Shown in pieces: positions 1-64,000 of a stretch of 64,000 bases of DNA (positions are counted from its first letter, which is position 1; each line of letters opens with the position of its first letter). A program made the translations under genes and the position numbers. Source of the DNA: an uncultured Bacteroidota bacterium (GTDB taxonomy: Bacteria; Bacteroidota; Bacteroidia; Bacteroidales; P3); the NCBI GenBank assembly GCA_902778925.1, contig CACYZN010000001.1, forward strand, positions 62,001 through 126,000, in the 5' to 3' direction. The notes under the pieces are model-generated. The model did no database searches. It worked only from the letters and a program-made list of their open reading frames with translations, and was not told the DNA's origin.

Positions 1-1578
1 CAGACCTATTATGCCAGCTTCCTGCCCGACATATACACCATATCCCTTGTGTCTGACAATACTACGGGGTCTGGTTCCTGCTCTGGAGATGGGGAATATG
101 AATACCCCACTACGGTGGCAATAATGAGCACTCCCGACTATGGCTACCGCTTCTCGCATTGGAACGACGGCGACACCAACAACCCCCGGGTAATTGCCTT
201 GACACAGGACACGCTGTTCACCGCATATTATACCAAAGATACCTTTGCCGTGTATATCACCTACGACAGCACCAAAGGAACTATCGCAGGAGACACCGCC
301 GTAGCATACGGCGACAGCGCCACACTGTCTGCCACACCTCACTATGGCTACCACTTCTCGCATTGGAATATATATCGCTATCAAGGCACTCAGCTGATGG
401 CTATTGACATGGTCGAAGACAGCACCGCCATGGTTCAGGCCCTAGGCAATATCGCAATAGAGGCTGTTTTCGACAGGGAACTCTTCGAAGTCTCACTGCT
501 CCCGAACATAGATGGAAGAGGATTGGCCGATACAGTCTTCGAATACTATATGCTGGAGACCATGATAGAGGCCGTGCCCAACTACGGCTACCACTTCTCT
601 CACTGGGGCGACGGCGACAGCACTAATCCGCGTCTGATTGTCGTCACAAGCGACACATCGTTTACCGCAGTGTACGAACCGGACTTATTTACACTAACCC
701 TTTCCAGTTTCGACAACTCTTTAGGGACGGTCGTAGGTGCAGGCACATACAGCTATGGCGACACCGTGGAAATCGTGGCCATTCCTGCCGAGCACTATCA
801 CTTAGCCTACTGGCTCAGCTCTGGATACACCTATAGCTACTACTACGACAATCCACAGTCGGTTGTTATCACCCGGGACATGACACTACAAGCTTACTTC
901 GACATCAACACCTACACAGTTTCGGCGCAGGTCGACGATGTGGCCCATGGCACCGTAGCTGGCAGTGGCACCTATACCTATCCCTCGGCAGCCACTCTTA
1001 CAGCCACCGCCTACAGTGGCTATCACTTCTCGCACTGGAGCAACGGCATGCTCAACAACCCATACACATTGGCGGTAACACGAGATACCTCCATAACGGC
1101 TATCTTCATTGCCACCGGCGAACGATACCAAGACACCATCACTGTGTACGACACTGTGGTTGTTCACGACACTGTGGAATATAATATTGAGTACAGGGAC
1201 AGCGTGCAGTACAACATCGTCGTGGTCGACAGCACGGTGTACAATATAATACAGAGCGACTCGGTGGTGTACTACTACGACACGCTGTGCGCCACCCACG
1301 ACACCATAGTCGTGACCGTGCACGACACCATCTACCTGACAGACCCGACGGGCATCGACGACCGTAGCGCCATGGTGATAAGCATCGGCGTCGAGGGCCG
1401 CAGCATCGCCGTGGGCGGCGTCGAGGGCCACAAGGTGCAGCTGTACGACAGCGTGGGGCGGCTCGTGGCCACCCGTAGAAGCTTGTACGACAGGGTTGTG
1501 TTCGAAGCGCCCACATCGGGCACCTATGTGGTGCTGGTGGACGGTGTGGCGGCACGTAAAGCAGTGGTGGTGAGGTAG
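1..1578 (+). CDS. C-terminal part of a secreted InlB-like-repeat protein with T9SS sorting domain
   Basis: The frame is already open at base 1, so the N-terminus lies outside the window; 525 codons are visible. They hold about five repeats of 75-85 residues with the core YGYHFSHW, an acidic or Asn turn, NNP, then a VTRDTSxTAxF strand, the pattern of the divergent InlB B-repeat (Listeria-Bacteroides repeat) family. A spacer of DTV/DSV-type dipeptides follows (bases 1130-1340). The last 65 residues contain VQLYDSVGRLV and GTYVVLVDG and end in VVVR, which resembles a type A C-terminal sorting domain of the type IX secretion system. I infer an exported, surface-attached, adhesin-like protein. The ligand is unknown. 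Confidence 0.8.
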   Translation, partial: QTYYASFLPDIYTISLVSDNTTGSGSCSGDGEYEYPTTVAIMSTPDYGYRFSHWNDGDTNNPRVIALTQDTLFTAYYTKDTFAVYITYDSTKGTIAGDTAVAYGDSATLSATPHYGYHFSHWNIYRYQGTQLMAIDMVEDSTAMVQALGNIAIEAVFDRELFEVSLLPNIDGRGLADTVFEYYMLETMIEAVPNYGYHFSHWGDGDSTNPRLIVVTSDTSFTAVYEPDLFTLTLSSFDNSLGTVVGAGTYSYGDTVEIVAIPAEHYHLAYWLSSGYTYSYYYDNPQSVVITRDMTLQAYFDINTYTVSAQVDDVAHGTVAGSGTYTYPSAATLTATAYSGYHFSHWSNGMLNNPYTLAVTRDTSITAIFIATGERYQDTITVYDTVVVHDTVEYNIEYRDSVQYNIVVVDSTVYNIIQSDSVVYYYDTLCATHDTIVVTVHDTIYLTDPTGIDDRSAMVISIGVEGRSIAVGGVEGHKVQLYDSVGRLVATRRSLYDRVVFEAPTSGTYVVLVDGVAARKAVVVR

Positions 1579-1624
1579 AGCAACCGGCTGATTATACACA
1601 CTTTATTGGTAGGCGGTGAATATT

Positions 1625-1658
1625 TTTGCCGCCTATTTCCAAAATGTTTGTATCTTTG
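1625..1658 (+). promoter_or_regulatory. Bacteroidetes-type promoter for the small membrane protein and efp
   Basis: TTTG at 1625-1628, a 22-base spacer and TATCTTTG at 1651-1658 match the -33/-7 promoter of Bacteroidetes. It lies 20 bases upstream of the ATG at 1679, so the leader is very short. Confidence 0.6.
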
Positions 1659-1678
1659 CAGCCTCAAATCTCATCAAA

Positions 1679-1942
1679 ATGAGCCACAAAACCGCCATTA
1701 AGGTATATGAAATTGCCTCGTATGTGCTGATACTCGGCGCCACCGCCATCTACTTCCTGATGAAGTCGCAGGGTGTGGCGCTTACGATGCTGGTGCTGGC
1801 GCTGGCCATCTTCTGCCGCTGGATGATGGACCGCCACCGCTACCGCGCCTGCGAGGAGGAGAACGACCAGCTGCGCGACGACCTGAGGCGGCTGACCCTG
1901 CTGCTGGCAGAAGAGAAGAAGAAGAACAATAGTAACAAATAA
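1679..1942 (+). CDS. Small conserved two-helix membrane protein upstream of efp
   Basis: This 87-residue protein has two hydrophobic helices (about residues 10-27 and 32-46), then a basic stretch and a charged, probably coiled C-terminal helix (EEENDQLRDDLRRLTLLLAEEKKK). I chose the ATG at 1679 because the longer frame from 1616 would start upstream of, and run through, the promoter at 1625-1658. It is followed 15 bases later by efp and probably shares its transcript. I do not recognise a named family. The form suggests an inner-membrane protein with a cytoplasmic coiled coil. No function can be given. Confidence 0.65.
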   Translation: MSHKTAIKVYEIASYVLILGATAIYFLMKSQGVALTMLVLALAIFCRWMMDRHRYRACEEENDQLRDDLRRLTLLLAEEKKKNNSNK

Positions 1943-1957
1943 AACATCAAGTATTTT

Positions 1958-2521
1958 ATGGCAACAACCACCGACATCAAAAACGGCCTGTGCATTAATT
2001 TCAACAACGACATCTACACCATCGTTGAGTTCCTGCATGTGAAACCCGGCAAGGGAGCCGCCTTCGTACGCACCAAGATGCGCAATGTGAAGACCGGCCG
2101 TATGCTGGAGAACACCTTCCCCAGCGGAGCCAAGATCGACATTGTGCGCGTGGAGCGCCGCCCGTACACCTACCTGTACAAGGAGGGCGACATGCACGTG
2201 TTCATGCACACCGAGACCTACGAGCAGATCTATATACCGGAAGCCATCATCAACGCGCCCCAGTTCCTGAAAGACGGCCAGTACGTGGAGATAACCGTCG
2301 AGGCCGACACCGAGACGCCGCTCATCTGCGAGCTGCCCCCGTTCATCGAGACCGTGGTGACCTACACCGAGCCCGGCTTTGCCGGCAACACCGCCACCAA
2401 CGCCATGAAGGACGCCACCGTGGAGCCCGGCGTGCAGGTGCGCGTGCCCCTGTTCATCAAAGAGGGCGAGCGCATCAAGGTGGACACCCGCACCGGCGAG
2501 TATGCCGAGCGCATCAAGTAG
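1958..2521 (+). CDS. efp: Elongation factor P
   Basis: Translation elongation factor P, which relieves ribosome stalling at consecutive prolines by binding near the peptidyl-tRNA. The 187-residue length is normal. The N-terminal KOW-like domain has the loop [16 protein letters not shown], in which the Lys of PGKGAA sits at the position modified in many bacteria. The ending [30 protein letters not shown] is the family's C-terminal signature. The modification enzymes are not in this window. The gene begins 15 bases after the small membrane protein. Confidence 0.97.
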
Positions 2522-2542
2522 TACCGTTTATAGACTTTTGCT

Positions 2543-3535
2543 TTGAAACGAGTAGCAATCATTGCAGCCTGCCTGCTTGCGCTGGCAGGCTGCAAGCATA
2601 AAGAGACCACGGTCGCCACGGCGACCGCGGTGGACTATGGCCAGGTGGCGGTGCCCGATTTCAGCGCCGACTCGGCCTACCAGTACGTAGCTTCGCAGCT
2701 TGCCTTCGGCAACCGCACGCCCGGTTCGCCGGCCTGGGAGCGCTGCGGACAGTGGATTGCGGCGCAGATGGGGCGCTGGTGCGACACGGTGGTGGTGCAG
2801 GATTTCCACACCACGCTGTGGGACGGCCGGCGGGTGCCGGGGCGCAACATCGTGGCGTCGACCAACCCTTCGGCCACGCGCCGCGTGCTGCTGGCGGCCC
2901 ATTGGGACAGCCGCCTCTGGGCCGACCACGACCCCGACGAGGCCAACCAGCGCAAGCCCGTGCCAGGTGCCAACGACGGCGCCTCGGGCGCGGCGGTGCT
3001 GATGGAGATGGCCCGCGCCATGGCCTCCATGCCACCGTCGGTGGGCGTCGACTACATCTTCTTCGACGTCGAGGACCAGGGGCTGCCCGAATGGAGCGAG
3101 GTGTACGAGGACAACACCTGGTGCAAGGGCTCGCAACACTGGGCCCAGAACCGCCACACGCCCTACTACACGGCCGTCTACGGAGTGCTGTTCGACATGG
3201 TGGGCACCCACGAGCCCCGGTTCACCAAAGAGCAGGTGAGCCGCCACTACGCCCCGGGCCTGACCGACAAGCTGTGGAACGCCGCCGCCGCCCTGGGCTA
3301 CGGCAACATATTCGTAGGCCAGGAGACCGACCCCATACTGGACGACCACCTGTACGTGAACCAGATAGCCGGCATACCGATGGTCGACATAGTGCAGAAC
3401 AGCGGCAACACCAGTTTCTTCACCCACTGGCACACCACCACCGACGACCTGCAGGCCGTCGACGCCGCGACCATGAAGATAGTGGCCACCGTGGTCATGA
3501 AGACCATCTACGGCGACTACCCCCCGCAACCATGA
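2543..3535 (+). CDS. M28-family zinc peptidase / glutaminyl cyclase-like lipoprotein
   Basis: 330 residues starting at a TTG. An in-frame TAG at 2531 excludes any longer version, and the TTG gives a clean lipoprotein signal (MKRVAIIAACLLALAGC, lipidated Cys17). The mature protein has the M28 zinc-binding series: AHWDSR, PGANDGASGAAVLMEMAR, FFDVEDQG, and late HWHTTTDD. This arrangement fits the M28 subfamily that includes bacterial glutaminyl-peptide cyclotransferases as well as aminopeptidases, so the reaction could be N-terminal pyroglutamate formation on exported proteins or peptide hydrolysis. It probably acts at the periplasmic face. Its stop overlaps the next ATG (ATGA), indicating translational coupling. 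Confidence 0.88.
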   Translation: MKRVAIIAACLLALAGCKHKETTVATATAVDYGQVAVPDFSADSAYQYVASQLAFGNRTPGSPAWERCGQWIAAQMGRWCDTVVVQDFHTTLWDGRRVPGRNIVASTNPSATRRVLLAAHWDSRLWADHDPDEANQRKPVPGANDGASGAAVLMEMARAMASMPPSVGVDYIFFDVEDQGLPEWSEVYEDNTWCKGSQHWAQNRHTPYYTAVYGVLFDMVGTHEPRFTKEQVSRHYAPGLTDKLWNAAAALGYGNIFVGQETDPILDDHLYVNQIAGIPMVDIVQNSGNTSFFTHWHTTTDDLQAVDAATMKIVATVVMKTIYGDYPPQP

Positions 3536-3930
3536 AGCGCCTGCCCCTCATAGCCCTGCTGCTGCTGGCGGCCTGCCACACCGACCGCTGCGACACCCCC
3601 TTCGGACAGGGCGGCACCATCGACCTTGCCAGCGCCGACTACAGCATACTGGCCACCGTGGGCGGCACGGCCGACGTGAACCGCGGCTACAAAGGCATCA
3701 TAGTGCGGTGCGACGCCGTAGGCAGCTACGTGGCCTTCGAGATGGCCTGCCCGCTCGACCACGTGCGCATGGTGCCCGACGACCGCGACTATGCCGTCAA
3801 GCTCACCTGCCCCACCTGCCAGTCGAGCTTCGACATCATCTACGGCAACCCCCTCACCGGCTCGGCCACCCCCTGCCCCCTGTACCAGTACAACACGGTC
3901 CTCGACGGGCGCTACCTGAGCATCTGGTAG
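3532..3930 (+). CDS. Rieske-fold-like lipoprotein with altered cluster ligands
   Basis: 132 residues with a lipoprotein signal (MKRLPLIALLLLAAC). The body resembles the small Rieske-type domain proteins of Bacteroidetes: one cluster loop reads ACPLDH and the second TCPTCQSSFDI, then NPLTGSATPCPLYQY. A classical Rieske site needs CxH and CxxH; here the pairs are CxxxH and CxxC, so a normal 2Fe-2S cluster is doubtful. It overlaps the preceding M28 gene by four bases. It may be a redox partner or a structural relic; I cannot choose. The region after it holds no gene until 4279. Confidence 0.7.
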   Translation: MKRLPLIALLLLAACHTDRCDTPFGQGGTIDLASADYSILATVGGTADVNRGYKGIIVRCDAVGSYVAFEMACPLDHVRMVPDDRDYAVKLTCPTCQSSFDIIYGNPLTGSATPCPLYQYNTVLDGRYLSIW

Positions 3931-3963
3931 CCGCCGGGCCCGATTTCCGCCCCTCGCGAAAGC

Positions 3964-4121
3964 CTTCCCCACCGCTTCCCCTCCGGTCGTTCTTATGTAC
4001 TTCTTATGTATTTCTTATGTTGTATTTATGTTTAAAACATAAGAAATACATAAGAAGTACATAAGAAATACATAAGAAATACCCTACCGGAGCAGGAGAG
4101 GAAGGCATGGTGGAAAGGTGG
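3964..4121. repeat. Palindromic 11-bp-unit element, copy 1
   Basis: Four units of the form TTCTTATGTAN (3990-4033) meet, head to head at 4033/4034, four reverse-complement units of the form ANTACATAAGA (4034-4077). Each unit is exactly 11 bp. The register continues into GC-rich flanks: CTTCCCCACCG and CTTCCCCTCCG at 3964-3985, and GGAG-type units after 4089. The arms can pair over about 50 bp with few mismatches. Near-identical copies lie at about 32824 and 43946, and a diverged one at about 62660. Confidence 0.9.
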
Positions 4122-4146
4122 AAAAAGCATGGGGAGAGAAAAAAAA

Positions 4147-4178
4147 TTTCGCCAGTTGAAAAATTGTTTGTACCTTTG
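4147..4178 (+). promoter_or_regulatory. Promoter of the PpiD/SurA-like gene
   Basis: TTTC at 4147-4150, a 20-base spacer and TACCTTTG at 4171-4178. It leaves a leader of about 90 bases before the ATG at 4279. It sits just downstream of the palindromic element. Confidence 0.6.
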
Positions 4179-4278
4179 CATCTTTGACGGCGAGTGCCGC
4201 GGGCACACGTGGTTGCATGCACCGCACTCGAAGTCAGCACAATAAACAGGTAATAATAACAATAAAAATACTAACAAA

Positions 4279-6387
4279 ATGGCAATTATTGGAAGCATTA
4301 GAAAACATTCTGGTTGGGCAGTAGCCATAGTGGGTATAGCCATCTTGGCCTTTATCCTTGGCGACCTGACGAAGAACCGTGGCGGCATACCCGACGTGGG
4401 CCGAGTCAACAACGCGACAATGACGTCGCAGCGGTTCAACGAGTTGGTAGCCGAGCGCGAGAACAACTACAAGATGCAGCAGCAGACCACCCAGGTGCCC
4501 GCCGACGTCGAGCAGCAACTGCGCGACAACGTGTGGCAACAGTTCGTCGAAGAGACCCTCATGGAGGAGCAGACCGCCAAGCTGGGCCTGCGCGTCACCC
4601 CGGCCGAGCTGAGCGACATGTACACCGGCATCTTCATACACCCCTATGTGCGCCAGCAGTTTACCGACCCGAAGACCGGCCAGTTCGACCTGCGCCAGGT
4701 GAACTATTGGATAGAGAACTTCGACCAGATCGACACCCTGCGCCGCATGCAGTGGGTCGAGCTGGAGAAAGCCGTGCGCACCGACCGCGAGGCCCAGAAG
4801 TACAACACCCTCATCAATAGCGGCTTCTACATGCCCAAGGCCATAGCCGAGAAGGTGGCCTCCTACGGTGCCCAGAGCGCCAACGTGCGTGCCGTGGCAA
4901 TGCCCTTCTCGAGCGTCGCCGACGACGAGGTGAGCCTGGCCGATGCCGACTTCACCAACTACTACAACGAGCACCGTGCCGACTTCAAGGTGCGCGAGGA
5001 GCTGCGCGACCTCGAGTTCATCACCTTCCCCGTCAACCCCACCCCCGAGGACCTGGCCAAGATACAGGAAGAGGTCAACAAGACCTGGCTCGAGTTCCAG
5101 GCAGTGCCCGATAGCGAGATGACCTTCTTCGTCAACGCCGAGAGCGACCGCAGCTACGACTCGTCGTACGTGCACGCCACCAGCTTCAAGGCCCCCCTCG
5201 ACGAGCAGATAGCCGCCGCCAAGGAAGGCGACATGCTGGCTCCCATGATGGTCGGCAGCGAATGGCAGATGGCCAAAGTGATGAAGACCGCCGTGCGCCC
5301 CGACTCGCTGCGCGCCTCGCTCATCTTCATCCTCAACAGCAACGCCGGTGGCGGCATCACCCGCAGCGACGACCAGGCCAAGGCTCTGGCCGACAGCCTG
5401 CTCGGTGTGCTCAAAGCCAACAAGCTCGGCTTCGAGCAAGCCGTGGCCCAGTACAGCGACGAGCAGACCAAAGCCGATACCAAGGGCGACCAGGGCTGGC
5501 AGCTCGACGGTGCCTACGGCTTCCTCAACGAGCAAATCGTCAACACCCCCGTGGGCGGCGTGTTCGTGGTGAAACAACCGCAGGGTATGGGCTACTTCGT
5601 GGTGAAAGTGACCGACAAGACCAAGGCCGACAAGAAGTACCGCGTGGCCCTCATCACCCGCGAAATCGTTCCCTCGGCAGCCACCAACCGCAACATCTAC
5701 AACACCGCCAACATGTTTGCCGGCCGCAACCGCACCATTGCCGAGTTCGAAGCCGCCGCACAGCAGGAGAACCTGCAGGTGCGCAGCGCCCGCACCAACA
5801 TGATGTCGAACACCCTCGCCGGCGTCAACAACGCCCGCAGCATAGTGCAGTGGGCCTACAACGAGGACACCAAGCTCGGCACCGTGGCCGACCAAGTATA
5901 CGAGTGCGACGGCATGTTCGTCGTCGTGGCCCTGAAAGACATCTTCAAGAAAGGCTATGCCACCCTCGACCAGGTGCGCCCGATGATTGAGCAGCCCGTG
6001 CGCCTCGAGAAGAAAGGCGAAAAGCTGATGGCCACCGCCGAGGAAGCCGTCAAGGTGGGCAAAGACATCGTCTCGATAGCCACCAAGCTGGGCGTCGCCA
6101 TCGACACCCTCGACAGCGTGGCCTTCACCGACTACTACTTCGGCCGCTACGGCATGGAGCCCAAAGTGCAGGCCGCCATCGCCGCCAACGCCAACGGACT
6201 GGTTGGCCCCATCAAGGGCGCCAGCGGCGTGTACATGGTGCAGATCGACAGCAAGGCACAGCGCGAAGTCAACAGCGAGGCCGTGAAGTCGCAGCTCGAG
6301 ATGGGCTACCGCAACAAAGCCCGCATGCTCAGCCAGGTGCTCCGCGACAACGCCAAGATTACCGACCAGCGCAACCGCTTCTTCTAA
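4279..6387 (+). CDS. Peptidylprolyl isomerase, SurA/PpiD-like periplasmic chaperone
   Basis: A 702-residue membrane-anchored folding factor. One N-terminal helix (about residues 13-29) follows a short cytoplasmic stretch, as in PpiD. A SurA-N-like region with FVEETLMEEQTAKLGL comes next (residues 90-115), and then parvulin-type PPIase segments, the clearest around residues 345-450 (ILNSNAGGGITRSDDQAK ... FEQAVAQYSDEQTKADTKGDQGW ... GMGYFVVKVTDKTKADKKY). It should help outer-membrane and secreted proteins fold in the periplasm. The C-terminus ends in a basic RNRFF tail. The gene has its own promoter at 4147-4178, and a strong hairpin follows at 6406-6455. Confidence 0.9.
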   Translation: MAIIGSIRKHSGWAVAIVGIAILAFILGDLTKNRGGIPDVGRVNNATMTSQRFNELVAERENNYKMQQQTTQVPADVEQQLRDNVWQQFVEETLMEEQTAKLGLRVTPAELSDMYTGIFIHPYVRQQFTDPKTGQFDLRQVNYWIENFDQIDTLRRMQWVELEKAVRTDREAQKYNTLINSGFYMPKAIAEKVASYGAQSANVRAVAMPFSSVADDEVSLADADFTNYYNEHRADFKVREELRDLEFITFPVNPTPEDLAKIQEEVNKTWLEFQAVPDSEMTFFVNAESDRSYDSSYVHATSFKAPLDEQIAAAKEGDMLAPMMVGSEWQMAKVMKTAVRPDSLRASLIFILNSNAGGGITRSDDQAKALADSLLGVLKANKLGFEQAVAQYSDEQTKADTKGDQGWQLDGAYGFLNEQIVNTPVGGVFVVKQPQGMGYFVVKVTDKTKADKKYRVALITREIVPSAATNRNIYNTANMFAGRNRTIAEFEAAAQQENLQVRSARTNMMSNTLAGVNNARSIVQWAYNEDTKLGTVADQVYECDGMFVVVALKDIFKKGYATLDQVRPMIEQPVRLEKKGEKLMATAEEAVKVGKDIVSIATKLGVAIDTLDSVAFTDYYFGRYGMEPKVQAAIAANANGLVGPIKGASGVYMVQIDSKAQREVNSEAVKSQLEMGYRNKARMLSQVLRDNAKITDQRNRFF

Positions 6388-6405
6388 ACAACCGCAGCAA
6401 TACAT

Positions 6406-6455
6406 CAGAGAGTCAAAGAGTATGCTCGCAAAGAACCATACTTTTTGACTCTTTG
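6406..6455 (+). terminator. Long stem-loop after the PpiD-like gene
   Basis: Arms 6406-6424 and 6437-6455 pair over 19 bases with two mismatches around a 12-base loop. No long T-run follows (only TTTGCTTATTAA), so it may be a weak terminator, an mRNA-stabilising 3' hairpin, or an attenuator between this gene and the M23 peptidase that starts at 6482. Confidence 0.55.
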
Positions 6456-6481
6456 CTTATTAAATAAAGCACCCGGGTACA

Positions 6482-7387
6482 ATGGCCATAAAGGACTGGT
6501 GGATAAAACTACGCAGCAAGCCCATTGGCGACATCATAAAGCATAAGCACCGCTTTGTGGTGATGGACACCGACACGTTCAAGGAGAAGCTCTCCTTCCA
6601 GCTGTCGGGCATCAACCTGTTTGTGACCGTAGGCATCACCATCATAGTGCTCATAGTGCTCACCACCGTGCTCATAGCCTTCACCCCCCTGCGCGAATAC
6701 ATACCCGGCTACACCGACAACGAGACCATAGAGCAGACCTACCACAACGCAAAGAAGATAGACTCGCTCGAGACAGTCCTCACCAACCAGGAATGGCTCA
6801 TCGCAACCCTGCAGGCGGTGATGCGCGGCGAGACCATCGATGCCACCTACGACAGCATCCTGACGGATAGCAGCAGCACCCTCGCCCACCTCGGCACAGC
6901 CTATCGCCGCTCGAAAGAGGACAGCCTGCTGCGCCTCGAAGTGGAAGCCGAAGACAACCGCTACGAGGTGAAGAACAGCACCGCCGCAACCCCGGCCGAC
7001 AACAACTTGTCGGCGGCCACACACCTCTTCTACCCACCCGTCAAAGGCAATATAATCAACTCCTACAACTCGGCCACGCACCATTACGGCGTCGACATAG
7101 CAGCCGCCACCGGGCAACCCGTGAGCGCCGCCTACAGTGGCACCGTGATACTGGCCGGCTTCGCCGCCGACGAAGGGCACGTCATAGCCCTGCAGCATCC
7201 GGCCGGCATCATAACCATATACCGAAACAACAGCGCCCTGCTGAAGAAACAAGGCGACATAGTGCGCGCCGGCGAGCCCATAGCCTACGTAGGTGCCGGC
7301 ACCAACCGCGACCTGGGGTCGCACCTGCACCTGGAAGTGTGGGTGAACGGCACCCCGGTCAATCCCCAAGACTATATATCCTTCTAA
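6482..7387 (+). CDS. M23-family peptidase, membrane-anchored
   Basis: 301 residues. A cytoplasmic N-terminus is followed by one transmembrane helix (about 44-67), a helical linker and a C-terminal LytM/M23 domain. The metal site is complete: HHYGVDIAA gives the first His and the Asp, and SHLHLEVWVNG gives the HxH. The protein probably cleaves peptidoglycan cross-bridges in the periplasm, or activates other hydrolases. The TAA stop shares its last base with the ATG of dxr, so the two are translationally coupled, and the run continues through rseP. Confidence 0.9.
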   Translation: MAIKDWWIKLRSKPIGDIIKHKHRFVVMDTDTFKEKLSFQLSGINLFVTVGITIIVLIVLTTVLIAFTPLREYIPGYTDNETIEQTYHNAKKIDSLETVLTNQEWLIATLQAVMRGETIDATYDSILTDSSSTLAHLGTAYRRSKEDSLLRLEVEAEDNRYEVKNSTAATPADNNLSAATHLFYPPVKGNIINSYNSATHHYGVDIAAATGQPVSAAYSGTVILAGFAADEGHVIALQHPAGIITIYRNNSALLKKQGDIVRAGEPIAYVGAGTNRDLGSHLHLEVWVNGTPVNPQDYISF

Positions 7388-8523
7388 TGAATACTCCCAA
7401 ACACATCGCCATACTCGGCTCCACCGGCTCCATAGGCACCCAGGCCTTGAACGTCGTGCGCCGGCACCGCGACCGCTATGCCATCGAGGTGCTCTGTGCC
7501 GGCAGCAATGCCGACCTGCTGATACAGCAGGCCCTCGAGTTCGAGCCCAACGCCGTGGTCATAGCCGACCAGAGCAAATACGCCACCGTGCACGAGGCAC
7601 TGTGCAATACCGACACCAAAGTATACGCCGGCGAAGAGTCGATGACTGACCTTATGGATATGGGCAGCATCGACATGGTTCTGGCAGCCATAGTAGGCTT
7701 TGCGGGGCTGAGGCCCACCCTGCGCGCCCTGGAGCGCGGCAAGGCTGTGGCACTGGCCAACAAGGAAACCATGGTGGTGGCCGGCGAGATAATGACCCGC
7801 ACCGCCACCCTCAACCGGACACCGATACTGCCCGTCGACAGCGAACACTCGGCCATATTCCAGTGCCTTGTCGGCGAGACCAGCCCACTCGACAAGATAC
7901 TGCTCACCGCCAGCGGCGGCCCCTTCCGTGGCAAAAACCGCAGCCAGCTGGCCGACGTAACGCTCGACCAGGCGCTGCATCACCCCAACTGGAGCATGGG
8001 CCGCAAGGTAACCATCGACTCGGCCACCCTGATGAACAAGGGGCTTGAGGTAATCGAGGCCAAATGGCTTTTCGGCGTCGAGGCCACCGACATCGAGGTA
8101 CTGGTACACCCGCAGTCGATAGTGCACTCCATGGTGCAATTCCACGACGGAAGCATCAAAGCCCAGCTCGGCATACCCACCATGGAGACGCCCATACAGT
8201 ATGCCTTCTCGTTCCCCGAGCGTATCGAGAGCCATCTGCCACGTCTCGACTTTGCCGACCACCCGACGCTGACATTCGAGAAGCCCGACACCTCCACATT
8301 CCGCTGTCTCGACCTGGCCTACCGCGCCATCGCCCAGGGCGGCAACATGCCCTGCATCATGAACGCCGCCAACGAGGTGGCAGTGCAGCAGTTCATCGAA
8401 GGCCGTATGCGTTTCCTCGACATCGCCGACTATATAGAGCGTGCCATGCAGACCGCCCACTTCATCGCCAAGCCCACGCTCGACGACCTGTTCCAAACCG
8501 ACAAAAGCATTCGTAATATATGA
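7387..8523 (+). CDS. dxr: 1-deoxy-D-xylulose 5-phosphate reductoisomerase
   Basis: Catalyses the NADPH-dependent rearrangement of DXP to MEP, the committed step of non-mevalonate isoprenoid synthesis. It has 378 residues from the ATG at 7387; an upstream in-frame codon lies inside the M23 gene and is rejected. The nucleotide-binding GSTGSIG is at residues 10-16. NKETMVVAG, the metal/substrate motif PVDSEHSAIFQ and HPNWSMGRKVTIDSATLMNKG are all intact. It overlaps rseP by four bases (ATGA). The dxr-rseP order is common in bacteria and ties isoprenoid supply to envelope genes. Confidence 0.98.
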   Translation: MNTPKHIAILGSTGSIGTQALNVVRRHRDRYAIEVLCAGSNADLLIQQALEFEPNAVVIADQSKYATVHEALCNTDTKVYAGEESMTDLMDMGSIDMVLAAIVGFAGLRPTLRALERGKAVALANKETMVVAGEIMTRTATLNRTPILPVDSEHSAIFQCLVGETSPLDKILLTASGGPFRGKNRSQLADVTLDQALHHPNWSMGRKVTIDSATLMNKGLEVIEAKWLFGVEATDIEVLVHPQSIVHSMVQFHDGSIKAQLGIPTMETPIQYAFSFPERIESHLPRLDFADHPTLTFEKPDTSTFRCLDLAYRAIAQGGNMPCIMNAANEVAVQQFIEGRMRFLDIADYIERAMQTAHFIAKPTLDDLFQTDKSIRNI

Positions 8524-9920
8524 ATTGGTTAGCCCTATTGCTCAGCCTCTCGCTGCTTGTAGCCACCCACGAGCTGGGACATCTGGCCTTTGCCAAGTTG
8601 TTCCACACCCGTGTGCGCCGCTACTACATCTTCTTCAACTGGAAGTTCTCCATACTGAAGGCCAAGAAGTTCGGCGGCAAGTGGCATTTTCTTTTCTTCA
8701 ACTCGACGACCCCCGACAGCTGGGACGAGAAGAACCTGGCCCCCGAAGACCAGGACAACACCCTGTGGGGACTCGGGTGGATACCTCTGGGCGGCTACTG
8801 CGACATAGCCGGCATGATAGACGAGACCAAGAGTGCCGACGACCTGGAATCTGAGCCGCAGCCGTGGGAGTACCGCACCAAACCCGCCTGGCAGCGCCTC
8901 TGCATCATCAGCGGCGGCGTGCTGGTCAACTTCCTCTCGGCCCTGCTCATCTATGGCATCATCTTCTCGCATTGGGGCAAAGACGAGCTGCCGATGCGCA
9001 GCGCCACCTTGGGCCTGCAATACAGTCAGGTGATGCTCGACGAAGGTTTCCAAAACGGCGACATCATTTATGCCCTCGACGGACAAGACTATGACGACAT
9101 AGTAGACATCAACAAGGTTCTGCTGCTCGAGTCACCCCGCACCGCCACCGTGTTGCGCGGCGACTCGCTGGTCGACCTTGAGCTCAGCGGCACCTTGGCC
9201 GACCGCGTCAGCGAGACCCGCACCAAGGAACTCATGACATACCGTATGCCCTTTGTGGTGAAAGGCTTTGTAGCCGGTTCGCACGCCGAAGCCGCCGGCA
9301 TGCAAGTGGGCGACAGCGTGGTGAGCGTCGACGGCGTGCCCATGGCAGCCATACAGGACATCACAGCCTCGCTCGCCGACCACCGCGACAGCGAAGTGTG
9401 CCTCGGCTACTTCCGTGGCAGCCGATACGACACGATACGCATTGCCGTCAACGACCGCGGCCAGATAGGGGTACAGCTAGAGAACAACATCGCACGCCTC
9501 TTCCCCGGCTACCGACACGTGGACTACAACATACTGCAAGCCATACCCGCCGGCATAAGCCACGGCTGGCAGACACTTGCCACCTATGTCTCGTCGCTCA
9601 AGCTGCTCTTCGCCCCCGGCGGGGCACAGAATCTGGGCGGCTTCGGCTCGATGGCGTCGCTCTTCCCTGAACATTGGAGTTGGCAAGCCTTCTGGGAACT
9701 CACCGCCCTGCTGGCGCTCATACTGGCCTTCATGAACATCATACCCATACCCGGACTCGACGGCGGACACATAATCTTCACCCTCTGGGAGATTATCACA
9801 CGCCGCCGGCCCTCCGACAAGTTCCTCAACGTGGCACAGAACATCGGCATGTGGCTGTTGCTGGCACTGATGATACTGGCCAACGGCAACGACATACTGC
9901 GCTGGATGGGATTGATGTAG
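8520..9920 (+). CDS. rseP: RIP metalloprotease RseP (site-2 protease)
   Basis: Intramembrane zinc protease that cuts anti-sigma factors or remnant signal peptides within the membrane. HELGH at residues 17-21 lies in the first transmembrane helix, and the third zinc ligand motif GLDGGH is near residue 413 in a late helix. A periplasmic PDZ-type region lies between them (around MPFVVKGFVAGSHAEAAGMQVGDSVVSVDG). At 466 residues it matches Bacteroidetes members. It overlaps dxr upstream; the LptF/G-family gene starts 31 bases downstream. Confidence 0.96.
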   Translation: MNWLALLLSLSLLVATHELGHLAFAKLFHTRVRRYYIFFNWKFSILKAKKFGGKWHFLFFNSTTPDSWDEKNLAPEDQDNTLWGLGWIPLGGYCDIAGMIDETKSADDLESEPQPWEYRTKPAWQRLCIISGGVLVNFLSALLIYGIIFSHWGKDELPMRSATLGLQYSQVMLDEGFQNGDIIYALDGQDYDDIVDINKVLLLESPRTATVLRGDSLVDLELSGTLADRVSETRTKELMTYRMPFVVKGFVAGSHAEAAGMQVGDSVVSVDGVPMAAIQDITASLADHRDSEVCLGYFRGSRYDTIRIAVNDRGQIGVQLENNIARLFPGYRHVDYNILQAIPAGISHGWQTLATYVSSLKLLFAPGGAQNLGGFGSMASLFPEHWSWQAFWELTALLALILAFMNIIPIPGLDGGHIIFTLWEIITRRRPSDKFLNVAQNIGMWLLLALMILANGNDILRWMGLM

Positions 9921-9951
9921 CACCAACGACGAATCTGAAGAAAACCGGACA

Positions 9952-11310
9952 GTGAAGAAGCTCGACCGCCTCATACTACGTTCCTTCCTCGGCCCACTGC
10001 TGCTCACTTTTGTCATAGCAGTCTTCGTGCTGCTGATGCAATTCGTGTGGAAGTACATCGACGATATGGTCGGCAAAGGGCTCGACTTCGGCGTCATTGC
10101 CGAACTGCTCCTTTATGCCTCGGCCACCTTCGTCCCCATGGCGCTGCCCATATCGGTCCTCTTCGCATCTATCATGACCATGGGCAACTTCGGCGAGAAA
10201 TACGAGCTTGTGGCCATGAAAGCCGGCGGTGTCAGCATAAGCCGCGTAATGCGCCCTATGGCTATCGTCGTCTTGCTGCTTACCGGCGTTGCCTTCTACT
10301 TTGCCAACAACGTTATGCCCGAAGCCATGCTCCGCTACCGCATAACCCTATACGACATCACACGCAAGAAGCCCGCCGTAAATATACGTCCAGGTGAATA
10401 CTACAAAGAAATAGAAGGCTATGTGATACGCATCGGCAGCAAATCGCTCGACGGACAGACACTGGAAGACATCATCATCTACGACCACACCAACGGCATA
10501 AGTGAGACCAGCGTCACCGTGGCCCGCAGTGGCATCATGCAGACCACCTTCGACAACCGCTACCTCCTCTTCTCGCTCGACCACGGCTACACCTATACCG
10601 AACCCACTACCGGCGAGAACTACAACAAGCGCCCCCTCACATCAATCAGCTTCAGCCACCAGACCATCGCCTTCGACATCTCCTCGTTCGCCTTCAGCCG
10701 CAGCACCGAAGACCTCTTCAAAGGCGGTTACCAGATGAAGGACGTGGCCGGCCTCGACTCGGCCATACACATGCTCGACTCCAACCTCACCAACCGCCGT
10801 GCCACCTGCAGCAACGACCTGCGCGGCGCGCTGCGCCTATGGCGCATCTACACCTCGCCCACCCCTTGCCGCACCTCGACCGAATCCACCTGGATACCCG
10901 ACGAGAGACAGACCAAACTAATTATGTCCCGAGCCCAAAACATTGCCGACAATGCCCTGAAAGACAGCCGTAACTATGACGACATCATACAGTCCGACAT
11001 CGAATTCATAAACCGGCATGAAATAGAGAAACAACGCAAGTTTACCCTTTCCATAGCCTGCCTGCTCCTCTTCCTCATCGGGGCCCCATTCGGCAGCATA
11101 GTGCGCAAAGGTGGTCTCGGCATGCCGCTCGTGGCCTCGGTGGGCTTCTTCGTGCTCTACTACGTCGTGGGCATGATTGCCGAGAAAGCCGTCCGCGAAT
11201 CGGCACTCGGCCCCGAAGGCATGTGGGTGTCGTCGCTCGTCATGCTACCCATCGGCCTGCTGCTCACCCTCCACGCCACCACCGACTCGTCGCTGCTGCA
11301 CAACGGCTAA
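9952..11310 (+). CDS. LptF/LptG-family permease
   Basis: 452 residues from a GTG start at 9952. There are N-terminal transmembrane helices (LILRSFLGPLLLTFVIAVFVLLMQFVW and the ASATFVPMALPISVLFA region), a central soluble region that should form the periplasmic beta-jellyroll, and C-terminal helices (FTLSIACLLLFLIGAPFGSIVRKGGLG, then two more). This is the YjgP/YjgQ layout, the inner-membrane part of the LptBFGC lipopolysaccharide extractor. The sequence does not decide between LptF and LptG. The 31 bases after rseP show no terminator, so it is probably in the same operon. Confidence 0.9.
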   Translation: MKKLDRLILRSFLGPLLLTFVIAVFVLLMQFVWKYIDDMVGKGLDFGVIAELLLYASATFVPMALPISVLFASIMTMGNFGEKYELVAMKAGGVSISRVMRPMAIVVLLLTGVAFYFANNVMPEAMLRYRITLYDITRKKPAVNIRPGEYYKEIEGYVIRIGSKSLDGQTLEDIIIYDHTNGISETSVTVARSGIMQTTFDNRYLLFSLDHGYTYTEPTTGENYNKRPLTSISFSHQTIAFDISSFAFSRSTEDLFKGGYQMKDVAGLDSAIHMLDSNLTNRRATCSNDLRGALRLWRIYTSPTPCRTSTESTWIPDERQTKLIMSRAQNIADNALKDSRNYDDIIQSDIEFINRHEIEKQRKFTLSIACLLLFLIGAPFGSIVRKGGLGMPLVASVGFFVLYYVVGMIAEKAVRESALGPEGMWVSSLVMLPIGLLLTLHATTDSSLLHNG

Positions 11311-11320
11311 ACGAGCCACC

Positions 11321-11375
11321 CACTCCGACTCCGGTCCGTATCCGGTCCGTATCTGGTCCGTATCAAGTCCGACTC
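11321..11375 (+). repeat. GTCCG 11-bp tandem array, copy 1
   Basis: Five consecutive 11-bp units of the form NNGTCCGNNTC, the first slightly diverged: CACTCCGACTC, CGGTCCGTATC twice, TGGTCCGTATC and AAGTCCGACTC. It starts 10 bases after the LptF/G stop. The same array occurs in reverse orientation at 57263-57317, and a short version at 29042-29063. No long internal palindrome is present, unlike the TTCTTATG elements. Confidence 0.88.
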
Positions 11376-11558
11376 ACGACGGTGTTGCCACGTAGTCAAC
11401 ACGCCGGGTCCACAGTCCTAACAGGCCTCGCCTGTCGACACATAGGTTGCACGATGCATAGCTCCTCCGACTGGGAATATCACTTTGTGGAGAGATCATC
11501 TGTCGACGTAGACTCGAATTTTTTTTGACCTATCTGTATGTGTTTCGGAAATAATTTG

Positions 11559-11566
11559 TAAATTTG
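11559..11566 (+). promoter_or_regulatory. -7 promoter element for pyrK
   Basis: TAAATTTG followed by CA, 26 bases before the pyrK ATG, in an AT-rich stretch. The -33 element is not clear; the nearest TTTG is too far upstream. Confidence 0.45.
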
Positions 11567-11591
11567 CACTCGTATACACAGCTATGATTTT

Positions 11592-12371
11592 ATGAAAGAG
11601 ATACACGATTTCAGGATTATAGAGCGCACTGAACCTACCGCAAACTATGTGCGTCTGGTGCTACACCATGGCGGCACCATGCAGCCCATCGCGCCTGGGC
11701 AGTTTGTGGAAGTGCGAGTCGACGGGGTGCCCGAAGTAATGCTGCGCCGCCCCATCTCGATACACGATGTCGATAGCGATGCCGGCACACTGAGCCTGCT
11801 GATACAGGTGGTCGGCCACGGCACTCGCCAGATGTCGACCCTCAAGGTGGGCGACAAGATGAATATAGTCTATCCCCTGGGCCACGGTTTCAGCACCGAT
11901 ATAGCAGCCGGCAGCCAGGTGCTGCTGGTAGGCGGCGGAGCTGGCATCGCACCCCTTCTGTATTTGGCCAAGGTACTGCAGGCCAAGGGGGTGCATCCTA
12001 CCATCCTGCTCGGCGGCCGCACAGCGGCACTCATACCCACACGCGAGCTGTTCGAGCCATGCGGCGAGGTGTGCCTGGCCACCGACGACGGCAGCCTCGG
12101 CCATAAAGGCCTGGTTGTGGAGCATCCGGTCTTCGCACAGCAATGGGACATGATATACACCTGCGGCCCGACACCCATGATGAAAGCTGTGGCCCGCAGC
12201 GCAGCCGAACGCGGTATACGGTGCGAGGTAAGCCTCGAGAACATGATGGCCTGCGGCGTTGGGGCCTGCCTTTGCTGCGTAACCGACACCGACGACGGGC
12301 ACCGCTGTGTGTGCAAAGAGGGTCCTGTATTCGATATCAGCACCATGCACAAATGGTATGAAAACAAGTAG
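11592..12371 (+). CDS. pyrK: Dihydroorotate dehydrogenase electron transfer subunit
   Basis: FAD and 2Fe-2S subunit that passes electrons from dihydroorotate dehydrogenase B to NAD+. It has 259 residues: an N-terminal FAD-binding barrel (RRPISIHDVD), an NAD-binding domain (LLVGGGAGIAPLLYLAK), and the C-terminal cluster loop from residue 219, MACGVGACLCCVTDTDDGHRCVCKEGP, with the expected four cysteines plus one extra. It forms an operon with pyrD 37 bases downstream, which supports a class 1B (heterotetrameric) enzyme in de novo pyrimidine synthesis. Confidence 0.96.
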   Translation: MKEIHDFRIIERTEPTANYVRLVLHHGGTMQPIAPGQFVEVRVDGVPEVMLRRPISIHDVDSDAGTLSLLIQVVGHGTRQMSTLKVGDKMNIVYPLGHGFSTDIAAGSQVLLVGGGAGIAPLLYLAKVLQAKGVHPTILLGGRTAALIPTRELFEPCGEVCLATDDGSLGHKGLVVEHPVFAQQWDMIYTCGPTPMMKAVARSAAERGIRCEVSLENMMACGVGACLCCVTDTDDGHRCVCKEGPVFDISTMHKWYENK

Positions 12372-12409
12372 TTAAGTAGACAGTAGTTAAGTAGTTAAGA
12401 CAATAGTTA
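12367..12409 (+). repeat. AGTAGTTA octamer repeats between pyrK and pyrD
   Basis: Units AGTAGTTA at 12367-12374, 12382-12389 and 12390-12397, plus a partial unit (ATAGTTA) ending at the A of the pyrD start codon. It begins inside the pyrK stop region and fills the whole intercistronic gap, so changes in unit number would change the pyrK-pyrD spacing. Confidence 0.7.
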
Positions 12410-13308
12410 TGCTTTCCGTCAAAGTACACAATTTGCAACTGAAGAATCCAGTGATGACCGCCAGCGGCACCTTCGGCTACGGCGAAGAATTTGCCGACTT
12501 TATCGACCTCAACCGACTGGGCGGATTCGTCGTCAAGGGCACCACAGGCTCGCACCGCGAGGGCAACCCCTACCCCCGCATGGTAGAGACCCCTTCGGGC
12601 ATGCTCAACAGTGTTGGCCTACAGAACGGAGGCGTGGAGAAGTTCTGCTCCGAGGTATACCATAGAATCAAGCACTTGGACACCAATATCATCGTCAACG
12701 TCAGCGGCTCTAGCATCGAGGAATACTGCTCAGTGGCCGAGCAGATTGACGCACTGGAGAAAGTACCCGCCATTGAATTGAATATCAGCTGTCCCAACGT
12801 CAAATGCGGCGGCATGGGCTTCGGTACCAGCCCCGATATGGCGGCGCAAGTGGTCGCTGCAGTGCGCAAGGTATACCACAAGACGCTGATAGTAAAGCTC
12901 TCGCCCAATGTCACCAGCATAGCCGAGATAGCCAAGGCCGTCGAAGGGGCCGGTGCCGACAGCGTCTCGCTCATCAACACACTGCTGGGCATGGCCATCG
13001 ACATCGAACGGCGCCGTCCATGCATGGCCAATGTCACGGGTGGCCTCAGTGGTCCCGCCGTGAAGCCTGTTGCCGTGCGCATGGTGTGGCAAGTGGCTCA
13101 TGCCGTGAAGATTCCCGTGGTGGGATTGGGCGGTATTTGCACAGCCGAGGATGCCATCGAGTTCCTCATGGCTGGCGCCACCGCCATCGAGGTGGGCACC
13201 GCCAACTTCATCGACCCCGCCGTCACCGTCAAGATTATCGACGGCATGGAGGCCTGGTGCAAGAAGCACGGAGTCAACGACATCAACGAGATTATCGGCA
13301 TTATATGA
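12409..13308 (+). CDS. pyrD: Dihydroorotate dehydrogenase B, catalytic subunit
   Basis: FMN enzyme that oxidises dihydroorotate to orotate with PyrK as electron acceptor. It has 299 residues. Family motifs include [17 protein letters not shown] near residue 45, the active-site segment [13 protein letters not shown] with the catalytic-type Cys of class 1 enzymes, VKLSPNV, and the FMN phosphate loops VVGLGGI and AIEVGTANF. Its stop overlaps the next ATG (ATGA). Confidence 0.97.
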
Positions 13309-14144
13309 TACTGATTGCCGACAGCGGTAGTACCAAGACCACGTGGATGGAGGTAGAGTCTGGTAACAAGGTCGTTACCGAAGGCCTCAACCCACACTTC
13401 ACCACCGAGGAGCAGTTCCTTGCCGCCTGCGCTACCGTACGTCAGCAATTCACAATTCACAATTCACAATTCACAATTCATTTTTACGGTGCCGGCTGCG
13501 GTCTTGCTGCCCAACGAAAGAAGGTGGCCGATTGGCTCACCAAAGCCTTCGGAACAAGCGATGTGCATGTCGAAACCGACATGCTCGCCGCCTGCTGTGC
13601 CACCGCTGGCGAACGACCTGCTTTGGTGGCCATCCTCGGCACAGGGAGCAATGCCTGCTATTATGACGGCCAACAGATAGCCTATCAAGCGCCCAGCACG
13701 GGATACATCCTGGGCGACGAGGGGTCGGCCAACCACGTAGGTCGACGCCTGCTGCAGGACTATTTGACTGGATGTATGCCGAGGAGTATATCTTCCAAAT
13801 TCCATGATGCATACCCAATGACAAGGGAGGTGTTTCTGGATGCTGTCTACCACCAACCCAATGCCAACCGTTTTCTGGCGTCGCTGGCAAAGTTTGCAGT
13901 AGAGCATATTAACGACGGCTATTGCTCGTCAGAAATACTTTTCTGTCTCGAAGAGTGGTATAACTACCAGCTGGATAGTCTTATCAAGATTACTCATTGC
14001 ACGGGTCTGTACCTTGTTGGAGGGTTCGCGGCGCACATTAGGCCCCTAATAGAACAGGTAGCCGAGAACCATGGACTTGAAATCAAAGGGGTGGCGGCCG
14101 ACCCTATAGAAGGCCTCCACCAATACCATATTAAGAAGTTTTAA
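13305..14144 (+). CDS. BadF/BadG-type ATPase, N-acetylglucosamine kinase-like, with a 7-bp repeat in its coding sequence
   Basis: 279 residues with the actin-like ATPase fold: phosphate-1 loop [12 protein letters not shown] at the N-terminus, the conserved FYGAGC, phosphate-2 [17 protein letters not shown], and [16 protein letters not shown]. This matches the GlcNAc-kinase-like branch of BadF/BadG/BcrA. Just before FYGAGC the protein carries [13 protein letters not shown], encoded by five perfect copies of CAATTCA (13446-13480). Because the unit is 7 bp, a gain or loss of one or two copies would shift the frame. The present copy number keeps the frame open. It overlaps pyrD by four bases, but any metabolic link is unclear. 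Confidence 0.85.
13446..13480 (+). repeat. Heptanucleotide tandem repeat (CAATTCA x5) inside a coding sequence
   Basis: Five uninterrupted copies of a 7-bp unit (35 bp), about 47 codons into the BadF-type kinase gene and directly before its conserved FYGAGC motif. Seven is not a multiple of three, so slippage would switch the frame. Confidence 0.95.
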
Positions 14145-14211
14145 CACCCAAATAAGAAATAATAACAACCAAAGACCGTTTTTATTTAAACACCTAAAAC
14201 AACACACTGTA

Positions 14212-14634
14212 ATGGATTTGACAAACATCTTAGTGATTTCCGGCAAACCTGATTTAAGCGAACTGGTATCGCAGACCAAAGGCGGCGCCATTGTTAAGAA
14301 CCTTGTAACGGGTCAGAAATACCCCGTCTTCAAAAACGACCGCATCAGCTCGCTGGGCGAGATACGCATCTTCACTGAAAGCGACGAGCGTCCCTTGGAA
14401 GATGTACTGCAAGCTATATATAAGCATCTTGACGGCAAACCTACCGCTTTCGAGCCCAAGAAAGCCGAGAGTAAGGAACTCTTCGGCCTGCTCGAGGCCG
14501 TGCTGCCCGACTACGACCGCGAGCGCGTCCACGCCTCCGACGCCAAGAAGCTCTTCGCTTGGTACAACATCCTGCTGGCCTCCAACAAGATTACCTTCGA
14601 CGAAAAAGAAAAGAAAGAGGAAGAGAATGCGTAA
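14212..14634 (+). CDS. DUF5606 domain protein
   Basis: 140 residues. The N-terminal 55 residues (MDLTNILVISGKPDLSELV ... GGAIVKNLVTGQKYPVFKNDRISSLGEIRIFT) match what I know as DUF5606, a small conserved Bacteroidetes domain of unknown function. A helical part with ELFGLLEAVLPDYDRERVHASDAKKLFAWYNIL and a highly charged tail follow. It is probably cytoplasmic, as there is no signal peptide. It lies 67 bases after the kinase gene and 100 bases before metG. The stop codon falls inside an octamer repeat. Confidence 0.85.
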   Translation: MDLTNILVISGKPDLSELVSQTKGGAIVKNLVTGQKYPVFKNDRISSLGEIRIFTESDERPLEDVLQAIYKHLDGKPTAFEPKKAESKELFGLLEAVLPDYDRERVHASDAKKLFAWYNILLASNKITFDEKEKKEEENA

Positions 14635-14655
14635 ATGTGGGAATGTGTAAATGCG
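14624..14655 (+). repeat. Octamer repeats NNAATGNG, copy 1
   Basis: Four 8-bp units: AGAATGCG, TAAATGTG, GGAATGTG, TAAATGCG. They overlap the stop codon of the DUF5606 gene and lie 80 bases upstream of metG. A sister array of four units is at 25005-25036. Confidence 0.75.
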
Positions 14656-14734
14656 TGAGTGAAGCTTCGCTCATCAAGCTCGCGAGGCATACCAGCGCAA
14701 GCCACCAACACATTAACGAGTTAACATAATCGCA

Positions 14735-16795
14735 ATGATTTACACTGACAAAGACAAGCAATACAAGCGCTACACCGTCACCTCAGCGCTGCCCTACGCC
14801 AACGGCCCTGTGCATATCGGCCACCTGGCCGGTGTCTATGTGCCAGCCGACGTCTATGTGCGCTACCTACGTGCCCAGGGCGAGCAGGTGATGTTCATCG
14901 GCGGTAGCGACGAGCACGGCGTACCCATCACCATCAAGGCTCGCAAGGAGGGTTGCACACCTCAGGACATCGTCGACCGCTACCATAAGATTATTAAAGA
15001 CTCCTTTGCCGAGCTGGGTATCAGCTTTGATATCTACAGCCGCACCAGCTGCAAGGAGCACCACGAGACCGCAGCGGCCTACTTCAAGAAACTCTATGAA
15101 GAGGGCAAGTTCGTCGAGAAAGTGTCAATGCAGTACTACGACGAGGAGGCAGGCTGCTTCCTGGCCGACCGCTACATCACCGGCACTTGTCCCCATTGCG
15201 GCAACGAGCGCGCCTACGGCGACCAGTGCGAAGCCTGCGGCACCTCGCTCAACGCCACCGACCTCATCAATCCCAAGAGCGCCCTCAGCGGCTCGAAGCC
15301 CGTGCTGAAAGAAACCAAACACTGGTTCCTCCCACTGGATCAGGACGAACCATGGCTGCGCCAGTGGATACTCGAAAGCCACAAAGGCGACTGGAAGACC
15401 AATGTCTACGGCCAGTGCAAGTCGTGGATTGATGCTGGATTGCAACCTCGCGCCGTCACGCGCGACCTCGACTGGGGTGTCAAGGTTCCCATCGAAGGTG
15501 CCGACGGCAAAGTGCTCTACGTCTGGTTCGACGCCCCTATCGGATACATTTCCTTTACCAAGCAGCTGAAAGGCGACGACTGGGAGAAATGGTGGAAAGA
15601 GAAGGATACCAAGCTGGTGCACTTCATCGGCAAAGACAATATCGTCTTCCACTGCATTATCTTCCCCTCGATGCTCCACGCCGACGGCAGCTATATCCTG
15701 CCAGCCAACGTGCCGGCCAACGAATTCCTCAACCTCGAGGGCGACAAAATCTCAACCTCGCGCAACTGGGCCGTCTGGCTGCACGAGTACCTGAAAGAAT
15801 TCCCCGGCAAACAGGACGTTTTGCGCTACACCCTTTGCAGCAACGCCCCCGAGACCAAGGACAACGACTTCACTTGGAAAGACTTCCAGCTGAAGAACAA
15901 TAGTGAGTTGGTCGCTATCCTTGGCAACTTCGTCAACCGCACACTCGTGCTGACGCACAAGTTCTACGGTGGGTGCGTGCCCGCACTGGGCAATTTATCA
16001 GCACAGGACGAGGAGGTAGTCAAAGAGATTGCCACCTTCCCAGAGCGCATAGGCCGTTCCATCGAGACCTACCGCTTCCGCGAAGCCCTCGCTGAGATGA
16101 TGAACCTCGCCCGCCTGGGCAACAAATACCTCACCGACACCGAACCTTGGAAGCTCGTCAAGAGCGACCCCGAGCGCACCGCCACGGTGATGAACCTCTC
16201 GCTGCAGATTTGCGCCAACCTGGCCGTTCTCTGCGCCCCCTTCCTGCCCTTCACGGCCGACAAGATGCACCGCATCATGAACCTCCGTGCCATGGGTTGG
16301 CAGGATGCCGGTCACGCCGACATCCTCATGGAAGGCCATGAGATTGCCCAGCCAGAACTCCTCTTCGAGCAGATCAGCGACGAGACCATACAGGCGCAGG
16401 TCGACAAACTGCAGGCCACCAAGGCCCAGAACGAGCTCAACGCCTGGAAGCCAGCCGAGGTGAAGGCTCCGGTAACCATCGACGACTTCGGCAAGATGGA
16501 CATCCGCGTGGGCACCATCTTGGAATGCTGCAAGGTGCCCAAGGCCGACAAGCTGCTGCAATTCAAGATTGAGGACGGCATGGGCACCCGCACCATCGTC
16601 AGCGGCATCGCCAAGTTCTACCCCGACCCGCAGGCGTTGGTAGGCAAGCAAGTCTGCTTCATCGCCAACTTCCCGCCCCGCAAACTCAAGGGCGTCGAGA
16701 GCCAGGGCATGATACTCAGCGCCGAAGACAAAGACGGCCGTCTGGTCCTCCTCACCCCCAGCGACCTCGTCACCCCCGGCTGCTCGGTAGGTTGA
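14735..16795 (+). CDS. metG: Methionine-tRNA ligase with C-terminal tRNA-binding domain
   Basis: Charges tRNA-Met. It has 686 residues. The catalytic domain has the HIGH motif ([11 protein letters not shown]), a zinc knuckle from residue 151 ([18 protein letters not shown]) and KISTS as its KMSKS loop. The anticodon-binding helical domain follows. The last 110 residues are a Trbp111-like tRNA-binding module ([20 protein letters not shown] ... [19 protein letters not shown]). The start at 14735 gives the usual [15 protein letters not shown] beginning. A perfect intrinsic terminator follows and ends the conserved gene run before the accessory island. Confidence 0.98.
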
Positions 16796-16815
16796 TATTC
16801 ACATTATATTCATAA

Positions 16816-16853
16816 ACAAAGGCATCTCTGGAGTGCAGAGATGCCTTTGTTTT
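16816..16853 (+). terminator. Intrinsic terminator of metG
   Basis: A perfect 15-bp stem (16816-16830 with 16836-16850), a 5-base loop, and TTTT at the 3' edge, 21 bases after the metG stop. Confidence 0.93.
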
Positions 16854-16905
16854 ATAATAGTAGCAAGCCCTTGTTTTCTGCCATCTCTAACTTCGGCTAT
16901 AATAT

Positions 16906-16930
16906 ATATATTCTTCTACGAAGAATATAT
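16906..16930. repeat. AT-rich perfect inverted repeat
   Basis: ATATATTCTTC and its exact reverse complement around a 3-base TAC loop. There is no T-run after it. It is the first structure after the metG terminator and may belong to the repeat block that follows. Confidence 0.6.
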
Positions 16931-16964
16931 CTTTCAGACAGTTACCTGTTTTACAAACTCAATA

Positions 16965-17218
16965 CGTACCCTATAGGAACCCTATACCATCTCTATACCA
17001 AGTCTATGGATACAAAGGGGTACCTAGGAGGTTCCTTCGGTGTTCCAAGGGGTATCCTTCGCCCTACCCAAGGAGCAGACTCGCTCCTCCCAAGGAGTTC
17101 CATCGGTGTTGCCATGCCCTTCCCATACCCCTCCCTCGCTCAAAAGGGGTGTTTGAGCGAGGCAGGAGCGAAGCACCTCCGAGGCACAGTATGGCAACTC
17201 CTTGCCAGCAGCGAGGCA
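16965..17218. repeat. Long array of degenerate 11-bp units, folding back on itself
   Basis: Four units ending in CTATA/CTATG (16965-17008) come first, then units of the type TTCCTTCGGTG, TTCCAAGGGGT, ATCCTTCGCCC, TACCCAAGGAG, CTCCCAAGGAG and TTCCATCGGTG. The 11-bp step holds without a slip from 17021 to 17141. After a turn at 17145-17151, the units run in the opposite sense (TTGAGCGAGGC, AGGAGCGAAGC, ACCTCCGAGGC and so on) to 17218. The centre is a perfect 11-bp hairpin, 17134-17144 with 17152-17162. No protein is credible here: the 131-codon open frame through it begins inside the metG terminator. Confidence 0.85.
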
Positions 17219-17262
17219 ATAAAACCCTACTATTGACGTTTAATGAAAGAAAAGAAATCGTT

Positions 17263-17916
17263 ATGGCTAGAAAAAATGGAGATTACGAGAGTGGCAAAGT
17301 CGGCAACAGGATATATTACACCTGGCACGGACGCCAGTGTGAAAGGGCTATGCCCACCCACGTGGCCAATCCGCAAACCGAGGCGCAACAGTCGCATCGT
17401 AGCAACTTTGCCTTGATTTCCAAGCTTTCGTCCTATATGAAAGATGCCCATCTTGTCGGTCTCCATTGGCAAGCTATGCGGGAGAAAAACAGCACCTACG
17501 CCCTCTTCCGTAAACTAAACAAAGATTTCTTCACTCCCGACGGCGGGATTAATCTTCCCCGCATCTTCGTCAGCAAAGGTCCCGTACCTATGGCCACAAT
17601 TACCGATGCCAAGGTCGGGAACGGCGTTCTTACCGTCACCTTCGACAGCCGTAACTGCAGTGGTGAACCCACCGATGAATTCTTCCTTTTCGTCTATTGC
17701 CCAGCTCTCTGCATTGGTCGCCTTGCCACTCCCGTCCCCCGTTCCGCCGGTATCGTCACCGCCGTCCTCCCCGACGAATGGCTCCGTGCCACTCCTGACA
17801 CTGAAACAATAACGCAATCTGACAATCCGGCAATCCGTCTCCATCTCTACGCCTTCCTTCGGGGCAGCAAAGGCCGCACCTCCGACACCATCTACTACGT
17901 AGTATCCGCCAGATAG
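17263..17916 (+). CDS. DUF6266 family protein
   Basis: 217 residues from MARKNGDYESGKVGNRIYYTWHGRQCERAM. This beginning, a short glycine turn, then a YxxWxGRxxxR-type stretch and a PxTxAQ segment, is what I know as DUF6266, a Bacteroidales family of unknown function, often present in several copies. There is no signal peptide. The second half reads as beta-rich (FFLFVYCPALCIGRLATPVPRSAGIVTAVLPDEW). I chose the ATG at 17263 because the open frame further upstream runs through the 11-bp repeat array. It is the first gene of the accessory island. Confidence 0.75.
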   Translation: MARKNGDYESGKVGNRIYYTWHGRQCERAMPTHVANPQTEAQQSHRSNFALISKLSSYMKDAHLVGLHWQAMREKNSTYALFRKLNKDFFTPDGGINLPRIFVSKGPVPMATITDAKVGNGVLTVTFDSRNCSGEPTDEFFLFVYCPALCIGRLATPVPRSAGIVTAVLPDEWLRATPDTETITQSDNPAIRLHLYAFLRGSKGRTSDTIYYVVSAR

Positions 17917-18369
17917 TTTGCTTATTGCACATGTGCACCGACCAAATCGGTATTACTACACCCTGCGGCCCCATAAATGGATACGTGTTGCCCAATCTGC
18001 TTTCCTCAGTATTCCAACCACGAGTTGTATCCTCTTGGTGCATGGAATCTGCTCGAACCGTTAACATTCTTGACTCTTGTCATATGTTATTGGTTAATCG
18101 TTAGACTCCTATTCCCTGATAGTTCAGCCCTACCCCGGTTGCTTTATGCAGGCGGTAGAATGTGCTGCTACTTTAACTGACACAATATGTATGCCAACTG
18201 CCGTTTCCCGACCAAACCCATGGCAAAACGTCAGTTTTATATCTCAATTATGCTATTTCATTGCGGATTTATAAAATAAAATTGCGAAATAGCACAAATT
18301 TATTCGTCAATTTTACAAAATTATTGTATATTTGCAAAATAAAATTTAACGGCAATAAAACCATACAAC
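17917..18369. other. Non-coding gap between the DUF6266 gene and the RloA-like gene
   Basis: I see no credible gene on either strand. A short palindrome TGCACATGTGCA lies at about 17927. The last 110 bases are very AT-rich and carry the promoter at 18303-18334. The sequence marks the change from the GC-rich core to the AT-richer island. Confidence 0.5.
18303..18334 (+). promoter_or_regulatory. Promoter of the RloA/RloB-like pair
   Basis: TTCG at 18303-18306, a 20-base spacer and TATATTTG at 18327-18334, 35 bases before the ATG at 18370. Confidence 0.55.
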
Positions 18370-19659
18370 ATGATACAAGAACTTAAAATAAAGAACTTTA
18401 TGTCATTTCGAGACGAAGTGACATTGAGTTTCGAAGCGACAAAAGATACCACATTTGAAGATTACCATGTAGTCGAAGTAGCTCCCGGAGTCCGCCTGCT
18501 GCGTTTCGCAATGGTTTATGGTGCCAACGCTTCTGGTAAGTCCAATCTTCTTTATGCCCTCGACTTCCTTCAAAATTTCATTTATGCAAAACCCGACGAT
18601 ATGGAGGAAAGTACTGGCGCCATCCCGTTCAAACTTGACGCAGTCACTCCCAAAGACCCCTCGGTGTTCAGCGTGAAATTCTATGTAGGAGACACAAAAT
18701 ATTGGTATGAGTTAAGACTCGACCAACAGAGAGTCTACCTTGAACGGTTGTATTTCTACACCTCCAATCAGCCCACCAAACTATTTGAACGCACATGGAC
18801 AAACGGAGAGTCTGTACTGACATTTAATCCGGCCGTAATCAAGATAAGCAACGCCGCCAAGGAAGAACTGTCACTCAAGTGCCTCCCCAACATGTCGTTC
18901 TTTGCTGCCCGCAAACAGGTGAACGTCGCCATGAAGGAAATTGACACGGCGCGTGAGTGGTTCAGCACCGGAATAATGCCTATCATTGAGCCGCAGACAG
19001 AGATGTTTGACTATGCAAGCAAAAAGATGGTGGAAGACTCCGACCTGAAACAATATCTCCTCAACTTCATCCACCAGGCCGATTTCAATATCTCTGATGT
19101 GAAAACAGACGTCGTCAAGCGGACATTGCCACAGAATTTTATCAACATGATGCTGTCTGACGACAACACCCCGTTCGACATAAAGGAAAAACTAAGGAAA
19201 GAGAAGAGCATTGAAAGTATAAGAACACAATTTGTACATACAGTCATCAATGAACGAGGAGAAGAGCAGTATACTTTAAACGCAGGCAGTCAATCCGAAG
19301 GAACAAAGCGCACCATCGGGATTGAGTCTGCCGTGTTCCAAGCTTTGCAGGAGCAGTCGTTTCTTTTTGTAGATGAAATCGAGGCATCGCTGCACCCTGA
19401 ACTTGTAGAATTCATCATTCAGCAGTTCCTCTCGCAGAAGAGCCGCGCCCAGATGCTCGTCACCACCCACTACGATCCCTTGCTCAATACCGTTGGCGAC
19501 GACCTAATCCGTAAAGACTCCGTCTGGTTCACCGAAAAAGACGACTCTGGCAACACCGACCTCTATTCCTTGGTGGAATACAAAGGGCTGAATCGCATCC
19601 GTTCCTTGCAGAAAGCCTACCGCAATGGGGTCTTTGGCGCATTACCTAACATAAAGTAA
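18370..19659 (+). CDS. RloA-like AAA/ABC-type ATPase (defence)
   Basis: 429 residues. It is an SMC/RecF-like ATPase of the AAA_21 type: IKNFMSFRDEVTLSF at the start, Walker A GANASGKSN at 51-59, a signature-like GSQSEGTKRTI near 307, Walker B and D-loop FLFVDEIEASLHPEL near 330-343, and an H-loop VTTHYD near 366. It is followed after 7 bases by a RloB-like partner, the arrangement of RloAB, AriAB (PARIS) and other ATPase-TOPRIM anti-phage pairs. I infer that it senses a phage or DNA cue and licenses the nuclease partner. The gene is AT-richer than the core genes around it. Confidence 0.85.
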   Translation: MIQELKIKNFMSFRDEVTLSFEATKDTTFEDYHVVEVAPGVRLLRFAMVYGANASGKSNLLYALDFLQNFIYAKPDDMEESTGAIPFKLDAVTPKDPSVFSVKFYVGDTKYWYELRLDQQRVYLERLYFYTSNQPTKLFERTWTNGESVLTFNPAVIKISNAAKEELSLKCLPNMSFFAARKQVNVAMKEIDTAREWFSTGIMPIIEPQTEMFDYASKKMVEDSDLKQYLLNFIHQADFNISDVKTDVVKRTLPQNFINMMLSDDNTPFDIKEKLRKEKSIESIRTQFVHTVINERGEEQYTLNAGSQSEGTKRTIGIESAVFQALQEQSFLFVDEIEASLHPELVEFIIQQFLSQKSRAQMLVTTHYDPLLNTVGDDLIRKDSVWFTEKDDSGNTDLYSLVEYKGLNRIRSLQKAYRNGVFGALPNIK

Positions 19660-19666
19660 GAATACC

Positions 19667-20254
19667 ATGCCCAGAAAGACATCACTCAAACAAAGGCGGA
19701 GCCCTATTCCCACCATCATTGGTGCCGGCATCACGGAGCAATGGTATTTCACCCACCTCAAAGCTCTGCGTGGTTACCGAGTCAAGATACGTCCCCGTTT
19801 CTTTGGCACTGAGACAGCCGCCGGGTTGGACAAAAAGATTGAAGAAGTGCTGCGTGACGAAGGGATAGCCATCTGTGTCTATGATGCCGATGTATCGACA
19901 TGGAACGAGGCGGAGCGCAAGAAGATAGCTACATTGCAGAAGAAGTACGACGGAAATGCCTCCGTATTATTATGTGACTCCATGCCGTCTATCGAATACT
20001 GGTTTCTACTACACTACAAGCACACCAATCGTCACTTTGGTACCTCTAAAGCCGTCATCAAAGAGCTTAGGAAATACCTGCCGCAGTATGACAAGACCGA
20101 GCAATTTCTCAGCAACCAGAAGTGGGTGGAGGATATGTCTGGCGACGGCCGACAGAAATCGGCTTGCGAATATGCAGCCAATACAGACACTTCCAGTAGT
20201 TCTTATACCAAAGTTCAGGGATTATTTCCCCTGATAGAACAAAGTCGAAACTAA
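19667..20254 (+). CDS. RloB-like TOPRIM-type effector
   Basis: 195 residues. A Lys/Arg-rich start leads to GITEQWYFTHL (the acidic residue of a TOPRIM-like site, near residue 19), then ICVYDADV near 67 (the DxD part) and MPSIEYWFLLHYKHT near 105, the hallmark of the RloB family. The probable role is a nuclease effector, on DNA or tRNA, controlled by the upstream ATPase. The pair has one promoter and ends just before the next one at 20256. It could be a complete two-gene defence system independent of the restriction-modification genes downstream. Confidence 0.85.
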   Translation: MPRKTSLKQRRSPIPTIIGAGITEQWYFTHLKALRGYRVKIRPRFFGTETAAGLDKKIEEVLRDEGIAICVYDADVSTWNEAERKKIATLQKKYDGNASVLLCDSMPSIEYWFLLHYKHTNRHFGTSKAVIKELRKYLPQYDKTEQFLSNQKWVEDMSGDGRQKSACEYAANTDTSSSSYTKVQGLFPLIEQSRN

Positions 20255-20255
20255 T

Positions 20256-20286
20256 TTTGCCGTTTCAGAAAGATTGCGTATCTTTG
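20256..20286 (+). promoter_or_regulatory. Promoter of the restriction-modification operon or of a leader RNA
   Basis: TTTG at 20256-20259, a 19-base spacer and TATCTTTG at 20279-20286: a canonical Bacteroidetes promoter beginning right after the RloB stop. Transcription from here would give about 300 bases of leader before the methyltransferase ATG at 20598. Confidence 0.75.
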
Positions 20287-20402
20287 CAAATTGAAAAAGA
20301 GTTGATATAAAACAATTAAAACAACAAATAAACAGGAATATACAAAGAATAGAGAAACAATAATTTAACAGCGTTTGCTATTTATTCGGAATCGTCTTTG
20401 AA

Positions 20403-20502
20403 CCTAGGAAATTCAAATTACAAGATTCTCCACATGAATAAGTCTGCGAATGCCTGCGCTTGCGTGGGTTTGACTTATCTGGAGAATCGGGCAATTCCTA
20501 GG
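20403..20502 (+). ncRNA. Nested long-range stem structure in the methyltransferase leader
   Basis: Three nested stems can form: CCTAGGAAATT (20403-20413) with AATTCCTAGG (20493-20502), one bulge; GATTCTCCA (20424-20432) with TGGAGAATC (20480-20488); ATAAGTC (20438-20444) with GACTTAT (20472-20478). Together they make a roughly 100-base arm closed at its base, followed at once by a terminator-like hairpin. It could be a small RNA, a regulatory leader, or a folded-DNA site such as a recombination end. I do not recognise the family. Confidence 0.6.
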
Positions 20503-20509
20503 GCCTAAA

Positions 20510-20540
20510 GACGTGGATAATGTCAAGTCCACGTTTTTTA
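20510..20540 (+). terminator. Terminator-like hairpin inside the methyltransferase leader
   Basis: ACGTGGA (20511-20517) pairs with TCCACGT (20528-20534) around a 10-base loop, and TTTTTT follows (20534-20539). Used as a terminator, it would end a transcript of about 250 bases before the methyltransferase gene, giving either a free RNA or an attenuator. Confidence 0.75.
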
Positions 20541-20589
20541 TGCCTACTGGGGTGTCCGCTTTCGATGAGATAGGCATTCGCAGAAAGCG
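20540..20589 (+). promoter_or_regulatory. Possible H-type pseudoknot just before the methyltransferase start
   Basis: Two interleaved 7-bp pairings: ATGCCTA (20540-20546) with TAGGCAT (20571-20577), and CGCTTTC (20557-20563) with GAAAGCG (20583-20589). The order is stem 1, stem 2, stem 1', stem 2', the topology of a pseudoknot, ending 8 bases before the ATG at 20598. It could control translation of the methyltransferase. Confidence 0.55.
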
Positions 20590-20597
20590 AACGAATA

Positions 20598-21659
20598 ATG
20601 ATAAATAAGGACAATCTCTTCTCATTAGAGAGTCGTAGATATATTGGTTGTAAGACCAAGTTGGTGGATTGGATTTTTGGTCTCATCAACGAACGTGCCC
20701 ATGATATCCACTCTTTCTGCGATATTTTTGCAGGTACGGGTGTTGTGGCTCATAGGGCATTGCAGACATACGAGCGAGTGGTAGTGAATGATTTCCTTCA
20801 CTCGAATAACGTAATGTATCGCGCTTTCTTTGCTCCAACAGAATGGAACGAAGAAAAGGTACAAAACATCATAGAGGAATTTAATTCAGTCAATTCTGCC
20901 AAAATCCACGATAATTATTTTTCAAAGAATTTCGGAGGCAAATATTTCCATAACGATACAGCAAAGATTGTTGGTTATATCCGTGAAAGATTAAAGAAGA
21001 TGCAAACTTGTCTGACGGATAAGGAATATGCTGTACTGATGGCTTCTTTGATATACAGTATCGATCGTCACGCCAATACAATGGGGCATTTCGATGCCTA
21101 TCATCATAAGGAACCTGCCGCCCATCAATTTGTGATGAAAATGATTGAGGTAGAGTCTTTCAAGGGTGTAGAGATTCATCAGGAAGATGCCAACCTGTTG
21201 GCTCGTTCTATCAATGTAGATATAACCTATCTTGATCCTCCTTACAATTCTCGTCAATATAGCCGCTTCTACCATGTATATGAGAATTTGGTGCAATGGA
21301 AGAAACCCAAACTGTACGGCACAGCTCTGAAACCAAAGGAAGAAAACATGAGCGAATATTGTCGTAATGCAGCTTTTACTGCTTTCACGGACTTAGTAAG
21401 CCATATTAAGAGTCGATATCTAGTGGTATCGTACAATAACACATACCACTCCAAGAGCACATCGTCGGAGAACAAGATTAAGCTAGAACAACTTGAAGAG
21501 GTGCTGAACAAATGCGGCAACACTCAGGTGTTTAACCACGAGTTCAAAGCCTTTAATTCCGGCAAAACTGAGTTCGATGACCATCGCGAGTATTTATTCA
21601 TAACCGAAGTTGATGATGAAAAACGGAATCGCACGTTCCCCTCTGTTCTACGTGGGTGA
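20598..21659 (+). CDS. Dam-class (D12) DNA adenine methyltransferase, M1 of a type IIS system
   Basis: 353 residues. The S-adenosylmethionine motif FAGTG is near residue 43, and the catalytic motif with its following loop, TYLDPPYNSRQYSRFY, is near 210, both typical of N6-adenine methyltransferases. It is the first gene after the structured leader and is followed by a second, different adenine methyltransferase and an AlwI-family endonuclease. Two methyltransferases fit an asymmetric recognition site, one enzyme per strand. Its last 47 bases overlap the start of the second methyltransferase gene. Confidence 0.9.
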   Translation: MINKDNLFSLESRRYIGCKTKLVDWIFGLINERAHDIHSFCDIFAGTGVVAHRALQTYERVVVNDFLHSNNVMYRAFFAPTEWNEEKVQNIIEEFNSVNSAKIHDNYFSKNFGGKYFHNDTAKIVGYIRERLKKMQTCLTDKEYAVLMASLIYSIDRHANTMGHFDAYHHKEPAAHQFVMKMIEVESFKGVEIHQEDANLLARSINVDITYLDPPYNSRQYSRFYHVYENLVQWKKPKLYGTALKPKEENMSEYCRNAAFTAFTDLVSHIKSRYLVVSYNNTYHSKSTSSENKIKLEQLEEVLNKCGNTQVFNHEFKAFNSGKTEFDDHREYLFITEVDDEKRNRTFPSVLRG

Positions 21660-22521
21660 TAAGTACAAGTTAGTGCGAGAAATACGCATTCATTTCCCCG
21701 TTCACATCAACAGACTGATAGAACCGTTTGTTGGTGGAGGTTCTGTGATGATGAATGTTGATGCCGATGGTTATCTGCTCAACGACATAAACAGCTATGT
21801 CATCAACCTGCATCGAATGCTACAAGGGTATATAGGCCATGAAAGTGACTTTATGGATGAACTATATACCATTATTGACGAGTATAAGTTATCGCTCTCC
21901 TTGCGAAGTGACATGGTACCAAAGGATATGAAAGTGGCCAATCCAAAAACTTATTATGCACGTTACAATAAATCAGGCTATCAGAGGATGAAGGAAGACT
22001 TTATCAATGGTGGCCAGCGAGATATGTTGAGGCTATATCTTCTGCTTATCTACGGATTTAACCACATGCTCCGATTTAATGGAAAGGGGCAATTCAATCT
22101 GCCTGTCGGTAACGTGGACTTCAACCAGAATGTACAAGATGCGCTTACCGATTATTTCCGGCTGCTGAGCAATAAACAAGTAGAATGGCACAATGAGGAC
22201 TATCGGCAATTTCTTGGTGACATAAACTACCAACCGGGCGATATTGTTTACCTCGACCCTCCTTATCTGATTACTTTCAGCGAATACAATAAACTTTGGA
22301 ACGAGGATACCGAGCGTGACCTCTTGGCATTGCTCAACAACCTGAATGAACGCGGCATCAACTTTGCCATCTCTAACGTCACACATTATCGGGGACGTAC
22401 TAACACCCTCTTCTTGGAATGGTCAGCACAGTATCGCATCCATTCCATTAAAAGCAATTACATCAGTTTTAACGACAACAGCATAAAGCAGTTTAGCGAG
22501 GTGCTGGTAACAAATTACTAA
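21613..22521 (+). CDS. Dam-family DNA adenine methyltransferase, M2 of a type IIS system
   Basis: 302 residues from the ATG at 21613; a TTG at 21610 or the next ATG at 21616 are equally possible. It has the Dam layout: substrate loop SPLFYVGDKYKLV, cofactor motif IEPFVGGGSVMMN near residue 38, and catalytic YLDPPYLITFSEYN near 213. It begins inside the end of M1, so the two are translationally coupled. Dam relatives often recognise GATC, and GGATC is the site of AlwI itself; a GATC-containing site is therefore a reasonable but untested guess. Confidence 0.92.
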   Translation: MMKNGIARSPLFYVGDKYKLVREIRIHFPVHINRLIEPFVGGGSVMMNVDADGYLLNDINSYVINLHRMLQGYIGHESDFMDELYTIIDEYKLSLSLRSDMVPKDMKVANPKTYYARYNKSGYQRMKEDFINGGQRDMLRLYLLLIYGFNHMLRFNGKGQFNLPVGNVDFNQNVQDALTDYFRLLSNKQVEWHNEDYRQFLGDINYQPGDIVYLDPPYLITFSEYNKLWNEDTERDLLALLNNLNERGINFAISNVTHYRGRTNTLFLEWSAQYRIHSIKSNYISFNDNSIKQFSEVLVTNY

Positions 22522-22526
22522 AGCCT

Positions 22527-24230
22527 ATGCCGAGAAGAAACGAACCTGAATACAAGCCGTTGCTTTACACTACAACAATGCGAAACCCAGGAAGATTGAA
22601 GTACATGCTTTATGTCCTGAATAAGTTCGATGGCCAGATTCTCAACAATAATCTTGCCACAAAGATTTGTGGTGAAACTATACGATATGGCCTTTTTCGT
22701 CCGACAAAAAGAATTCCCGAAAGTGTTCAAAACAAGTGGTCAACAACGCCAAAAGGAGAGTTTTCTGATTACATTTTGACAGATAACGAACTACAGTTAG
22801 TTCTTGATAATAATGATTCTACAAAGTGGGAGGATATCAAAGGGCATAAAGAAGCTGGATTTGGAAAAGGATGGCCTTCCCGCTTCGCAACGATTTTTGA
22901 TTTAACCAAAGAATTAGGTCTTGCTTATTTCTGGCCAAATGAACCAATCTATATTTCTTCCTTAGGACATCACTTGATCAAATCAATCGAAGTAGAAATA
23001 GAGCCAAGCTCAAGTTTTATTACATGCGATGTGGCTCATCCGGAATACGAGCAGCAAGTGTTTATGCAAGCACTAGCAAAATCACAGCGCAAAAATCCTT
23101 TTGTTCGCGTTCTTAATGACAACATTCCTCTCATTCTACTTTTACAAACCATTAAGAAACTCAATGCTGACCCATCTCAAAACGGCTGTGGTATTTCTCG
23201 TCGAGAATTACCACTACTAATTTTCTGGAAAGACAATAATGCTGATGCTCTTTATAGAAGAATTGTTGATTTACGTAAGGAATATCGATATGACCCTAGC
23301 GACGAAGTGGTCATAGACATCTGCATAGATAAAATCATGGAGGGTGATTTCAAGGAATTTGACCCCAAATCGATTATGGTTGATTATCCAGACGAGTTCA
23401 TTCGCAAGATGCGTATGACAGGACTATTCTCATTGCGAGGTGCTGGACGATTTCTTGATATCAACAAGAACGAGAATGAGACCGTTGATTATATTCTTGC
23501 CAATTATACACAATACAAACACTATACGGATGAGCGTGAGTATTTTGACTACATGGCAGAACTTGATACTAATCTAATTCAGATTAGTACGCAACCTTCT
23601 ACAATCAGCAACAGCGAAAAACTACTAGATGAATGGTTGGATGTATACACTTGGAATGTTATCAAAAAGGAGTTGTTTAATCTATCATCTCGCAAAAACA
23701 GTATTGACAGTGTTTTGAAACTATTAGCGGCACCATCTCGACTCGAATTCCTTACGGCACTTGCTATTAAATCAAGAATGCCCGGAGTAAGAGTTGTTCC
23801 AAACTATAGTTGTGATGACACAGGATTACCAACATCAACTGCCGGGGGTAATAAAGGAGATATTGAATGCTATGAACAACAAAACAGAATTCTCGTAGAA
23901 GTTACAATGTCTACTGGTCGCAATCAAACAATAATGGAGGTATGGCCCATCGAACGACATTTGGAGGACTTTCAAAAGGAAATAAAAGCACAATGCATCT
24001 TTATAGCACCTTCAATCTTTCGCGATAGCTTACAACAAATCCATTTCGTGAAGTTTCAATCCAAGGGCAAAAAAGAGATTCGTCCATTTGCAATAAATGA
24101 TTTCGTCGATTACTTGGAAAACGCTCAAACCCTATATTTGGAATCCACAAAACCCACTCCAGTTCCATACATTGTTGATGAAGATATTCCAGTTTCAGTT
24201 GCAGCAGAGGCATCTGACACTTGGAACTAA
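22527..24230 (+). CDS. AlwI-family type II restriction endonuclease
   Basis: 567 residues. I assign AlwI-like because of the C-terminal PD-(D/E)XK segment, GGNKGDIECYEQQNRILVEV near residues 440-460 continuing TMSTGRNQ, then WPIERHL, together with the N-terminal winged-helix-rich DNA-binding part. This family makes staggered cuts a few bases outside an asymmetric site. It starts 5 bases after M2, so methyltransferases are translated before the endonuclease. It is much AT-richer than the core genes, which points to horizontal acquisition. Confidence 0.85.
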   Translation: MPRRNEPEYKPLLYTTTMRNPGRLKYMLYVLNKFDGQILNNNLATKICGETIRYGLFRPTKRIPESVQNKWSTTPKGEFSDYILTDNELQLVLDNNDSTKWEDIKGHKEAGFGKGWPSRFATIFDLTKELGLAYFWPNEPIYISSLGHHLIKSIEVEIEPSSSFITCDVAHPEYEQQVFMQALAKSQRKNPFVRVLNDNIPLILLLQTIKKLNADPSQNGCGISRRELPLLIFWKDNNADALYRRIVDLRKEYRYDPSDEVVIDICIDKIMEGDFKEFDPKSIMVDYPDEFIRKMRMTGLFSLRGAGRFLDINKNENETVDYILANYTQYKHYTDEREYFDYMAELDTNLIQISTQPSTISNSEKLLDEWLDVYTWNVIKKELFNLSSRKNSIDSVLKLLAAPSRLEFLTALAIKSRMPGVRVVPNYSCDDTGLPTSTAGGNKGDIECYEQQNRILVEVTMSTGRNQTIMEVWPIERHLEDFQKEIKAQCIFIAPSIFRDSLQQIHFVKFQSKGKKEIRPFAINDFVDYLENAQTLYLESTKPTPVPYIVDEDIPVSVAAEASDTWN

Positions 24231-24265
24231 TAAACCTATAAATAATAATAAACACCAGAATCATT

Positions 24266-24493
24266 ATGAACGCACAAGGGAGAAAAGAGATTGCGAAACA
24301 TATCGCATCATTAGAAAACGTCAAGAGTATCCTCGAAAATCTTAAGGATGACGAGGAAGAAAAGTTCGACAACATGCCAGAAGGTTTGCAGGAAAGCGAT
24401 CGTGGCGAACAGATGCAGGAGGCTATCGATGCTCTTGAAAGTGCCTGCGATAACTTGGAAGAGGCTATAGGTAGCTTGAACGAAATCCAATAG
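24266..24493 (+). CDS. Small acidic helical protein linked to the restriction operon
   Basis: 75 residues, strongly acidic, all-helical in appearance: MNAQGRKEIAKHIASLENV ... DDEEEKFDNMPEGLQ ... AIDALESACDNLEEAIGSL. The DNMPEGLQ turn between two helices is a motif I have seen in small proteins of phages and mobile elements. It lies 35 bases after the endonuclease with no terminator between, so it is likely cotranscribed. It could bind the endonuclease, act as an antitoxin or control factor (though no helix-turn-helix is seen), or be unrelated cargo. Confidence 0.7.
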   Translation: MNAQGRKEIAKHIASLENVKSILENLKDDEEEKFDNMPEGLQESDRGEQMQEAIDALESACDNLEEAIGSLNEIQ

Positions 24494-24792
24494 TGTGCCT
24501 TTTTTGCACGACAATGACTCAACATGCGTTTTGCCTTTTCGCGGACCTAAACTCGACACATACAGTCTCCACTAGACAGACAAAACGCTTCTTGACTCAA
24601 AAGTTTTTCATATGCCGAAGACCATGAACACATTATTATCATGGTTTAATTCAGTGAATAACCCTATTTTATATGAAACGGAACCGTCATGCGTGGCAGT
24701 CACAATTCTTTTAGGTAATCAGGTAAACTGACGAATTCCTTTCCATCGGATCATAAGGAACATCCTGTGTTTTTATCTAGATAGCCGAAAAG

Positions 24793-24837
24793 AGCGGTAT
24801 CTAATTTGTTTCAAAGTAGCGGTATTATAATTTGTTT
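24793..24837 (+). repeat. Imperfect direct repeat, possible insertion-sequence end remnant
   Basis: AGCGGTATCTAATTTGTTT at 24793-24811 is repeated with a one-base insertion at 24818-24837. Closely spaced copies of such a unit resemble the multiple end repeats of IS21-type elements, but no transposase is present. Confidence 0.4.
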
Positions 24838-25004
24838 TATGATAGCCAAAGTATCCAGCAAATAAATTTGTCTTTTATATGGGTTGGAGGGATGGCTGCA
24901 ATATGTTTATCCTGAGCAATTTGCGTACCAATGGGAAAAATATGTGGAGTTTTCGGAATTTACCCCGGGGTTTAGTTGTATTTTTGCATCAGAAAAAGAA
25001 CACG

Positions 25005-25036
25005 AGAATGTGTGAATGTGGAAATGCGAGAATGCG
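25005..25036 (+). repeat. Octamer repeats NNAATGNG, copy 2
   Basis: Four 8-bp units: AGAATGTG, TGAATGTG, GAAATGCG, AGAATGCG. They lie between the -7-like element at 24979 and the ATG at 25087, so they would be in the 5' leader. The related array at 14624-14655 sits in a similar position before metG. Confidence 0.75.
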
Positions 25037-25086
25037 TAAGTAAAAACAGAATAGAAAAACAATAAATAAAAGAAAGGAGTAACGAT

Positions 25087-26124
25087 ATGAAGACTTCGAA
25101 AGTAATAACCCTCACAATGGTAGCCTTGGCACTGTGCGCCTCGCCGGCCCTGGCACAACGTGGCGGAAGCCGAGGCGGTGGCGGAAGCCACAGTGGCGGT
25201 GGCCACAGCAGTTCGATGAGTAGCAGTCGCGGCAGCTCAAGCAGCATGGGTAGCAGTCGCAGCAGCTCAAGCAGCAGCCGCAGCTCAAGCAGCTTCAGTA
25301 GCAGCCGTAGCTCAAGCAGCACCCGCAGCAGTGCAAGCAACGTGGGCAGCAGCCGCAGCGCAAGCCGCAGCACTGCCACCTACGGTAGCCACAACAGTGG
25401 CCGAAGCGTCGGCAGTAGCGTTGGCGAACGCGGCGCAGGCAGCAGCTCGCGCAACGATGGTGTGCGTGGCAGCTCGTCGTTCCGCAACGCTCGCCAAGCC
25501 GGTGTGACGTCGGGCCACTCGGGAGCTCGCGGTGGTTCCGTGGCCGCTCGCACAGGTCACCATTCCGGAGCCCGCAGCAGTGCCCCCAGCGCTTCGCCCC
25601 GCACCAGCCCCGGCATGGGTCACGACCGCGGCTATGCCCGCCCCGGCCGCCCCGGTGGCTACGTGCCCCCCGCAGCACGTCCCATCCACCCTGCCCCCTA
25701 TTTCCACCACCCCTGGCACGGCTACGTGGTACATTGCCACCCCATCTTCTGGGATCCCATACCTCCCCGCCCCTGGTACTGGCCCGGCTTCTGGCACTAT
25801 TGCCACAGCTACTGGTATGACTACCATGTGACCGATGTGGTTGTGGTGCACGACTACGTGCAGAAGACCTACAACGTGGACATGATTACCTACGGCATCA
25901 GCGGCGACATCATGTACGCCATCGTCCGCGACGGCGGCAGCACCTACCTGCAGGTCTACGACAACAACGACCGCCTGCTGGCCGAGCAGAAAATCAACAA
26001 GAGATACTGCAACATGGTAATCGACGCCGAGAACGGAGGCTGCTGGATCTCGAAGAAAAACAACAAAGACCCCCTTCTCTTCATCTGGGCCGACGGCCAA
26101 CTGCTGATATACGAAGAAGACTAA
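25087..26124 (+). CDS. Secreted Ser/Gly/His-rich low-complexity protein
   Basis: 345 residues with a clear signal peptide (MKTSKVITLTMVALALCASPALA). Residues 25-190 are low complexity: RGG, then SSS-R repeats, then Gly/Arg/Ser/His. A Pro/His/Trp/Tyr-rich stretch follows (HPAPYFHHPWHGY, PPRPWYWPGFWHYCHSYW). The last 90 residues look like an ordered domain ending in CWISKKNNKDPLLFIWADGQL. Function unknown; it is probably an exported protein, and the His-rich part could bind metal. A strong terminator follows. It returns to the GC content of the core genome. Confidence 0.75.
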   Translation: MKTSKVITLTMVALALCASPALAQRGGSRGGGGSHSGGGHSSSMSSSRGSSSSMGSSRSSSSSSRSSSSFSSSRSSSSTRSSASNVGSSRSASRSTATYGSHNSGRSVGSSVGERGAGSSSRNDGVRGSSSFRNARQAGVTSGHSGARGGSVAARTGHHSGARSSAPSASPRTSPGMGHDRGYARPGRPGGYVPPAARPIHPAPYFHHPWHGYVVHCHPIFWDPIPPRPWYWPGFWHYCHSYWYDYHVTDVVVVHDYVQKTYNVDMITYGISGDIMYAIVRDGGSTYLQVYDNNDRLLAEQKINKRYCNMVIDAENGGCWISKKNNKDPLLFIWADGQLLIYEED

Positions 26125-26149
26125 CTCCACTTACAGCATAATCCACTCC

Positions 26150-26185
26150 AAGGAGCACCGCGCACAACGGTGCTCCTTCTTTTTT
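26150..26185 (+). terminator. Intrinsic terminator after the Ser/Gly-rich gene
   Basis: A perfect 11-bp stem (26150-26160 with 26168-26178), a 7-base loop and a run of six T at 26180-26185. Confidence 0.93.
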
Positions 26186-26220
26186 GCACAATAATAACGG
26201 AACCCTCTCGTTTTCTATAC

Positions 26221-27249
26221 ATGAAGACACTGAGCAAGACCCTTTTTGGTGGCCTCAAGGCTCTAGAGCGCCAACTGAAGCGTGACGAGTGGGCTACCGC
26301 CAAGTACACCATCATCCTCGACGAGAACACCTTCCAGCACTGCCTGCCACTGCTCATTTCTGGAGTCGAGGCACTACAGGAAGCCGAGTTTGTAGAGGTT
26401 CCTGCCGGCGAAGAATGTAAGAGCCTCGAGGTGGCGGCACAGGTATGGCAGACACTCATCGACGGCGGCGCCGACCGAAACCACGTGCTGGTCAATCTCG
26501 GAGGCGGCTCGGTGTGCGACCTTGGCGGCTTCGTGGCTGCCGGCTACATGCGCGGCATACGCCATATCAACATACCCACTACCCTGCTGGCCATGGTCGA
26601 CGCAGCCATCGGAGGCAAGACCGCCATCGACTTCGGCGGTATAAAAAACAGTATCGGCCACTTCTATCCGGCTTCGCTAACCATCATAGAACCAACCTTC
26701 GTAGCCACGCTACCACAAACCGAAGTTCTAAACGGGAAGATGGAGATGGTGAAGACGGCAGCCGTCACCAACCCTGACCTATACGCCGTATTACTCGCCA
26801 ACGACAGCATCCCCTTGAACGCCATCAAAGAGACGGTCCGTATCAAAGAAAGCATAGTCAAGGCCGACCCTTACGACCATGACATCAGGCATATACTGAA
26901 CTTTGGCCACACCTTTGGCCATGCCATCGAGGTGCACGCCCATCTGCCGCATGGCATAGCCGTAGGCATAGGCATGCTGGCCGCCATGTACCTCTCGGTG
27001 AAGAAGACTGGCCTCGAAAGCGCTATTTATCATGATTATTCTATGTGGCTCCGTCGGTATGTCGACATACCTCATTTTACACTGCACGACATCGAGCCCA
27101 TGCTCGACCTGATGCACCACGACAAGAAAAACGCTGCTGCAAGCACCCAATGCGTGCTTCTGCAGGCACTCGGTGCTGCCATGATAGATGTAGAAGTATC
27201 TGACAACGAGGTGCGCGACGCGCTCCTCAGCATCACTCGCCAGCCTTAG
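26221..27249 (+). CDS. aroB: 3-dehydroquinate synthase
   Basis: Second step of the shikimate pathway (DAHP to 3-dehydroquinate, NAD+ and metal dependent). It has 342 residues from the ATG at 26221; an in-frame upstream start would lie inside the preceding terminator. Motifs: NAD-binding GGGSVCDLGGFVAAGYMRGI, PTTLLAMVDAAIGGKTAIDF, and metal ligands in HILNFGHTFGHAIEV. Its end overlaps the convergent lysC end by 17 bases, so no separate terminator exists between them. Confidence 0.96.
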   Translation: MKTLSKTLFGGLKALERQLKRDEWATAKYTIILDENTFQHCLPLLISGVEALQEAEFVEVPAGEECKSLEVAAQVWQTLIDGGADRNHVLVNLGGGSVCDLGGFVAAGYMRGIRHINIPTTLLAMVDAAIGGKTAIDFGGIKNSIGHFYPASLTIIEPTFVATLPQTEVLNGKMEMVKTAAVTNPDLYAVLLANDSIPLNAIKETVRIKESIVKADPYDHDIRHILNFGHTFGHAIEVHAHLPHGIAVGIGMLAAMYLSVKKTGLESAIYHDYSMWLRRYVDIPHFTLHDIEPMLDLMHHDKKNAAASTQCVLLQALGAAMIDVEVSDNEVRDALLSITRQP

Positions 27250-28513
27250 CCGGTACAACCAATTGCTCTGTAGTACGGCTGCGTTGCTCGAGGAGCACCG
27301 GCCGGTCGACCACGATGCTGTCTATCACCTGCTGCGTGTAGTAGCGAATGGTGATTAGCTGCAGATTGTCGTTATATCTCACTCGGAACATAGACTTTAG
27401 CCTTTCCACAAGACGTCCTACCAACTGAGGGTTGTTGTCGATACAGATAGAGAAGCTCAAGGCCGAATTCTGCATCAAGTTCACCCGCACTCCCAGTTCG
27501 TTCAGCAGACCAAATATCACCTGCAGGTTGTCCTCGGCTATAAAAGAGTAGTCGCGCGGCAGGATGGAGAGCAGAATCTGGTCGTTGCGGAATATATACA
27601 GCGGGGTTTCAGGGCTGATAGCATGAAAGTCGCCAATGGCCGAACCCTCACTCTCGGGGGTGACGAAAGAGTTGACAAATAACGGTATGCCCTTGTTCTG
27701 CAGGGGCTTCACCGTCTTGGGGTGGATGACCGAGGCGCCATAGTAGGCGAGCTCAATAGCCTCGTTGTATGGTATCTGGCGTATCTTGACGGTATTATGG
27801 AAAAACTTGGGGTCGGCATTGAGGAAGCCCGGCACATCCTTCCAGATGGTCATGCTTTCCGCCCCGAGGCAGTTGGCAAGGATAGCGGCCGAGTAGTCGG
27901 AGCCCTCACGCCCCAAGGTGGTGGTTCCATGATTGTTGGAGGCGATAAAGCCTTGTGTGAGCACCACCTGGCATCCTTGCTTCTGCAGCACCTCGGCACT
28001 AAGATGCTTACTGCAGGCCCGACGGGTGGCTTCCCAATCCACACGACCTTCGCGGTAGTGGTCGTCGGTGATAATCAGCTGCCGTGCATCGGCCCACAAG
28101 GTACTGATACCATAGCTGTTGAGGTAGTGAGCGATGATGGTGGTGGACAACAGTTCGCCGTAGCTGACCACTTGGTCGTAGTTGTAGTTATAGTCGTCGG
28201 CCACAGGGTTGAGCGACGCTACCGTGTCGTCGAACTGCTGCAGCAGTGAGCGCACCTTGGCGACCAGGCTTTGGTCGTCGGCAATCAAGCCCTTGGCGAT
28301 ATCGAGGTGGTAGCTTTCCAGTTGCTGGCGCAGTTGGCTTGTCTCTGACGAGACCCCGGGCACCAGCTTCTCGAGCAGGTTGGTGGTCTTGCCCATGGCC
28401 GAGACTACCACCACCAACGGTTCGGCGCCCAGATGGCTTTGTACGATATGCGCCATGTTGCGCACGGCGTCGGCGCTGTTGACCGAGGCTCCGCCAAACT
28501 TAAAAACCCTCAT
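27233..28513 (-). CDS. lysC: Aspartate kinase, monofunctional
   Basis: First step of the aspartate family pathway (Lys, Thr, Met, diaminopimelate). It has 426 residues: the N-terminal kinase motif VFKFGGASV, VVVVSAMGKTTNLL, GREGSDYSAAILA, then C-terminal ACT-type regulatory sequence (SFIAEDNLQVIFGLLNELGVRVNLMQNSALSFSICID). There is no homoserine dehydrogenase fusion, unlike ThrA. Its start overlaps the smpB stop by four bases (ATGA), so the transcript runs smpB-lysC. Confidence 0.95.
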   Translation of the reverse strand: MRVFKFGGASVNSADAVRNMAHIVQSHLGAEPLVVVVSAMGKTTNLLEKLVPGVSSETSQLRQQLESYHLDIAKGLIADDQSLVAKVRSLLQQFDDTVASLNPVADDYNYNYDQVVSYGELLSTTIIAHYLNSYGISTLWADARQLIITDDHYREGRVDWEATRRACSKHLSAEVLQKQGCQVVLTQGFIASNNHGTTTLGREGSDYSAAILANCLGAESMTIWKDVPGFLNADPKFFHNTVKIRQIPYNEAIELAYYGASVIHPKTVKPLQNKGIPLFVNSFVTPESEGSAIGDFHAISPETPLYIFRNDQILLSILPRDYSFIAEDNLQVIFGLLNELGVRVNLMQNSALSFSICIDNNPQLVGRLVERLKSMFRVRYNDNLQLITIRYYTQQVIDSIVVDRPVLLEQRSRTTEQLVVPAKAGE

Positions 28514-28962
28514 GCCAGTTCCCTTTCCATATCGCGTCGCGAGTCCTTGGCCTTGATAGTCTCGCGCTTGTCGTAGTGGTGCTTACCTTTGGCCAAGGCA
28601 ATTGTCAACTTGGCACGGCCTTGGGGATTCACAAAGAGCATTTCGGGCACGATGGTGTAGCCACGCTCCTTGATGCGATTCTGCAATTTGCGCAGCTCGC
28701 GCCGGTTGAGCAGCAGCTTGCGGTCGCGCTTGGCCTGGTGCCCCCAATAGGAGCCGAACTTATACTCCGAGATATGCATGTCGCGCACGAACAACTCGTT
28801 GCCCACGAAGGTGCACCACGCGTCGCTCAGGTTGGCTTTACCCTCGCGTATGCTCTTTATCTCGCTCCCCATCAGCACCAACCCAGCCTGGTACTCGTCC
28901 ATGAGGAAGTACTCGTAGGCTGCCCGCTTGTTCTTGATCTCGATTATGTTCTTCTCTTCCAT
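28510..28962 (-). CDS. smpB: SsrA-binding protein
   Basis: Partner of tmRNA in ribosome rescue. It has 150 residues from MEEKNIIEIKNKRAAYEYF. Motifs GSEIKSIREGKANLSDAW and the C-terminal DKRETIKAKDSRRDMER tail are standard. An ATG two codons upstream (28968) is equally possible; the longer frame to 29064 includes the 11-bp repeat region and is unlikely. The tmRNA gene is not in this window. Confidence 0.96.
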   Translation of the reverse strand: MEEKNIIEIKNKRAAYEYFLMDEYQAGLVLMGSEIKSIREGKANLSDAWCTFVGNELFVRDMHISEYKFGSYWGHQAKRDRKLLLNRRELRKLQNRIKERGYTIVPEMLFVNPQGRAKLTIALAKGKHHYDKRETIKAKDSRRDMERELA

Positions 28963-29041
28963 ATGCATTGTTTCTAACGCAGACCGGGCCCTTTTATTGT
29001 ACTCCACATGGGAAAAGATGGCAACAATGCGCGTAACAAAC

Positions 29042-29063
29042 GAGCCGGACCTGATACGTACCA
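29042..29063 (-). repeat. GTCCG-type 11-bp array, short copy 3
   Basis: Two 11-bp units, GAGCCGGACCT and GATACGTACCA, match the units of the array at 57263-57317 (GAGTCGGACTT, AATACGGACCA). Only two clear units remain, upstream of smpB. Confidence 0.55.
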
Positions 29064-29090
29064 AGCCAGGAGAAAAAAAACGGTTTAAGA

Positions 29091-30059
29091 CTAGCTATAG
29101 TGCTCGGCGATTTGGTCGAGCACGGCGAGTGTGGCCTCGAGCGACGGGGTGCCGACCAATGCCAGACGGAAAGGCTTGAAGTTGAAGAGCCCACGGAAAT
29201 AGGCGCCATAGTGCTTGCGCATCTCGAACACGGCGGTGCGCTCGCCCTTGAATTCCACGGCTGCCAACAGGTGGCGGCGGCATACGGCCACACGCTCGGC
29301 CACGCCGATCTCGCGCTCGGGCTGGCCGTCGAAGGCACGCCGGCACTGCTCGAATATCCACGGGTTGCCTATGGCTCCGCGGCCTATGAGTATCCCGTCG
29401 ACGCCGTAGCGCCGCCTGGCCTCGACGGCCTGGGCCGCCGACGTGATGTCGCCGTTGCCGAAGATGGGTATATGTATGCGCGGGTTGTTCTTCACCTGGC
29501 CGATAAGGGTCCAGTCGGCCTCGCCACTGTACATCTGGGCCTTGGTGCGGCCATGTATGCTCAAGGCGGCGATGCCGGTGTCCTGCAGAGCCTCGGCGAA
29601 GTCGGCCACGTTGGTGCTCTCGGCGTTGTATGCCAGGCGGGTCTTGACGGTGACGGGCAGCGAGGCACGGCGCACCATAGCCTCGGTGATGTGCAGCATA
29701 CGCGGTATATCCTGCAGCATGCCCGAGCCGGCGCCGCGACCGGCCACCTTGCGCACCGGGCATCCCCAGTTGATGTCGACGAAGTCGGGCCGTGCCTGTT
29801 CCACCACATCGAGGCACCGCAACAGTTCGTCCTCGTCGGCGCCGAACACCTGTATGCCTATGGGTCGTTGACCGTCGGCGAAGCGCATCTTGCGCAGGCT
29901 CTTCTCGGCGTCGCGGTTCAGGGCCTCGGAAGCTATGAACTCGGTGATGAGAAGGTCGGCTCCGAAATCCTTGCAGAGCTCGCGGAAGGGGTAGTCGGTG
30001 ATGTCGTCCATGGGCGAAAGGCCCAGCAGACAGTCCTTTTCTGGCAGGTTGAGCGTCAT
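29091..30059 (-). CDS. tRNA-dihydrouridine synthase
   Basis: FMN enzyme that reduces uridines in the tRNA D-loop. It has 322 residues from the ATG at 30059. Family motifs: LGLSPMDDITDYPFR, INWGCPVRKVAGRGAGSGML with the catalytic Cys, ALSIHGRTKAQMYSG, and the FMN phosphate site IFGNGDI ... GVDGILIGRGAIGNPW. Which Dus subfamily applies is not decided by eye. The ackA terminator lies 16 bases upstream. Confidence 0.95.
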   Translation of the reverse strand: MTLNLPEKDCLLGLSPMDDITDYPFRELCKDFGADLLITEFIASEALNRDAEKSLRKMRFADGQRPIGIQVFGADEDELLRCLDVVEQARPDFVDINWGCPVRKVAGRGAGSGMLQDIPRMLHITEAMVRRASLPVTVKTRLAYNAESTNVADFAEALQDTGIAALSIHGRTKAQMYSGEADWTLIGQVKNNPRIHIPIFGNGDITSAAQAVEARRRYGVDGILIGRGAIGNPWIFEQCRRAFDGQPEREIGVAERVAVCRRHLLAAVEFKGERTAVFEMRKHYGAYFRGLFNFKPFRLALVGTPSLEATLAVLDQIAEHYS

Positions 30060-30074
30060 CGGCGGCGTAGGATA

Positions 30075-30110
30075 GAAAAAAGCCGACCGGCAACAGGTGC
30101 CAGTCGGCTT
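30075..30110 (-). terminator. Intrinsic terminator of ackA
   Basis: Read on the - strand, 30110-30099 pairs with 30091-30080 (12 bp including one G-U pair), followed by a T-run opposite the A-run at 30076-30080. It lies 17 bases beyond the ackA stop. Confidence 0.9.
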
Positions 30111-30126
30111 GATGGTGAAGTAGAGT

Positions 30127-31326
30127 TTACTTGGCAGTGACCAGACGGTAGGTGTCGCTGGCGATGACGAACTCCTCGTCGGTGGTAACCACCACGGTGG
30201 CCACCTTCGAGTCGGGGGTGCTGAGGATGACGTCCTCGCCCATGATCTTGTCGTTGAGCTCGAGGTCGACCTTGATGCCGAGGCACTCGAGGCCTTCGAG
30301 GATAGGACGGCGCATGAACCAGGCGTTCTCGCCGATACCGCCGGTGAAGAGCAGCAGGTCGCAGCCGCCCATCTCGGCCATGTAGCCGCCAATGTAGCGT
30401 TTGACGCGGAGGGCGAACATGTCGAAAGCATAGGTGGCGCGCTCATCGCCTGCATCGCGGCCGGCGCGGATGTCGCGCATGTCCTGCTTGTCGCCGCTGA
30501 TGCCTATGAGGCCACTCTGCTTGTAGAGCAGCTTGGTGAGGGCCTTGCTGTCGTAGCCCTGGTCCATGAGGTAGAGGATGACGCCGGGGTCGACGTCGCC
30601 GCAGCGCGAGCCCATGATGAGGCCTTCGAGGGCAGTCATACCCATCGTGGTGTCGAAGCTCTTGCCATGGTCGATGGCGGCAATCGAGGCGCCGCTGCCG
30701 AGGTGGCAGGAGATAATCTTGAGGTCGTTCCAGTCGCGGCCTATCATCTTGGCGGCCTTCTCGGCCACAAACTTGTGGCTGGTGCCGTGGAAGCCGTAGC
30801 GGCGTATGCCGTACTTCTCGTACATCTCGTAGGGCAGACCGTAGAGGAAGGTCTTGGGGGGCAGGGTGCTATGGAAGGCGGTGTCGAACACGACGGCTTG
30901 TGGCACGCCGGGGAGCACTTCGCGCATGGCATAGATACCGGCCAGGTTGCCCGGGGTGTGCAGCGGGGCCAGGTGCTCGAGGCTCTTGATCTGCTCGATG
31001 ACCTTGTCGGTCACCAGGGCGCTGTCCTTGAAGATTTCGCCACCGTGGGCCACGCGGTTGCCGACGGCGCCAATCTCCTTGAGGTCGCTGATGACACCAA
31101 TCTTGGGGTCGGTCAGTGCCTTGAGCACGATCTTGATGCCTTCGGTGTGGTTGGGGATAGGCAGCTGCTCGTAGTGCTTCTGGCCGTTCCACTTGTGGGT
31201 GAACTCGCCCATCTCCAGGCCGATACGTTCCAGCAGGCCTTTGGCCATCACGTTGGCATTGTTTGCCATGTCGACCAGCTGATACTTGATCGACGAACTT
31301 CCGCAGTTCAAAACTAATACTTTCAT
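30127..31326 (-). CDS. ackA: Acetate kinase
   Basis: Interconverts acetyl phosphate and acetate with ATP, a main energy step in fermentation. It has 399 residues. Motifs: MKVLVLNCGSSSIKYQL, VAHGGEIF, FDTAFHSTLPP, RRYGFHGTSHKFVA, SCHLGSGASIAAI, FTGGIGENAWFMR. No pta gene lies beside it in the window. It has its own promoter and terminator, so it appears monocistronic. Confidence 0.98.
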   Translation of the reverse strand: MKVLVLNCGSSSIKYQLVDMANNANVMAKGLLERIGLEMGEFTHKWNGQKHYEQLPIPNHTEGIKIVLKALTDPKIGVISDLKEIGAVGNRVAHGGEIFKDSALVTDKVIEQIKSLEHLAPLHTPGNLAGIYAMREVLPGVPQAVVFDTAFHSTLPPKTFLYGLPYEMYEKYGIRRYGFHGTSHKFVAEKAAKMIGRDWNDLKIISCHLGSGASIAAIDHGKSFDTTMGMTALEGLIMGSRCGDVDPGVILYLMDQGYDSKALTKLLYKQSGLIGISGDKQDMRDIRAGRDAGDERATYAFDMFALRVKRYIGGYMAEMGGCDLLLFTGGIGENAWFMRRPILEGLECLGIKVDLELNDKIMGEDVILSTPDSKVATVVVTTDEEFVIASDTYRLVTAK

Positions 31327-31388
31327 ATAACGTGTATATATTTGATTATTATTGCTCTATTACCAATTTGTTCTTCTTTGTTCCGCTT

Positions 31389-31420
31389 CAAAAGTACAAA
31401 AAAAAACAATACAGACCAAA
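31389..31420 (-). promoter_or_regulatory. Promoter of ackA
   Basis: On the - strand, TTTG at 31420-31417, a 20-base spacer and TACTTTTG at 31396-31389, 63 bases before the ackA ATG. Confidence 0.7.
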
Positions 31421-31587
31421 AATAATAGGTCTGTCTTGCTTTTTTTCTTTCCGGAAGGGATGTCGGCGCAGGCTGCAGCCGACTTCATACTGTGCGGGTT
31501 ACGTCGGGTTCAAGGCTTGTCGGGAGGAAAGAAAAATGCCGGCCCGGAATGGGGTCGGCACACTTTCTTGTCTCGCTGGGCGAAGGG

Positions 31588-31839
31588 TTACATGGCGTTG
31601 ACCTGACGCATGAGCTTCGACTTGAGATTCGAGGCTTTGTTCTTGTGGATGACGCTGCGTTTGGCCAGTTTGTCGATGATGGAGACCATCTTGGGCAGGC
31701 GCTCGGTGGCAGCGGTCTTGTCGCTGAGGGCGCGGAAGTCACGCAGAGCGTTGCGCATGGTCTTGGCGTAGTAACGGTTCTCTACTCTTCTTTTTTCGCT
31801 CGAGCGAATTCTTTTCTTTGCAGACTTGTGGTGTGCCAT
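31588..31839 (-). CDS. rpsT: 30S ribosomal protein S20
   Basis: 83 residues. MAHHKSAKKRIRSSEKRRVENRYYAKTMRNAL at the start and IHKNKASNLKSKLMRQVNAM at the end are the S20 pattern. The very basic composition and length are normal. It lies 41 bases downstream of tRNA-Glu on the same strand, and both probably use the promoter at 32019-31989. Confidence 0.97.
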   Translation of the reverse strand: MAHHKSAKKRIRSSEKRRVENRYYAKTMRNALRDFRALSDKTAATERLPKMVSIIDKLAKRSVIHKNKASNLKSKLMRQVNAM

Positions 31840-31880
31840 TTGTTTATTGTTTCTCTTTTTCTTATTTATTATCTTCTTCT

Positions 31881-31958
31881 TGGTACCGCGTGCGGGATTC
31901 GAACCCGCGATTTTAAGAATGAAAATCTTACGTCCTAGGCCGACTAGACGAACGCGGC
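31881..31958 (-). tRNA. tRNA-Glu (anticodon TTC)
   Basis: On the - strand the molecule begins GCCGCGTTCGTCTAG. The anticodon arm has TAAGA and TCTTA around the loop TTTTCAT (anticodon TTC), the T-arm is GCGGG-TTCGAAT-CCCGC, and the acceptor end is ACGCGGT-A with an encoded CCA. All four stems pair. Confidence 0.97.
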
Positions 31959-31988
31959 ATCGCTCTTTTTTCGTTCAAAAAGCGGGTG

Positions 31989-32019
31989 CAAAAGTACGAA
32001 CAATTTTGGACATGGCAAA
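31989..32019 (-). promoter_or_regulatory. Promoter of tRNA-Glu and rpsT
   Basis: On the - strand, TTTG at 32019-32016, a 19-base spacer and TACTTTTG at 31996-31989, 30 bases before the tRNA 5' end. Confidence 0.75.
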
Positions 32020-32056
32020 ATTTTTTTCAACCACTGTGGTTAATATCTTGCCGGCT

Positions 32057-32731
32057 TTATTCCTCATCTGCCTGGAAACGAAAGCCTAAGCGCTTGCCCG
32101 TCACTAGTGTTTTTTTGTCAAAATTTGTCCTCATCTCGCCTACTGAGACCAGCTTAACTTCGTCGTAGGGGGGGGTGAGAAGGTCAAAATTGGTGGTGTA
32201 TTCGATGGCCGATTCGACGATGCCTTGGACCGTCTCGGGGGTGATGACGGAGGTGTTGAAGTTGGTGTAGAGCATGCCCAGCTCGCGTTTGCCCTCGATG
32301 AAGTAGTGGCTTTCGTTGTTGACGAAGACGCGGCCTATCATGTAGCCGAGGTCGTTGTCGCGCTGGTAGGCGAAGCTGTCGGCCAGGAAGTTGTAGATGT
32401 GTATCACCCCGCAGTAGGAGCGGCGGGTGTCCTCGCGTATGTAGGGCGATTTCATGACCTGATGGTCGCGCGAGAATTCAAAGACGTTGGTGTGCATCAT
32501 GAAGAGCAGTATGTCGCCGGCGAACTTGACCTCGAACTCGAAGTCGCCACGGTCGGTGAATTCGAAGGCCACCTGCCGCCCTTCGCGCTGACACTCGGCG
32601 CGGAAGAGGCCGATGAGTTCGCGGGTGGTGGTGCGGAAGAGTTCGAAGGCTTCGCGGGTGGAGTGGAAGACGTCCTGCTTGAGATCGCTCTTATTGAATA
32701 CCAGCTCTTTGAGCTTTTCGTTTAGTTCCAT
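32057..32731 (-). CDS. Conserved hypothetical protein
   Basis: 224 residues from MELNEKLKELVFNKSDLKQDVF. It looks soluble, with no signal peptide or membrane helix. There is alternation of charged helices and strands (VAFEFTDRGDFEFEVKFAGDILLFMMHTNVFEF) and a conserved-looking HYFIEGKRELGMLYTNF. I do not recognise a named domain and give no function. I chose the ATG at 32731; a frame to 32800 exists but enters a Pro/Ser-rich non-homologous-looking stretch. The gene is divergent from the OmpA-type gene at 33082, with a palindromic repeat between them. Confidence 0.7.
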   Translation of the reverse strand: MELNEKLKELVFNKSDLKQDVFHSTREAFELFRTTTRELIGLFRAECQREGRQVAFEFTDRGDFEFEVKFAGDILLFMMHTNVFEFSRDHQVMKSPYIREDTRRSYCGVIHIYNFLADSFAYQRDNDLGYMIGRVFVNNESHYFIEGKRELGMLYTNFNTSVITPETVQGIVESAIEYTTNFDLLTPPYDEVKLVSVGEMRTNFDKKTLVTGKRLGFRFQADEE

Positions 32732-32823
32732 AGTGTACGGTTCGTTTCGGTTCTGGATACTATGCGATAACGAGGCCGGTGCAGTTTTAGTATGCGACAC
32801 CTGCAGAAAGGCTCCTCTCCGCT

Positions 32824-32964
32824 TCCGGTAGGGTATTTCTTATGTACTTCTTATGTATTTCTTATGTTGTATTTATGTTTAAAACATAAGAAATACATAA
32901 GAAATACATAAGAAGTACATTAAGAAATACCGGAGGGGAGCCGGAGAGGAGCCGGAGAGGAACT
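32824..32964. repeat. Palindromic 11-bp-unit element, copy 2
   Basis: Four TTCTTATGTAN-type units at 32837-32880 meet four ANTACATAAGA-type units at 32881-32925, the last with one inserted base. On the right the 11-bp step goes on as GGAGGGGAGCC, GGAGAGGAGCC, GGAGAGGAACT (32932-32964). The outer ends pair as CCGGTA and TACCGG. It lies between divergent genes. Confidence 0.9.
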
Positions 32965-33081
32965 GATTGTCAAGGTGGTGGCGGAAGGGGCCTGTGGCGG
33001 GGGTGCAGGTTTTTTTTCGCGAGAGGGCTGTGTTTGGGAAAAAAGTGTTATCTTTGCAATCGAAACTATCGACCGTTTGCT

Positions 33082-34656
33082 ATGAGAAGACTGATACTTA
33101 GCCTATTGCTGGCGATGCCGCTGCTGGCGGCCGCGCAAACCAAGCGCAGCGAGCCGCTGTTCATGCAGGCTGTGGAGAAGGGCGTGGTAGGGCAGTACGA
33201 GGAGGCTATCGCCTTGCTGCACAAAGCTATAGACATAGACCCGACGTATGTGGAGGCCTATCTGTTGCTAGGCAACCAGCACATGGCGCTGGGGCAGTAC
33301 GACCAGGCCGAGGCGAGCTACCGGAAGAGCCTGGCCCTTGAGCCCGCCAGCGCACGCTGGCGGGCCGAGGCGACCGACGGGATACGCACGGCCCAGTGGC
33401 GCGCCGAGGCGGTCGCCAATCCGGTGCCCTTCAAGCCTATCAACCTGGGGCCAAATATCAACACCGCAGCCGACGAATACCTGCCGGCCTTGACGGCCGA
33501 CTACCGCACGCTGGTGTTCACCCGCCGCGTGCCGCGGCGGGCCACGACGCAACGAGGGCTACCCATGGAGGAGGACTTCTACGAGTCGCACTACGACACG
33601 ATGGAACTGGACTGGGGGCCGTCCGAGCGCATGCCCGAGCCGCTGAACAGCAACGGCAACGAGGGTGCGCAGACGGTGTCGCACGACGGGCGGGTGGTGG
33701 TGTTCACGGCCTGCGGCCGCAACGACGAGCCTACGGGCTGCGACCTCTACCTCAGCGTGCGGCGCGGCCGGCAGTGGAGCAAGCCGCGCAACCTAGGGGC
33801 GCCGGTTAACTCGGTCTACTGGGACTCCTACCCCTCGCTGTCGGTCGACGGCTACACGCTCTACTTCGCCTCGAACCGGCCGGGCGGCTATGGCGGCATC
33901 GACATCTGGTGCTCGACGCTGGAAGAGGGTCGGTGGAGCAAGCCGCGCAACCTGGGACCCACGGTGAACACCGCCGGTGACGAGACCTCGCCCTACATAC
34001 ACTTCGACGACCGCACGCTCTACTTTGCCTCGAACGGACACCTGGGCATGGGTGGGAGCGACCTGTACGTGGTGAGCCGCGTGGACGACACGCTGTGGGG
34101 CACGCCGCGCAACCTGGGCTACCCGGTGAACACCAGCGGCGACGAGGCCGCCCTCATCGTGGCACCCGACGGCCGCACGGCCCTCTTCAGCAGCGACCGC
34201 TACGGCGGCCACGGGGGTCAGGACATCTACAGCTTCGTCATGCCGCCACAGTCGCGGCCCGAAGCCATCACCTTTGTCGACCCCGTGCGGCAGGCCGAGA
34301 ACCTGCTCACCATGGGCGACACCGTCACGCTGCCAGGCATCTTCTTCCACACAGGCAGCGACGCACTGGTCGAGACCTCGCTGGCCGAACTCGACCGGCT
34401 GGCCGAAGCCCTGCGGCGCCACCCACGCCTGCGCCTCGAAGTGGGCGGACACACCGACGACGTGGGCAACGACCTCGACAACCAACGCCTCAGCGAACGC
34501 CGCGCCAAGGCGGTCTACGACTACCTGATACTGTGCGGCGTCGACCCCGCAGGCCTCACCTACCGCGGCTACGGCGAAAGCCGTCCGGTAGCCGACAACA
34601 AAACAGAAGAGGGCCGTGCGGCAAACCGCCGCACGACCCTCACACCACTGCGCTAA
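33082..34656 (+). CDS. TPR / PD40 beta-propeller / OmpA-domain envelope protein (PorE-like layout)
   Basis: 524 residues from the ATG at 33082 with signal peptide MRRLILSLLLAMPLLAAAQ. Residues 25-110 hold two TPR-type repeats (YEEAIALLHKAIDIDPTYVEAYLLLG). At least four WD40-like PD40 blades follow, with LYFASNRPGGYGGIDIW and W(S/G)xPRNLGxPVN(S/T). The last 110 residues are an OmpA peptidoglycan-binding domain (VGGHTDDVGNDLDNQRLSERRAKAV). This order resembles PorE of the type IX secretion system, but without its carboxypeptidase-like domain and without a lipoprotein Cys. The last codons encode a strong hairpin. It converges on pgi 7 bases away. Confidence 0.88.
   Translation: MRRLILSLLLAMPLLAAAQTKRSEPLFMQAVEKGVVGQYEEAIALLHKAIDIDPTYVEAYLLLGNQHMALGQYDQAEASYRKSLALEPASARWRAEATDGIRTAQWRAEAVANPVPFKPINLGPNINTAADEYLPALTADYRTLVFTRRVPRRATTQRGLPMEEDFYESHYDTMELDWGPSERMPEPLNSNGNEGAQTVSHDGRVVVFTACGRNDEPTGCDLYLSVRRGRQWSKPRNLGAPVNSVYWDSYPSLSVDGYTLYFASNRPGGYGGIDIWCSTLEEGRWSKPRNLGPTVNTAGDETSPYIHFDDRTLYFASNGHLGMGGSDLYVVSRVDDTLWGTPRNLGYPVNTSGDEAALIVAPDGRTALFSSDRYGGHGGQDIYSFVMPPQSRPEAITFVDPVRQAENLLTMGDTVTLPGIFFHTGSDALVETSLAELDRLAEALRRHPRLRLEVGGHTDDVGNDLDNQRLSERRAKAVYDYLILCGVDPAGLTYRGYGESRPVADNKTEEGRAANRRTTLTPLR
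34609..34641 (-). terminator. Hairpin inside the OmpA-type coding end, likely pgi terminator
   Basis: 34609-34622 and 34628-34641 pair over 14 bp with one mismatch around AAACC. Read on the - strand it is followed by TCTTCTGTTTTG, moderately T-rich. Only 7 bases separate the two convergent stops, so the pgi terminator must lie within the OmpA-type gene. Confidence 0.5.
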
Positions 34657-34663
34657 GCAAGGC

Positions 34664-35971
34664 CTAGCAGCCGGGCTTGCCCAGCAGGTGGAACATATTC
34701 TTCTTGTAGAACTCGACACCGGGCTGGTCGAAGGGGTTCACCCCGAGGGTGTAGCCGCTGACGCCACAGGCAAATTCGAAGAAGTAGATGAGCTGGCCCA
34801 GCACATACTCGTCCACGGAAGGCACCTCGAGCTGCATCACGGGCACGCCGCCAGCCACATGGGCTGCCACGGTACCGTCGGCGGCGCAGTCGTTGATTTC
34901 GGTCAGCGTCTTGCCGCAGAGATAGTTGATGCCGTCCAGGTTGCGCTCGTCGGTGGGTACCGGCACACGGTGGGCGGGACTGGCCACGCGCAGCATGGTC
35001 TCGAACATCAGGCGCTCGCCCTGCTGCACATACTGGCCCATCGAATGCAGGTCGGTGGTGATGGTGATGCTGTGGGGCAGCAGACCGCGACCGTCCTTGC
35101 CCTCGCTCTCGCCGTAGAGCTGCTTCCACCACTCGGCCACATAGCGCAGATTCAGCTGGCAACCCACCAGCATCTCGACCTTGAAGCCACGGCGGTACAA
35201 TGCATTGCGCACCGCAGCGTAGAGCAGTGCCGGGTTGGCCTCGAGGCTGTCGGTCTCGAGACAACGGCGGCGCATGTCACGGGCACCCTCGAGCAGACGG
35301 TCCACGTCGTAGCCGGCCATGGCAATCGGCAGCAAGCCCACTGGGGTGAGCACCGAGAAGCGGCCACCAACATTGTCGGGTATCACATAGGCCGGATAGC
35401 CCTCCTGCACAGCAATGTCGTGCAGTGCGCCGCGGCGCGCGTCAGTGATAGCCACAATGCGGCTGGCGGCCTCAGCCTTGCCGTACTTGGCTTCGAGGTG
35501 GGCCTTCACAATGCGGAAAGCCACTGCGGGCTCGGTGGTGGTGCCGCTCTTCGAGATGACGCACACCGAGTAGTCCTCGCCGTCAAGCATGGCAAGCAGC
35601 TGGGCATAGTAATCCTCACCCAATGTGTGGCCTGCATAAACAATATATGGCTTTGAACCACGGCAGATGGCGGCAAACTCGGACTGCAGCGCCTCGATCA
35701 CCATGCGGGCGCCGAGATACGAGCCACCGATACCCACCACCACCATCACCTTGCTTTTAACACTCAGGCGGGCCACATCGGCCTTCAGGCGCGAAAGCAT
35801 GGCGGGGTCTACCTGCTCGGGTAAATCCACCCATCCCAGGAAGTCGCTTCCGGCAGCATCGCCCTTCAGCAAATGGGCACGGGCTGCCAAAACCTCGGGC
35901 TGCATAGCCTCCAGTTCGGCCCGGTCGACAAAGCCGAGCACATTCTCAATGTTAAGTTTTACAGTCTCCAT
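34664..35971 (-). CDS. pgi: Glucose-6-phosphate isomerase
   Basis: Interconverts glucose 6-phosphate and fructose 6-phosphate. It has 435 residues from METVKLNIENVLGFV. Motifs: VVVGIGGSYLGARM, VCVISKSGTTTEPAVAFRI (sugar isomerase domain), FSVLTPVGLLPIAMAG, and the late FFEFACGVSGYTLGVNPFDQPGVEFYK. The length is that of the short, Bacillus-like Pgi class. A start at 36001 would add ten residues. Confidence 0.97.
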   Translation of the reverse strand: METVKLNIENVLGFVDRAELEAMQPEVLAARAHLLKGDAAGSDFLGWVDLPEQVDPAMLSRLKADVARLSVKSKVMVVVGIGGSYLGARMVIEALQSEFAAICRGSKPYIVYAGHTLGEDYYAQLLAMLDGEDYSVCVISKSGTTTEPAVAFRIVKAHLEAKYGKAEAASRIVAITDARRGALHDIAVQEGYPAYVIPDNVGGRFSVLTPVGLLPIAMAGYDVDRLLEGARDMRRRCLETDSLEANPALLYAAVRNALYRRGFKVEMLVGCQLNLRYVAEWWKQLYGESEGKDGRGLLPHSITITTDLHSMGQYVQQGERLMFETMLRVASPAHRVPVPTDERNLDGINYLCGKTLTEINDCAADGTVAAHVAGGVPVMQLEVPSVDEYVLGQLIYFFEFACGVSGYTLGVNPFDQPGVEFYKKNMFHLLGKPGC

Positions 35972-36091
35972 TTCTTCGGTTTTTGTTGATAAATTGTTCA
36001 ATACTCATGACGAAAATACTGCGTTCCGGAAAATTTTTTGTCTCGTAACTGCAATATTTTCTTCGCATTAACGGAGCGAGAAAAAAAATAT

Positions 36092-36123
36092 TTTCTACAT
36101 ATTAAAAAAAATGTATACTTTTG
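36092..36123 (+). promoter_or_regulatory. Promoter of the major OmpA-type porin
   Basis: TTTC at 36092-36095, a 20-base spacer and TACTTTTG at 36116-36123 in an AT-rich tract, giving a leader of about 65 bases before the ATG at 36192. Confidence 0.7.
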
Positions 36124-36191
36124 CACTTGAATAAAACCGCGTAGAGCGGCTGTAATAAACGGAATTAATAACAACTATAATAAAAAAGGAT

Positions 36192-37460
36192 ATGCTGAAA
36201 AAAGTATTCAAAATTGGCGTGGTAATGTCGCTGCTGCTGACTACCGCCACCGCTTTCGCACAGGACGGCAAAGCCGAGTATCCTCGCTACGGTTTCTGGA
36301 GCAACTGGGCACTTGGTTTCTCGGCCGACCTTAACCAACAGTACAACAGAGGCGCCATAAGCTTTGGCGACAACTGGCGTGGTTCCACCAACATCGGTAT
36401 GGACATCTTCGCTCAGAAGAAAGTCACCTACTGGATGGACATGCGCTTCCGCCTTGGCTTCCCCAACTTCTGGGAGCCTCGCACCGGTATGGAGAAAGAT
36501 GCCAATGGTGACTGGCAGAACAGCACCATCGTGATGGACCGTCACGGTTCCTTCTCGTTCGATCTCCTCCTCTCCATCAACAACGCCATCTATGGCTACG
36601 ATCCCGACCGTCGTTGGAATCTGTACGTGATGCTCGGTGGTGGTCTGGCCTATAGCCACCAGCCCGACACCGCTGCCGTCAACTATGGTCACCTTGGCGT
36701 GCTCCTCAATGGTGGTCTTGGCGTGAGCTACCGCTTCACCGACAACAGCCACCTCTTCCTCGAGTACGGTGTTGATGTCAACGCCGACGTACCCAACATC
36801 ACCAAGCTGCCCTGGCACCACACCAACGGCATCCTCCGCCTCGGTTACTTCTACAACTTCGGCGCCACCAGCTCCGACCAGGCCATCGCCGCTCAGAAGT
36901 CGATGCTGACCCAGGAGAACTTCTCCGCCGTCAACAACCAGGTGAGCAACCTCGAGAGCCAAGTTGCTGCCGCCCGCAACAACGAGAAGAAACTCGAGAA
37001 CCGCATCGCCCAGCTCGAAGACCAGCTCAAAGCCGCTCTGGCCAACCAGGGTAAAGGCAATGGCAACAGCGCCGCTGCCGATAGCCTCCAGGCTGTCATC
37101 AACCAGATCAAGGCCGACCAGCTCAACTTCTACGCCATGCCCTTCTCGGTGCAGTACGACGTGAACGAGTGGCAGGTCTCCGAAGAGGAGATGGACAAAG
37201 TCAAAGCCGTCGCCCGTGTGCTGAAAGACAACGAGAGCGCCAAAATCATGGTTGTTGGTTTCGCCGACTACACCGGCAGCGACCAGTACAACATGAAGCT
37301 CTCCGAGAAGCGTGCCAACGAGGTCAAGCGCCTCCTCACCAAGAAGTATGGCATTGCTGAAGACCGCATCAAGGTTGACTACAAGGGTAAGAGCGTTGCC
37401 TTCGGCGACATCCAGTACGCCCTCAACCGCCGCGTCAGCTTCTACCGCGTGATTGACTAA
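36192..37460 (+). CDS. OmpA-family outer-membrane porin
   Basis: 422 residues with signal peptide MLKKVFKIGVVMSLLLTTATAFA. Residues 25-225 read as an eight-strand-type beta barrel (aromatic alternating strands such as WNLYVMLGGGLAYSH, HLFLEYGVDVNAD). A coiled-coil segment follows (VSNLESQVAAARNNEKKLENRIAQLEDQL), then an OmpA-C domain (IMVVGFADYTGSDQYNMKLSEKRANEVKRLL). This is the common major outer-membrane protein type of Bacteroidetes, anchoring the outer membrane to peptidoglycan. The strong promoter and a perfect terminator suit a highly expressed single gene. Confidence 0.93.
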   Translation: MLKKVFKIGVVMSLLLTTATAFAQDGKAEYPRYGFWSNWALGFSADLNQQYNRGAISFGDNWRGSTNIGMDIFAQKKVTYWMDMRFRLGFPNFWEPRTGMEKDANGDWQNSTIVMDRHGSFSFDLLLSINNAIYGYDPDRRWNLYVMLGGGLAYSHQPDTAAVNYGHLGVLLNGGLGVSYRFTDNSHLFLEYGVDVNADVPNITKLPWHHTNGILRLGYFYNFGATSSDQAIAAQKSMLTQENFSAVNNQVSNLESQVAAARNNEKKLENRIAQLEDQLKAALANQGKGNGNSAAADSLQAVINQIKADQLNFYAMPFSVQYDVNEWQVSEEEMDKVKAVARVLKDNESAKIMVVGFADYTGSDQYNMKLSEKRANEVKRLLTKKYGIAEDRIKVDYKGKSVAFGDIQYALNRRVSFYRVID

Positions 37461-37476
37461 TCACAACACACAAAAC

Positions 37477-37512
37477 AAAAAAGGGTGTCTCACACAAGAG
37501 ACACCCTTTTTT
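37477..37512 (+). terminator. Bidirectional terminator between convergent OmpA-type genes
   Basis: A perfect 14-bp stem including A6/T6 tracts (37477-37490 with 37499-37512), an 8-base loop, and T-runs on both strands. It can serve the + gene ending at 37460 and the - gene ending at 37536. Confidence 0.95.
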
Positions 37513-37535
37513 GTTTTACTATATATTATATATAA

Positions 37536-38669
37536 TCACATCTCCACCACGCGGTATTCCACCCTTCGGTTCTTGCTCCGCCCCTCAGGCGTATTGTTAT
37601 CAGCAACAGGCATCGTCTTACCGAAGCCTTTCCAACTGAGGCGGCGCGCATCAATTCCATGCGACATTAGGAAGTCGGCCACCGCATGTGCACGTGCTAC
37701 CGAAAGACGCTGGTTATGCTCTACAGTACCTTGGTTATCGGTATGGCCACGCAACTCTATTTTCATTGTCGGATACTGCTCAAGCACTGCAAGCAAATGG
37801 TGTAACTCCTTGTACGATTGTGGCAGTACTTCACTTTGGTCGGTATCGAAATAGACTCCCCCAAGTGTGATAATAGTCCCCGCAACAGGAATGGTATCAA
37901 CCACGACAGTAGAAGCCTCATCGCTCGAGTCGATACATACCACACTTACATCATCTATATAATAGTATGCGCCCGGCAACACTGCATTGGCGTTGCCGGT
38001 CTCGATAACCATCGATTGGTTGAAGGGCCTGAAATTGCCAATCGTCAGAAAACGTTCGCCACCGGTAGCGACAAACTCGCCACTAACCTCGCACCATGTC
38101 TTGGTATCGGCCAGAATACTGTCGCATTCAACCTGGGGCTCATACGGAGTGGCAATAATCTGCCTCCCATAGCCGAAGTCCTTGTACTCGCGACGCATTA
38201 GTATATTGTAGGAGGTGTCTTCCAACCTAGTGGCTGAAAGCAACGCCCCCAACGATACCACCGCATGAGGTGCCTTGTCGGCTAGAGACACCCAATAGCT
38301 TACCCGATAACGACGGCCTGCTACAAGAGGCTCCTTGAGCTCGGTCTGCAGGTATTCTCTGTACGACTCCTGTGAGCAATATATTCCACAATAAGCATTG
38401 CCGGTATGGGCAACCTGATAGCCCATCTTATTGCGAGGGACTGCAGACTCGCGCCCACCACACACATTGAAATAGTCACTACTGCCGCCCGTAGGCTGCC
38501 ACCACGCCTCCACCTCAGTCATCACCCCCAACGCATCCACACGTTCCGGACAGCGGACATATTGCTCAAACGACGGATTAAACACCATGTTATCAGGAGC
38601 CTGTCCATGAACAGACAAGCAACATAGCATCATACAAATAGCCCCTACTGATCTCCACAGTATTTTCAT
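37536..38669 (-). CDS. OmpA-domain protein with N-terminal carbohydrate-binding-like module
   Basis: 377 residues from MKILWRSVGAICMMLCCLSVHGQ (signal peptide). Residues 24-250 start NMVFNPSFEQYVRCPERVD and include TGNAYCGIYCSQESYREYLQTEL and YYIDDVSVVCID, the pattern of the jelly-roll module seen before OmpA domains in Bacteroidetes. An OmpA-C domain follows (IELRGHTDNQGTVEHNQRLSVARAHAVADFL). It is probably a peptidoglycan-binding envelope protein that displays a binding module. It overlaps the glycosyltransferase upstream by four bases (ATGA). Confidence 0.88.
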   Translation of the reverse strand: MKILWRSVGAICMMLCCLSVHGQAPDNMVFNPSFEQYVRCPERVDALGVMTEVEAWWQPTGGSSDYFNVCGGRESAVPRNKMGYQVAHTGNAYCGIYCSQESYREYLQTELKEPLVAGRRYRVSYWVSLADKAPHAVVSLGALLSATRLEDTSYNILMRREYKDFGYGRQIIATPYEPQVECDSILADTKTWCEVSGEFVATGGERFLTIGNFRPFNQSMVIETGNANAVLPGAYYYIDDVSVVCIDSSDEASTVVVDTIPVAGTIITLGGVYFDTDQSEVLPQSYKELHHLLAVLEQYPTMKIELRGHTDNQGTVEHNQRLSVARAHAVADFLMSHGIDARRLSWKGFGKTMPVADNNTPEGRSKNRRVEYRVVEM

Positions 38670-39793
38670 AACCTGCCAATACTCTTCATCAGACTTGACC
38701 ACAAGAGGTTGGCGGTTCTCTCCCAACTGTATTTCTCGCGCTGCCTACGGCCAACATCTATCAAACGTTCTCTTACCGCTTGCTCACGGATAGCTCTGAT
38801 AGCATGCACAATGTCATCTACAGAAGCGGGGTTTATGTAGATTGCGGCATCGCCTGCCACCTCAGGCATCGATGTGGTGTTCGAAGAAATAACCGCTGTT
38901 TCAGCATACATAGCCTCAAGTATTGGTATACCGAAACCCTCGAAATAAGAGGGGTATACCAACGCCTCGGCGCCCGAAAGCAATGCCGAGAGGTCGGCCG
39001 GCTCCACATGCCCTGGCATAATCACATCAGCTTTATGCTGCATCGAGTTATACGCCTCGGCCAGTTCATCCTGCCACCACACCCGACTGCCTACTACAAG
39101 CAGCTTCAGGTCATCTGGCTCCATGCTTTTTACCCTATCGAATGCAAGCAGCAGGTTGGTCAAATTTTTGCGCTTAATAATAGTGCTTATGAATATGAGG
39201 TAGCGGCAACCGCCAGTGTAGCGGCGACGAATGGCGTCTTTCTCGTTCTCTGTGTGCGGTCTGTAGTTCTCGTTGGCGCCGTCGTACACCACATCCACCT
39301 TGTCCTCGGGTATATGATATATGTCGCAAATATCATGCTTTGAGTACTCTGACACCGTCGCCACCCGAGTTGAACAACGTGCATATTGCGGATAAAACTT
39401 AGTAAAAAACCGCTGGTGCATCGGTTTCAGATTGTCGGGCGAGTGCTCAAAATTGATGTCATGTATCACCGACACTGTCGGCACCTTGGTACGGAGCGGT
39501 ATCATGCCGTCGGGCGACAGGAATATGTCAATATTATAGCGGCGCAGAGCCAATGGCACCGACCACTCGAAAAACAGATACCACAAAATAGGCAACCTTG
39601 CCTGGGGCTGGAGCACAACCGGCACAACATTGGGTGCGAAGATAAACTCGGGTGCCGGCTTCCTATCGAAGAAGAAGTAGAAGGTGTGTTCCGGATGAGC
39701 AAGGACCATACGACGTGCAGTCTCGGCGGTGAACCAGCCGATACCGTCCATCTTGCCTTTCAGCAACAATCGCGTATTTATGGCGATACGCAT
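38666..39793 (-). CDS. Family 4 glycosyltransferase (GT-B)
   Basis: 375 residues. It has the two-domain GT-B form: an N-terminal domain with INTRLLLKGKMDGIGWFTAE, and a C-terminal nucleotide-sugar site with FISTIIKRKNLTNLLLAF, VVGSRVWW, and the EX7E-type motif YPSYFEGFGIPILEAM. It probably adds a sugar in cell-surface glycan synthesis; donor and acceptor are not evident. It is cotranscribed with the OmpA-type gene downstream and starts 2 bases after the purN stop. Confidence 0.93.
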   Translation of the reverse strand: MRIAINTRLLLKGKMDGIGWFTAETARRMVLAHPEHTFYFFFDRKPAPEFIFAPNVVPVVLQPQARLPILWYLFFEWSVPLALRRYNIDIFLSPDGMIPLRTKVPTVSVIHDINFEHSPDNLKPMHQRFFTKFYPQYARCSTRVATVSEYSKHDICDIYHIPEDKVDVVYDGANENYRPHTENEKDAIRRRYTGGCRYLIFISTIIKRKNLTNLLLAFDRVKSMEPDDLKLLVVGSRVWWQDELAEAYNSMQHKADVIMPGHVEPADLSALLSGAEALVYPSYFEGFGIPILEAMYAETAVISSNTTSMPEVAGDAAIYINPASVDDIVHAIRAIREQAVRERLIDVGRRQREKYSWERTANLLWSSLMKSIGRL

Positions 39794-39795
39794 GG

Positions 39796-40377
39796 CTACC
39801 TTGCATGTATCGTTTCGTCAATCACTCTCGGGAAGTGCTCCTTCTCCAGCAGATGAATCTTCGCTGCGAGGTCGTCGGCCGTATCGCCTGGTTCCACAGT
39901 GCAACGCGCTTGGAACAAAGTGGTTCCGCGATCGTAATGCTGGTCAACAATATGGATTGTTATACCACTCTCCTTCTCGTGGTTGGCCACCACCGCCTCG
40001 TGCACATGGTGTCCGTACATGCCCTTGCCCCCGTAGGCCGGCAGCAAAGCAGGGTGTATGTTGATGATGCGGTTGGGGTAGGCGGCCAGCATCTCGGGCG
40101 GCACAAGCCACAGGAAGCCAGCCAGTATCACCCAGTCCACCTGTTTCTCGGCAAGGTAGCGCATCACAGCACCATTCTCGTAGAAATCCTTGCGGCCGAA
40201 ATAGCGAGCCTCGATACCAAGGTTTCGAGCCCGCTCGGCGATATAGGCATCGCGTTTGTTATAGATGATGCAAGCCACCTCTACATCGCTGCTATTTGCA
40301 AAGTATTCACTGATTTGCTGTGCGTTGGTGCCATTGCCCGACCCCAGTATGGCCAGCTTGATAGTGTTGTTTTTCAT
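39796..40377 (-). CDS. purN: Phosphoribosylglycinamide formyltransferase
   Basis: Third step of purine synthesis, transferring formyl from 10-formyltetrahydrofolate to GAR. It has 193 residues from MKNNTIKLAILGSGNGTNAQQ. Motifs: ILGSGNGTN, GFLWLVPPEML, the catalytic RIINIHPALLPAYGGKGMYG, and HIVDQHYDRGTTLFQ with the conserved Asp. Upstream open sequence past 40377 lies outside the promoter and is not coding. It heads a three-gene unit with the glycosyltransferase and an OmpA-type gene. Confidence 0.96.
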   Translation of the reverse strand: MKNNTIKLAILGSGNGTNAQQISEYFANSSDVEVACIIYNKRDAYIAERARNLGIEARYFGRKDFYENGAVMRYLAEKQVDWVILAGFLWLVPPEMLAAYPNRIINIHPALLPAYGGKGMYGHHVHEAVVANHEKESGITIHIVDQHYDRGTTLFQARCTVEPGDTADDLAAKIHLLEKEHFPRVIDETIHAR

Positions 40378-40404
40378 GCCACTTTTGTTGATTGTTTGAG
40401 ACTG

Positions 40405-40436
40405 CAAAGATACACACATTTTGGCACCTGAGCAAA
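40405..40436 (-). promoter_or_regulatory. Promoter of purN
   Basis: On the - strand, TTTG at 40436-40433, a 20-base spacer and TATCTTTG at 40412-40405, 28 bases before the purN ATG. It overlaps the coding end of the next gene upstream at 40445 only in its approach region. Confidence 0.7.
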
Positions 40437-40444
40437 CTAAATGT

Positions 40445-42304
40445 TCAGAATTTCCACCTGAGCTGCAGGTGCCACATCTGGCGCACCGGACCCTCGGTCT
40501 GTGCATCGCCGGTGCCAATAGCCTCTTGGTCTGGCATATATAATAACGAATAGCGCGCCGCCACACCGATGTTTTCTGCAAACGCATAGCGCACCACGGC
40601 ATGTGCCCGATAGCCGCGCCCGTTGAGCACAGGCATCGTCCAAGCATACTGCAATGTACTTTCGCTATGGTAGATACGAGCATAATAGCCATCGACGTCG
40701 AACCATACTCCTCCTAGGTCGAACCTGAGTCTTTCGGCCTGGTAGCGCAGCATGGCCGAGGCTGCCCACCCGTGCTGTGCCACGCCGTGCTCGCTTTCAA
40801 AATCGGCATACACAACACGCGCCGACAGTTGCCACGGCCCTGCCGTGTAGCGCACGTCGCCCTGCACCTGTTGCCGCAGGGTGGTCTCGCCCACATACTG
40901 TGTGCTGTCGCTATAAGGTAGGTTCCTCTCTTTCTGTCGGTAGGCGTAACGCACCGACGTAAGCACATAGTGCCCGCACTGCCGGCTCAGCTGTGCCCTG
41001 AGCCACGCCCCCGACGAGGGGCTGTAGCTGCCGTAGCGCAACGCCGGGAAAGAATGCAGGTCGACGCTGAGCAGCCCACTCACCTTGAACGGTAGCTGAA
41101 TTACAGCATTGAGCGCCAGGCCCTGCTCGGCCTGAGTCGATCCGATAGCGTAGGCCTGCGCATGCAGGTTGCGATACGCTGTATCGAAGTGGCGGTAGCT
41201 GATTCCAAGTCTGTTATCGGCCGAAGCCACCACATCGGCTCCGGCCACCACAGCTGCGTGCCCCTGCCCGTCAACGGCCGTCTCACCATGGAGCACCACT
41301 CGTCGCCACTGGTAGGCAGCATGGACACCGGCGTTGAACAAGCGGTCGCCACGGAAGCTGTGCACGTTGTACACATAGTTGTTGGGCACAACGCTGTCGT
41401 CGAGCGATGTATAGGTCGCCGTGAGGCCGGCCACGAGGTTGCCACGGCGCAGCTCGGCATTGCCGCCCACAAGACTCTCGCCCTCTACACGCGATGCGAA
41501 GCCCGAAAGGTGCACCCCGCTGCCCACATTGACGGTAGCAGCCACACCTTCCTGATAATCATACTCATAGAATGTACCGGCGGCTTTCACACCGGCTCCG
41601 TAGCGTGCAGTCGACATGCCGAGGATGGAGAAGGGACGCAGACCCGTCCAGAGCGTGAGACCCTGTCCAAACTGCAGGTTGTAGCGCCCCACAACCAGCT
41701 TCTCCAATGCCCCTATGTTGCTTAGAACAAGACGATAAGAATAGTAGTTACCCTTACCCCATGGCTCGGCGGCATCCTTGTCGGCCGCCAGGTGCAGACT
41801 CAGCTGGTTGCGGTACCTGTAGTTGTAGCACAGCAACGCCCGCATATTGTCGCCCTCGTAGCGGCCGTTGGCATAGCCTGCGGCCTGCTCTACAGTACCG
41901 CCTATGCCGGCCACAAGCGAATGGCGCCCCTGCCAGGGCCGGAACTGGCCGCGAGGCTCGACGGGCTGCGCAATGAGGTAGGGGGCAATTTGCTCGACTA
42001 CAGCGCTGTCGAAGCCTGGTACCAGCAGCAGCTCCTTCACCGACAGCAGTTGTCCGTAGAGGGCTATGTAGTAGCACAACGCCTTGCGCTGGAAGGGGTC
42101 GAGCAGAGGGAAATCGGCCAGCGCTGCGGTATCGTTGATGTTGAACGGCGAGTCGCGCCACTGGGCGAGCTGGTCGTTCATCTCGGCCGCAGCCGCTTCG
42201 TCGCCGTCGTCGACAAGCCACTGTTCGATGGCCTCGTCGACCACCTGTGCCCGCAGCATGGTGGGCATCGACAGCAGCAGTAGCAATATGACCAAACGCC
42301 TCAT
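40445..42304 (-). CDS. Outer-membrane beta-barrel protein with N-terminal helix-hairpin-helix region
   Basis: 619 residues from the ATG at 42304, chosen because it overlaps the preceding stop (ATGA). Signal peptide MRRLVILLLLLSMPTMLRAQ. Residues 45-115 (NINDTAALADFPLLDPFQRKALCYYIALYGQLLSVKELLLVPGFD) match the ComEA-like helix-hairpin-helix repeats found before barrels in Bacteroidetes. The rest alternates aromatic/small residues as outer-membrane strands and ends MWHLQLRWKF, with the C-terminal Phe typical of barrels. The role is unknown; the helical part may bind DNA or a partner in the periplasm. It is the last of three coupled genes. Confidence 0.8.
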   Translation of the reverse strand: MRRLVILLLLLSMPTMLRAQVVDEAIEQWLVDDGDEAAAAEMNDQLAQWRDSPFNINDTAALADFPLLDPFQRKALCYYIALYGQLLSVKELLLVPGFDSAVVEQIAPYLIAQPVEPRGQFRPWQGRHSLVAGIGGTVEQAAGYANGRYEGDNMRALLCYNYRYRNQLSLHLAADKDAAEPWGKGNYYSYRLVLSNIGALEKLVVGRYNLQFGQGLTLWTGLRPFSILGMSTARYGAGVKAAGTFYEYDYQEGVAATVNVGSGVHLSGFASRVEGESLVGGNAELRRGNLVAGLTATYTSLDDSVVPNNYVYNVHSFRGDRLFNAGVHAAYQWRRVVLHGETAVDGQGHAAVVAGADVVASADNRLGISYRHFDTAYRNLHAQAYAIGSTQAEQGLALNAVIQLPFKVSGLLSVDLHSFPALRYGSYSPSSGAWLRAQLSRQCGHYVLTSVRYAYRQKERNLPYSDSTQYVGETTLRQQVQGDVRYTAGPWQLSARVVYADFESEHGVAQHGWAASAMLRYQAERLRFDLGGVWFDVDGYYARIYHSESTLQYAWTMPVLNGRGYRAHAVVRYAFAENIGVAARYSLLYMPDQEAIGTGDAQTEGPVRQMWHLQLRWKF

Positions 42305-43053
42305 AGCCATAGCATCAGCGATGTTTGAGGTGTGATGCCCAGCCAGCGGTGGGTCTCGACGGCGAGGTCGAGTTGCATGCGGCCGACGCGGAAACCCGCA
42401 CCGAAGGTGAGCGCCAGCGGCGCCGTAGAGAAGCCGGCCCGCAGGGCCAGGCTGTTGTGGTAGAGATACTGCATGCCGGCCCGCAGACGCAGACGCTCTT
42501 CGCTCTCGGCTTCGATCAGGGTGGTCCAAGACGCTATAGGGCGGAAGGCCAGCTGCGCATGGGCTCGCCAAGGGCGACGCTCGTCCCATGGGCGCGAACC
42601 CGCCAACAACATGATACCAAGCGAGCTATGTGGCTCAAACCGCACCATGGCGTCGGCTCCGAGGAAGGAGAGCGGCTCGTAGTGAGGGTCGGCTGTGCCG
42701 AGGTGCAGCCAGCGCGCCGCCACGCCCACATGCACGCCGCGGCCCACACGCATGGCATAGGCCATAGCAAGCTGCTGCTCATGGTAGTCGAGGTTACCGT
42801 GGTGGCGGTAGGCGGCGGCCACAGTGCCCGACGACAGCGGCAGCAGCAGGTCGATGTCCTTGTCGGCCATGGCTTCGGCCAGGAAGGCGTGCCTGTAGCC
42901 TATAGCCACATGTGGTTCCGACAGCACAAGGCAACCGCCCATAGCGCCACTGCGGGCACTATGGGCGGTGTGTGCAAACTGCGCTGCGACACTGCCCGCA
43001 AGGGCCACTGCCACAAGCAGTGCAAAGAGGCGTTTACTCAGCCTGCTCGTCAA
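42301..43053 (-). CDS. Small outer-membrane beta-barrel-like protein
   Basis: 250 residues from a TTG start at 43053, 20 bases inside the upstream gene. Signal peptide MTSRLSKRLFALLVAVALAGSVAA. The mature part begins AHTAHSARSGAMGGCLVLSEPHVAIGY, like the opening of PorV/PorQ-type barrels, then shows repeated amphipathic strands up to WLGITPQTSLMLWL. I infer an outer-membrane barrel. Assignment to the PorQ group is tentative. The TTG start and overlaps suggest tight coupling to the lipoprotein before it. Confidence 0.65.
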   Translation of the reverse strand: MTSRLSKRLFALLVAVALAGSVAAQFAHTAHSARSGAMGGCLVLSEPHVAIGYRHAFLAEAMADKDIDLLLPLSSGTVAAAYRHHGNLDYHEQQLAMAYAMRVGRGVHVGVAARWLHLGTADPHYEPLSFLGADAMVRFEPHSSLGIMLLAGSRPWDERRPWRAHAQLAFRPIASWTTLIEAESEERLRLRAGMQYLYHNSLALRAGFSTAPLALTFGAGFRVGRMQLDLAVETHRWLGITPQTSLMLWL

Positions 43054-43765
43054 GTTGGTCGATTATGGCCTGGATGTCGGCACGACGGCTCGAAATCTCG
43101 CCATTGAGAATGATGTGGGGGAAGCGGGCCTCGATGTCGATGGTGTCGACCTCCTCGATGGACATAGCCTCGATGTCGGCCTCGGTGATGTAGGCGGCCT
43201 TCACGTTGTTGAAGCTACCCTTCACCAGCGAGCCCATGTTGGCAAAGCGGGTGATGGCGATGGTACCGGCATAGCCGATGTACAGAGCATGCTCCGAAGC
43301 GGCCAGCACAACGATGTTGCCCAGGTCGGGCTGGTTCTCGGTGAGGAGGCTACGCCAGTTGGTGCTGTCGATGGTCTTGAAGAAGCTGACCTGGTCGACA
43401 GGGCAGTTCACCTCGTAGGTCGTCTCGGCAGTGTCGCGCAGGTTAAGGCCAACCATAGGATAGGTGATGTTGGCGTTCTCGCCCTGGAGCAGGTTGGCCT
43501 CGGTGCCGACGAAGAGCGAACCGTAGTCGACAGCGATAGAATTCTCGACAGTAACATTGATGTTGCACATGGCCGAGGCAAAGTTCAGAGTGTCACCTTC
43601 GCCATAGGGCTGATCGCCGTTCTGGGGGTTCGAGGTAACAAGAGTGATGTGACCCAGCAGGTCGTTGCCACCGTTAATGTTGCCGAAAGGGTTCTCGCCA
43701 TCGCAGGCAGCTAAGCCAAACATGGCGGCCACGGCTGTGGCAATAGCAAAGATACTTTTTTTCAT
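43034..43765 (-). CDS. Lipoprotein of unknown function
   Basis: 243 residues with a lipoprotein signal (MKKSIFAIATAVAAMFGLAAC). The mature part is acidic and rich in strands (GDTLNFASAMCNINVTVEN, VVLAASEHALYIGYAG), ending in a helical acidic tail (ADIQAIIDQLDEQAE). I recognise no domain. It is first in a three-gene unit with two outer-membrane barrel candidates, which suggests one envelope complex. Confidence 0.7.
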   Translation of the reverse strand: MKKSIFAIATAVAAMFGLAACDGENPFGNINGGNDLLGHITLVTSNPQNGDQPYGEGDTLNFASAMCNINVTVENSIAVDYGSLFVGTEANLLQGENANITYPMVGLNLRDTAETTYEVNCPVDQVSFFKTIDSTNWRSLLTENQPDLGNIVVLAASEHALYIGYAGTIAITRFANMGSLVKGSFNNVKAAYITEADIEAMSIEEVDTIDIEARFPHIILNGEISSRRADIQAIIDQLDEQAE

Positions 43766-43835
43766 GTTCTTAATGCTTTTAATATGGTTTGATTTTCAGT
43801 TATTTACTTGTCTATGTAGCCTACATAGTACAATG

Positions 43836-43866
43836 CAAAGTTAGCACATTTTTTCGATACACCAAG
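43836..43866 (-). promoter_or_regulatory. Promoter of the lipoprotein/barrel unit
   Basis: On the - strand, CTTG at 43866-43863, a 19-base spacer and TAACTTTG at 43843-43836, 70 bases before the ATG. Confidence 0.55.
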
Positions 43867-43945
43867 AAAAAAGTTACATTTTTAACTGAATTTCACTATT
43901 TTCGCATCGCCAGCCACTCGCATCCCCCTACCGTCCCCCTCCGCT

Positions 43946-44055
43946 TCCGGTAGTGTCGTTCTTATGTACTTCTTATGTATTTCTTATGTTGTATTTATGT
44001 TTAAAACATAAGAAATACATAAGAAATACATAAGAAGTACATAAGAACTACCGGG
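43946..44055. repeat. Palindromic 11-bp-unit element, copy 3
   Basis: Four TTCTTATGTAN-type units (43959-44002) meet four ANTACATAAGA-type units (44003-44046), with paired outer ends CCGGTAG and CTACCGG. GC-rich flanks also step by about 11 bp. The unit order is the same as in copy 2. Confidence 0.9.
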
Positions 44056-44367
44056 AGAGGATGGGGAGAGGTGCCATAGAATGAGGACGTTACAAACAAG
44101 GGGCAAAACAACGGAAACCGGAGGCATGGGCAAGGGGCGTACCATCGCATGCGCAACCGCCACAAAATGCGGCCAAAAGGGCTGCGCAAGGGGTGTTTCT
44201 GGACACCGGGCAAACCATCGTGGCATAGCCATTCAAACATCATGCTATCAGCGATGTATCGGCATTACGACAGCATGTGGCGGCTACGGGGGTGGAAAAA
44301 AAATTCGACTCGACCGCGTGCAGTTCGAGTTTTTTATGTATATTTGCAGTTGCAAATTTTGTGTACA

Positions 44368-45048
44368 ATGACAGAAAAGATTGTGGTACTGACCGGTGCA
44401 GGCATCAGCGCCGAGAGCGGCATCTCGACATTCCGCGACTCGGACGGTCTGTGGGAGCACTACCGCGTCGAGGATGTGGCCACCCACGAGGCCTACGAGC
44501 GTAACCCCGAACTGGTGCTCGATTTCTACAACCAGCGCCGCCGCCAACTGTTCGACGCCCAACCCAACGAGGCGCACCGCCAGCTGGTGAGGCTCGAACA
44601 ACGCTATGATGTGCAGATAGTTACACAAAACATCGACGACCTGCACGAGCGTGCCGGGTCGAAGCATGTGCTGCATCTGCACGGCGAACTCACCAAGGGA
44701 CGCTCCGACGTGCACCCCGACATGATAGTCGACATCGGGCGCCGCGACATCAAACTCGGCGACCTGGCACCCGACGGCACACAGTTACGGCCTCATATCG
44801 TGTGGTTTGGCGAGGCCGTGCCCAACATAGAACCTGCCGCCGAGCTGTGCGAACAGGCCGACATCTTTATCGTGGTAGGTACCTCGATGGCGGTGTACCC
44901 CGCAGCGGGGCTGATACACTACGTGCCACGCTCGGCGCGCTGCTATGTGGTCGACCCCAAGGAGGTGCCCGTAAGCCGGCAGGTAACATTCATCAAAGAC
45001 GTCGCCACCCGCGGCGTTACACAACTGGTAAACAACCTAATGCAATGA
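44368..45048 (+). CDS. cobB: NAD-dependent sirtuin deacylase, zinc-ligand-free type
   Basis: 226 residues from MTEKIVVLTGAGISAESGISTF. NAD site GAGISAESGISTFR, TQNIDDLHERAG, catalytic His in HLHGEL, and WFGEAVP are intact. FYNQRRR provides the Tyr-x-x-Arg signature of class III sirtuins, which remove succinyl and malonyl groups. Between HGEL and RPHIVWFGE there are no cysteines, so the structural zinc ribbon is missing. It starts a run of overlapping genes with membrane and envelope functions (next gene overlaps by ATGA). Confidence 0.93.
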   Translation: MTEKIVVLTGAGISAESGISTFRDSDGLWEHYRVEDVATHEAYERNPELVLDFYNQRRRQLFDAQPNEAHRQLVRLEQRYDVQIVTQNIDDLHERAGSKHVLHLHGELTKGRSDVHPDMIVDIGRRDIKLGDLAPDGTQLRPHIVWFGEAVPNIEPAAELCEQADIFIVVGTSMAVYPAAGLIHYVPRSARCYVVDPKEVPVSRQVTFIKDVATRGVTQLVNNLMQ

Positions 45049-45587
45049 GCACAACACAGATTATCATCCTCAACGTGGTGGCCGTGCTGGTCGCCGTGGC
45101 CGTAACAGGCCTGATCATCTACCTGCTGGTGCGTCGCTACTTCGACAACGAGCAAAAAGGACGCCTGCTCCAGCTGAAAATGGACGAGCGCGCCGAGTTC
45201 ATGAAGACCGTGACGCCCCTGCGCCTGCAAGCCTACGAGCGCATGGCGCTCTTCCTCGAGCGCATAGGGCCCAACAGTCTGGTACTGCGCTGCTACCAAC
45301 CCGGCATGGACCTGCACCTGCTGCAAGGCGTCATGACCAAGAACATCCGCGACGAGTGGGAGCACAACCTCTCGCAGCAGGTCTACCTCTCCCCCACCCT
45401 GTGGGCCAACATACGCGAGGCCAAAGACGAGATGATCAACCTGGTGAACTCGGCCGCCGTGCAGCTGACCGACACCACCGACCCGACGCGACTGGCCGCC
45501 AGCATCTTCGCCTCGGCTGCCGACCACTCGCCCGTCGACAACGCCCTGCGTGCCCTCAGCGACGAGACCCACGAACTGTTCGGCTGA
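45045..45587 (+). CDS. Conserved single-pass membrane protein
   Basis: 180 residues. One N-terminal helix (IIILNVVAVLVAVAVTGLIIYLLV), then a basic hinge and a helical cytoplasmic part containing FMKTVTPLRLQAYERMALFLERIGP and later REAKDEMINLVNSAA. The LRLQAYER segment is conserved in a Bacteroidetes family of unknown function (I recall it under DUF7935 but am not certain). It overlaps cobB by four bases and the next gene by one base. Confidence 0.75.
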   Translation: MSTTQIIILNVVAVLVAVAVTGLIIYLLVRRYFDNEQKGRLLQLKMDERAEFMKTVTPLRLQAYERMALFLERIGPNSLVLRCYQPGMDLHLLQGVMTKNIRDEWEHNLSQQVYLSPTLWANIREAKDEMINLVNSAAVQLTDTTDPTRLAASIFASAADHSPVDNALRALSDETHELFG

Positions 45588-47278
45588 TGCGCAAACTGCT
45601 AATACCATGCCTCTTAGCACTGCTGGCCACGGCATGCGCCAAGCAGGGTTTCCCGTCGGGAGGCCCCAAGGACACCGCTCCGCCGGTGCCGGTGGGATGC
45701 CAGCCCGCTAACGAAAGCCGCAACTTCGACGGCAACCGCTTCTTCGTCGAGTTCGACGAATACGTGGTGCTGAAAGATGCCGCCAACAACGTGCTCGTCT
45801 CACCGCCGCTCAAACAGACCCCTGAGTACAAGACCAAAGGGCGCGGTTTCGTGGTGCAGATGGCCGATACCCTGCAGCCCAACACCACCTACCTCTTCCA
45901 GTTCAAAGAGGCCATTGCCGACTTCACCGAAGGCAACGTACTGCCCAGCTACGAGTACGTGTTCTCGACCGGCGACGCCATGGACACCATGATGCTGGCC
46001 GGCAGCGTGTTGCAGGCGCGCAACGGAAAACCCTGGACCGAGACGGTGAGCGTGCTCGCCTATCGCGACAGCCGCTTCACCGCCGACAGCACCGACACCA
46101 TAGCCACCTGGGGGCAGCCCGACCTCGTGACGCGGTGCGACAAAGAGGGGCACTTCGCCTTCCACTATATACCGACCGGCCGCTACCGCCTTGTGGCCGT
46201 GGCCGACAAGAACCGCAACCTGCGCGTGGACCCTGCCGATGCCGTGGCATGGGACACCACATTCGTGCAGGCCGTCGACAGCATCGACAGCGCCTCGGCT
46301 CCACGCCTCTTCATCTCGGCACCCGAACGCCAGCAGCAGCGCTTGCTGAAGGCCGAATTCACCAACAAACACCACATCGAAATAACGACCGCAGTACCCA
46401 TGCAGCAGCCCATCGTGGCGGGCGACAGCGTGGTGCAACACCTTGGCAGCCGAGGCGACACCCTACACCTGTGGCTCGTCCACGAGACCAGTGACACAGT
46501 GCATCTTACACTCTTCGACGCCTCGGGCCTGGCCGACACCCTGCACCTGCGCTACCGCCCCACCACACGCAAGGGCGGGCGCAATGCCGCCACCATAAAG
46601 GCCGAACCCAAGCTCATGTCGGCCCTATGCTCGGGCAGCAACGCCTTCTACGACGAACTGTGGCTGGCATTTGCCAACCCCATAAAGGCTACAGCGGAAA
46701 GTCTTGAAGCCGAGGTAATGCTGATGACCGACAGCAGCACGACCCACTATTCCATAACACTGGATTCCACCGGATTGCGGGCTCGCATCGAGGCATCGCT
46801 ACGCTCGGGCGAGCGTTACCGAATACGCCTGCGCGACAGCCTTTTCACCGACCTATACGGCACACCTACCGACAGCCTCGTTTTCACCCTCACGCCAAAA
46901 GACTACGGCACGCTGAAAGTGAAGCTAAACAATATGACCGGCAAGCCGCTGGTGGTAGAAGTGCTCGACAACCGCGATACCGTGGTGGCACACAAGCAGT
47001 TGATGGGCCTTGACGGCGAGATGGCATTCACCCACCTCAAGGCCGGCGAATACCGCCTGCGGGCCGTGGTCGATGCCGACAGCAACGGCCGCTGGACTCC
47101 GGGCAACTACCGTCTCGGTCGCCAACCAGAAGAGTGCATAGTGTACGACAAGACACTGCAACTGCGCGAGAAATGGGAGATGGAGGAACAGTGGACTGTG
47201 GGCGCACCGATGAAACGCAGGATTCTCGAACTTGGCAGTGGACTGAAAGGTCGCCTGCCCAACCGTATTGAAAGATAA
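45587..47278 (+). CDS. Ig-like-domain (Big_5) lipoprotein
   Basis: 563 residues with lipoprotein signal MRKLLIPCLLALLATAC. The first domain (SGGPKDTAPPVPVGCQPANESRNFDGNRFFVEFDEYVVL ... ADTLQPNTTYLFQFKEAIADFTEGN) is a bacterial Ig-like Big_5 fold. A later GHFAFHYIPTGRYRLVAVADKNRN and AFTHLKAGEYRLRAVVDADSNGRWTPGNY are carboxypeptidase-regulatory-like modules. It resembles a common Bacteroidetes outer-membrane lipoprotein of unknown role. It begins on the A of the preceding TGA (TGATG); the flippase starts 2 bases after its stop. Confidence 0.85.
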   Translation: MRKLLIPCLLALLATACAKQGFPSGGPKDTAPPVPVGCQPANESRNFDGNRFFVEFDEYVVLKDAANNVLVSPPLKQTPEYKTKGRGFVVQMADTLQPNTTYLFQFKEAIADFTEGNVLPSYEYVFSTGDAMDTMMLAGSVLQARNGKPWTETVSVLAYRDSRFTADSTDTIATWGQPDLVTRCDKEGHFAFHYIPTGRYRLVAVADKNRNLRVDPADAVAWDTTFVQAVDSIDSASAPRLFISAPERQQQRLLKAEFTNKHHIEITTAVPMQQPIVAGDSVVQHLGSRGDTLHLWLVHETSDTVHLTLFDASGLADTLHLRYRPTTRKGGRNAATIKAEPKLMSALCSGSNAFYDELWLAFANPIKATAESLEAEVMLMTDSSTTHYSITLDSTGLRARIEASLRSGERYRIRLRDSLFTDLYGTPTDSLVFTLTPKDYGTLKVKLNNMTGKPLVVEVLDNRDTVVAHKQLMGLDGEMAFTHLKAGEYRLRAVVDADSNGRWTPGNYRLGRQPEECIVYDKTLQLREKWEMEEQWTVGAPMKRRILELGSGLKGRLPNRIER

Positions 47279-47280
47279 CG

Positions 47281-48627
47281 ATGCAGAAGAAACTACTCTC
47301 GGGGCTCTTCTGGGTACTGCTGGCCAACCTGTTGGTCAAACCACTATGGATACTCGGTATCGAGGTGGGCGTGCAGAACGCCGTGGGCAACGAGGTATAT
47401 GGCTTCTACTTCTCCATACTCAGCATAAGCCTCATATTCAACATCCTACTCGACCTGGGCATCACCAATTTCAATACCCGCAACATAGCACGCCACCCGC
47501 AACTGATTGGCAAACACCTGGAGGGGATACTGGGTATCAAGTGTCTGCTGGTGGGGCTGTATATGATGGTCACCTTCAGCGTGGGCCTGATGATGGGCTA
47601 CGGTAGCGAGGAGTTCCATCTGTTGGTCCTGCTCACCATCTGCCAAGCCCTTAACTCGCTGATACTATATCTGCGTAGCAACTTCGAAGGACTGCTACTG
47701 TTCAAGTGGGACAGCCTGTTTTCGGTACTCGACCGTGTGCTGATGATCATCATCTGCGGCTGTATGCTGTGGGGGCCGAGGTTTTCTGTTTGCGGCATCA
47801 ACTTCACGATATACCACTTCGTCTACGCCCAGCTGGCGGCCTACACCATCACCGCCACACTGGCCTTTGTGGTGATTGCACGCAAGGCCAGGTTCCGCCG
47901 GCTACGGTGGGATTTACCCTTCTTTTTGGTCATACTGCGCCGCAGCGCCCCATTTGCACTGCTGGTGCTGCTCATGGCCTCGTACAACCGCATTGACCCC
48001 GTGCTGCTACGTAGCATGGCTTCCGACGCCGATGCCGGCATCTATGCCGGAGCCTTCCGCTTGCTCGACGCCCTCACCATGGTAGCCTACCTTGTCAGCG
48101 TGCCCTTATTACCCGTTTTTTCGCGCCTCTGCGCCCCAAACGACGGTACGTCCGGCAATGCTGCACGCTCACCTTTGGAAGAGGCCATACGGCTTGTTTT
48201 TTGGCCCATGATGTTCTTTGCCATCGGAGCCGCTGTCGTAGGGGCAGTGTGGGCCTCACCGCTCATGGAGCTACTCTATCCCGGTCGCGGCGCGCAATAT
48301 GCGCCTGTATTCCGCGTGATTGTGTTTGGCATCATCCCTATCGGTCTCACCTACATCTTCGGTACCCTACTCACCGCCGGCGGTCATCTGCGGCAACTGA
48401 ACATATTCGCTGCCACTAGCTTGGTTATCAACATCGTGGTCAATATCGCCTTGATACCGCACCTTGGTGCCGTGGGGTCGGCTTTCGCATCGCTCACTGC
48501 ACAGTCTTTCATGGCTGTAACACAACTGATACTGTCCATCAAATTACACCATTTATCAGCCAGCACTTTCCGACTACCCAGATTGGCCGACCTGCGACGC
48601 ACAATCGACATTGTTCGGGCTGAATAG
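47281..48627 (+). CDS. Polysaccharide flippase (MOP/Wzx-like)
   Basis: 448 residues with about 12-14 transmembrane helices and the opening LLSGLFWVLLANLLVKPLWILGIEVGVQNAVGNEVYGFYFSI. The segment NTRNIARHPQLIGKHLEGILGIK and the paired helix halves fit the polysaccharide/oligosaccharide exporter branch of the MOP superfamily. It would flip a lipid-linked glycan across the inner membrane. No polymerase or glycosyltransferase cluster adjoins it, so the substrate is not evident. It is coupled to the lipoprotein before it. Confidence 0.88.
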   Translation: MQKKLLSGLFWVLLANLLVKPLWILGIEVGVQNAVGNEVYGFYFSILSISLIFNILLDLGITNFNTRNIARHPQLIGKHLEGILGIKCLLVGLYMMVTFSVGLMMGYGSEEFHLLVLLTICQALNSLILYLRSNFEGLLLFKWDSLFSVLDRVLMIIICGCMLWGPRFSVCGINFTIYHFVYAQLAAYTITATLAFVVIARKARFRRLRWDLPFFLVILRRSAPFALLVLLMASYNRIDPVLLRSMASDADAGIYAGAFRLLDALTMVAYLVSVPLLPVFSRLCAPNDGTSGNAARSPLEEAIRLVFWPMMFFAIGAAVVGAVWASPLMELLYPGRGAQYAPVFRVIVFGIIPIGLTYIFGTLLTAGGHLRQLNIFAATSLVINIVVNIALIPHLGAVGSAFASLTAQSFMAVTQLILSIKLHHLSASTFRLPRLADLRRTIDIVRAE

Positions 48628-48728
48628 GAGAGTTATTTGGCCCAAACCACAGTAGAAACAGCATCAAATATACAATAAAGATCACCCATTCCCGTTAAGG
48701 GTATAAAGGTAAAAACAAGTTCAACTAC

Positions 48729-49607
48729 ATGAAAGCATACGTATTTCCCGGCCAGGGCGCCCAATTTGTGGGCATGGGCAAGAACCTATACGACGGCAAC
48801 AGCGAGTGCCGCGACCTATTCGAACAAGCCAATCAGATAGTTGGCTTCCGCATCACAGACCTAATGTTTGCCGGCACGCCGGAAGACTTGAAGCAAACGC
48901 GCGTAACGCAACCCGCAATCTTCCTTCATTCGGTCATTTTGGCCAAATACATGGGCGCCAACTTCAAACCCGATATGGTGGGTGGCCACTCACTAGGCGA
49001 GTTCTCTGCCTTGGTGGCAGCCGGAGCCATGAGCTTCGAAGACGGCCTGCGCCTCGTGGTGGCACGTGCCAATGCCATGCAGAAATGCTGCGAGAAGACC
49101 CCCTCTACCATGGCTGCAGTACTGAAACTCGACGACAAGACAGTGGAAGATATCTGCGCCTCTGTCCAAGGCGAGATAGTGGTGCCCGCCAACTACAACT
49201 GCCCCGGACAACTGGTAATCAGCGGTACAAATAATGGAGTGGCTCGCGCTTGTGAACTCGTGAAAGAGGCCAAAGGCAAAGCACTACCACTGGCAGTAGG
49301 CGGAGCATTCCACAGCCCCCTGATGGAGCCCGCACGCATCGAGTTGGCTGATGCCATCGAGAATACAACATTCACCAAACCCATTTGTCCTTGCTACCAA
49401 AACGTCGACGCACAACCCCACAGTGACCCTGCCGAGATAAAGCGCAACCTGCTCATGCAGCTCACCTCGCCAGTACGTTGGACCGCGACAGTACAACACA
49501 TGATGGCCGACGGCGCCACAGAGTTTATCGAGGTTGGTCCCGGCACAGCACTACAAGGTATGGTAAAGCGTGTCGATCCCAACGCCAATGCCCATTCCGC
49601 CGAATAA
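48729..49607 (+). CDS. fabD: Malonyl-CoA:ACP transacylase
   Basis: Loads malonyl groups onto acyl carrier protein for fatty-acid synthesis. It has 292 residues. Motifs: FPGQGAQFVGMG, nucleophile elbow GGHSLGEFSALV, catalytic His in VGGAFHSPLM, and the late FIEVGPGTALQGMVKR. The length is normal. Unlike in many bacteria, no fabH/fabF/acpP neighbours are present. Confidence 0.97.
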   Translation: MKAYVFPGQGAQFVGMGKNLYDGNSECRDLFEQANQIVGFRITDLMFAGTPEDLKQTRVTQPAIFLHSVILAKYMGANFKPDMVGGHSLGEFSALVAAGAMSFEDGLRLVVARANAMQKCCEKTPSTMAAVLKLDDKTVEDICASVQGEIVVPANYNCPGQLVISGTNNGVARACELVKEAKGKALPLAVGGAFHSPLMEPARIELADAIENTTFTKPICPCYQNVDAQPHSDPAEIKRNLLMQLTSPVRWTATVQHMMADGATEFIEVGPGTALQGMVKRVDPNANAHSAE

Positions 49608-49611
49608 CGCC

Positions 49612-50025
49612 ATGGAACAAAACATCACAATACATCAGGGCATCGGTGACCTCCGGTTTAACACGCCAGTCGAGGACACCGTTGCCCTGCTTGGCCAAGC
49701 AGACGAAGTAGAGAACATCGACAATGCTGCCGATGAACCCACAACAGTATTGCGCTATACAGACCTGGGACTCACGCTCTTCTTTGAGGGTGAAAACCCT
49801 ACGCTCGCCTGCATCGACACCGCTAACAGCGACGCCACCCTGTTTGGCGAACAGGTGTTCGAACTCAACGAGCGGAAGATTGTAGAGTTAATGGTGCGCA
49901 ACAACTACGCAGAACAAGACGCAGACCAAGAAGACTGGGGAGAACGACGCATTAGCTTCCCACAAGCAAACATCGACTTCTACTTCGACCAAGGAGAATT
50001 AGTCTCCATTATTCTCGGACAATGA
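49612..50025 (+). CDS. Small acidic protein of unknown function
   Basis: 137 residues from MEQNITIHQGIGDLRFNTPV. It is acidic, soluble and strand-rich (VLRYTDLGLTLFFEGENPTLACIDTAN), ending NIDFYFDQGELVSIILGQ. The overall look resembles small immunity-type or KTSC-like folds, but I recognise no family. The gene starts 4 bases after fabD and overlaps the WbqC gene by four bases (ATGA). Confidence 0.7.
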   Translation: MEQNITIHQGIGDLRFNTPVEDTVALLGQADEVENIDNAADEPTTVLRYTDLGLTLFFEGENPTLACIDTANSDATLFGEQVFELNERKIVELMVRNNYAEQDADQEDWGERRISFPQANIDFYFDQGELVSIILGQ

Positions 50026-50648
50026 CAGGCCTCTTCAGCACCGCCTACTTTCCTCCTATAGCATATATGGCGGCCTTGATGCACTGCGACAATGTAATTA
50101 TCGAGGCAAAAGAGACATTCCCAAAGCAGACCTATCGCAACCGCATGCAGATTGTCACAGCAGGAGGATTACGAATCTTGAGCGTGCCGACCATTCGCAC
50201 CAATCACAGTCGCACCGATCAAGTTGAAATAGACTATAAGGACCGCTGGCCAATCATACACCTACGAACCCTCGATGCAGCTTACGCAGCGTCGCCATAC
50301 TACATGTATTTTCGCGACGATATCGCCACATTGCTCCATACCCAACATGACAATTTGCTTTCTCTCAACCAATCTATTCTACGGTGGCTATTAAGTAAAC
50401 TAAAAATAAACTGTAACGTATCAGTAACAACACAGTGGCAAGCAAACACCAATGAAGGCACCGTAGATTTACGAAACATCTTTTCGCCAAAAGTCCCCTA
50501 CCCCACCGACAATTACCCTCAATACTATCAAGTATTCGCCGACAGAATGCCTTTCCTGCCAAACCTGACAATCCTGGATTTACTATTCAACCTCGGCCCA
50601 GAAGCACACGAACACCTACATAATATACCACAAACAGCAATCAAATAA
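50022..50648 (+). CDS. WbqC-family protein
   Basis: 208 residues. The beginning FSTAYFPPIAYMAALMHCDNVIIEAKETFPKQTYRNRMQI and the following GGLRILSVPT are the WbqC signature. WbqC-like proteins occur in glycan loci and have been proposed to act in sugar modification, but the reaction is not settled. It ends a run from fabD; a strong terminator follows. Confidence 0.9.
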   Translation: MTGLFSTAYFPPIAYMAALMHCDNVIIEAKETFPKQTYRNRMQIVTAGGLRILSVPTIRTNHSRTDQVEIDYKDRWPIIHLRTLDAAYAASPYYMYFRDDIATLLHTQHDNLLSLNQSILRWLLSKLKINCNVSVTTQWQANTNEGTVDLRNIFSPKVPYPTDNYPQYYQVFADRMPFLPNLTILDLLFNLGPEAHEHLHNIPQTAIK

Positions 50649-50681
50649 AGCTAGTCAATCATCATAGACCATGATATTTAG

Positions 50682-50715
50682 CATCTTTGTTTCTCACGAA
50701 ACAAAGATGTTTTTT
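50682..50715 (+). terminator. Terminator between wbqC-like gene and mnmG
   Basis: A perfect 12-bp stem (50682-50693 with 50698-50709), loop TCAC, followed by TTTTTT. It lies 33 bases after the WbqC stop and its T-run reaches the mnmG stop. Confidence 0.92.
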
Positions 50716-52579
50716 ACTTGGCAAAATTCAATAAAAGCACAGAAATATCAGCAGGAGAAACTCCACTAATACGCGACGCCTGTCCAATAGATGTCGGGTG
50801 GTACCGGTTTAATTTCTCGCGCGCTTCATAGCTGAGCGAATCAAGGGAGAAGAAATCGAAAGAAGCCGGCAAAGCAATATTCTCAAACTTCAGCATACGT
50901 TCAGCCACCTCGCACTCTTTTTCTATATAACGTTGATACTTGACCGAGACCTCCGCTTCTTGAATAACATCACAAGGCATTTCACCCAACACCCTAGCAA
51001 CCTCTGGAGATATTTCTCCCAATTCAACCAAAGAAAGCTCTGGGCGCAACAAAAGCGAGGCAACCCGCACACGCTGCATGAGCGGTGCCGAGTGGTGCTC
51101 CTCCAGCCACGAATTAACACTCGACGGAACAACGCATGCCGACTCAACCACCTGCTTTAACCCCTCAACCTGCCTTACTTTAAGTTCCAAACGACGCATA
51201 CGCTCATCATCCGCCAGCCCAATAGAATGGGACAACGGAGTAAGGCGCTGGTCGGCATTGTCCTGCCTTAACAGAATTCTATATTCAGCCCTAGACGTAA
51301 ACATCCGATAGGGTTCATCCACCCCCTTGGATACAAGATCGTCTATCAAGACACCAATATATGCCTGCGAACGACCAAGCACAAACGGCGAACACCCCTT
51401 CAGTTTCAAAGCAGCATTTATACCCGCCACCAAGCCTTGACATGCAGCCTCCTCATAACCCGTAGTACCATTTATTTGACCAGCAAAGTAAAGGTTTTCC
51501 ACACATTTCGTTTCTAAGGTATAGGTCAATTGCGTCGGCGGAAAGTAATCATATTCTATAGCATATCCAGGCTTAAAAATCCGCGCTTTCTCAAAACCCA
51601 CAATACTATGCAACGCCTCAAGCTGCACTTCTAAAGGCAGCGACGACGAAAAACCATTAAGATAAAAACTCTGCGAGCGCCACCCTTCTGGCTCTACAAA
51701 CAACTGATGGTGATCCTTGTCAGAGAAGCGCTCCACCTTATCCTCAATCGATGGACAGTAGCGAGGGCCTCGTCCCTGAATTCGCCCAGTAAAAAGGGGG
51801 GAACGAGAGAACCCCGTCCTAAGAATATCATGCGTTCGCTCATTAGTATTAGCCAAATAACAAGGACGCTGTTCAACAAGAGATTTTGTATCAGAAAAAG
51901 AAAACTTACCAGGATTAACATCACCCGGCTGCTCAACAAGCCTGGAAAAATCTATCGTTCGCCCATCGACACGAACCGGTGTACCGGTCTTAAGCCGATC
52001 CACCTCAAAGCCAAACGAACGCAACTGATCGCTTAGACCAACCGCAGGAGACTCGCCAACTCGGCCCCCTCTCCACGAGCCCTCGCCTATATAAATTGTT
52101 CCATTCAAGAAAGTACCACTGGTAAGCACAACAGCTCCCGCCGAGACAGTATGACCCATCCTAGTAACAACACCCGATACTGCACCACCTTCAACACACA
52201 AGCCCACTACTTCATCCTGCCACAACGATAAGTTTTCTGATCCTTCCAACACATGACGCCAATTAAGAGAAAAAAGCATTCTATCACATTGTGCTCTCGG
52301 ACTCCACATAGCAGGTCCCTTAGACACATTTAGCATTCGGAATTGTAAAGCAGACTGGTCTGTTACTATACCGGACCATCCACCAAGAGCATCAATCTCT
52401 CGCACAATCTGTCCCTTCGCCACACCTCCCATTGCTGGGTTGCACGACATTTGACATATAGTATCTAGCATCTGGGTAATCAAAAGTACCTTTGCCCCCA
52501 ACCTTGCTGCAGCCGCAGCCGCTTCTGCGCCAGCATGTCCAGCACCTACAACGACTATATCAAACGGCTCAAATACCAT
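50714..52579 (-). CDS. mnmG: tRNA uridine 5-carboxymethylaminomethyl modification enzyme
   Basis: With MnmE it modifies U34 of several tRNAs. It has 621 residues: FAD site IVVVGAGHAGAEAAAAAARLG, MSCNPAMGGVAKGQIVREIDALGG, GTFLNGTIYIGE, RPCYLANTNERTHDILRTG, and the C-terminal GISPADISVLLL-like end (ASRISGVSPADISVLLLNFAK). The gene is noticeably less GC-rich than the + strand genes before 50 kb, but nothing else suggests transfer. ybeY lies 18 bases upstream on the same strand. Confidence 0.97.
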   Translation of the reverse strand: MVFEPFDIVVVGAGHAGAEAAAAAARLGAKVLLITQMLDTICQMSCNPAMGGVAKGQIVREIDALGGWSGIVTDQSALQFRMLNVSKGPAMWSPRAQCDRMLFSLNWRHVLEGSENLSLWQDEVVGLCVEGGAVSGVVTRMGHTVSAGAVVLTSGTFLNGTIYIGEGSWRGGRVGESPAVGLSDQLRSFGFEVDRLKTGTPVRVDGRTIDFSRLVEQPGDVNPGKFSFSDTKSLVEQRPCYLANTNERTHDILRTGFSRSPLFTGRIQGRGPRYCPSIEDKVERFSDKDHHQLFVEPEGWRSQSFYLNGFSSSLPLEVQLEALHSIVGFEKARIFKPGYAIEYDYFPPTQLTYTLETKCVENLYFAGQINGTTGYEEAACQGLVAGINAALKLKGCSPFVLGRSQAYIGVLIDDLVSKGVDEPYRMFTSRAEYRILLRQDNADQRLTPLSHSIGLADDERMRRLELKVRQVEGLKQVVESACVVPSSVNSWLEEHHSAPLMQRVRVASLLLRPELSLVELGEISPEVARVLGEMPCDVIQEAEVSVKYQRYIEKECEVAERMLKFENIALPASFDFFSLDSLSYEAREKLNRYHPTSIGQASRISGVSPADISVLLLNFAK

Positions 52580-52597
52580 ATTTTCTGGAATTTAACA

Positions 52598-53023
52598 CTA
52601 TTGTTCCTCACGAAACAGCAATAACGCATCTGCTTCCTGTCGCCTCATTTCTTTTGCATCAACCTCCGTCTTATCGCCTTGCCCAAGAAGATGAAGTACT
52701 CCGTGTATAATAACCCTATGCAACTCATCATCTATATCCACACAATATTGTTGTGCATTTTCCTTTACTCTTTCTACACTAATTATAATATCACCAGAAA
52801 TAAGATTCCCCGCAACATAATCGAACGTTATTATATCAGTATACGTATCATGATTAAGATACTCTTGATTTATCCGGAGCAAATATTCATCATCACAAAA
52901 TAGGTAATTAATACTTCCAACCGCCTTTCCTCTTCTCTCCACAACAGTTTTTATCCAACGCCTCACAGCATCTTGACATTTTAGCTCAAAATCTCCAGAC
53001 TGAACAGAAAAATGTATCGACAT
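52598..53023 (-). CDS. ybeY: Endoribonuclease YbeY / rRNA maturation factor
   Basis: 141 residues from MSIHFSVQSGDFELKCQDAV. The core motif reads HGVLHLLGQGDK, where the usual third zinc ligand (HxxxHxxxxxH) is Asp instead of His, a change I also associate with other Bacteroidetes YbeY proteins. Preceding NHDTYTDIITFDY is standard. It acts in 16S rRNA 3' processing and ribosome quality control. It is transcribed with mnmG downstream. Confidence 0.93.
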   Translation of the reverse strand: MSIHFSVQSGDFELKCQDAVRRWIKTVVERRGKAVGSINYLFCDDEYLLRINQEYLNHDTYTDIITFDYVAGNLISGDIIISVERVKENAQQYCVDIDDELHRVIIHGVLHLLGQGDKTEVDAKEMRRQEADALLLFREEQ

Positions 53024-53155
53024 AATATATATGCTATTACACTGACTAGCAGCATTATAGAGCAAAATCACAGGTGATTTTCATCAAAATAGTTCATGCA
53101 TTTCAACATTCTATGCACATCGGTATTATATGCACTGCAGAAAATAGGTTTCACT

Positions 53156-53611
53156 TCATGCTGCAACCAACGAAAAGTAATGTTGAACAATAGCAATACG
53201 CTCGAGCGCATCTGCAGGATCAATACCAGCAATTTCAAATTCGAGACGAACACGACGGCCTCCATCATAGTATGTCACCCTATCAGCAAGGGACCTCATC
53301 ACAAAGATTCCCTCTCCCACTTGAGAGTCATCTGCCGGAAGGTTTCCGTACTTATTATAATCAAAACCCTCTCCAGAATCAGCCACTTCTACAAATATAC
53401 CCCCACGACAATTACCCATGACTATCTCCACCATCTTATTCGTATCCAATCTATTACCATGTATAATGGCGTTCTTCACCGCCTGAATAGCAGCCACTGA
53501 AACAGCCGAATGATAGTTTCCAACATTATTTAAATGACAAAAACCAAACAAACACTCATCGACAGCAGGAAGATTTGCAATATCGGACTGTATACTAATT
53601 GATTCCTTCAT
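53156..53611 (-). CDS. Anti-sigma-type serine/threonine kinase-like ATPase
   Basis: 151 residues from MKESISIQSDIANLPAVDE. It has the HATPase_c_2 (RsbW/SpoIIAB-like) motifs: N-box AVKNAIIHGN, G1 box VADSGEGFDYN, and G2 region VGEGIFVMRSLADRVTYY. Such proteins usually bind a sigma factor and an anti-sigma antagonist, but none is adjacent. It lies between ybeY and the DUF4175 gene, all on -, in the lower-GC stretch. Confidence 0.9.
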   Translation of the reverse strand: MKESISIQSDIANLPAVDECLFGFCHLNNVGNYHSAVSVAAIQAVKNAIIHGNRLDTNKMVEIVMGNCRGGIFVEVADSGEGFDYNKYGNLPADDSQVGEGIFVMRSLADRVTYYDGGRRVRLEFEIAGIDPADALERIAIVQHYFSLVAA

Positions 53612-53691
53612 AACAATACACATTATATTATTTTGCAAAGATACAAAATAATACTAATAACGCAACAAAAAGGTCACAAAACCATGCAAGC

Positions 53692-56600
53692 CTAATGATC
53701 GCGATAGAAATAATCGTTAGCTTTCTGCCTATAATACGGCTGAAGGGTAGGGGGTAGTGCATGGAACTGTTCGTCAAGAGATCGTTGCTGTTGCTTTATA
53801 TACTTTTCAAGCTCTGATGGTGACGGCTGGCTATAAAGTTCACCTGCCTCATGGCTTTCGCGGCGCTCCTCCTTCTCACGCTGCATTTCCGCTTTCTCAT
53901 GCTCCAAAAGGCGTGTCATGATTTGTTGCTGCCGCTTGATTGTTTGTTGCGTTATAACACGATTCACAAGATCGGTCTCCGTCTGTTCCATCTGCTTCAT
54001 TATCTGGTCTATCTCCTTGGCCAATTTGCTATTGCCGGCATTCTGCTGTTTCATTTCCTGACCATACTCCTGCATCATACGACGAATCATCTCTTGTTGA
54101 GCCGCCATGCGAGCCAACTCCTCGCTCAATGTCTGCTGCTGGCCCACTTGATGACGCTGTCCCGGCTGCTTACCCTGTTTGTCAAGCTGTTTTTTTAGAG
54201 CCTCCATCTGTTTATTAAGCTCTTGTTGCATCTGCCGCATAGACTTGGGAGACGGATTGCGGCCAGGGTTATTACACTGCTGATTATTTTTCCCGCTATT
54301 TTTACACTGCCCATTCTTCTTTTTTTGTGTATTTTGCCGCATCTGATCTTGCATCTTGTCGAGACTCTCGGCCAACACCAACGCCAGATTATTTAAGGAC
54401 GTCATGCTATATTGCATAGCACTGGCGGCATTGGTGTTTTTATAAGTCCCATAAAAGCTCTGATTCATATCGAGCAAACCACTCAAGGATCGACTCACAT
54501 TCGAGTTGACAGAAGAGACCTCCTTGCCTATCACCGAGGCCACCTGAATTTGCCGCTTTGCCATTGCGCGCAACGAATCTTCCACATTGCCAAAATCCTC
54601 TTTAAGCCTGTTTTGACGCACAATAATAGACTGGTACTTCGGGTCTTGAATATAAATACTATTTAAATCAGCAATAAGTTCTTCTTGATTAAACGAAAGC
54701 CTCACCAAATTCTTAAGCAACTGCCTTACTTGCTCAGCATCCTCGGCCAGATCCTGTTGTTCTGCATCAACCTGAGCCTCGGCCAACGCCTCGGCCATTT
54801 TTTCCATTTCATCGGCCGCCTGACGCTGCTGTTTCGATGCATCCTTGTTTTTACCGCGCTGCAGATCTTTCTGCGCACCTTGCTGGTGCTGCTCTATCTG
54901 CTGCTCGAGCTCTGTTGGTAGTTTAAAGTCTGTCGACGGGTCAAGGTTCTTGTAATCCTGCTTTATCTGCTCAGCATCCTGCTTCAACTGTTGGAAGCGG
55001 TCATTGAGTTGCTGCTGACGCTCTTGCATCTTCTCATCCTTACCCTTGGCACGCTCCGTTTCGCGAGAAACATCACGTTGCTCTTCGGCCAACTGATCAA
55101 GCTTCTGTATGGTCTGTTCTACTTTCTTCTCAATCTCCAAACGCTTCATCAACTCTATATTCTGGTCTAGCTGCTTCTCAAGTTCTGCATTATCAATCTT
55201 CAGCTGCTCAAGGTCTTGCTGCACCTTCTTCTTGTCAAGCTCTTTCATCATACGGTCAATCTCGGCCATCGTCTCCTTCATCTTCTCATCCATCACCTCA
55301 TTCATCAGACGATCCAACTCGCGCTGCTTCTCGACGAGTTTCTCGCTTTGCTCACGATACTTCTGCTCTAACCTGTTGTTTTCCTTAATCTGCTGCTGCA
55401 TCTGTTGCATCATCTGCCTCACCTCGGCCTGCTTCTGCTGTATCTGTTCAAGGTCTTTCTTATCCTGCCACGACAGCTCCTTCTTGTCTACCAACTTGCG
55501 CATCATCTCATCTATCTCCTCTTGCAACTTGCGCAACTCACTCATTTGGTTCTCTGCACTTTGGCGGACCTCATTACTATTGCGCGTCAGCATCTGGTCC
55601 AGTTCCTCGGTCCCGGGTATCTTTATTTCAAACACCTGCGACTTGGTAGTCTTTGGGCCATGTATAGCATCATTGTCAGACACCTCAAACCAGTAATCCA
55701 ACACATCGGAAGGCATCAGTTGCAACTCGGCCGTGTTAAACGAGAAGTAAAACTCCTGCGAAGCGCCCTCGCCAAGGCCTATTTCGGCCTCTCTGACGGC
55801 CTTTCCGCCCGTGTCCGCAGCATTGGTGGTCTGGTGCACAAAAACAAGCTTAGAGAAGCCATGATCATCTTTCACACGACCACGGAATATGCGACGGTCG
55901 GGATAGAGCGAGTCCACCATCTCCTCGACCACGATGACCGGAGCCGCATCCTTTATAGCCGACAGCGCATAGCGCAGCGTGTCGGATACACTGTGCGCAC
56001 TGCTCACACAGAAAGCATAATCGACCGACTCCATTACGCGGTGGCCCAATTCAGCCCGGCCGCCATCGTCGGGTAACACCCGCTGCGATCTGTCACCAAA
56101 GTCGAAAAACAAGGTGTCGGCATCCTGCGTTTGGAAAAGCCATCGCACCTGTGTGCCCTCAGGCACTGCCGCATCGCCCAGGTTCACCACAGTCTCAGCC
56201 TCGCGTCCTGTGTAGGCAGGGTAGGAGAGGAGCATGCGGAACGATAGCACTGTGGGGTTTGGAAGCACCTCTACACGATAGGTCGGCGACATCACACCAC
56301 CGCCCTCGAACACCACATCGACCGATCTCTGCAACTGACGCAGCGTATAGACAAAGCGTCCTTCAACGGCACGCATCCGCGAACGACGTCCGTCGACCAC
56401 AACCACAGCCTCTGCCGGACGCGCTTCCCCTTCGGTGACGACGTCCAGTTCCAGGTCGTCGCCTTGTAGCACACTAAGCGAACTGTTCTGCAGCCGGAAA
56501 GCGAAGGGGGCCGGCCGCTCGAACTCGGTGTTGTAGTTGACAATGCGGCGTGCCGGCTCACCAACAGTCTGCGGCGCCACAAGCAGCAGCACCGCAATGA

Positions 56601-57096
56601 CCACCAACGGCGGCAGAGCATATTTCAGATACTTCCTGTTAGCTTTCAAATCTATGGCGTTCAGCAGTGGCACCGGCTTCAGCTGGGCCGTTTTCTGCTC
56701 AATGGCGGCCACAAGCAATTCGCTGTCGGCAGCTGCCGACGACTCATCGGCCAGCTGCAGAAGGTTGAGCAGCTTATCGCCCACTTCGGCAAAATGGCGC
56801 CCCACTATGCGTGCTGCCTCGGCGCGGTCCATACGCCTGCGCGAAAGACCGTACATCTTGAGCGTCGGCCTCACTATCAGCATTGCCACAACTGTTGCCA
56901 CCGCAGCCATACCACCCCAAAAGAGCAACGCACGTCCACCACGCGACAGCCAGCCGAAATGCTCAAGCAACACCAATGCCAGAAACAGCGTAGCCACAAT
57001 GCCCACAGCATAGAGCACACCGCGCAGCAGCATGTTCTTGTAATACTTGCGTATAAAGGCATCGAGCGCCCGCAATATTTCGTCAAACGGTCCCAT
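53692..57096 (-). CDS. DUF4175 giant coiled-coil membrane protein
   Basis: 1134 residues from MGPFDEILRALDAFIRKYYKN. Three N-terminal helices (MLLRGVLYAVGIVATLFLALVLLEHFGW, ALLFWGGMAAVATVVAMLIV, YALPPLVVIAVLLLVAPQ) precede a region of Ig-like strands (VEVLPNPTVLSFRMLLSYPAYTGR). From about residue 510 to the end it is almost all helical and rich in Gln, Lys, Glu and Met, a coiled coil of several hundred residues. This is the DUF4175 family of Bacteroidetes, of unknown function. The longer frame to 57237 would run through the divergent promoter region and is rejected. Confidence 0.88.
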   Translation of the reverse strand: MGPFDEILRALDAFIRKYYKNMLLRGVLYAVGIVATLFLALVLLEHFGWLSRGGRALLFWGGMAAVATVVAMLIVRPTLKMYGLSRRRMDRAEAARIVGRHFAEVGDKLLNLLQLADESSAAADSELLVAAIEQKTAQLKPVPLLNAIDLKANRKYLKYALPPLVVIAVLLLVAPQTVGEPARRIVNYNTEFERPAPFAFRLQNSSLSVLQGDDLELDVVTEGEARPAEAVVVVDGRRSRMRAVEGRFVYTLRQLQRSVDVVFEGGGVMSPTYRVEVLPNPTVLSFRMLLSYPAYTGREAETVVNLGDAAVPEGTQVRWLFQTQDADTLFFDFGDRSQRVLPDDGGRAELGHRVMESVDYAFCVSSAHSVSDTLRYALSAIKDAAPVIVVEEMVDSLYPDRRIFRGRVKDDHGFSKLVFVHQTTNAADTGGKAVREAEIGLGEGASQEFYFSFNTAELQLMPSDVLDYWFEVSDNDAIHGPKTTKSQVFEIKIPGTEELDQMLTRNSNEVRQSAENQMSELRKLQEEIDEMMRKLVDKKELSWQDKKDLEQIQQKQAEVRQMMQQMQQQIKENNRLEQKYREQSEKLVEKQRELDRLMNEVMDEKMKETMAEIDRMMKELDKKKVQQDLEQLKIDNAELEKQLDQNIELMKRLEIEKKVEQTIQKLDQLAEEQRDVSRETERAKGKDEKMQERQQQLNDRFQQLKQDAEQIKQDYKNLDPSTDFKLPTELEQQIEQHQQGAQKDLQRGKNKDASKQQRQAADEMEKMAEALAEAQVDAEQQDLAEDAEQVRQLLKNLVRLSFNQEELIADLNSIYIQDPKYQSIIVRQNRLKEDFGNVEDSLRAMAKRQIQVASVIGKEVSSVNSNVSRSLSGLLDMNQSFYGTYKNTNAASAMQYSMTSLNNLALVLAESLDKMQDQMRQNTQKKKNGQCKNSGKNNQQCNNPGRNPSPKSMRQMQQELNKQMEALKKQLDKQGKQPGQRHQVGQQQTLSEELARMAAQQEMIRRMMQEYGQEMKQQNAGNSKLAKEIDQIMKQMEQTETDLVNRVITQQTIKRQQQIMTRLLEHEKAEMQREKEERRESHEAGELYSQPSPSELEKYIKQQQRSLDEQFHALPPTLQPYYRQKANDYFYRDH

Positions 57097-57262
57097 TCGA
57101 ATATGATAAAACGGCTTTCTACTACATTTATTGCACTTGTAACTGGAATTTAGGCCAAAAATGCAACGAGATTTTGCCGAATAGTGTACCGCCAAACCCT
57201 TGCCTGCCACGTCGTTTATCAACCGTACTCGGGGCATGGGCGAAGCGTATTCTTTGCGACAG

Positions 57263-57317
57263 GAGTCGGACTTAATACGGACCAGATACGGACCGGATAC
57301 GGAGGGGACACGGAGGG
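57263..57317 (-). repeat. GTCCG 11-bp tandem array, copy 2
   Basis: Five 11-bp units on + read GAGTCGGACTT, AATACGGACCA, GATACGGACCG, GATACGGAGGG, GACACGGAGGG. Reverse-complemented they match the array at 11321-11375 over most of its length. It lies between the divergent DUF4175 and SDR genes. Confidence 0.9.
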
Positions 57318-57332
57318 GAAGGCCTGTTGTTT

Positions 57333-57363
57333 TTTGCCGGTTTGTTTTTTATTTGTACTTTTG
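57333..57363 (+). promoter_or_regulatory. Promoter of the SDR gene
   Basis: TTTG at 57333-57336, a 19-base spacer and TACTTTTG at 57356-57363, 18 bases before the ATG at 57382. Confidence 0.75.
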
Positions 57364-57381
57364 CAAAAAATTTAAGCGAAC

Positions 57382-58188
57382 ATGACACAGCCACAGGTTA
57401 TCATCATCACGGGTGCTTCGTCGGGCTTCGGCCGCGCCACAGCCACCCTTCTGGCATCGAAAGGACACACCGTTTACGGCCTTTGCCGCCGCCCGATGGA
57501 CGACAACACGATACACTACCGCCAATGCGATGTACGCAACAGGGACGAGGTGCGCCGTGTAGTCGACACCATAGCCGAAGCCGAAGGCCGCATAGACGTG
57601 CTGATAAACAATGCCGGCATGGGCATCGGCGGAGCCCTCGAGCTGGCCACCGACGAGGAAATCGACGTCCAGATGGGCACCAACTTCATGGGGTGCGTCA
57701 ACCTGTGCCAAGCCACACTGCCCCACATGCGGCGTGCACGCCACGGACGCATCATAAACCTAAGCTCCATCGGTGGAGTGATGGGCTTGCCCTATCAAGG
57801 CTTCTACTCGGCTTCCAAGTTCGCCATCGAAGGCTTCAGCGAAGCCCTCGCAGCCGAAGTGAAGCGCTTTGGCATCGACGTGTGCATGGTCGAACCGGGC
57901 GACTTTGCCACCGGCTTCACCGGCAGCCGCCGCAACAGCCAGGCCACCCTCGACGACCCCGACTACGGTCCCGTCTTTGCACGCACACTCTCGCTCATCG
58001 AGAAGGAAGAGAACGGTGGCCTGAAGCCAGAAGTGCTGGCCCGCCGCATTGTGCGCCTCGTCGAGTGCCGCCGCCCGTCGCTGCGCAACGTCGTAGCCAA
58101 CCTCGAACAGTGGCTCTCGGTAGTGATAAAGCGTATCTTAACAGGTAACCAGATGGTGGGGATACTGAGAGACTACTACAAATGCTGA
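57382..58188 (+). CDS. Short-chain dehydrogenase/reductase
   Basis: 268 residues. Cofactor motif TGASSGFGRA near residue 10, NNAGMG, catalytic Ser in LSSIGGV and YxxxK as YSASK. This is the classical SDR set, NAD(P)-dependent; the substrate is unknown. Its length and C-terminal half (ADPxYG-like segment DDPDYGPVFARTL) fit the SDR group found in many Bacteroidetes with uncertain roles. It has its own promoter and a bidirectional terminator. Confidence 0.92.
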   Translation: MTQPQVIIITGASSGFGRATATLLASKGHTVYGLCRRPMDDNTIHYRQCDVRNRDEVRRVVDTIAEAEGRIDVLINNAGMGIGGALELATDEEIDVQMGTNFMGCVNLCQATLPHMRRARHGRIINLSSIGGVMGLPYQGFYSASKFAIEGFSEALAAEVKRFGIDVCMVEPGDFATGFTGSRRNSQATLDDPDYGPVFARTLSLIEKEENGGLKPEVLARRIVRLVECRRPSLRNVVANLEQWLSVVIKRILTGNQMVGILRDYYKC

Positions 58189-58194
58189 CAAAAA

Positions 58195-58237
58195 AAGAGC
58201 GAGGGCCGGATGTTCAACATCTGGCCCTCGTTCCTTT
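58195..58237 (+). terminator. Bidirectional terminator after the SDR gene
   Basis: 58200-58214 pairs with 58216-58230 (15 bases, one G-T pair; the loop opens to about five bases). T-rich sequence follows on + (TTCCTTTT), and an A-run precedes on the left, giving T's on -. It serves the SDR gene and the convergent lipoprotein. Confidence 0.88.
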
Positions 58238-58254
58238 TAACAAATCGGTTTTAG

Positions 58255-58632
58255 TTACTGCTTGTCAAACTCGATAGTAGTTTTGCTGTCCTCAGGATCC
58301 GAGAGGATCATCTTGCTCTTGGTGAGCTTTTCGATGTTGGCCTTCTGTACATCGCCCATAATCGTCATGGTGAGTACATCGTCTTTCAGCGTGTAGGTAC
58401 CGTTGACAGCGAATCCGCTCACCCCCATGGACAGGCTTCCATCTGCCTTAAACTCCCAAATCGAACCAACTCCGGTTTCTTCATCGGGGGTGGTGAAGGT
58501 AACGCCATCTGAAACCATTTTGACACATTTCCACTTACCGATAATCAGGTCCTCGTTCTTCGAGCAGGAAGTGAACATCAGGCCCATGGCCACAAAGCAC
58601 ATCATCAGTGCTGCAAATCTGAACTTTTTCAT
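58255..58632 (-). CDS. Lipocalin-like lipoprotein
   Basis: 125 residues with lipoprotein signal MKKFRFAALMMCFVAMGLMFTSC. The mature part starts IIGKWKCVKMVSDGVTF, then SIWEFKADGSLSMGV and GTYTLKDDVLTMTIMG, the strand pattern of small lipocalin-like (lipid-binding-barrel) lipoproteins of Bacteroidetes. Ligand unknown. It lies 33 bases after the GNAT-like gene's stop on the same strand. Confidence 0.85.
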   Translation of the reverse strand: MKKFRFAALMMCFVAMGLMFTSCSKNEDLIIGKWKCVKMVSDGVTFTTPDEETGVGSIWEFKADGSLSMGVSGFAVNGTYTLKDDVLTMTIMGDVQKANIEKLTKSKMILSDPEDSKTTIEFDKQ

Positions 58633-58665
58633 GTTGATTGGTTTTTTATTGATTAATTAAAAAGG

Positions 58666-59781
58666 TTACAATTTCTTACCAAAAACGGCACGCTGCATGA
58701 GCGGCGTGGTGTGGTACTGCGTCTCCCATATCTTTACGGCCTCGTTGCCTATAATCTGCGGATTGGTGTAGGCAGTATGCACGTCGTAGCGTATGGCGGC
58801 TTCGTTCATGTCGCTGTAGTAGATGCTGTGCACTCCGCGCTTCTGCCATTCGGGCAACACGCCGTTCAGCAGCAGGTCAATGGTGTCGAATTTCCTAAAG
58901 GCGCGCAGTATGTGGTACCAGCCGAAGGGGAAGAGCTTGCCGTTGGCTTTCTTATAGGCCGCATTGAGGTCCGGAATGCTGAGGCCGAAGCCCACGAGGT
59001 TGTCGTTCTCGTCTTCCACAAACTGCACGAAGTTGAGGTTCACAAAGGGGATATACTCCTTGATGTAGACCTCGATCTCCTTCTCGGTCATGGGCACAAA
59101 GTCGTACAGATCCTTGAACGACGAGTTGATGGCCTCGAAGAACTTGTAGGCATGCGGATATATGTCCTTGCGACGCTTCACCTTGACCAGATGCAGATTG
59201 TACTTCTCCATGATGAGCTTGTTGAGGCGGGCCACCTTGTCGGGTACCGGCTGGTTGGCCGGCATCGAGTACTGCTGCCAGCGGCACTTTATCTCGTAGC
59301 CTGCACGCTCTATGAAGCGCACATAGTATTCGGGGTTGTACAAGGTGGAGATGTTCTGGCGTGCGTCGAAGTTGTCTATCACCCAGCACTCCTTGTCCAT
59401 GTCGGTAAAGCCGAAGGGACCTTCAATCTCATCCATACCGTGCTCGCGGCCGTATTCTACAACCTTGTCGAGCAATGCGGTGAAGACGTCGTAGTCCTCC
59501 ACAAAGTCGAACCATCCGAAGCGCACGGCCTTCTTGTTCCAGTGCTCGTTGACGGTGCGGTTGATGATGGCAGCCACGCGGCCCACCACCTTGCCGTCGC
59601 GCCAGGCGAGGTACAGCTCACGCGAGCAGTGTTCGAGCGATGGGTTGCGGTCGGTGAGCAGGTTGCGCTCGTCGAAGTTCAGGGCAGGGATATAGCTCGG
59701 CACGTCCTTGAACAACCGATTGGGAAAGGCGATAAAGCGGCGCAGGTCTCCACGGCCGCTCACAGGCTTTACAGTAATCAT
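58666..59781 (-). CDS. GNAT-like acyltransferase-fold protein adjacent to spt
   Basis: 371 residues. The start ITVKPVSGRGDLRRFIAFPNRLFKDVPSYIPAL and middle VGRVAAIINRTVNEHW ... GFFDFVEDYDVFTALLDKVVEYGREHGMDEIEGPFGFTDMDKECWVIDNF belong to a GNAT-like family (YghO type) of uncertain substrate; the quoted middle is WFDFVEDYDV in this copy. It starts 1 base after the spt stop, so the two are coupled. I infer a role in sphingolipid synthesis or modification, for instance an N-acyl transfer, but the sequence does not prove it. Confidence 0.8.
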   Translation of the reverse strand: MITVKPVSGRGDLRRFIAFPNRLFKDVPSYIPALNFDERNLLTDRNPSLEHCSRELYLAWRDGKVVGRVAAIINRTVNEHWNKKAVRFGWFDFVEDYDVFTALLDKVVEYGREHGMDEIEGPFGFTDMDKECWVIDNFDARQNISTLYNPEYYVRFIERAGYEIKCRWQQYSMPANQPVPDKVARLNKLIMEKYNLHLVKVKRRKDIYPHAYKFFEAINSSFKDLYDFVPMTEKEIEVYIKEYIPFVNLNFVQFVEDENDNLVGFGLSIPDLNAAYKKANGKLFPFGWYHILRAFRKFDTIDLLLNGVLPEWQKRGVHSIYYSDMNEAAIRYDVHTAYTNPQIIGNEAVKIWETQYHTTPLMQRAVFGKKL

Positions 59782-59782
59782 A

Positions 59783-60976
59783 CTACTTGATAATATCCAG
59801 TTTCTTGAAGGCCTTGTAAATCTTGCCCACTGCAGTGTCTATCTGCTCGTGGGTATGTGTTGCCATCAACGCCACACGAATCAGGGTCTCGTCGCTTGGC
59901 ACGGCGGGCGAGATCACCGGAGTGACAAATACCCCGTTCTCGAGCAGGTCGTGAGTGACGGTGAAGGTCTTCACATTGTCGCGTATGAAGAGGGGTATGA
60001 TAGGCGTCTCGGTGTTGCCAATCTCGAAGCCGAGGTCCTTGAAGGCCTTGAGGGCATAGCGCTGGTTGTCCCACAGCATGTCGTTGCGTTCGGGCTCGCT
60101 GCGCATGATGTGCAGTGCTTCGAGCACCGATGCCGTGCTGGCCGGGGTAATGCTGGCGGTGAAGATATAGGGGCGCACCGAGTGCTTCATCCAGTTTATG
60201 GTCTCCTTGTCGGCTGCAATGAAACCGCCCACCGAGGCCAGACTTTTCGAGAAGGTGCCCATCACGAGCTCCACCTCGGGCAGCTTGCCGAAGTGGTCGC
60301 AGGTGCCGCGGCCTTCGCGGCCAAAGACGCCCAGACCGTGGGCCTCGTCGACCATCAGGGTGGCGCCATACTTGCCGCAAATCTCCACCAGCTTGTCCAC
60401 ATGCGCCACGTCGCCCTCCATCGAGAACACGCCGTCGGTCACCACCAGCTTGGCCGCCTCGGCTGGAGCCTTCTGCAGCACACGCTCCAGGTCGGCCATA
60501 TCGTTATGCTTGTACTTCTGTGTGTTGGCATAGGTAATCAGCTTGCCTTCCATGATGCTGGCGTGCACGCGCTCGTCGTAGAACAGATAGTCGCCGCGGC
60601 TCACCACATCGGGTATCACGCCCGAGTTGGCCAGGAAGCCTGCCGAGAAGAGCATTACGCCGTCCTTGCCTAAGAACTCGGCCAGCTCGTCCTGCAGCTG
60701 TATGTGTATGTCGAGCGTACCGTTCAGGAACGGCGAACCGGCACAACCCGTACCGTACTTGTCAATAGCCTTCTTGGCAGCCTCTTTCAAGCGCGGGTCG
60801 TTGGTGAGGCCAAGGTACGAGTTGCTACCGAACATCAGCACTTTGCCCTCGTGTCCTTGCACGTAGACTTCGGTATTCTGTTCGGAGCATATCGGAGTGA
60901 AATAAGGATAAACTCCCAGATCGCGCATCTCCTGGGGGTAGGTGTATTGTGCTAACTTTTGCTGTAGCGGTTTCAT
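59783..60976 (-). CDS. spt: Serine palmitoyltransferase (alpha-oxoamine synthase)
   Basis: 397 residues, a PLP enzyme of the alpha-oxoamine synthase family. Motifs: GSNSYLGLTNDP, DEAHGLGVFGREGRG, and the PLP lysine in GTFSKSLASVGGFIAAD. The N-terminus YPYFTPICSEQNTEVYVQGHEGKVLMFGSN is like Bacteroides SPT rather than KBL or BioF. It condenses serine with a fatty acyl thioester to start sphingolipid synthesis. Its partner gene downstream is the GNAT-like protein. Confidence 0.92.
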   Translation of the reverse strand: MKPLQQKLAQYTYPQEMRDLGVYPYFTPICSEQNTEVYVQGHEGKVLMFGSNSYLGLTNDPRLKEAAKKAIDKYGTGCAGSPFLNGTLDIHIQLQDELAEFLGKDGVMLFSAGFLANSGVIPDVVSRGDYLFYDERVHASIMEGKLITYANTQKYKHNDMADLERVLQKAPAEAAKLVVTDGVFSMEGDVAHVDKLVEICGKYGATLMVDEAHGLGVFGREGRGTCDHFGKLPEVELVMGTFSKSLASVGGFIAADKETINWMKHSVRPYIFTASITPASTASVLEALHIMRSEPERNDMLWDNQRYALKAFKDLGFEIGNTETPIIPLFIRDNVKTFTVTHDLLENGVFVTPVISPAVPSDETLIRVALMATHTHEQIDTAVGKIYKAFKKLDIIK

Positions 60977-61299
60977 ATTTCGTTACTTTTATAAGGCTGC
61001 AAAATAACATATTTTTTTTGAAACGACAGCAAACAAAAATGTTAAAAGTGAGGTCCCCGCCCGCTCCAGCACCCTATGCGGCACTATAACCATCTGAATT
61101 ATAGTCCGATTACCTCAGCCCACAGTTTGCACCATTTTCGGCCTGTCAACCCCTCGAACCGTGTTTTTCGCCCCACGAAAAGTGACAATCAATAGTGAAA
61201 TTTTGTAAATTTTAACGTATGGCCTCCGAATAGCACAAGGTGCCCGAAACCACATTTTCGGACACCTTGAGGCAACAATTTGCAATAGTTTTCGAACTT
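60977..61299. other. 323-base gap between spt and deoC
   Basis: No gene supported on either strand. An imperfect hairpin lies at 61236-61269 and may end the deoC transcript. An A/T-rich tract just upstream of spt (60990-61040) probably holds its promoter, but no clear TAnnTTTG was fixed. Confidence 0.5.
61236..61269 (-). terminator. Hairpin beyond deoC
   Basis: 61236-61249 pairs with 61256-61269 with one mismatch. No T-run follows on the - strand, so termination is uncertain. Confidence 0.35.
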
Positions 61300-62058
61300 C
61301 TACCGACCCGGTTGGCCGAGGGCGGCGAAGAGGATGTCGGTGAGGCTGCTGGAGCCTATGCGGAAGGTGCCGGGGGCTAGGTAGGCGTCGCCCACAATGT
61401 CGGCTGCCAGGTGGGCATACTGCAGGGCGGCTTCGGGGGTGCGGATGCCGCCCGCCGCCTTGAAGCCCACAGTGCGGCCACAACCGGCCACGGCACGCAG
61501 CATGGTCGCCGCCGCCTCGGGGGTGGCTCCGGTGCCGCTCTTGCCGGTCGACGTCTTGATGAAATCGGCCCCACCGTCGATGGCCAGACGCGCTGCGCGC
61601 TCGACAAGGGTGGGGGAGGGGAGTTCGCCGGTTTCGAGTATCACCTTGAGGCGGCGGTCACGGCAGGCCTGCTTCATCAGCTCTACCTCGCGCCGCACCT
61701 TGTCGTCGTCGCCGGCCAGCAGCAGGCCGCGGCTGAGCACCACGTCGACCTCGTCGGCCCCTTGTTCCGTGGCGTAGCGCACCTCGGCCACTTTGAGTTC
61801 GATGGGGAGCTGGCCGTGGGGGAAGGCTCCGGCCACCGACGCCACAGCTATGCCGCTGCCCTCCAAGGCGCGCTTGGCCACATTCACAAACCGCGGGTAG
61901 ACGCACACCGCTGCCACCGTGGTTCCGTCGGCCAAGGCCAACGAGCGCGTGTAGCGGCAGAAGGCCTCTACCGTGGCCTCGTTGTCAGTGGCGTTGAGGG
62001 TGGTGTTGTCGATGCAGGCAAAGACGCGTGCCAGCATGTCGGCGGCTGCAGTGCTCAT
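61300..62058 (-). CDS. deoC: Deoxyribose-phosphate aldolase
   Basis: Cleaves deoxyribose 5-phosphate into glyceraldehyde 3-phosphate and acetaldehyde. It has 252 residues from MSTAAADMLARVFACIDNTTLN. Motifs: VAAVCVYPRFV, the catalytic VILETGELPSP and FIKTSTGKSGTGATPE with the Schiff-base Lys, and VGFKAAGGIRT. It overlaps rpiB by four bases (ATGA). The longer frame into rpiB is a shadow. Confidence 0.96.
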   Translation of the reverse strand: MSTAAADMLARVFACIDNTTLNATDNEATVEAFCRYTRSLALADGTTVAAVCVYPRFVNVAKRALEGSGIAVASVAGAFPHGQLPIELKVAEVRYATEQGADEVDVVLSRGLLLAGDDDKVRREVELMKQACRDRRLKVILETGELPSPTLVERAARLAIDGGADFIKTSTGKSGTGATPEAAATMLRAVAGCGRTVGFKAAGGIRTPEAALQYAHLAADIVGDAYLAPGTFRIGSSSLTDILFAALGQPGR

Positions 62059-62498
62059 CGTTTCAGCTGGCTTATCTTCTCGACGCGACGCTGATGGCGG
62101 CCGCCCTCGAAGGGGGTGTCGAGATATTCGTCGACAATCTGCATGGCCGTGGCCTCGTCGATGAAGCGAGCCGGAATCGAGATGCAGTTGCAGTCGTTGT
62201 GCTGACGGCCCAGGTGGGCTATCTCGGGCGTCCAGCACAGGGCGCAGCGCACACCGGGGTACTTGTTCACCGTCATCTGCACGCCGTTGCCCGAGCCGCA
62301 GATCACTATGCCGCGGCGGTACTCGCCACCGTCGAGGGCGGCGCCCACCTGGTGCGCATAGTCGGGGTAATCACAGCTCTCGGTCGAGTGTGTGCCAAAG
62401 TCCTTCACCTCGAAGCCTCGCTCGTGCAGGTGCTCTATCACCTTCAGCTTCAGCTCGTAGCCTGCATGGTCGCAGGCAATGGGTATTATCTCTTTCAT
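62055..62498 (-). CDS. rpiB: Ribose-5-phosphate isomerase B
   Basis: Interconverts ribose 5-phosphate and ribulose 5-phosphate. It has 147 residues from MKEIIPIACDHAGYELKLKV. CDHAGYELK, CGSGNGVQMTVNKYPGVRCALC and RQHNDCNCISIPAR are standard. Read first in a two-gene unit with deoC, it links nucleoside breakdown to the pentose phosphate pathway. A -7-like TACTTTTG lies at 62535-62528 on -. Confidence 0.96.
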   Translation of the reverse strand: MKEIIPIACDHAGYELKLKVIEHLHERGFEVKDFGTHSTESCDYPDYAHQVGAALDGGEYRRGIVICGSGNGVQMTVNKYPGVRCALCWTPEIAHLGRQHNDCNCISIPARFIDEATAMQIVDEYLDTPFEGGRHQRRVEKISQLKR

Positions 62499-62527
62499 GG
62501 TTGTTGTATTTGATGTAATTTCTGCTG

Positions 62528-62535
62528 CAAAAGTA
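62528..62535 (-). promoter_or_regulatory. -7 element for rpiB-deoC
   Basis: TACTTTTG on the - strand followed by CA, 30 bases before the rpiB ATG. The -33 element is not clear. Confidence 0.5.
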
Positions 62536-62654
62536 CACAAAAAAGCGCAATCGGATGCACTATTTGTAAACTTTTATCAACCATTTTTCTACCGCCACTT
62601 TTCCTTTGCCACCGCCTCTTCACCGCCTCCACGCCGCTTTCCCTCGCCATCCTC

Positions 62655-62756
62655 TCCGGTCTTTCCTATGTATTTCGACGATACTTCAACTATAGTTCAA
62701 CGATAAGAAACATAAGAACTATCGTTGAAGTATGGTTGAAGTACATAAGAAGTACC
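62655..62756. repeat. Palindromic 11-bp-unit element, diverged copy 4
   Basis: Eight 11-bp units: TTCCTATGTAT, TTCGACGATAC, TTCAACTATAG, TTCAACGATAA, then GAAACATAAGA, ACTATCGTTGA, AGTATGGTTGA, AGTACATAAGA (62663-62750), flanked by GGT and ACC. It has the same number of units, geometry and GC-rich flanks as copies 1-3, but half the units have TTCAAC in place of TTCTTATG. Confidence 0.85.
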
Positions 62757-62815
62757 TGTGAGGGAGCGGATTGGAATGGTAGGGAAGAGGGTGGGGGAGC
62801 GGGGTTGTCGGCAAG

Positions 62816-63150
62816 TTTGTTGAAAGCACTGTTGATAAAGGTTGAAACAGATGTTGAGAAAAAACGGGTGTTGAAAAGGGGAGTTTTTTTCAAGGGTGTT
62901 TCAACAATTTTGTTCATTTGTAACCGCGATGGCCGATTGTCAACTTTTAGGTGTCGAAAGCATGTTTCAACAAACAGTTGATAAACGCGGCAAATCGTTT
63001 ACAACAAAAGGAAAGGACTGTGTAAAGAGGTGTTGAAATAAGCTGGGAACTTTTGTGGGCAGAGGTGCATTTACAGAGTTTTCAACAGAATTAACACCCT
63101 AAAGAAAAATAAAAAAAATTAACCTTTTTATTAGTTTTTCTTTTTCAGGT
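62816..63150. other. Candidate replication origin: cluster of DnaA-box-like 9-mers
   Basis: Between 62818 and 63087 there are about ten copies, on both strands, of TGTTGA(A/T)AA / TT(A/T)TCAACA-like 9-mers (for example 62818, 62830, 62852, 62869, 62899, 62965, 62976, 63031, 63079), one base from the E. coli DnaA box TTATCCACA. An A/T-rich tract follows at 63099-63150. Genes diverge around it: rpiB and most genes to 50.7 kb are on -, nadA is on +. This is inference; dnaA is not present. Confidence 0.5.
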
Positions 63151-63163
63151 CGTGAAAAAAACG

Positions 63164-63171
63164 TATCTTTG
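63164..63171 (+). promoter_or_regulatory. -7 element of nadA
   Basis: TATCTTTG, 23 bases before the nadA ATG, with a T-rich -33 region at 63141-63146. Confidence 0.65.
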
Positions 63172-63194
63172 CAGTTCGAAAAAAGCAAAAAGCA

Positions 63195-64000
63195 ATGAAC
63201 GATACCGAGCTGAAAAGGGAAATAATCAACCTGAAAAAAGAGAAAAAGGCCGTCATCCTCGGTCACTACTACCAGCGCCACGAGATACAGGAACTCTCCG
63301 ACTTTGTGGGCGACAGCCTGGCACTGGCCCAGGAGGCCCAGCGCACCGACGCCGAGGTGATAGTCTTCTGCGGGGTGCACTTCATGGCCGAGACCGCCAA
63401 GATACTAAACCCCAGCCGCAAGGTGCTGCTGCCAGACATGGAGGCCTCGTGCTCGCTGGCCGAAAGCTGCAAGGCCGAGGACTTCGCACGATTCAAGGCC
63501 GACCATCCCGACCACATGGTTATCTCCTACGTCAACTGCTCGGCCGAGATAAAGGCTCTCTCCGACCTGATATGCACCTCGGGCAACGCCGAGCAGCTGG
63601 TGCGTTCGTTGCCCGAAGACCAAAAGATCATCTTCGCCCCCGATCGCAACCTAGGCGGCTACATCAACCAGGTGACAGGGCGCCAGATGGTGCTGTGGAA
63701 CGGCGTGTGCACCGTACACGACGCCATGCAGGCCGAGGCCGTGCTGCGTCTTAAGGCCGACCACCCCGATGCGCCGGTGGTGGCACACCCCGAATGCAAC
63801 CCGGCTCTGCTCAAGGTGGCCGACTTCATAGGCTCGACCAAGGCCATGCTGAGCTACATCAAAAAGTCGCCCAACAAGCGCTTCATCGTGGCCACAGAGA
63901 CAGGTATACTCTACGAGATGCAGCGCGAGAACCCCGACAAAGAGTTCATTACACTGCGCGACGACCGTCACTGCGCCTGCGACGACTGCGCCTACATGAA
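63195..64000 (+). CDS. nadA: Quinolinate synthase, 3'-truncated by the window
   Basis: 4Fe-4S enzyme joining iminoaspartate and dihydroxyacetone phosphate to quinolinate in NAD synthesis. 268 codons are visible and the frame is open at base 64000. Motifs: AVILGHYYQRHEIQELSDFVGDSLALA, PDMEASCSLAESC with the first cluster Cys, WNGVCTVHDAM with the second, and HPECNPALLKVADFIGST. The last visible residues RHCACDDCAYM come near the third Cys region. The end of the gene is outside the window. Confidence 0.95.
   Translation, partial: MNDTELKREIINLKKEKKAVILGHYYQRHEIQELSDFVGDSLALAQEAQRTDAEVIVFCGVHFMAETAKILNPSRKVLLPDMEASCSLAESCKAEDFARFKADHPDHMVISYVNCSAEIKALSDLICTSGNAEQLVRSLPEDQKIIFAPDRNLGGYINQVTGRQMVLWNGVCTVHDAMQAEAVLRLKADHPDAPVVAHPECNPALLKVADFIGSTKAMLSYIKKSPNKRFIVATETGILYEMQRENPDKEFITLRDDRHCACDDCAYM

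Follow-up and report, generated by a model that had tools for sequence, protein, structure and literature searches.

Dispersed intergenic palindromes with an 11-bp step and species-specific letters in an uncultured Bacteroidales bacterium and its relatives

Repeats found between bacterial genes are usually families defined by their sequence; in the elements described here an 11-bp step and a palindromic plan, seen in at least four species, outlast the exchange of letters. The very small mobile repeats and heptamer repeats of Nostoc are short, dispersed between genes and linked with tandem repeats, and the present elements differ from them in unit length and in their palindromic module plan. 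In Xanthomonas, arrays of the heptamer GGGAATC, mostly of four units, are found at 186 loci in one species and 183 in another, some 90% of them between genes; they form facing inverted pairs in 70 and 75 cases, lie between divergent ORFs in 7–8%, and are discussed as G-quadruplexes in a paper that also mentions the Nostoc heptamer repeats (PMC4692102). The BrickBuilt MITE of Porphyromonas gingivalis, present in 19 copies, consists of a leader and a tail around tandem modules of 23-nt direct repeats, with IS5-like terminal inverted repeats in some copies (PMC4596501). REPs are elements of 20–40 bp that carry GTAG or CGTC tags (PMC3733652).

Like the Xanthomonas arrays, the present elements are facing intergenic arrays of a short fixed unit. 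However, the unit is 11 bp rather than a G-rich 7 bp, and gaps between divergent genes, the rarer location in Xanthomonas, are favoured here; a tail, mirrored variants and a species-by-species change of unit are not among the features described in the part of that account considered here (PMC4692102). With BrickBuilt they share a host in the Bacteroidales, an intergenic location, tandem modules in a small element, a tail and a limited host range (PMC4596501), but their modules are palindromic and 11 bp long, and in this genome neither a DDE_Tnp_1 gene nor a terminal inverted repeat was recognised. Intergenic high-copy palindromes with family-specific sequence and a one-sided terminal motif also recall REPs, REPINs and BIMEs (PMC3733652). 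An earlier sequence-only reading had set the elements apart from REP/BIME, and as far as tested this holds: they are dispersed and high-copy, the 11-bp module is not a feature of REPs as described there, the arms are at least 40 bp long in this genome and two relatives (G012 and G009), as against 20–40 bp, and the draft contains no Y1/RAYT gene.

We analysed a window of 64,000 nucleotides of contig CACYZN010000001.1 from this genome (G000), and direct reading located in it the three palindromes reported by the sequence-only reading (Table 1). TRF reports a period of 11 for copies 1, 2 and 3. Three TTCTTATGTNN units and an altered fourth, TATTTATGTTT, make up the left arm, four or five ACATAAGAANN units form the right arm, and an extra base in copy 2 (ACATTAAGAA, near 32919) makes one unit 12 bp long. 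The register extends into the GC-rich flanks, as had been proposed. Judged from conservation, the full element is about 180 bp long and runs from C-rich 11-bp modules through AT-rich modules, a palindromic centre TTTAAAA and mirrored AT-rich modules to G-rich modules; some copies carry an outward one-sided tail, CTGRTTNTCAGGCNGTTA. A fourth palindrome, with approximate limits, had been overlooked. It is the sole match to its search pattern in 617 kb of this genome's DNA and combines outer modules of the local type (CTATGTATTTC / ACATAAGAAGT) with inner modules from another family (GACGATACTTC, AACTATAGTTC); module sets may thus have been swapped inside a single element, here and at locus L160 of G012.

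Table 1. Repeat features of the 64,000-nucleotide window (window positions; core positions also as genome coordinates)
Feature	Position	Strand	Remarks
Palindrome copy 1	3990..4082	+	25-bp core 4023-4047 = G000:C1:66023-66047; direct reading, TRF
Copy 1, C-rich modules on left (CTTCCCCACCG, CTTCCCCTCCG)	3964..3989	+	
Copy 1, GC-rich modules on right	4083..4101	+	no match to tail pattern
Palindrome copy 2	32837..32929	+	core 32870-32894 = G000:C1:94870-94894; one 12-bp unit; TRF
Copy 2, GC-rich 11-bp modules on right, CCGGAGAGGAG type	32930..32961	+	TRF, direct reading
Copy 2, tail CTGATTGTCAAGGTGGTG	32963..32980	+	tail pattern match
Palindrome copy 3	43959..44051	+	core 43992-44016 = G000:C1:105992-106016; TRF, RNA fold
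Copy 3, GC-rich modules on left	43937..43958	+	
Fourth palindrome, same 11-bp register as copies 1-3	62655..62760	+	pattern search
Direct 11-bp array TCCGGTCCGTA	11319..11378	.	TRF; palindrome not above shuffles
Short 11-bp array, CTATACCATCT type	16966..17001	.	
Direct 11-bp array, ATACGGACCAG type	57266..57321	.	TRF

A scan of lags 4–30 over the whole window gave six strong runs at lag 11 and none at lags 10 and 12. In the intergenic DNA of the window 15 hits fell at lag 11, compared with 0.0 in ten dinucleotide shuffles, an excess on which the sequence-only reading had made its claim depend; scan and shuffles together rule out chance periodicity. The intergenic excess over shuffles recurs in eight of nine sampled sister genomes, in one of them weakly, and intergenic 11-bp periodicity was 0 in an order-level sample. 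The genus is also rich in other 11-bp arrays and in separate 7-bp arrays.

The three palindromes are far from the total, and a restriction to three copies, which the sequence-only reading had named as refuting its claim, was rejected. The genome contains 114 core copies (100 places are listed, every one exact), scattered over contigs. The class is recurrent and intergenic as first described, and the original observation is confirmed and larger than reported. Identity is 93–100% along most of the 101-bp query among the 40 candidates scored. The copies are non-coding, dispersed and in many cases near-identical, as in MITEs, and we infer copying to new sites because many near-identical copies have unrelated outer flanks. 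In 617 kb, most of it selected for the copies that it surrounds, all 49 matches of an outer-right model are no more than 200 bp from a core; a core-less outer module set is absent from the sampled DNA, and the idea that elements grow when new cores insert into older outer modules was rejected. The core has 0 copies among 119 other genomes of the genus, and two exact core patterns have 0 matches in virus sequences. BLAST with copy 1 outside the species gave two weak hits, one in G020 (inside its own 11-bp array, E 9e-4) and one in G031 (E 4e-4). Of 38 shortened arms in loci fetched by place, 36 lie on the high-coordinate side, regardless of element strand, as do four of five further ones in search loci; these one-sided short arms are likely assembly artefacts rather than biology. 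Core uniformity could partly be assembler consensus, all sequences being drafts.

We consider it about an even chance that these elements are a non-autonomous, dispersed, intergenic palindromic repeat family of the genus, amplified anew in each species. New copies would have landed between genes, mostly in upstream gaps where the neighbours diverge. Against such a mobile family counts that neither clean ends nor target duplications were noticed, similarity fading outward. Homology fades to the left, and the tail is on one side. Several results given below also count against it: the scarcity of palindromes above shuffles in seven of ten relatives, the missing arm mirroring in this genome, loose tail patterns without a clear excess, tails that lie apart from arrays, and the absence of a transposase gene among the families searched. 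Local replication slippage with hairpin mutagenesis alone, acting at independent sites without dispersal, would suit the plentiful 11-bp and 7-bp arrays of the genus, but evolution site by site cannot produce more than 100 near-identical elements, each about 100 bp long, and we regard this as the most improbable of the explanations considered.

Three sisters, G002, G009 and G012, have clear palindromes that keep the register but use other letters; in the other seven of ten relatives the arrays are mostly direct, and palindromes rise above shuffles in few of them. G012 contains 45 copies of a near-perfect palindrome of about 110 bp that has 0 copies in 119 other genomes, and in both G012 and the present genome the letters are near-uniform within the genome and different between the two. 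Each would have amplified a private version. The pitch of 11 bp recurs, as do a related tail and, clearly in four species, the layout as a palindrome, and a single ancestor of all the families may lie behind them. As to shared sites, 31 copies of this genome have an orthologous neighbour among 42 G012 loci, and both flanks correspond in four pairs; two of these share the gap, one sits by the same end of a gene and has its other flank displaced, and one is unshared. Fixed orthologous sites were rejected. One gap is filled in G009 too. In the gap before a SurA/PpiD-like gene the lag-11 score is at least 16 in four of 29 readable loci (this genome, G012, G019 and G017), the cut locus L176 being left out; G019 carries a third module set there, and the G017 signal is A-rich DNA by the start. 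A bolder proposal, which we advance tentatively, is that this is a new class of bacterial chromosomal element, set by pitch and layout and not by sequence: a palindrome of interchangeable 11-bp modules with a one-sided tail, in which whole module sets would be exchanged from one species to the next, and even within an element, without loss of register. Such elements might either copy themselves via a hairpin intermediate, with an enzyme outside Y1, DDE_Tnp_1 and RVT_1, or serve as spaced sites, phased with the helix or sensing supercoils, that lie between divergent promoters and are read by a chromosome protein in fast co-evolution. They offer a natural experiment on two questions: by what route satellite-like repeats come about in bacteria, become uniform and spread, and why a fixed pitch near one helical turn would be kept.

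Variants are mirrored between the two arms in two species. In G012, 106 of 117 cells are concordant at three of nine variable stem positions (73.4 expected), and 283 of 351 at all nine, against a mean of 256.3 and a maximum of 278 in 2000 permutations; mirroring is absent at positions 4 and 45–50. In G009, concordance is 64 of 96 against 38.5 at four positions spaced 11 bp apart. Arm covariation is absent in the present genome (joint 3: 15 matches, 18.1 expected). Compensatory changes of this kind, a helical repeat of about 11 bp per turn in A-form RNA, and the very stable RNA fold of copy 3 (z = -15.8; 0 of 200 shuffles equally stable) would suit copies transcribed as long hairpins that terminate transcription or serve as RNase III substrates. 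The sequence could form the hairpin that the sequence-only reading had thought might be transcribed. However, the stem is followed by GC-rich modules and not by a T-run, unlike an intrinsic terminator, and copies are rare in convergent gaps (3/73 copy-bearing against 11/70 copy-free; 0.024). In Rfam, the copies in the window match no family at gathering score, the window's single such hit being a tRNA, and three loci gave nothing at gathering score, with microRNA hairpins sub-threshold. A structured RNA or terminator is accordingly improbable in our judgement. The covariation largely involves G/C states, with some T/A and few G-U intermediates, and for that reason fits DNA-level copying between arms no less well than it fits selection acting on an RNA stem. 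In a dispersed repeat family, template switching through the hairpin, together with slippage as the DNA replicates, would probably re-match arms and neighbouring modules and so hold variants mirrored and the pitch fixed. With the mirrored variants, hairpin template switching can be tested directly against selection for pairing.

Close to arrays a tail, CTNANNATCAGNCNGTTA, is found repeatedly, on one side. A de novo motif from 124 flanks of ten relatives, this genome left out, reached a log-likelihood of 132 against 58.0 and 64.6 in two shuffles, with 150 starts for the real flanks and 60 for the shuffles. With one mismatch allowed, the tail pattern has 112 matches in 52 of 120 genomes of the genus (38 of them from four genomes) against 16 for the reversed control. 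Among 30 such loci, one per genome, an 11-bp array lies inward in six (a seventh inward hit, an N-run, is left out) and outward in three, compared with two of 901 random windows; tail and array are apart in 21 of the 30. Strict or loose patterns gave no clear excess near arrays, nor did loose ones in the window, and the loose pattern occurs at 48 per Mb in the order-level sample and 56 per Mb in this genome. Of 26 tail sites in G009, 24 have 11-bp modules on the inward side and none has them on the outward side; those 24 have a common layout that runs from the left arm through the tail without a gap.

The high copy number, the intergenic palindromes and a terminal motif on one side would fit REP/REPIN-type elements moved by a RAYT (Y1) transposase that was lost or left unassembled here, and Y1 occurs in 39 of 59 genomes of the genus. 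Yet none was found in the drafts of this genome (114 copies) or G009 (at least 24 copies), which are 93–95% complete, the arms exceed REP size and the modules are not REP-like; we therefore rate a RAYT origin as unlikely. Of the three families searched, Y1 (PF01797), DDE_Tnp_1 (PF01609) and RVT_1 (PF00078), this draft (93% complete) has no gene, and neither an IS4/IS5-type parent nor a reverse transcriptase was found in it. The linked transposase or DNA-binding protein for which the sequence-only reading had proposed a search was likewise not identified.

By codon-based gene calls copies 2 and 3 lie between divergent genes and copy 1 between two plus-strand genes, in agreement with the earlier remark on two of the three, and this remark grew into a real trend across 73 gaps. 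With trimmed starts, divergent gaps make up 43 of the 73 that carry a copy and 16 of the 70 that carry none (Fisher 1.7e-5); the figures are 36/54 and 13/43 after subtraction of 180 bp with 200 bp required (5e-4), and 17/30 and 4/17 where both neighbours are supported by homology (0.036). Element strand follows that of co-directional genes in 20 cases against 7. Neighbouring copies are at least 3.2 kb apart, with none of 68 intervals below 3 kb and a CV of 0.61; simulation gave 11.7–13.2 intervals below 3.2 kb and a CV of 0.90–0.93, from a null built on 15–21 gaps of one window with one tandem pair omitted.

The divergent-gap bias and the strand preference could indicate function rather than a mobile family. 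A protein might read the modules, perhaps from one face of the DNA as the sequence-only reading suggested, or the hairpin absorb supercoils, between divergent promoters. The sites would be retained at intervals because they serve regulation, packaging or repair, and would diverge by co-evolution with the protein. The even spacing and the near-invariant letters once every 11 bp in G009 also speak for such sites. However, B-DNA has about 10.5 bp per turn, so that an 11-bp step drifts around the helix; near-identity across about 100 bp is more than a binding site needs; the core is missing from the 119 sisters; the spacing null is as narrow as stated; and insertion preference, or purifying loss elsewhere, also predicts the upstream-gap bias. 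Functional sites upstream of genes are thus possible, and we give them limited credence. The bias makes a role in promoters, or a target near them, testable.

Longest-ORF picks showed no orientation preference (38 ++, 25 -+, 23 -- and 16 +- of 102 copies; background 48, 38, 29 and 22 of 137), and this count was set aside because picks of this kind assign wrong strands around copies 1 and 3 of the window; codon-scored calls with trimmed starts match direct reading at all three window copies. A gene travelling with the copies was also rejected, as a 26-member longest-ORF cluster did not recur and the largest codon-scored neighbour cluster has 12 members. The three members examined carry fn3, or PKD and Por secretion-tail domains, and are surface or secreted proteins.

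The three palindromes that the sequence-only reading had described in this window are confirmed, with a TRF period of 11, and the fixed 11-bp step is real: lag 11 gives six strong runs in the window and lags 10 and 12 give none, and the intergenic DNA contains 15 lag-11 matches against 0.0 in ten dinucleotide shuffles. A fourth palindrome keeps the 11-bp register and has outer modules (11-bp units) of the source genome's own type, with different inner modules. The repeat features of the window are listed in the table.

Repeat features of the window, in window coordinates
Feature	Position	Repeat unit (bp)
Palindrome, copy 1	3990-4082	11
Palindrome, copy 2	32837-32929	11
Palindrome, copy 3	43959-44051	11
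Fourth palindrome	~62655-62760	11
Direct array	11319-11378	11
Direct array	16966-17001	11
Direct array	57266-57321	11
Tandem array	13446-13480	7
Overlapping repeats within an ORF	25216-25369	15-48

The elements are not restricted to these three copies. The 25-bp centre of the palindrome (core), allowing up to three mismatches, has 114 matches (53 + 61) in the source assembly (2.23 Mb, 54 contigs, 93% complete) and none in the reversed control. The core is exact in all 100 places among the matches listed, and the 103 distinct copies gathered comprise 101 exact cores, one with one mismatch and one with three, the last being the tandem partner of another copy. In one fetched stretch (L034), two tandem cores lie 56 bp apart, near the 11-bp register, and this pair is a partial tandem duplication. 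Conservation is near-complete between -11 and +45 relative to the core and declines gradually beyond these limits in both directions. Many copies are terminated by a right-side tail, GGAGCTGGTTNTCAGGCGGTTA, and 38 of 101 copies carry a CTG-type tail at exactly +92. A model of the outer right part gave 49 matches in 617 kb of the source genome, a sample picked around copies except for the window; all 49 lie within 200 bp of a core, and reversed DNA gave none.

Copying is needed to explain so many near-identical units whose outer flanks are unrelated, and the family is therefore best read as a non-autonomous dispersed palindromic repeat. Searches for mobility genes covered the Y1 transposase, DDE_Tnp_1 and RVT_1 families. 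Y1 transposases, present in 39 of 59 genomes of the genus, gave no match in the 93%-complete source draft or in the relative G009; DDE_Tnp_1 gave none in these two or in the relative G012, and RVT_1 none in the source draft or G009 and a single match in G012. No linked transposase, which the sequence-only reading had proposed to look for, was identified in these searches or among the neighbours examined: the largest cluster of genes beside copies has 12 members, three of which were inspected and proved to be fn3 or PKD/Por-tail proteins.

One feature of the copies is likely to be an assembly or gap-filling artefact rather than biology. In 36 of 38 short-arm copies from loci fetched by place, the shortened half-palindrome is the one at the higher contig coordinates, regardless of element strand (two-sided binomial, 5e-9), and five more from search loci divide 4 versus 1; we draw this conclusion because contig orientation should be arbitrary. 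The uniformity of the core may have the same cause and be partly assembler consensus. The palindrome architecture itself recurs in several assemblies. Such one-sided shortening of arms could mislead studies of repeats in MAGs.

Placement between genes was compared over gaps no shorter than 120 bp, drawn from the window and 53 further stretches (L039-L091), 54 in all and mostly picked around copies, with codon-scored gene calls and trimmed starts, consistent with manual reading at all three window copies. The 73 copy-bearing gaps comprise 43 divergent, 16 ++, 11 -- and three convergent, and the 70 copy-free gaps 16, 19, 24 and 11, respectively, so that copies show an excess of divergent gaps (odds ratio 4.8, p = 1.7e-5) and a deficit of convergent ones (p = 0.024). 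The divergent share is 17/30 versus 4/17 in copy-free gaps (p = 0.036) when both neighbours have a homologue in the fetched relatives, and 36/54 versus 13/43 (p = 5e-4) when 180 bp are subtracted from copy gaps and at least 200 bp required. A longest-ORF count showing no orientation preference was rejected, because picks of this kind assign wrong strands at two of the three copies in the window. Element strand and gene strand agree in 20 co-directional gaps and disagree in seven; a single copy (in L047) falls inside a predicted gene. Transcription leaves negative supercoils in divergent gaps, and these could favour hairpin extrusion, insertion or function there.

Copies are also widely spaced. 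Across 68 intervals from the 100 places among the matches listed, which exclude the tandem pair 56 bp apart, the minimum neighbour distance is 3.2 kb and the mean 13.4 kb, with a CV of 0.61. Simulation on the gap spacing of the window, a null built on 15-21 gaps and crude gene calls, predicts 11.7-13.2 intervals shorter than 3.2 kb and a CV of 0.90-0.93; the observed CV was matched in at most one of 2000 runs. This spacing may reflect immunity, recombination loss or function.

The core was found in none of 119 other genomes of the genus, nor in genome-contig and viral-contig collections, from which the records nearest the source genome may be missing. Period 11 persists in sisters lacking the core: intergenic lag 11 exceeds the shuffles (at most 0.2) in eight of nine sisters sampled at 72-140 kb (G012, 16; G009, 12; G002, 8; G001, G003, G004 and G014, 5 each; G016, 2; G021, 0). 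In 13 order-level genomes (250 kb, of which 20 kb intergenic) the lag-11 count was zero. With arrays counted as palindromic when their palindrome score is above that of every one of 20 shuffles, palindromic arrays number 4/7 in the window, 4/5 in G002, 11/13 in G012 and 5/7 in G009; they form a minority or half in G001 (3/9), G004 (2/9), G003 (2/7) and G021 (1/2), and none scored above shuffles in G014 (0/4), G016 (0/4) or G020 (0/2).

G012 has a family of its own, at 45 places and in none of 119 other genomes: a near-perfect palindrome of 11-bp modules, about 54 bp per arm, with the centre TTTAAAA. In the 39 full-length copies of 42, the stem has nine variable positions, and variants match between arms at positions 26 (35/39, expected 19.6), 37 (38/39, 34.3) and 41 (33/39, 19.5); position 4 (24 versus 26.8 expected) and positions 45-50 show no excess. 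Concordance over all nine is 283/351, compared with a mean of 256.3 and a maximum of 278 in 2000 permutations. In G009, the tail pattern has 26 matches versus one in the reversed control, and the lag-11 score, the measure of 11-bp periodicity, is at least 16 of 22 within 150 bp inward at 24/26 and outward at 0/26. Its 24 elements that align without gaps (L279 and L284 dropped) run from left modules through a palindromic centre and five right modules, NNNNNGGA(G/C)(T/A)TG, to a tail lying some 59 bp away from the axis. Four variable positions 11 bp apart pair in 17, 16, 19 and 12 of 24 (expected 9.0, 9.5, 11.5 and 8.5); most of the remaining positions read do not vary or lie close to expectation, with 15 versus 11.9 and 17 versus 14.0 as the largest excesses and one deficit (3 versus 5.2). 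Five G009 elements (L269, L271, L272, L281 and L282) share an A/T-rich stretch beyond the tail, followed some 42 bp farther out by what looks, on visual inspection, like a second tail-like motif.

Published work (PMC8794818) describes hairpin template switching as a process that both generates perfect stems and preserves them. It would mirror changes between arms, and the mirrored variants, among which G-U intermediates are few, fit this process. Arm mirroring was not seen in the source genome (48 complete of 103 copies), and this is not predicted by the template-switching model alone.

Modules are also exchanged in register. Two module families are combined in a single register both in the fourth palindrome of the window and in one G012 element (L160), which lies in the gap before a SurA/PpiD-like gene. 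In the gap before this gene, the lag-11 score is 16 or higher in four of 29 readable loci: the source genome, G012, G019, which has a third module set, and G017, where the signal is A-rich DNA by the start codon.

An unsupervised search of 124 outward array flanks from ten relatives, the source genome excluded, returned the tail motif CTGANAATCAGNCNGTTR (log-likelihood 132 versus 58.0 and 64.6 in two shuffles, which had fewer starts). A fixed tail pattern with one mismatch has 112 matches in 52 of 120 genomes of the genus (reversed control, 16), with one in the source genome and none in G012. Among 30 tail loci, one per genome, an array lies inward at six, outward at three and at neither side at 21 (a seventh inward array is an N-run and was not counted), compared with 2/901 random windows. 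Looser patterns showed no clear excess near arrays and are equally common in the order-level sample and the source genome. Tail and array are associated, yet separable, and the tail may not be confined to the genus.

In the part of the literature matches surveyed, judged by titles and abstract openings, no palindromes of 11-bp modules were found described. The nearest known systems among those surveyed are the Xanthomonas heptamer arrays (PMC4692102) and BrickBuilt of P. gingivalis (PMC4596501); REP families were compared through parts of PMC3733652, and the text searched of PMC13155455 contains no word starting with Bacteroid. That pitch and layout define an element class is a tentative idea, and rather an unlikely one.

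A second intergenic period of the genus is 7 bp. Tandem arrays of CAATTCA, CTCTCCA and TTTCACC occur in the window and in the flanks of many copies, and TTGAAAA in relatives; lag 7 is likewise raised in several sisters. In two relatives (L153 and L156), AGTGGGT-type units seem palindromic downstream of the SurA/PpiD-like gene. G002 (L093, L110 and L117-L121) has strong periods of 7, 9, 14, 18, 26 and 27 besides 11. The overlapping repeats within an ORF of the window are AGC- and TCA-rich and probably encode a serine-rich stretch.
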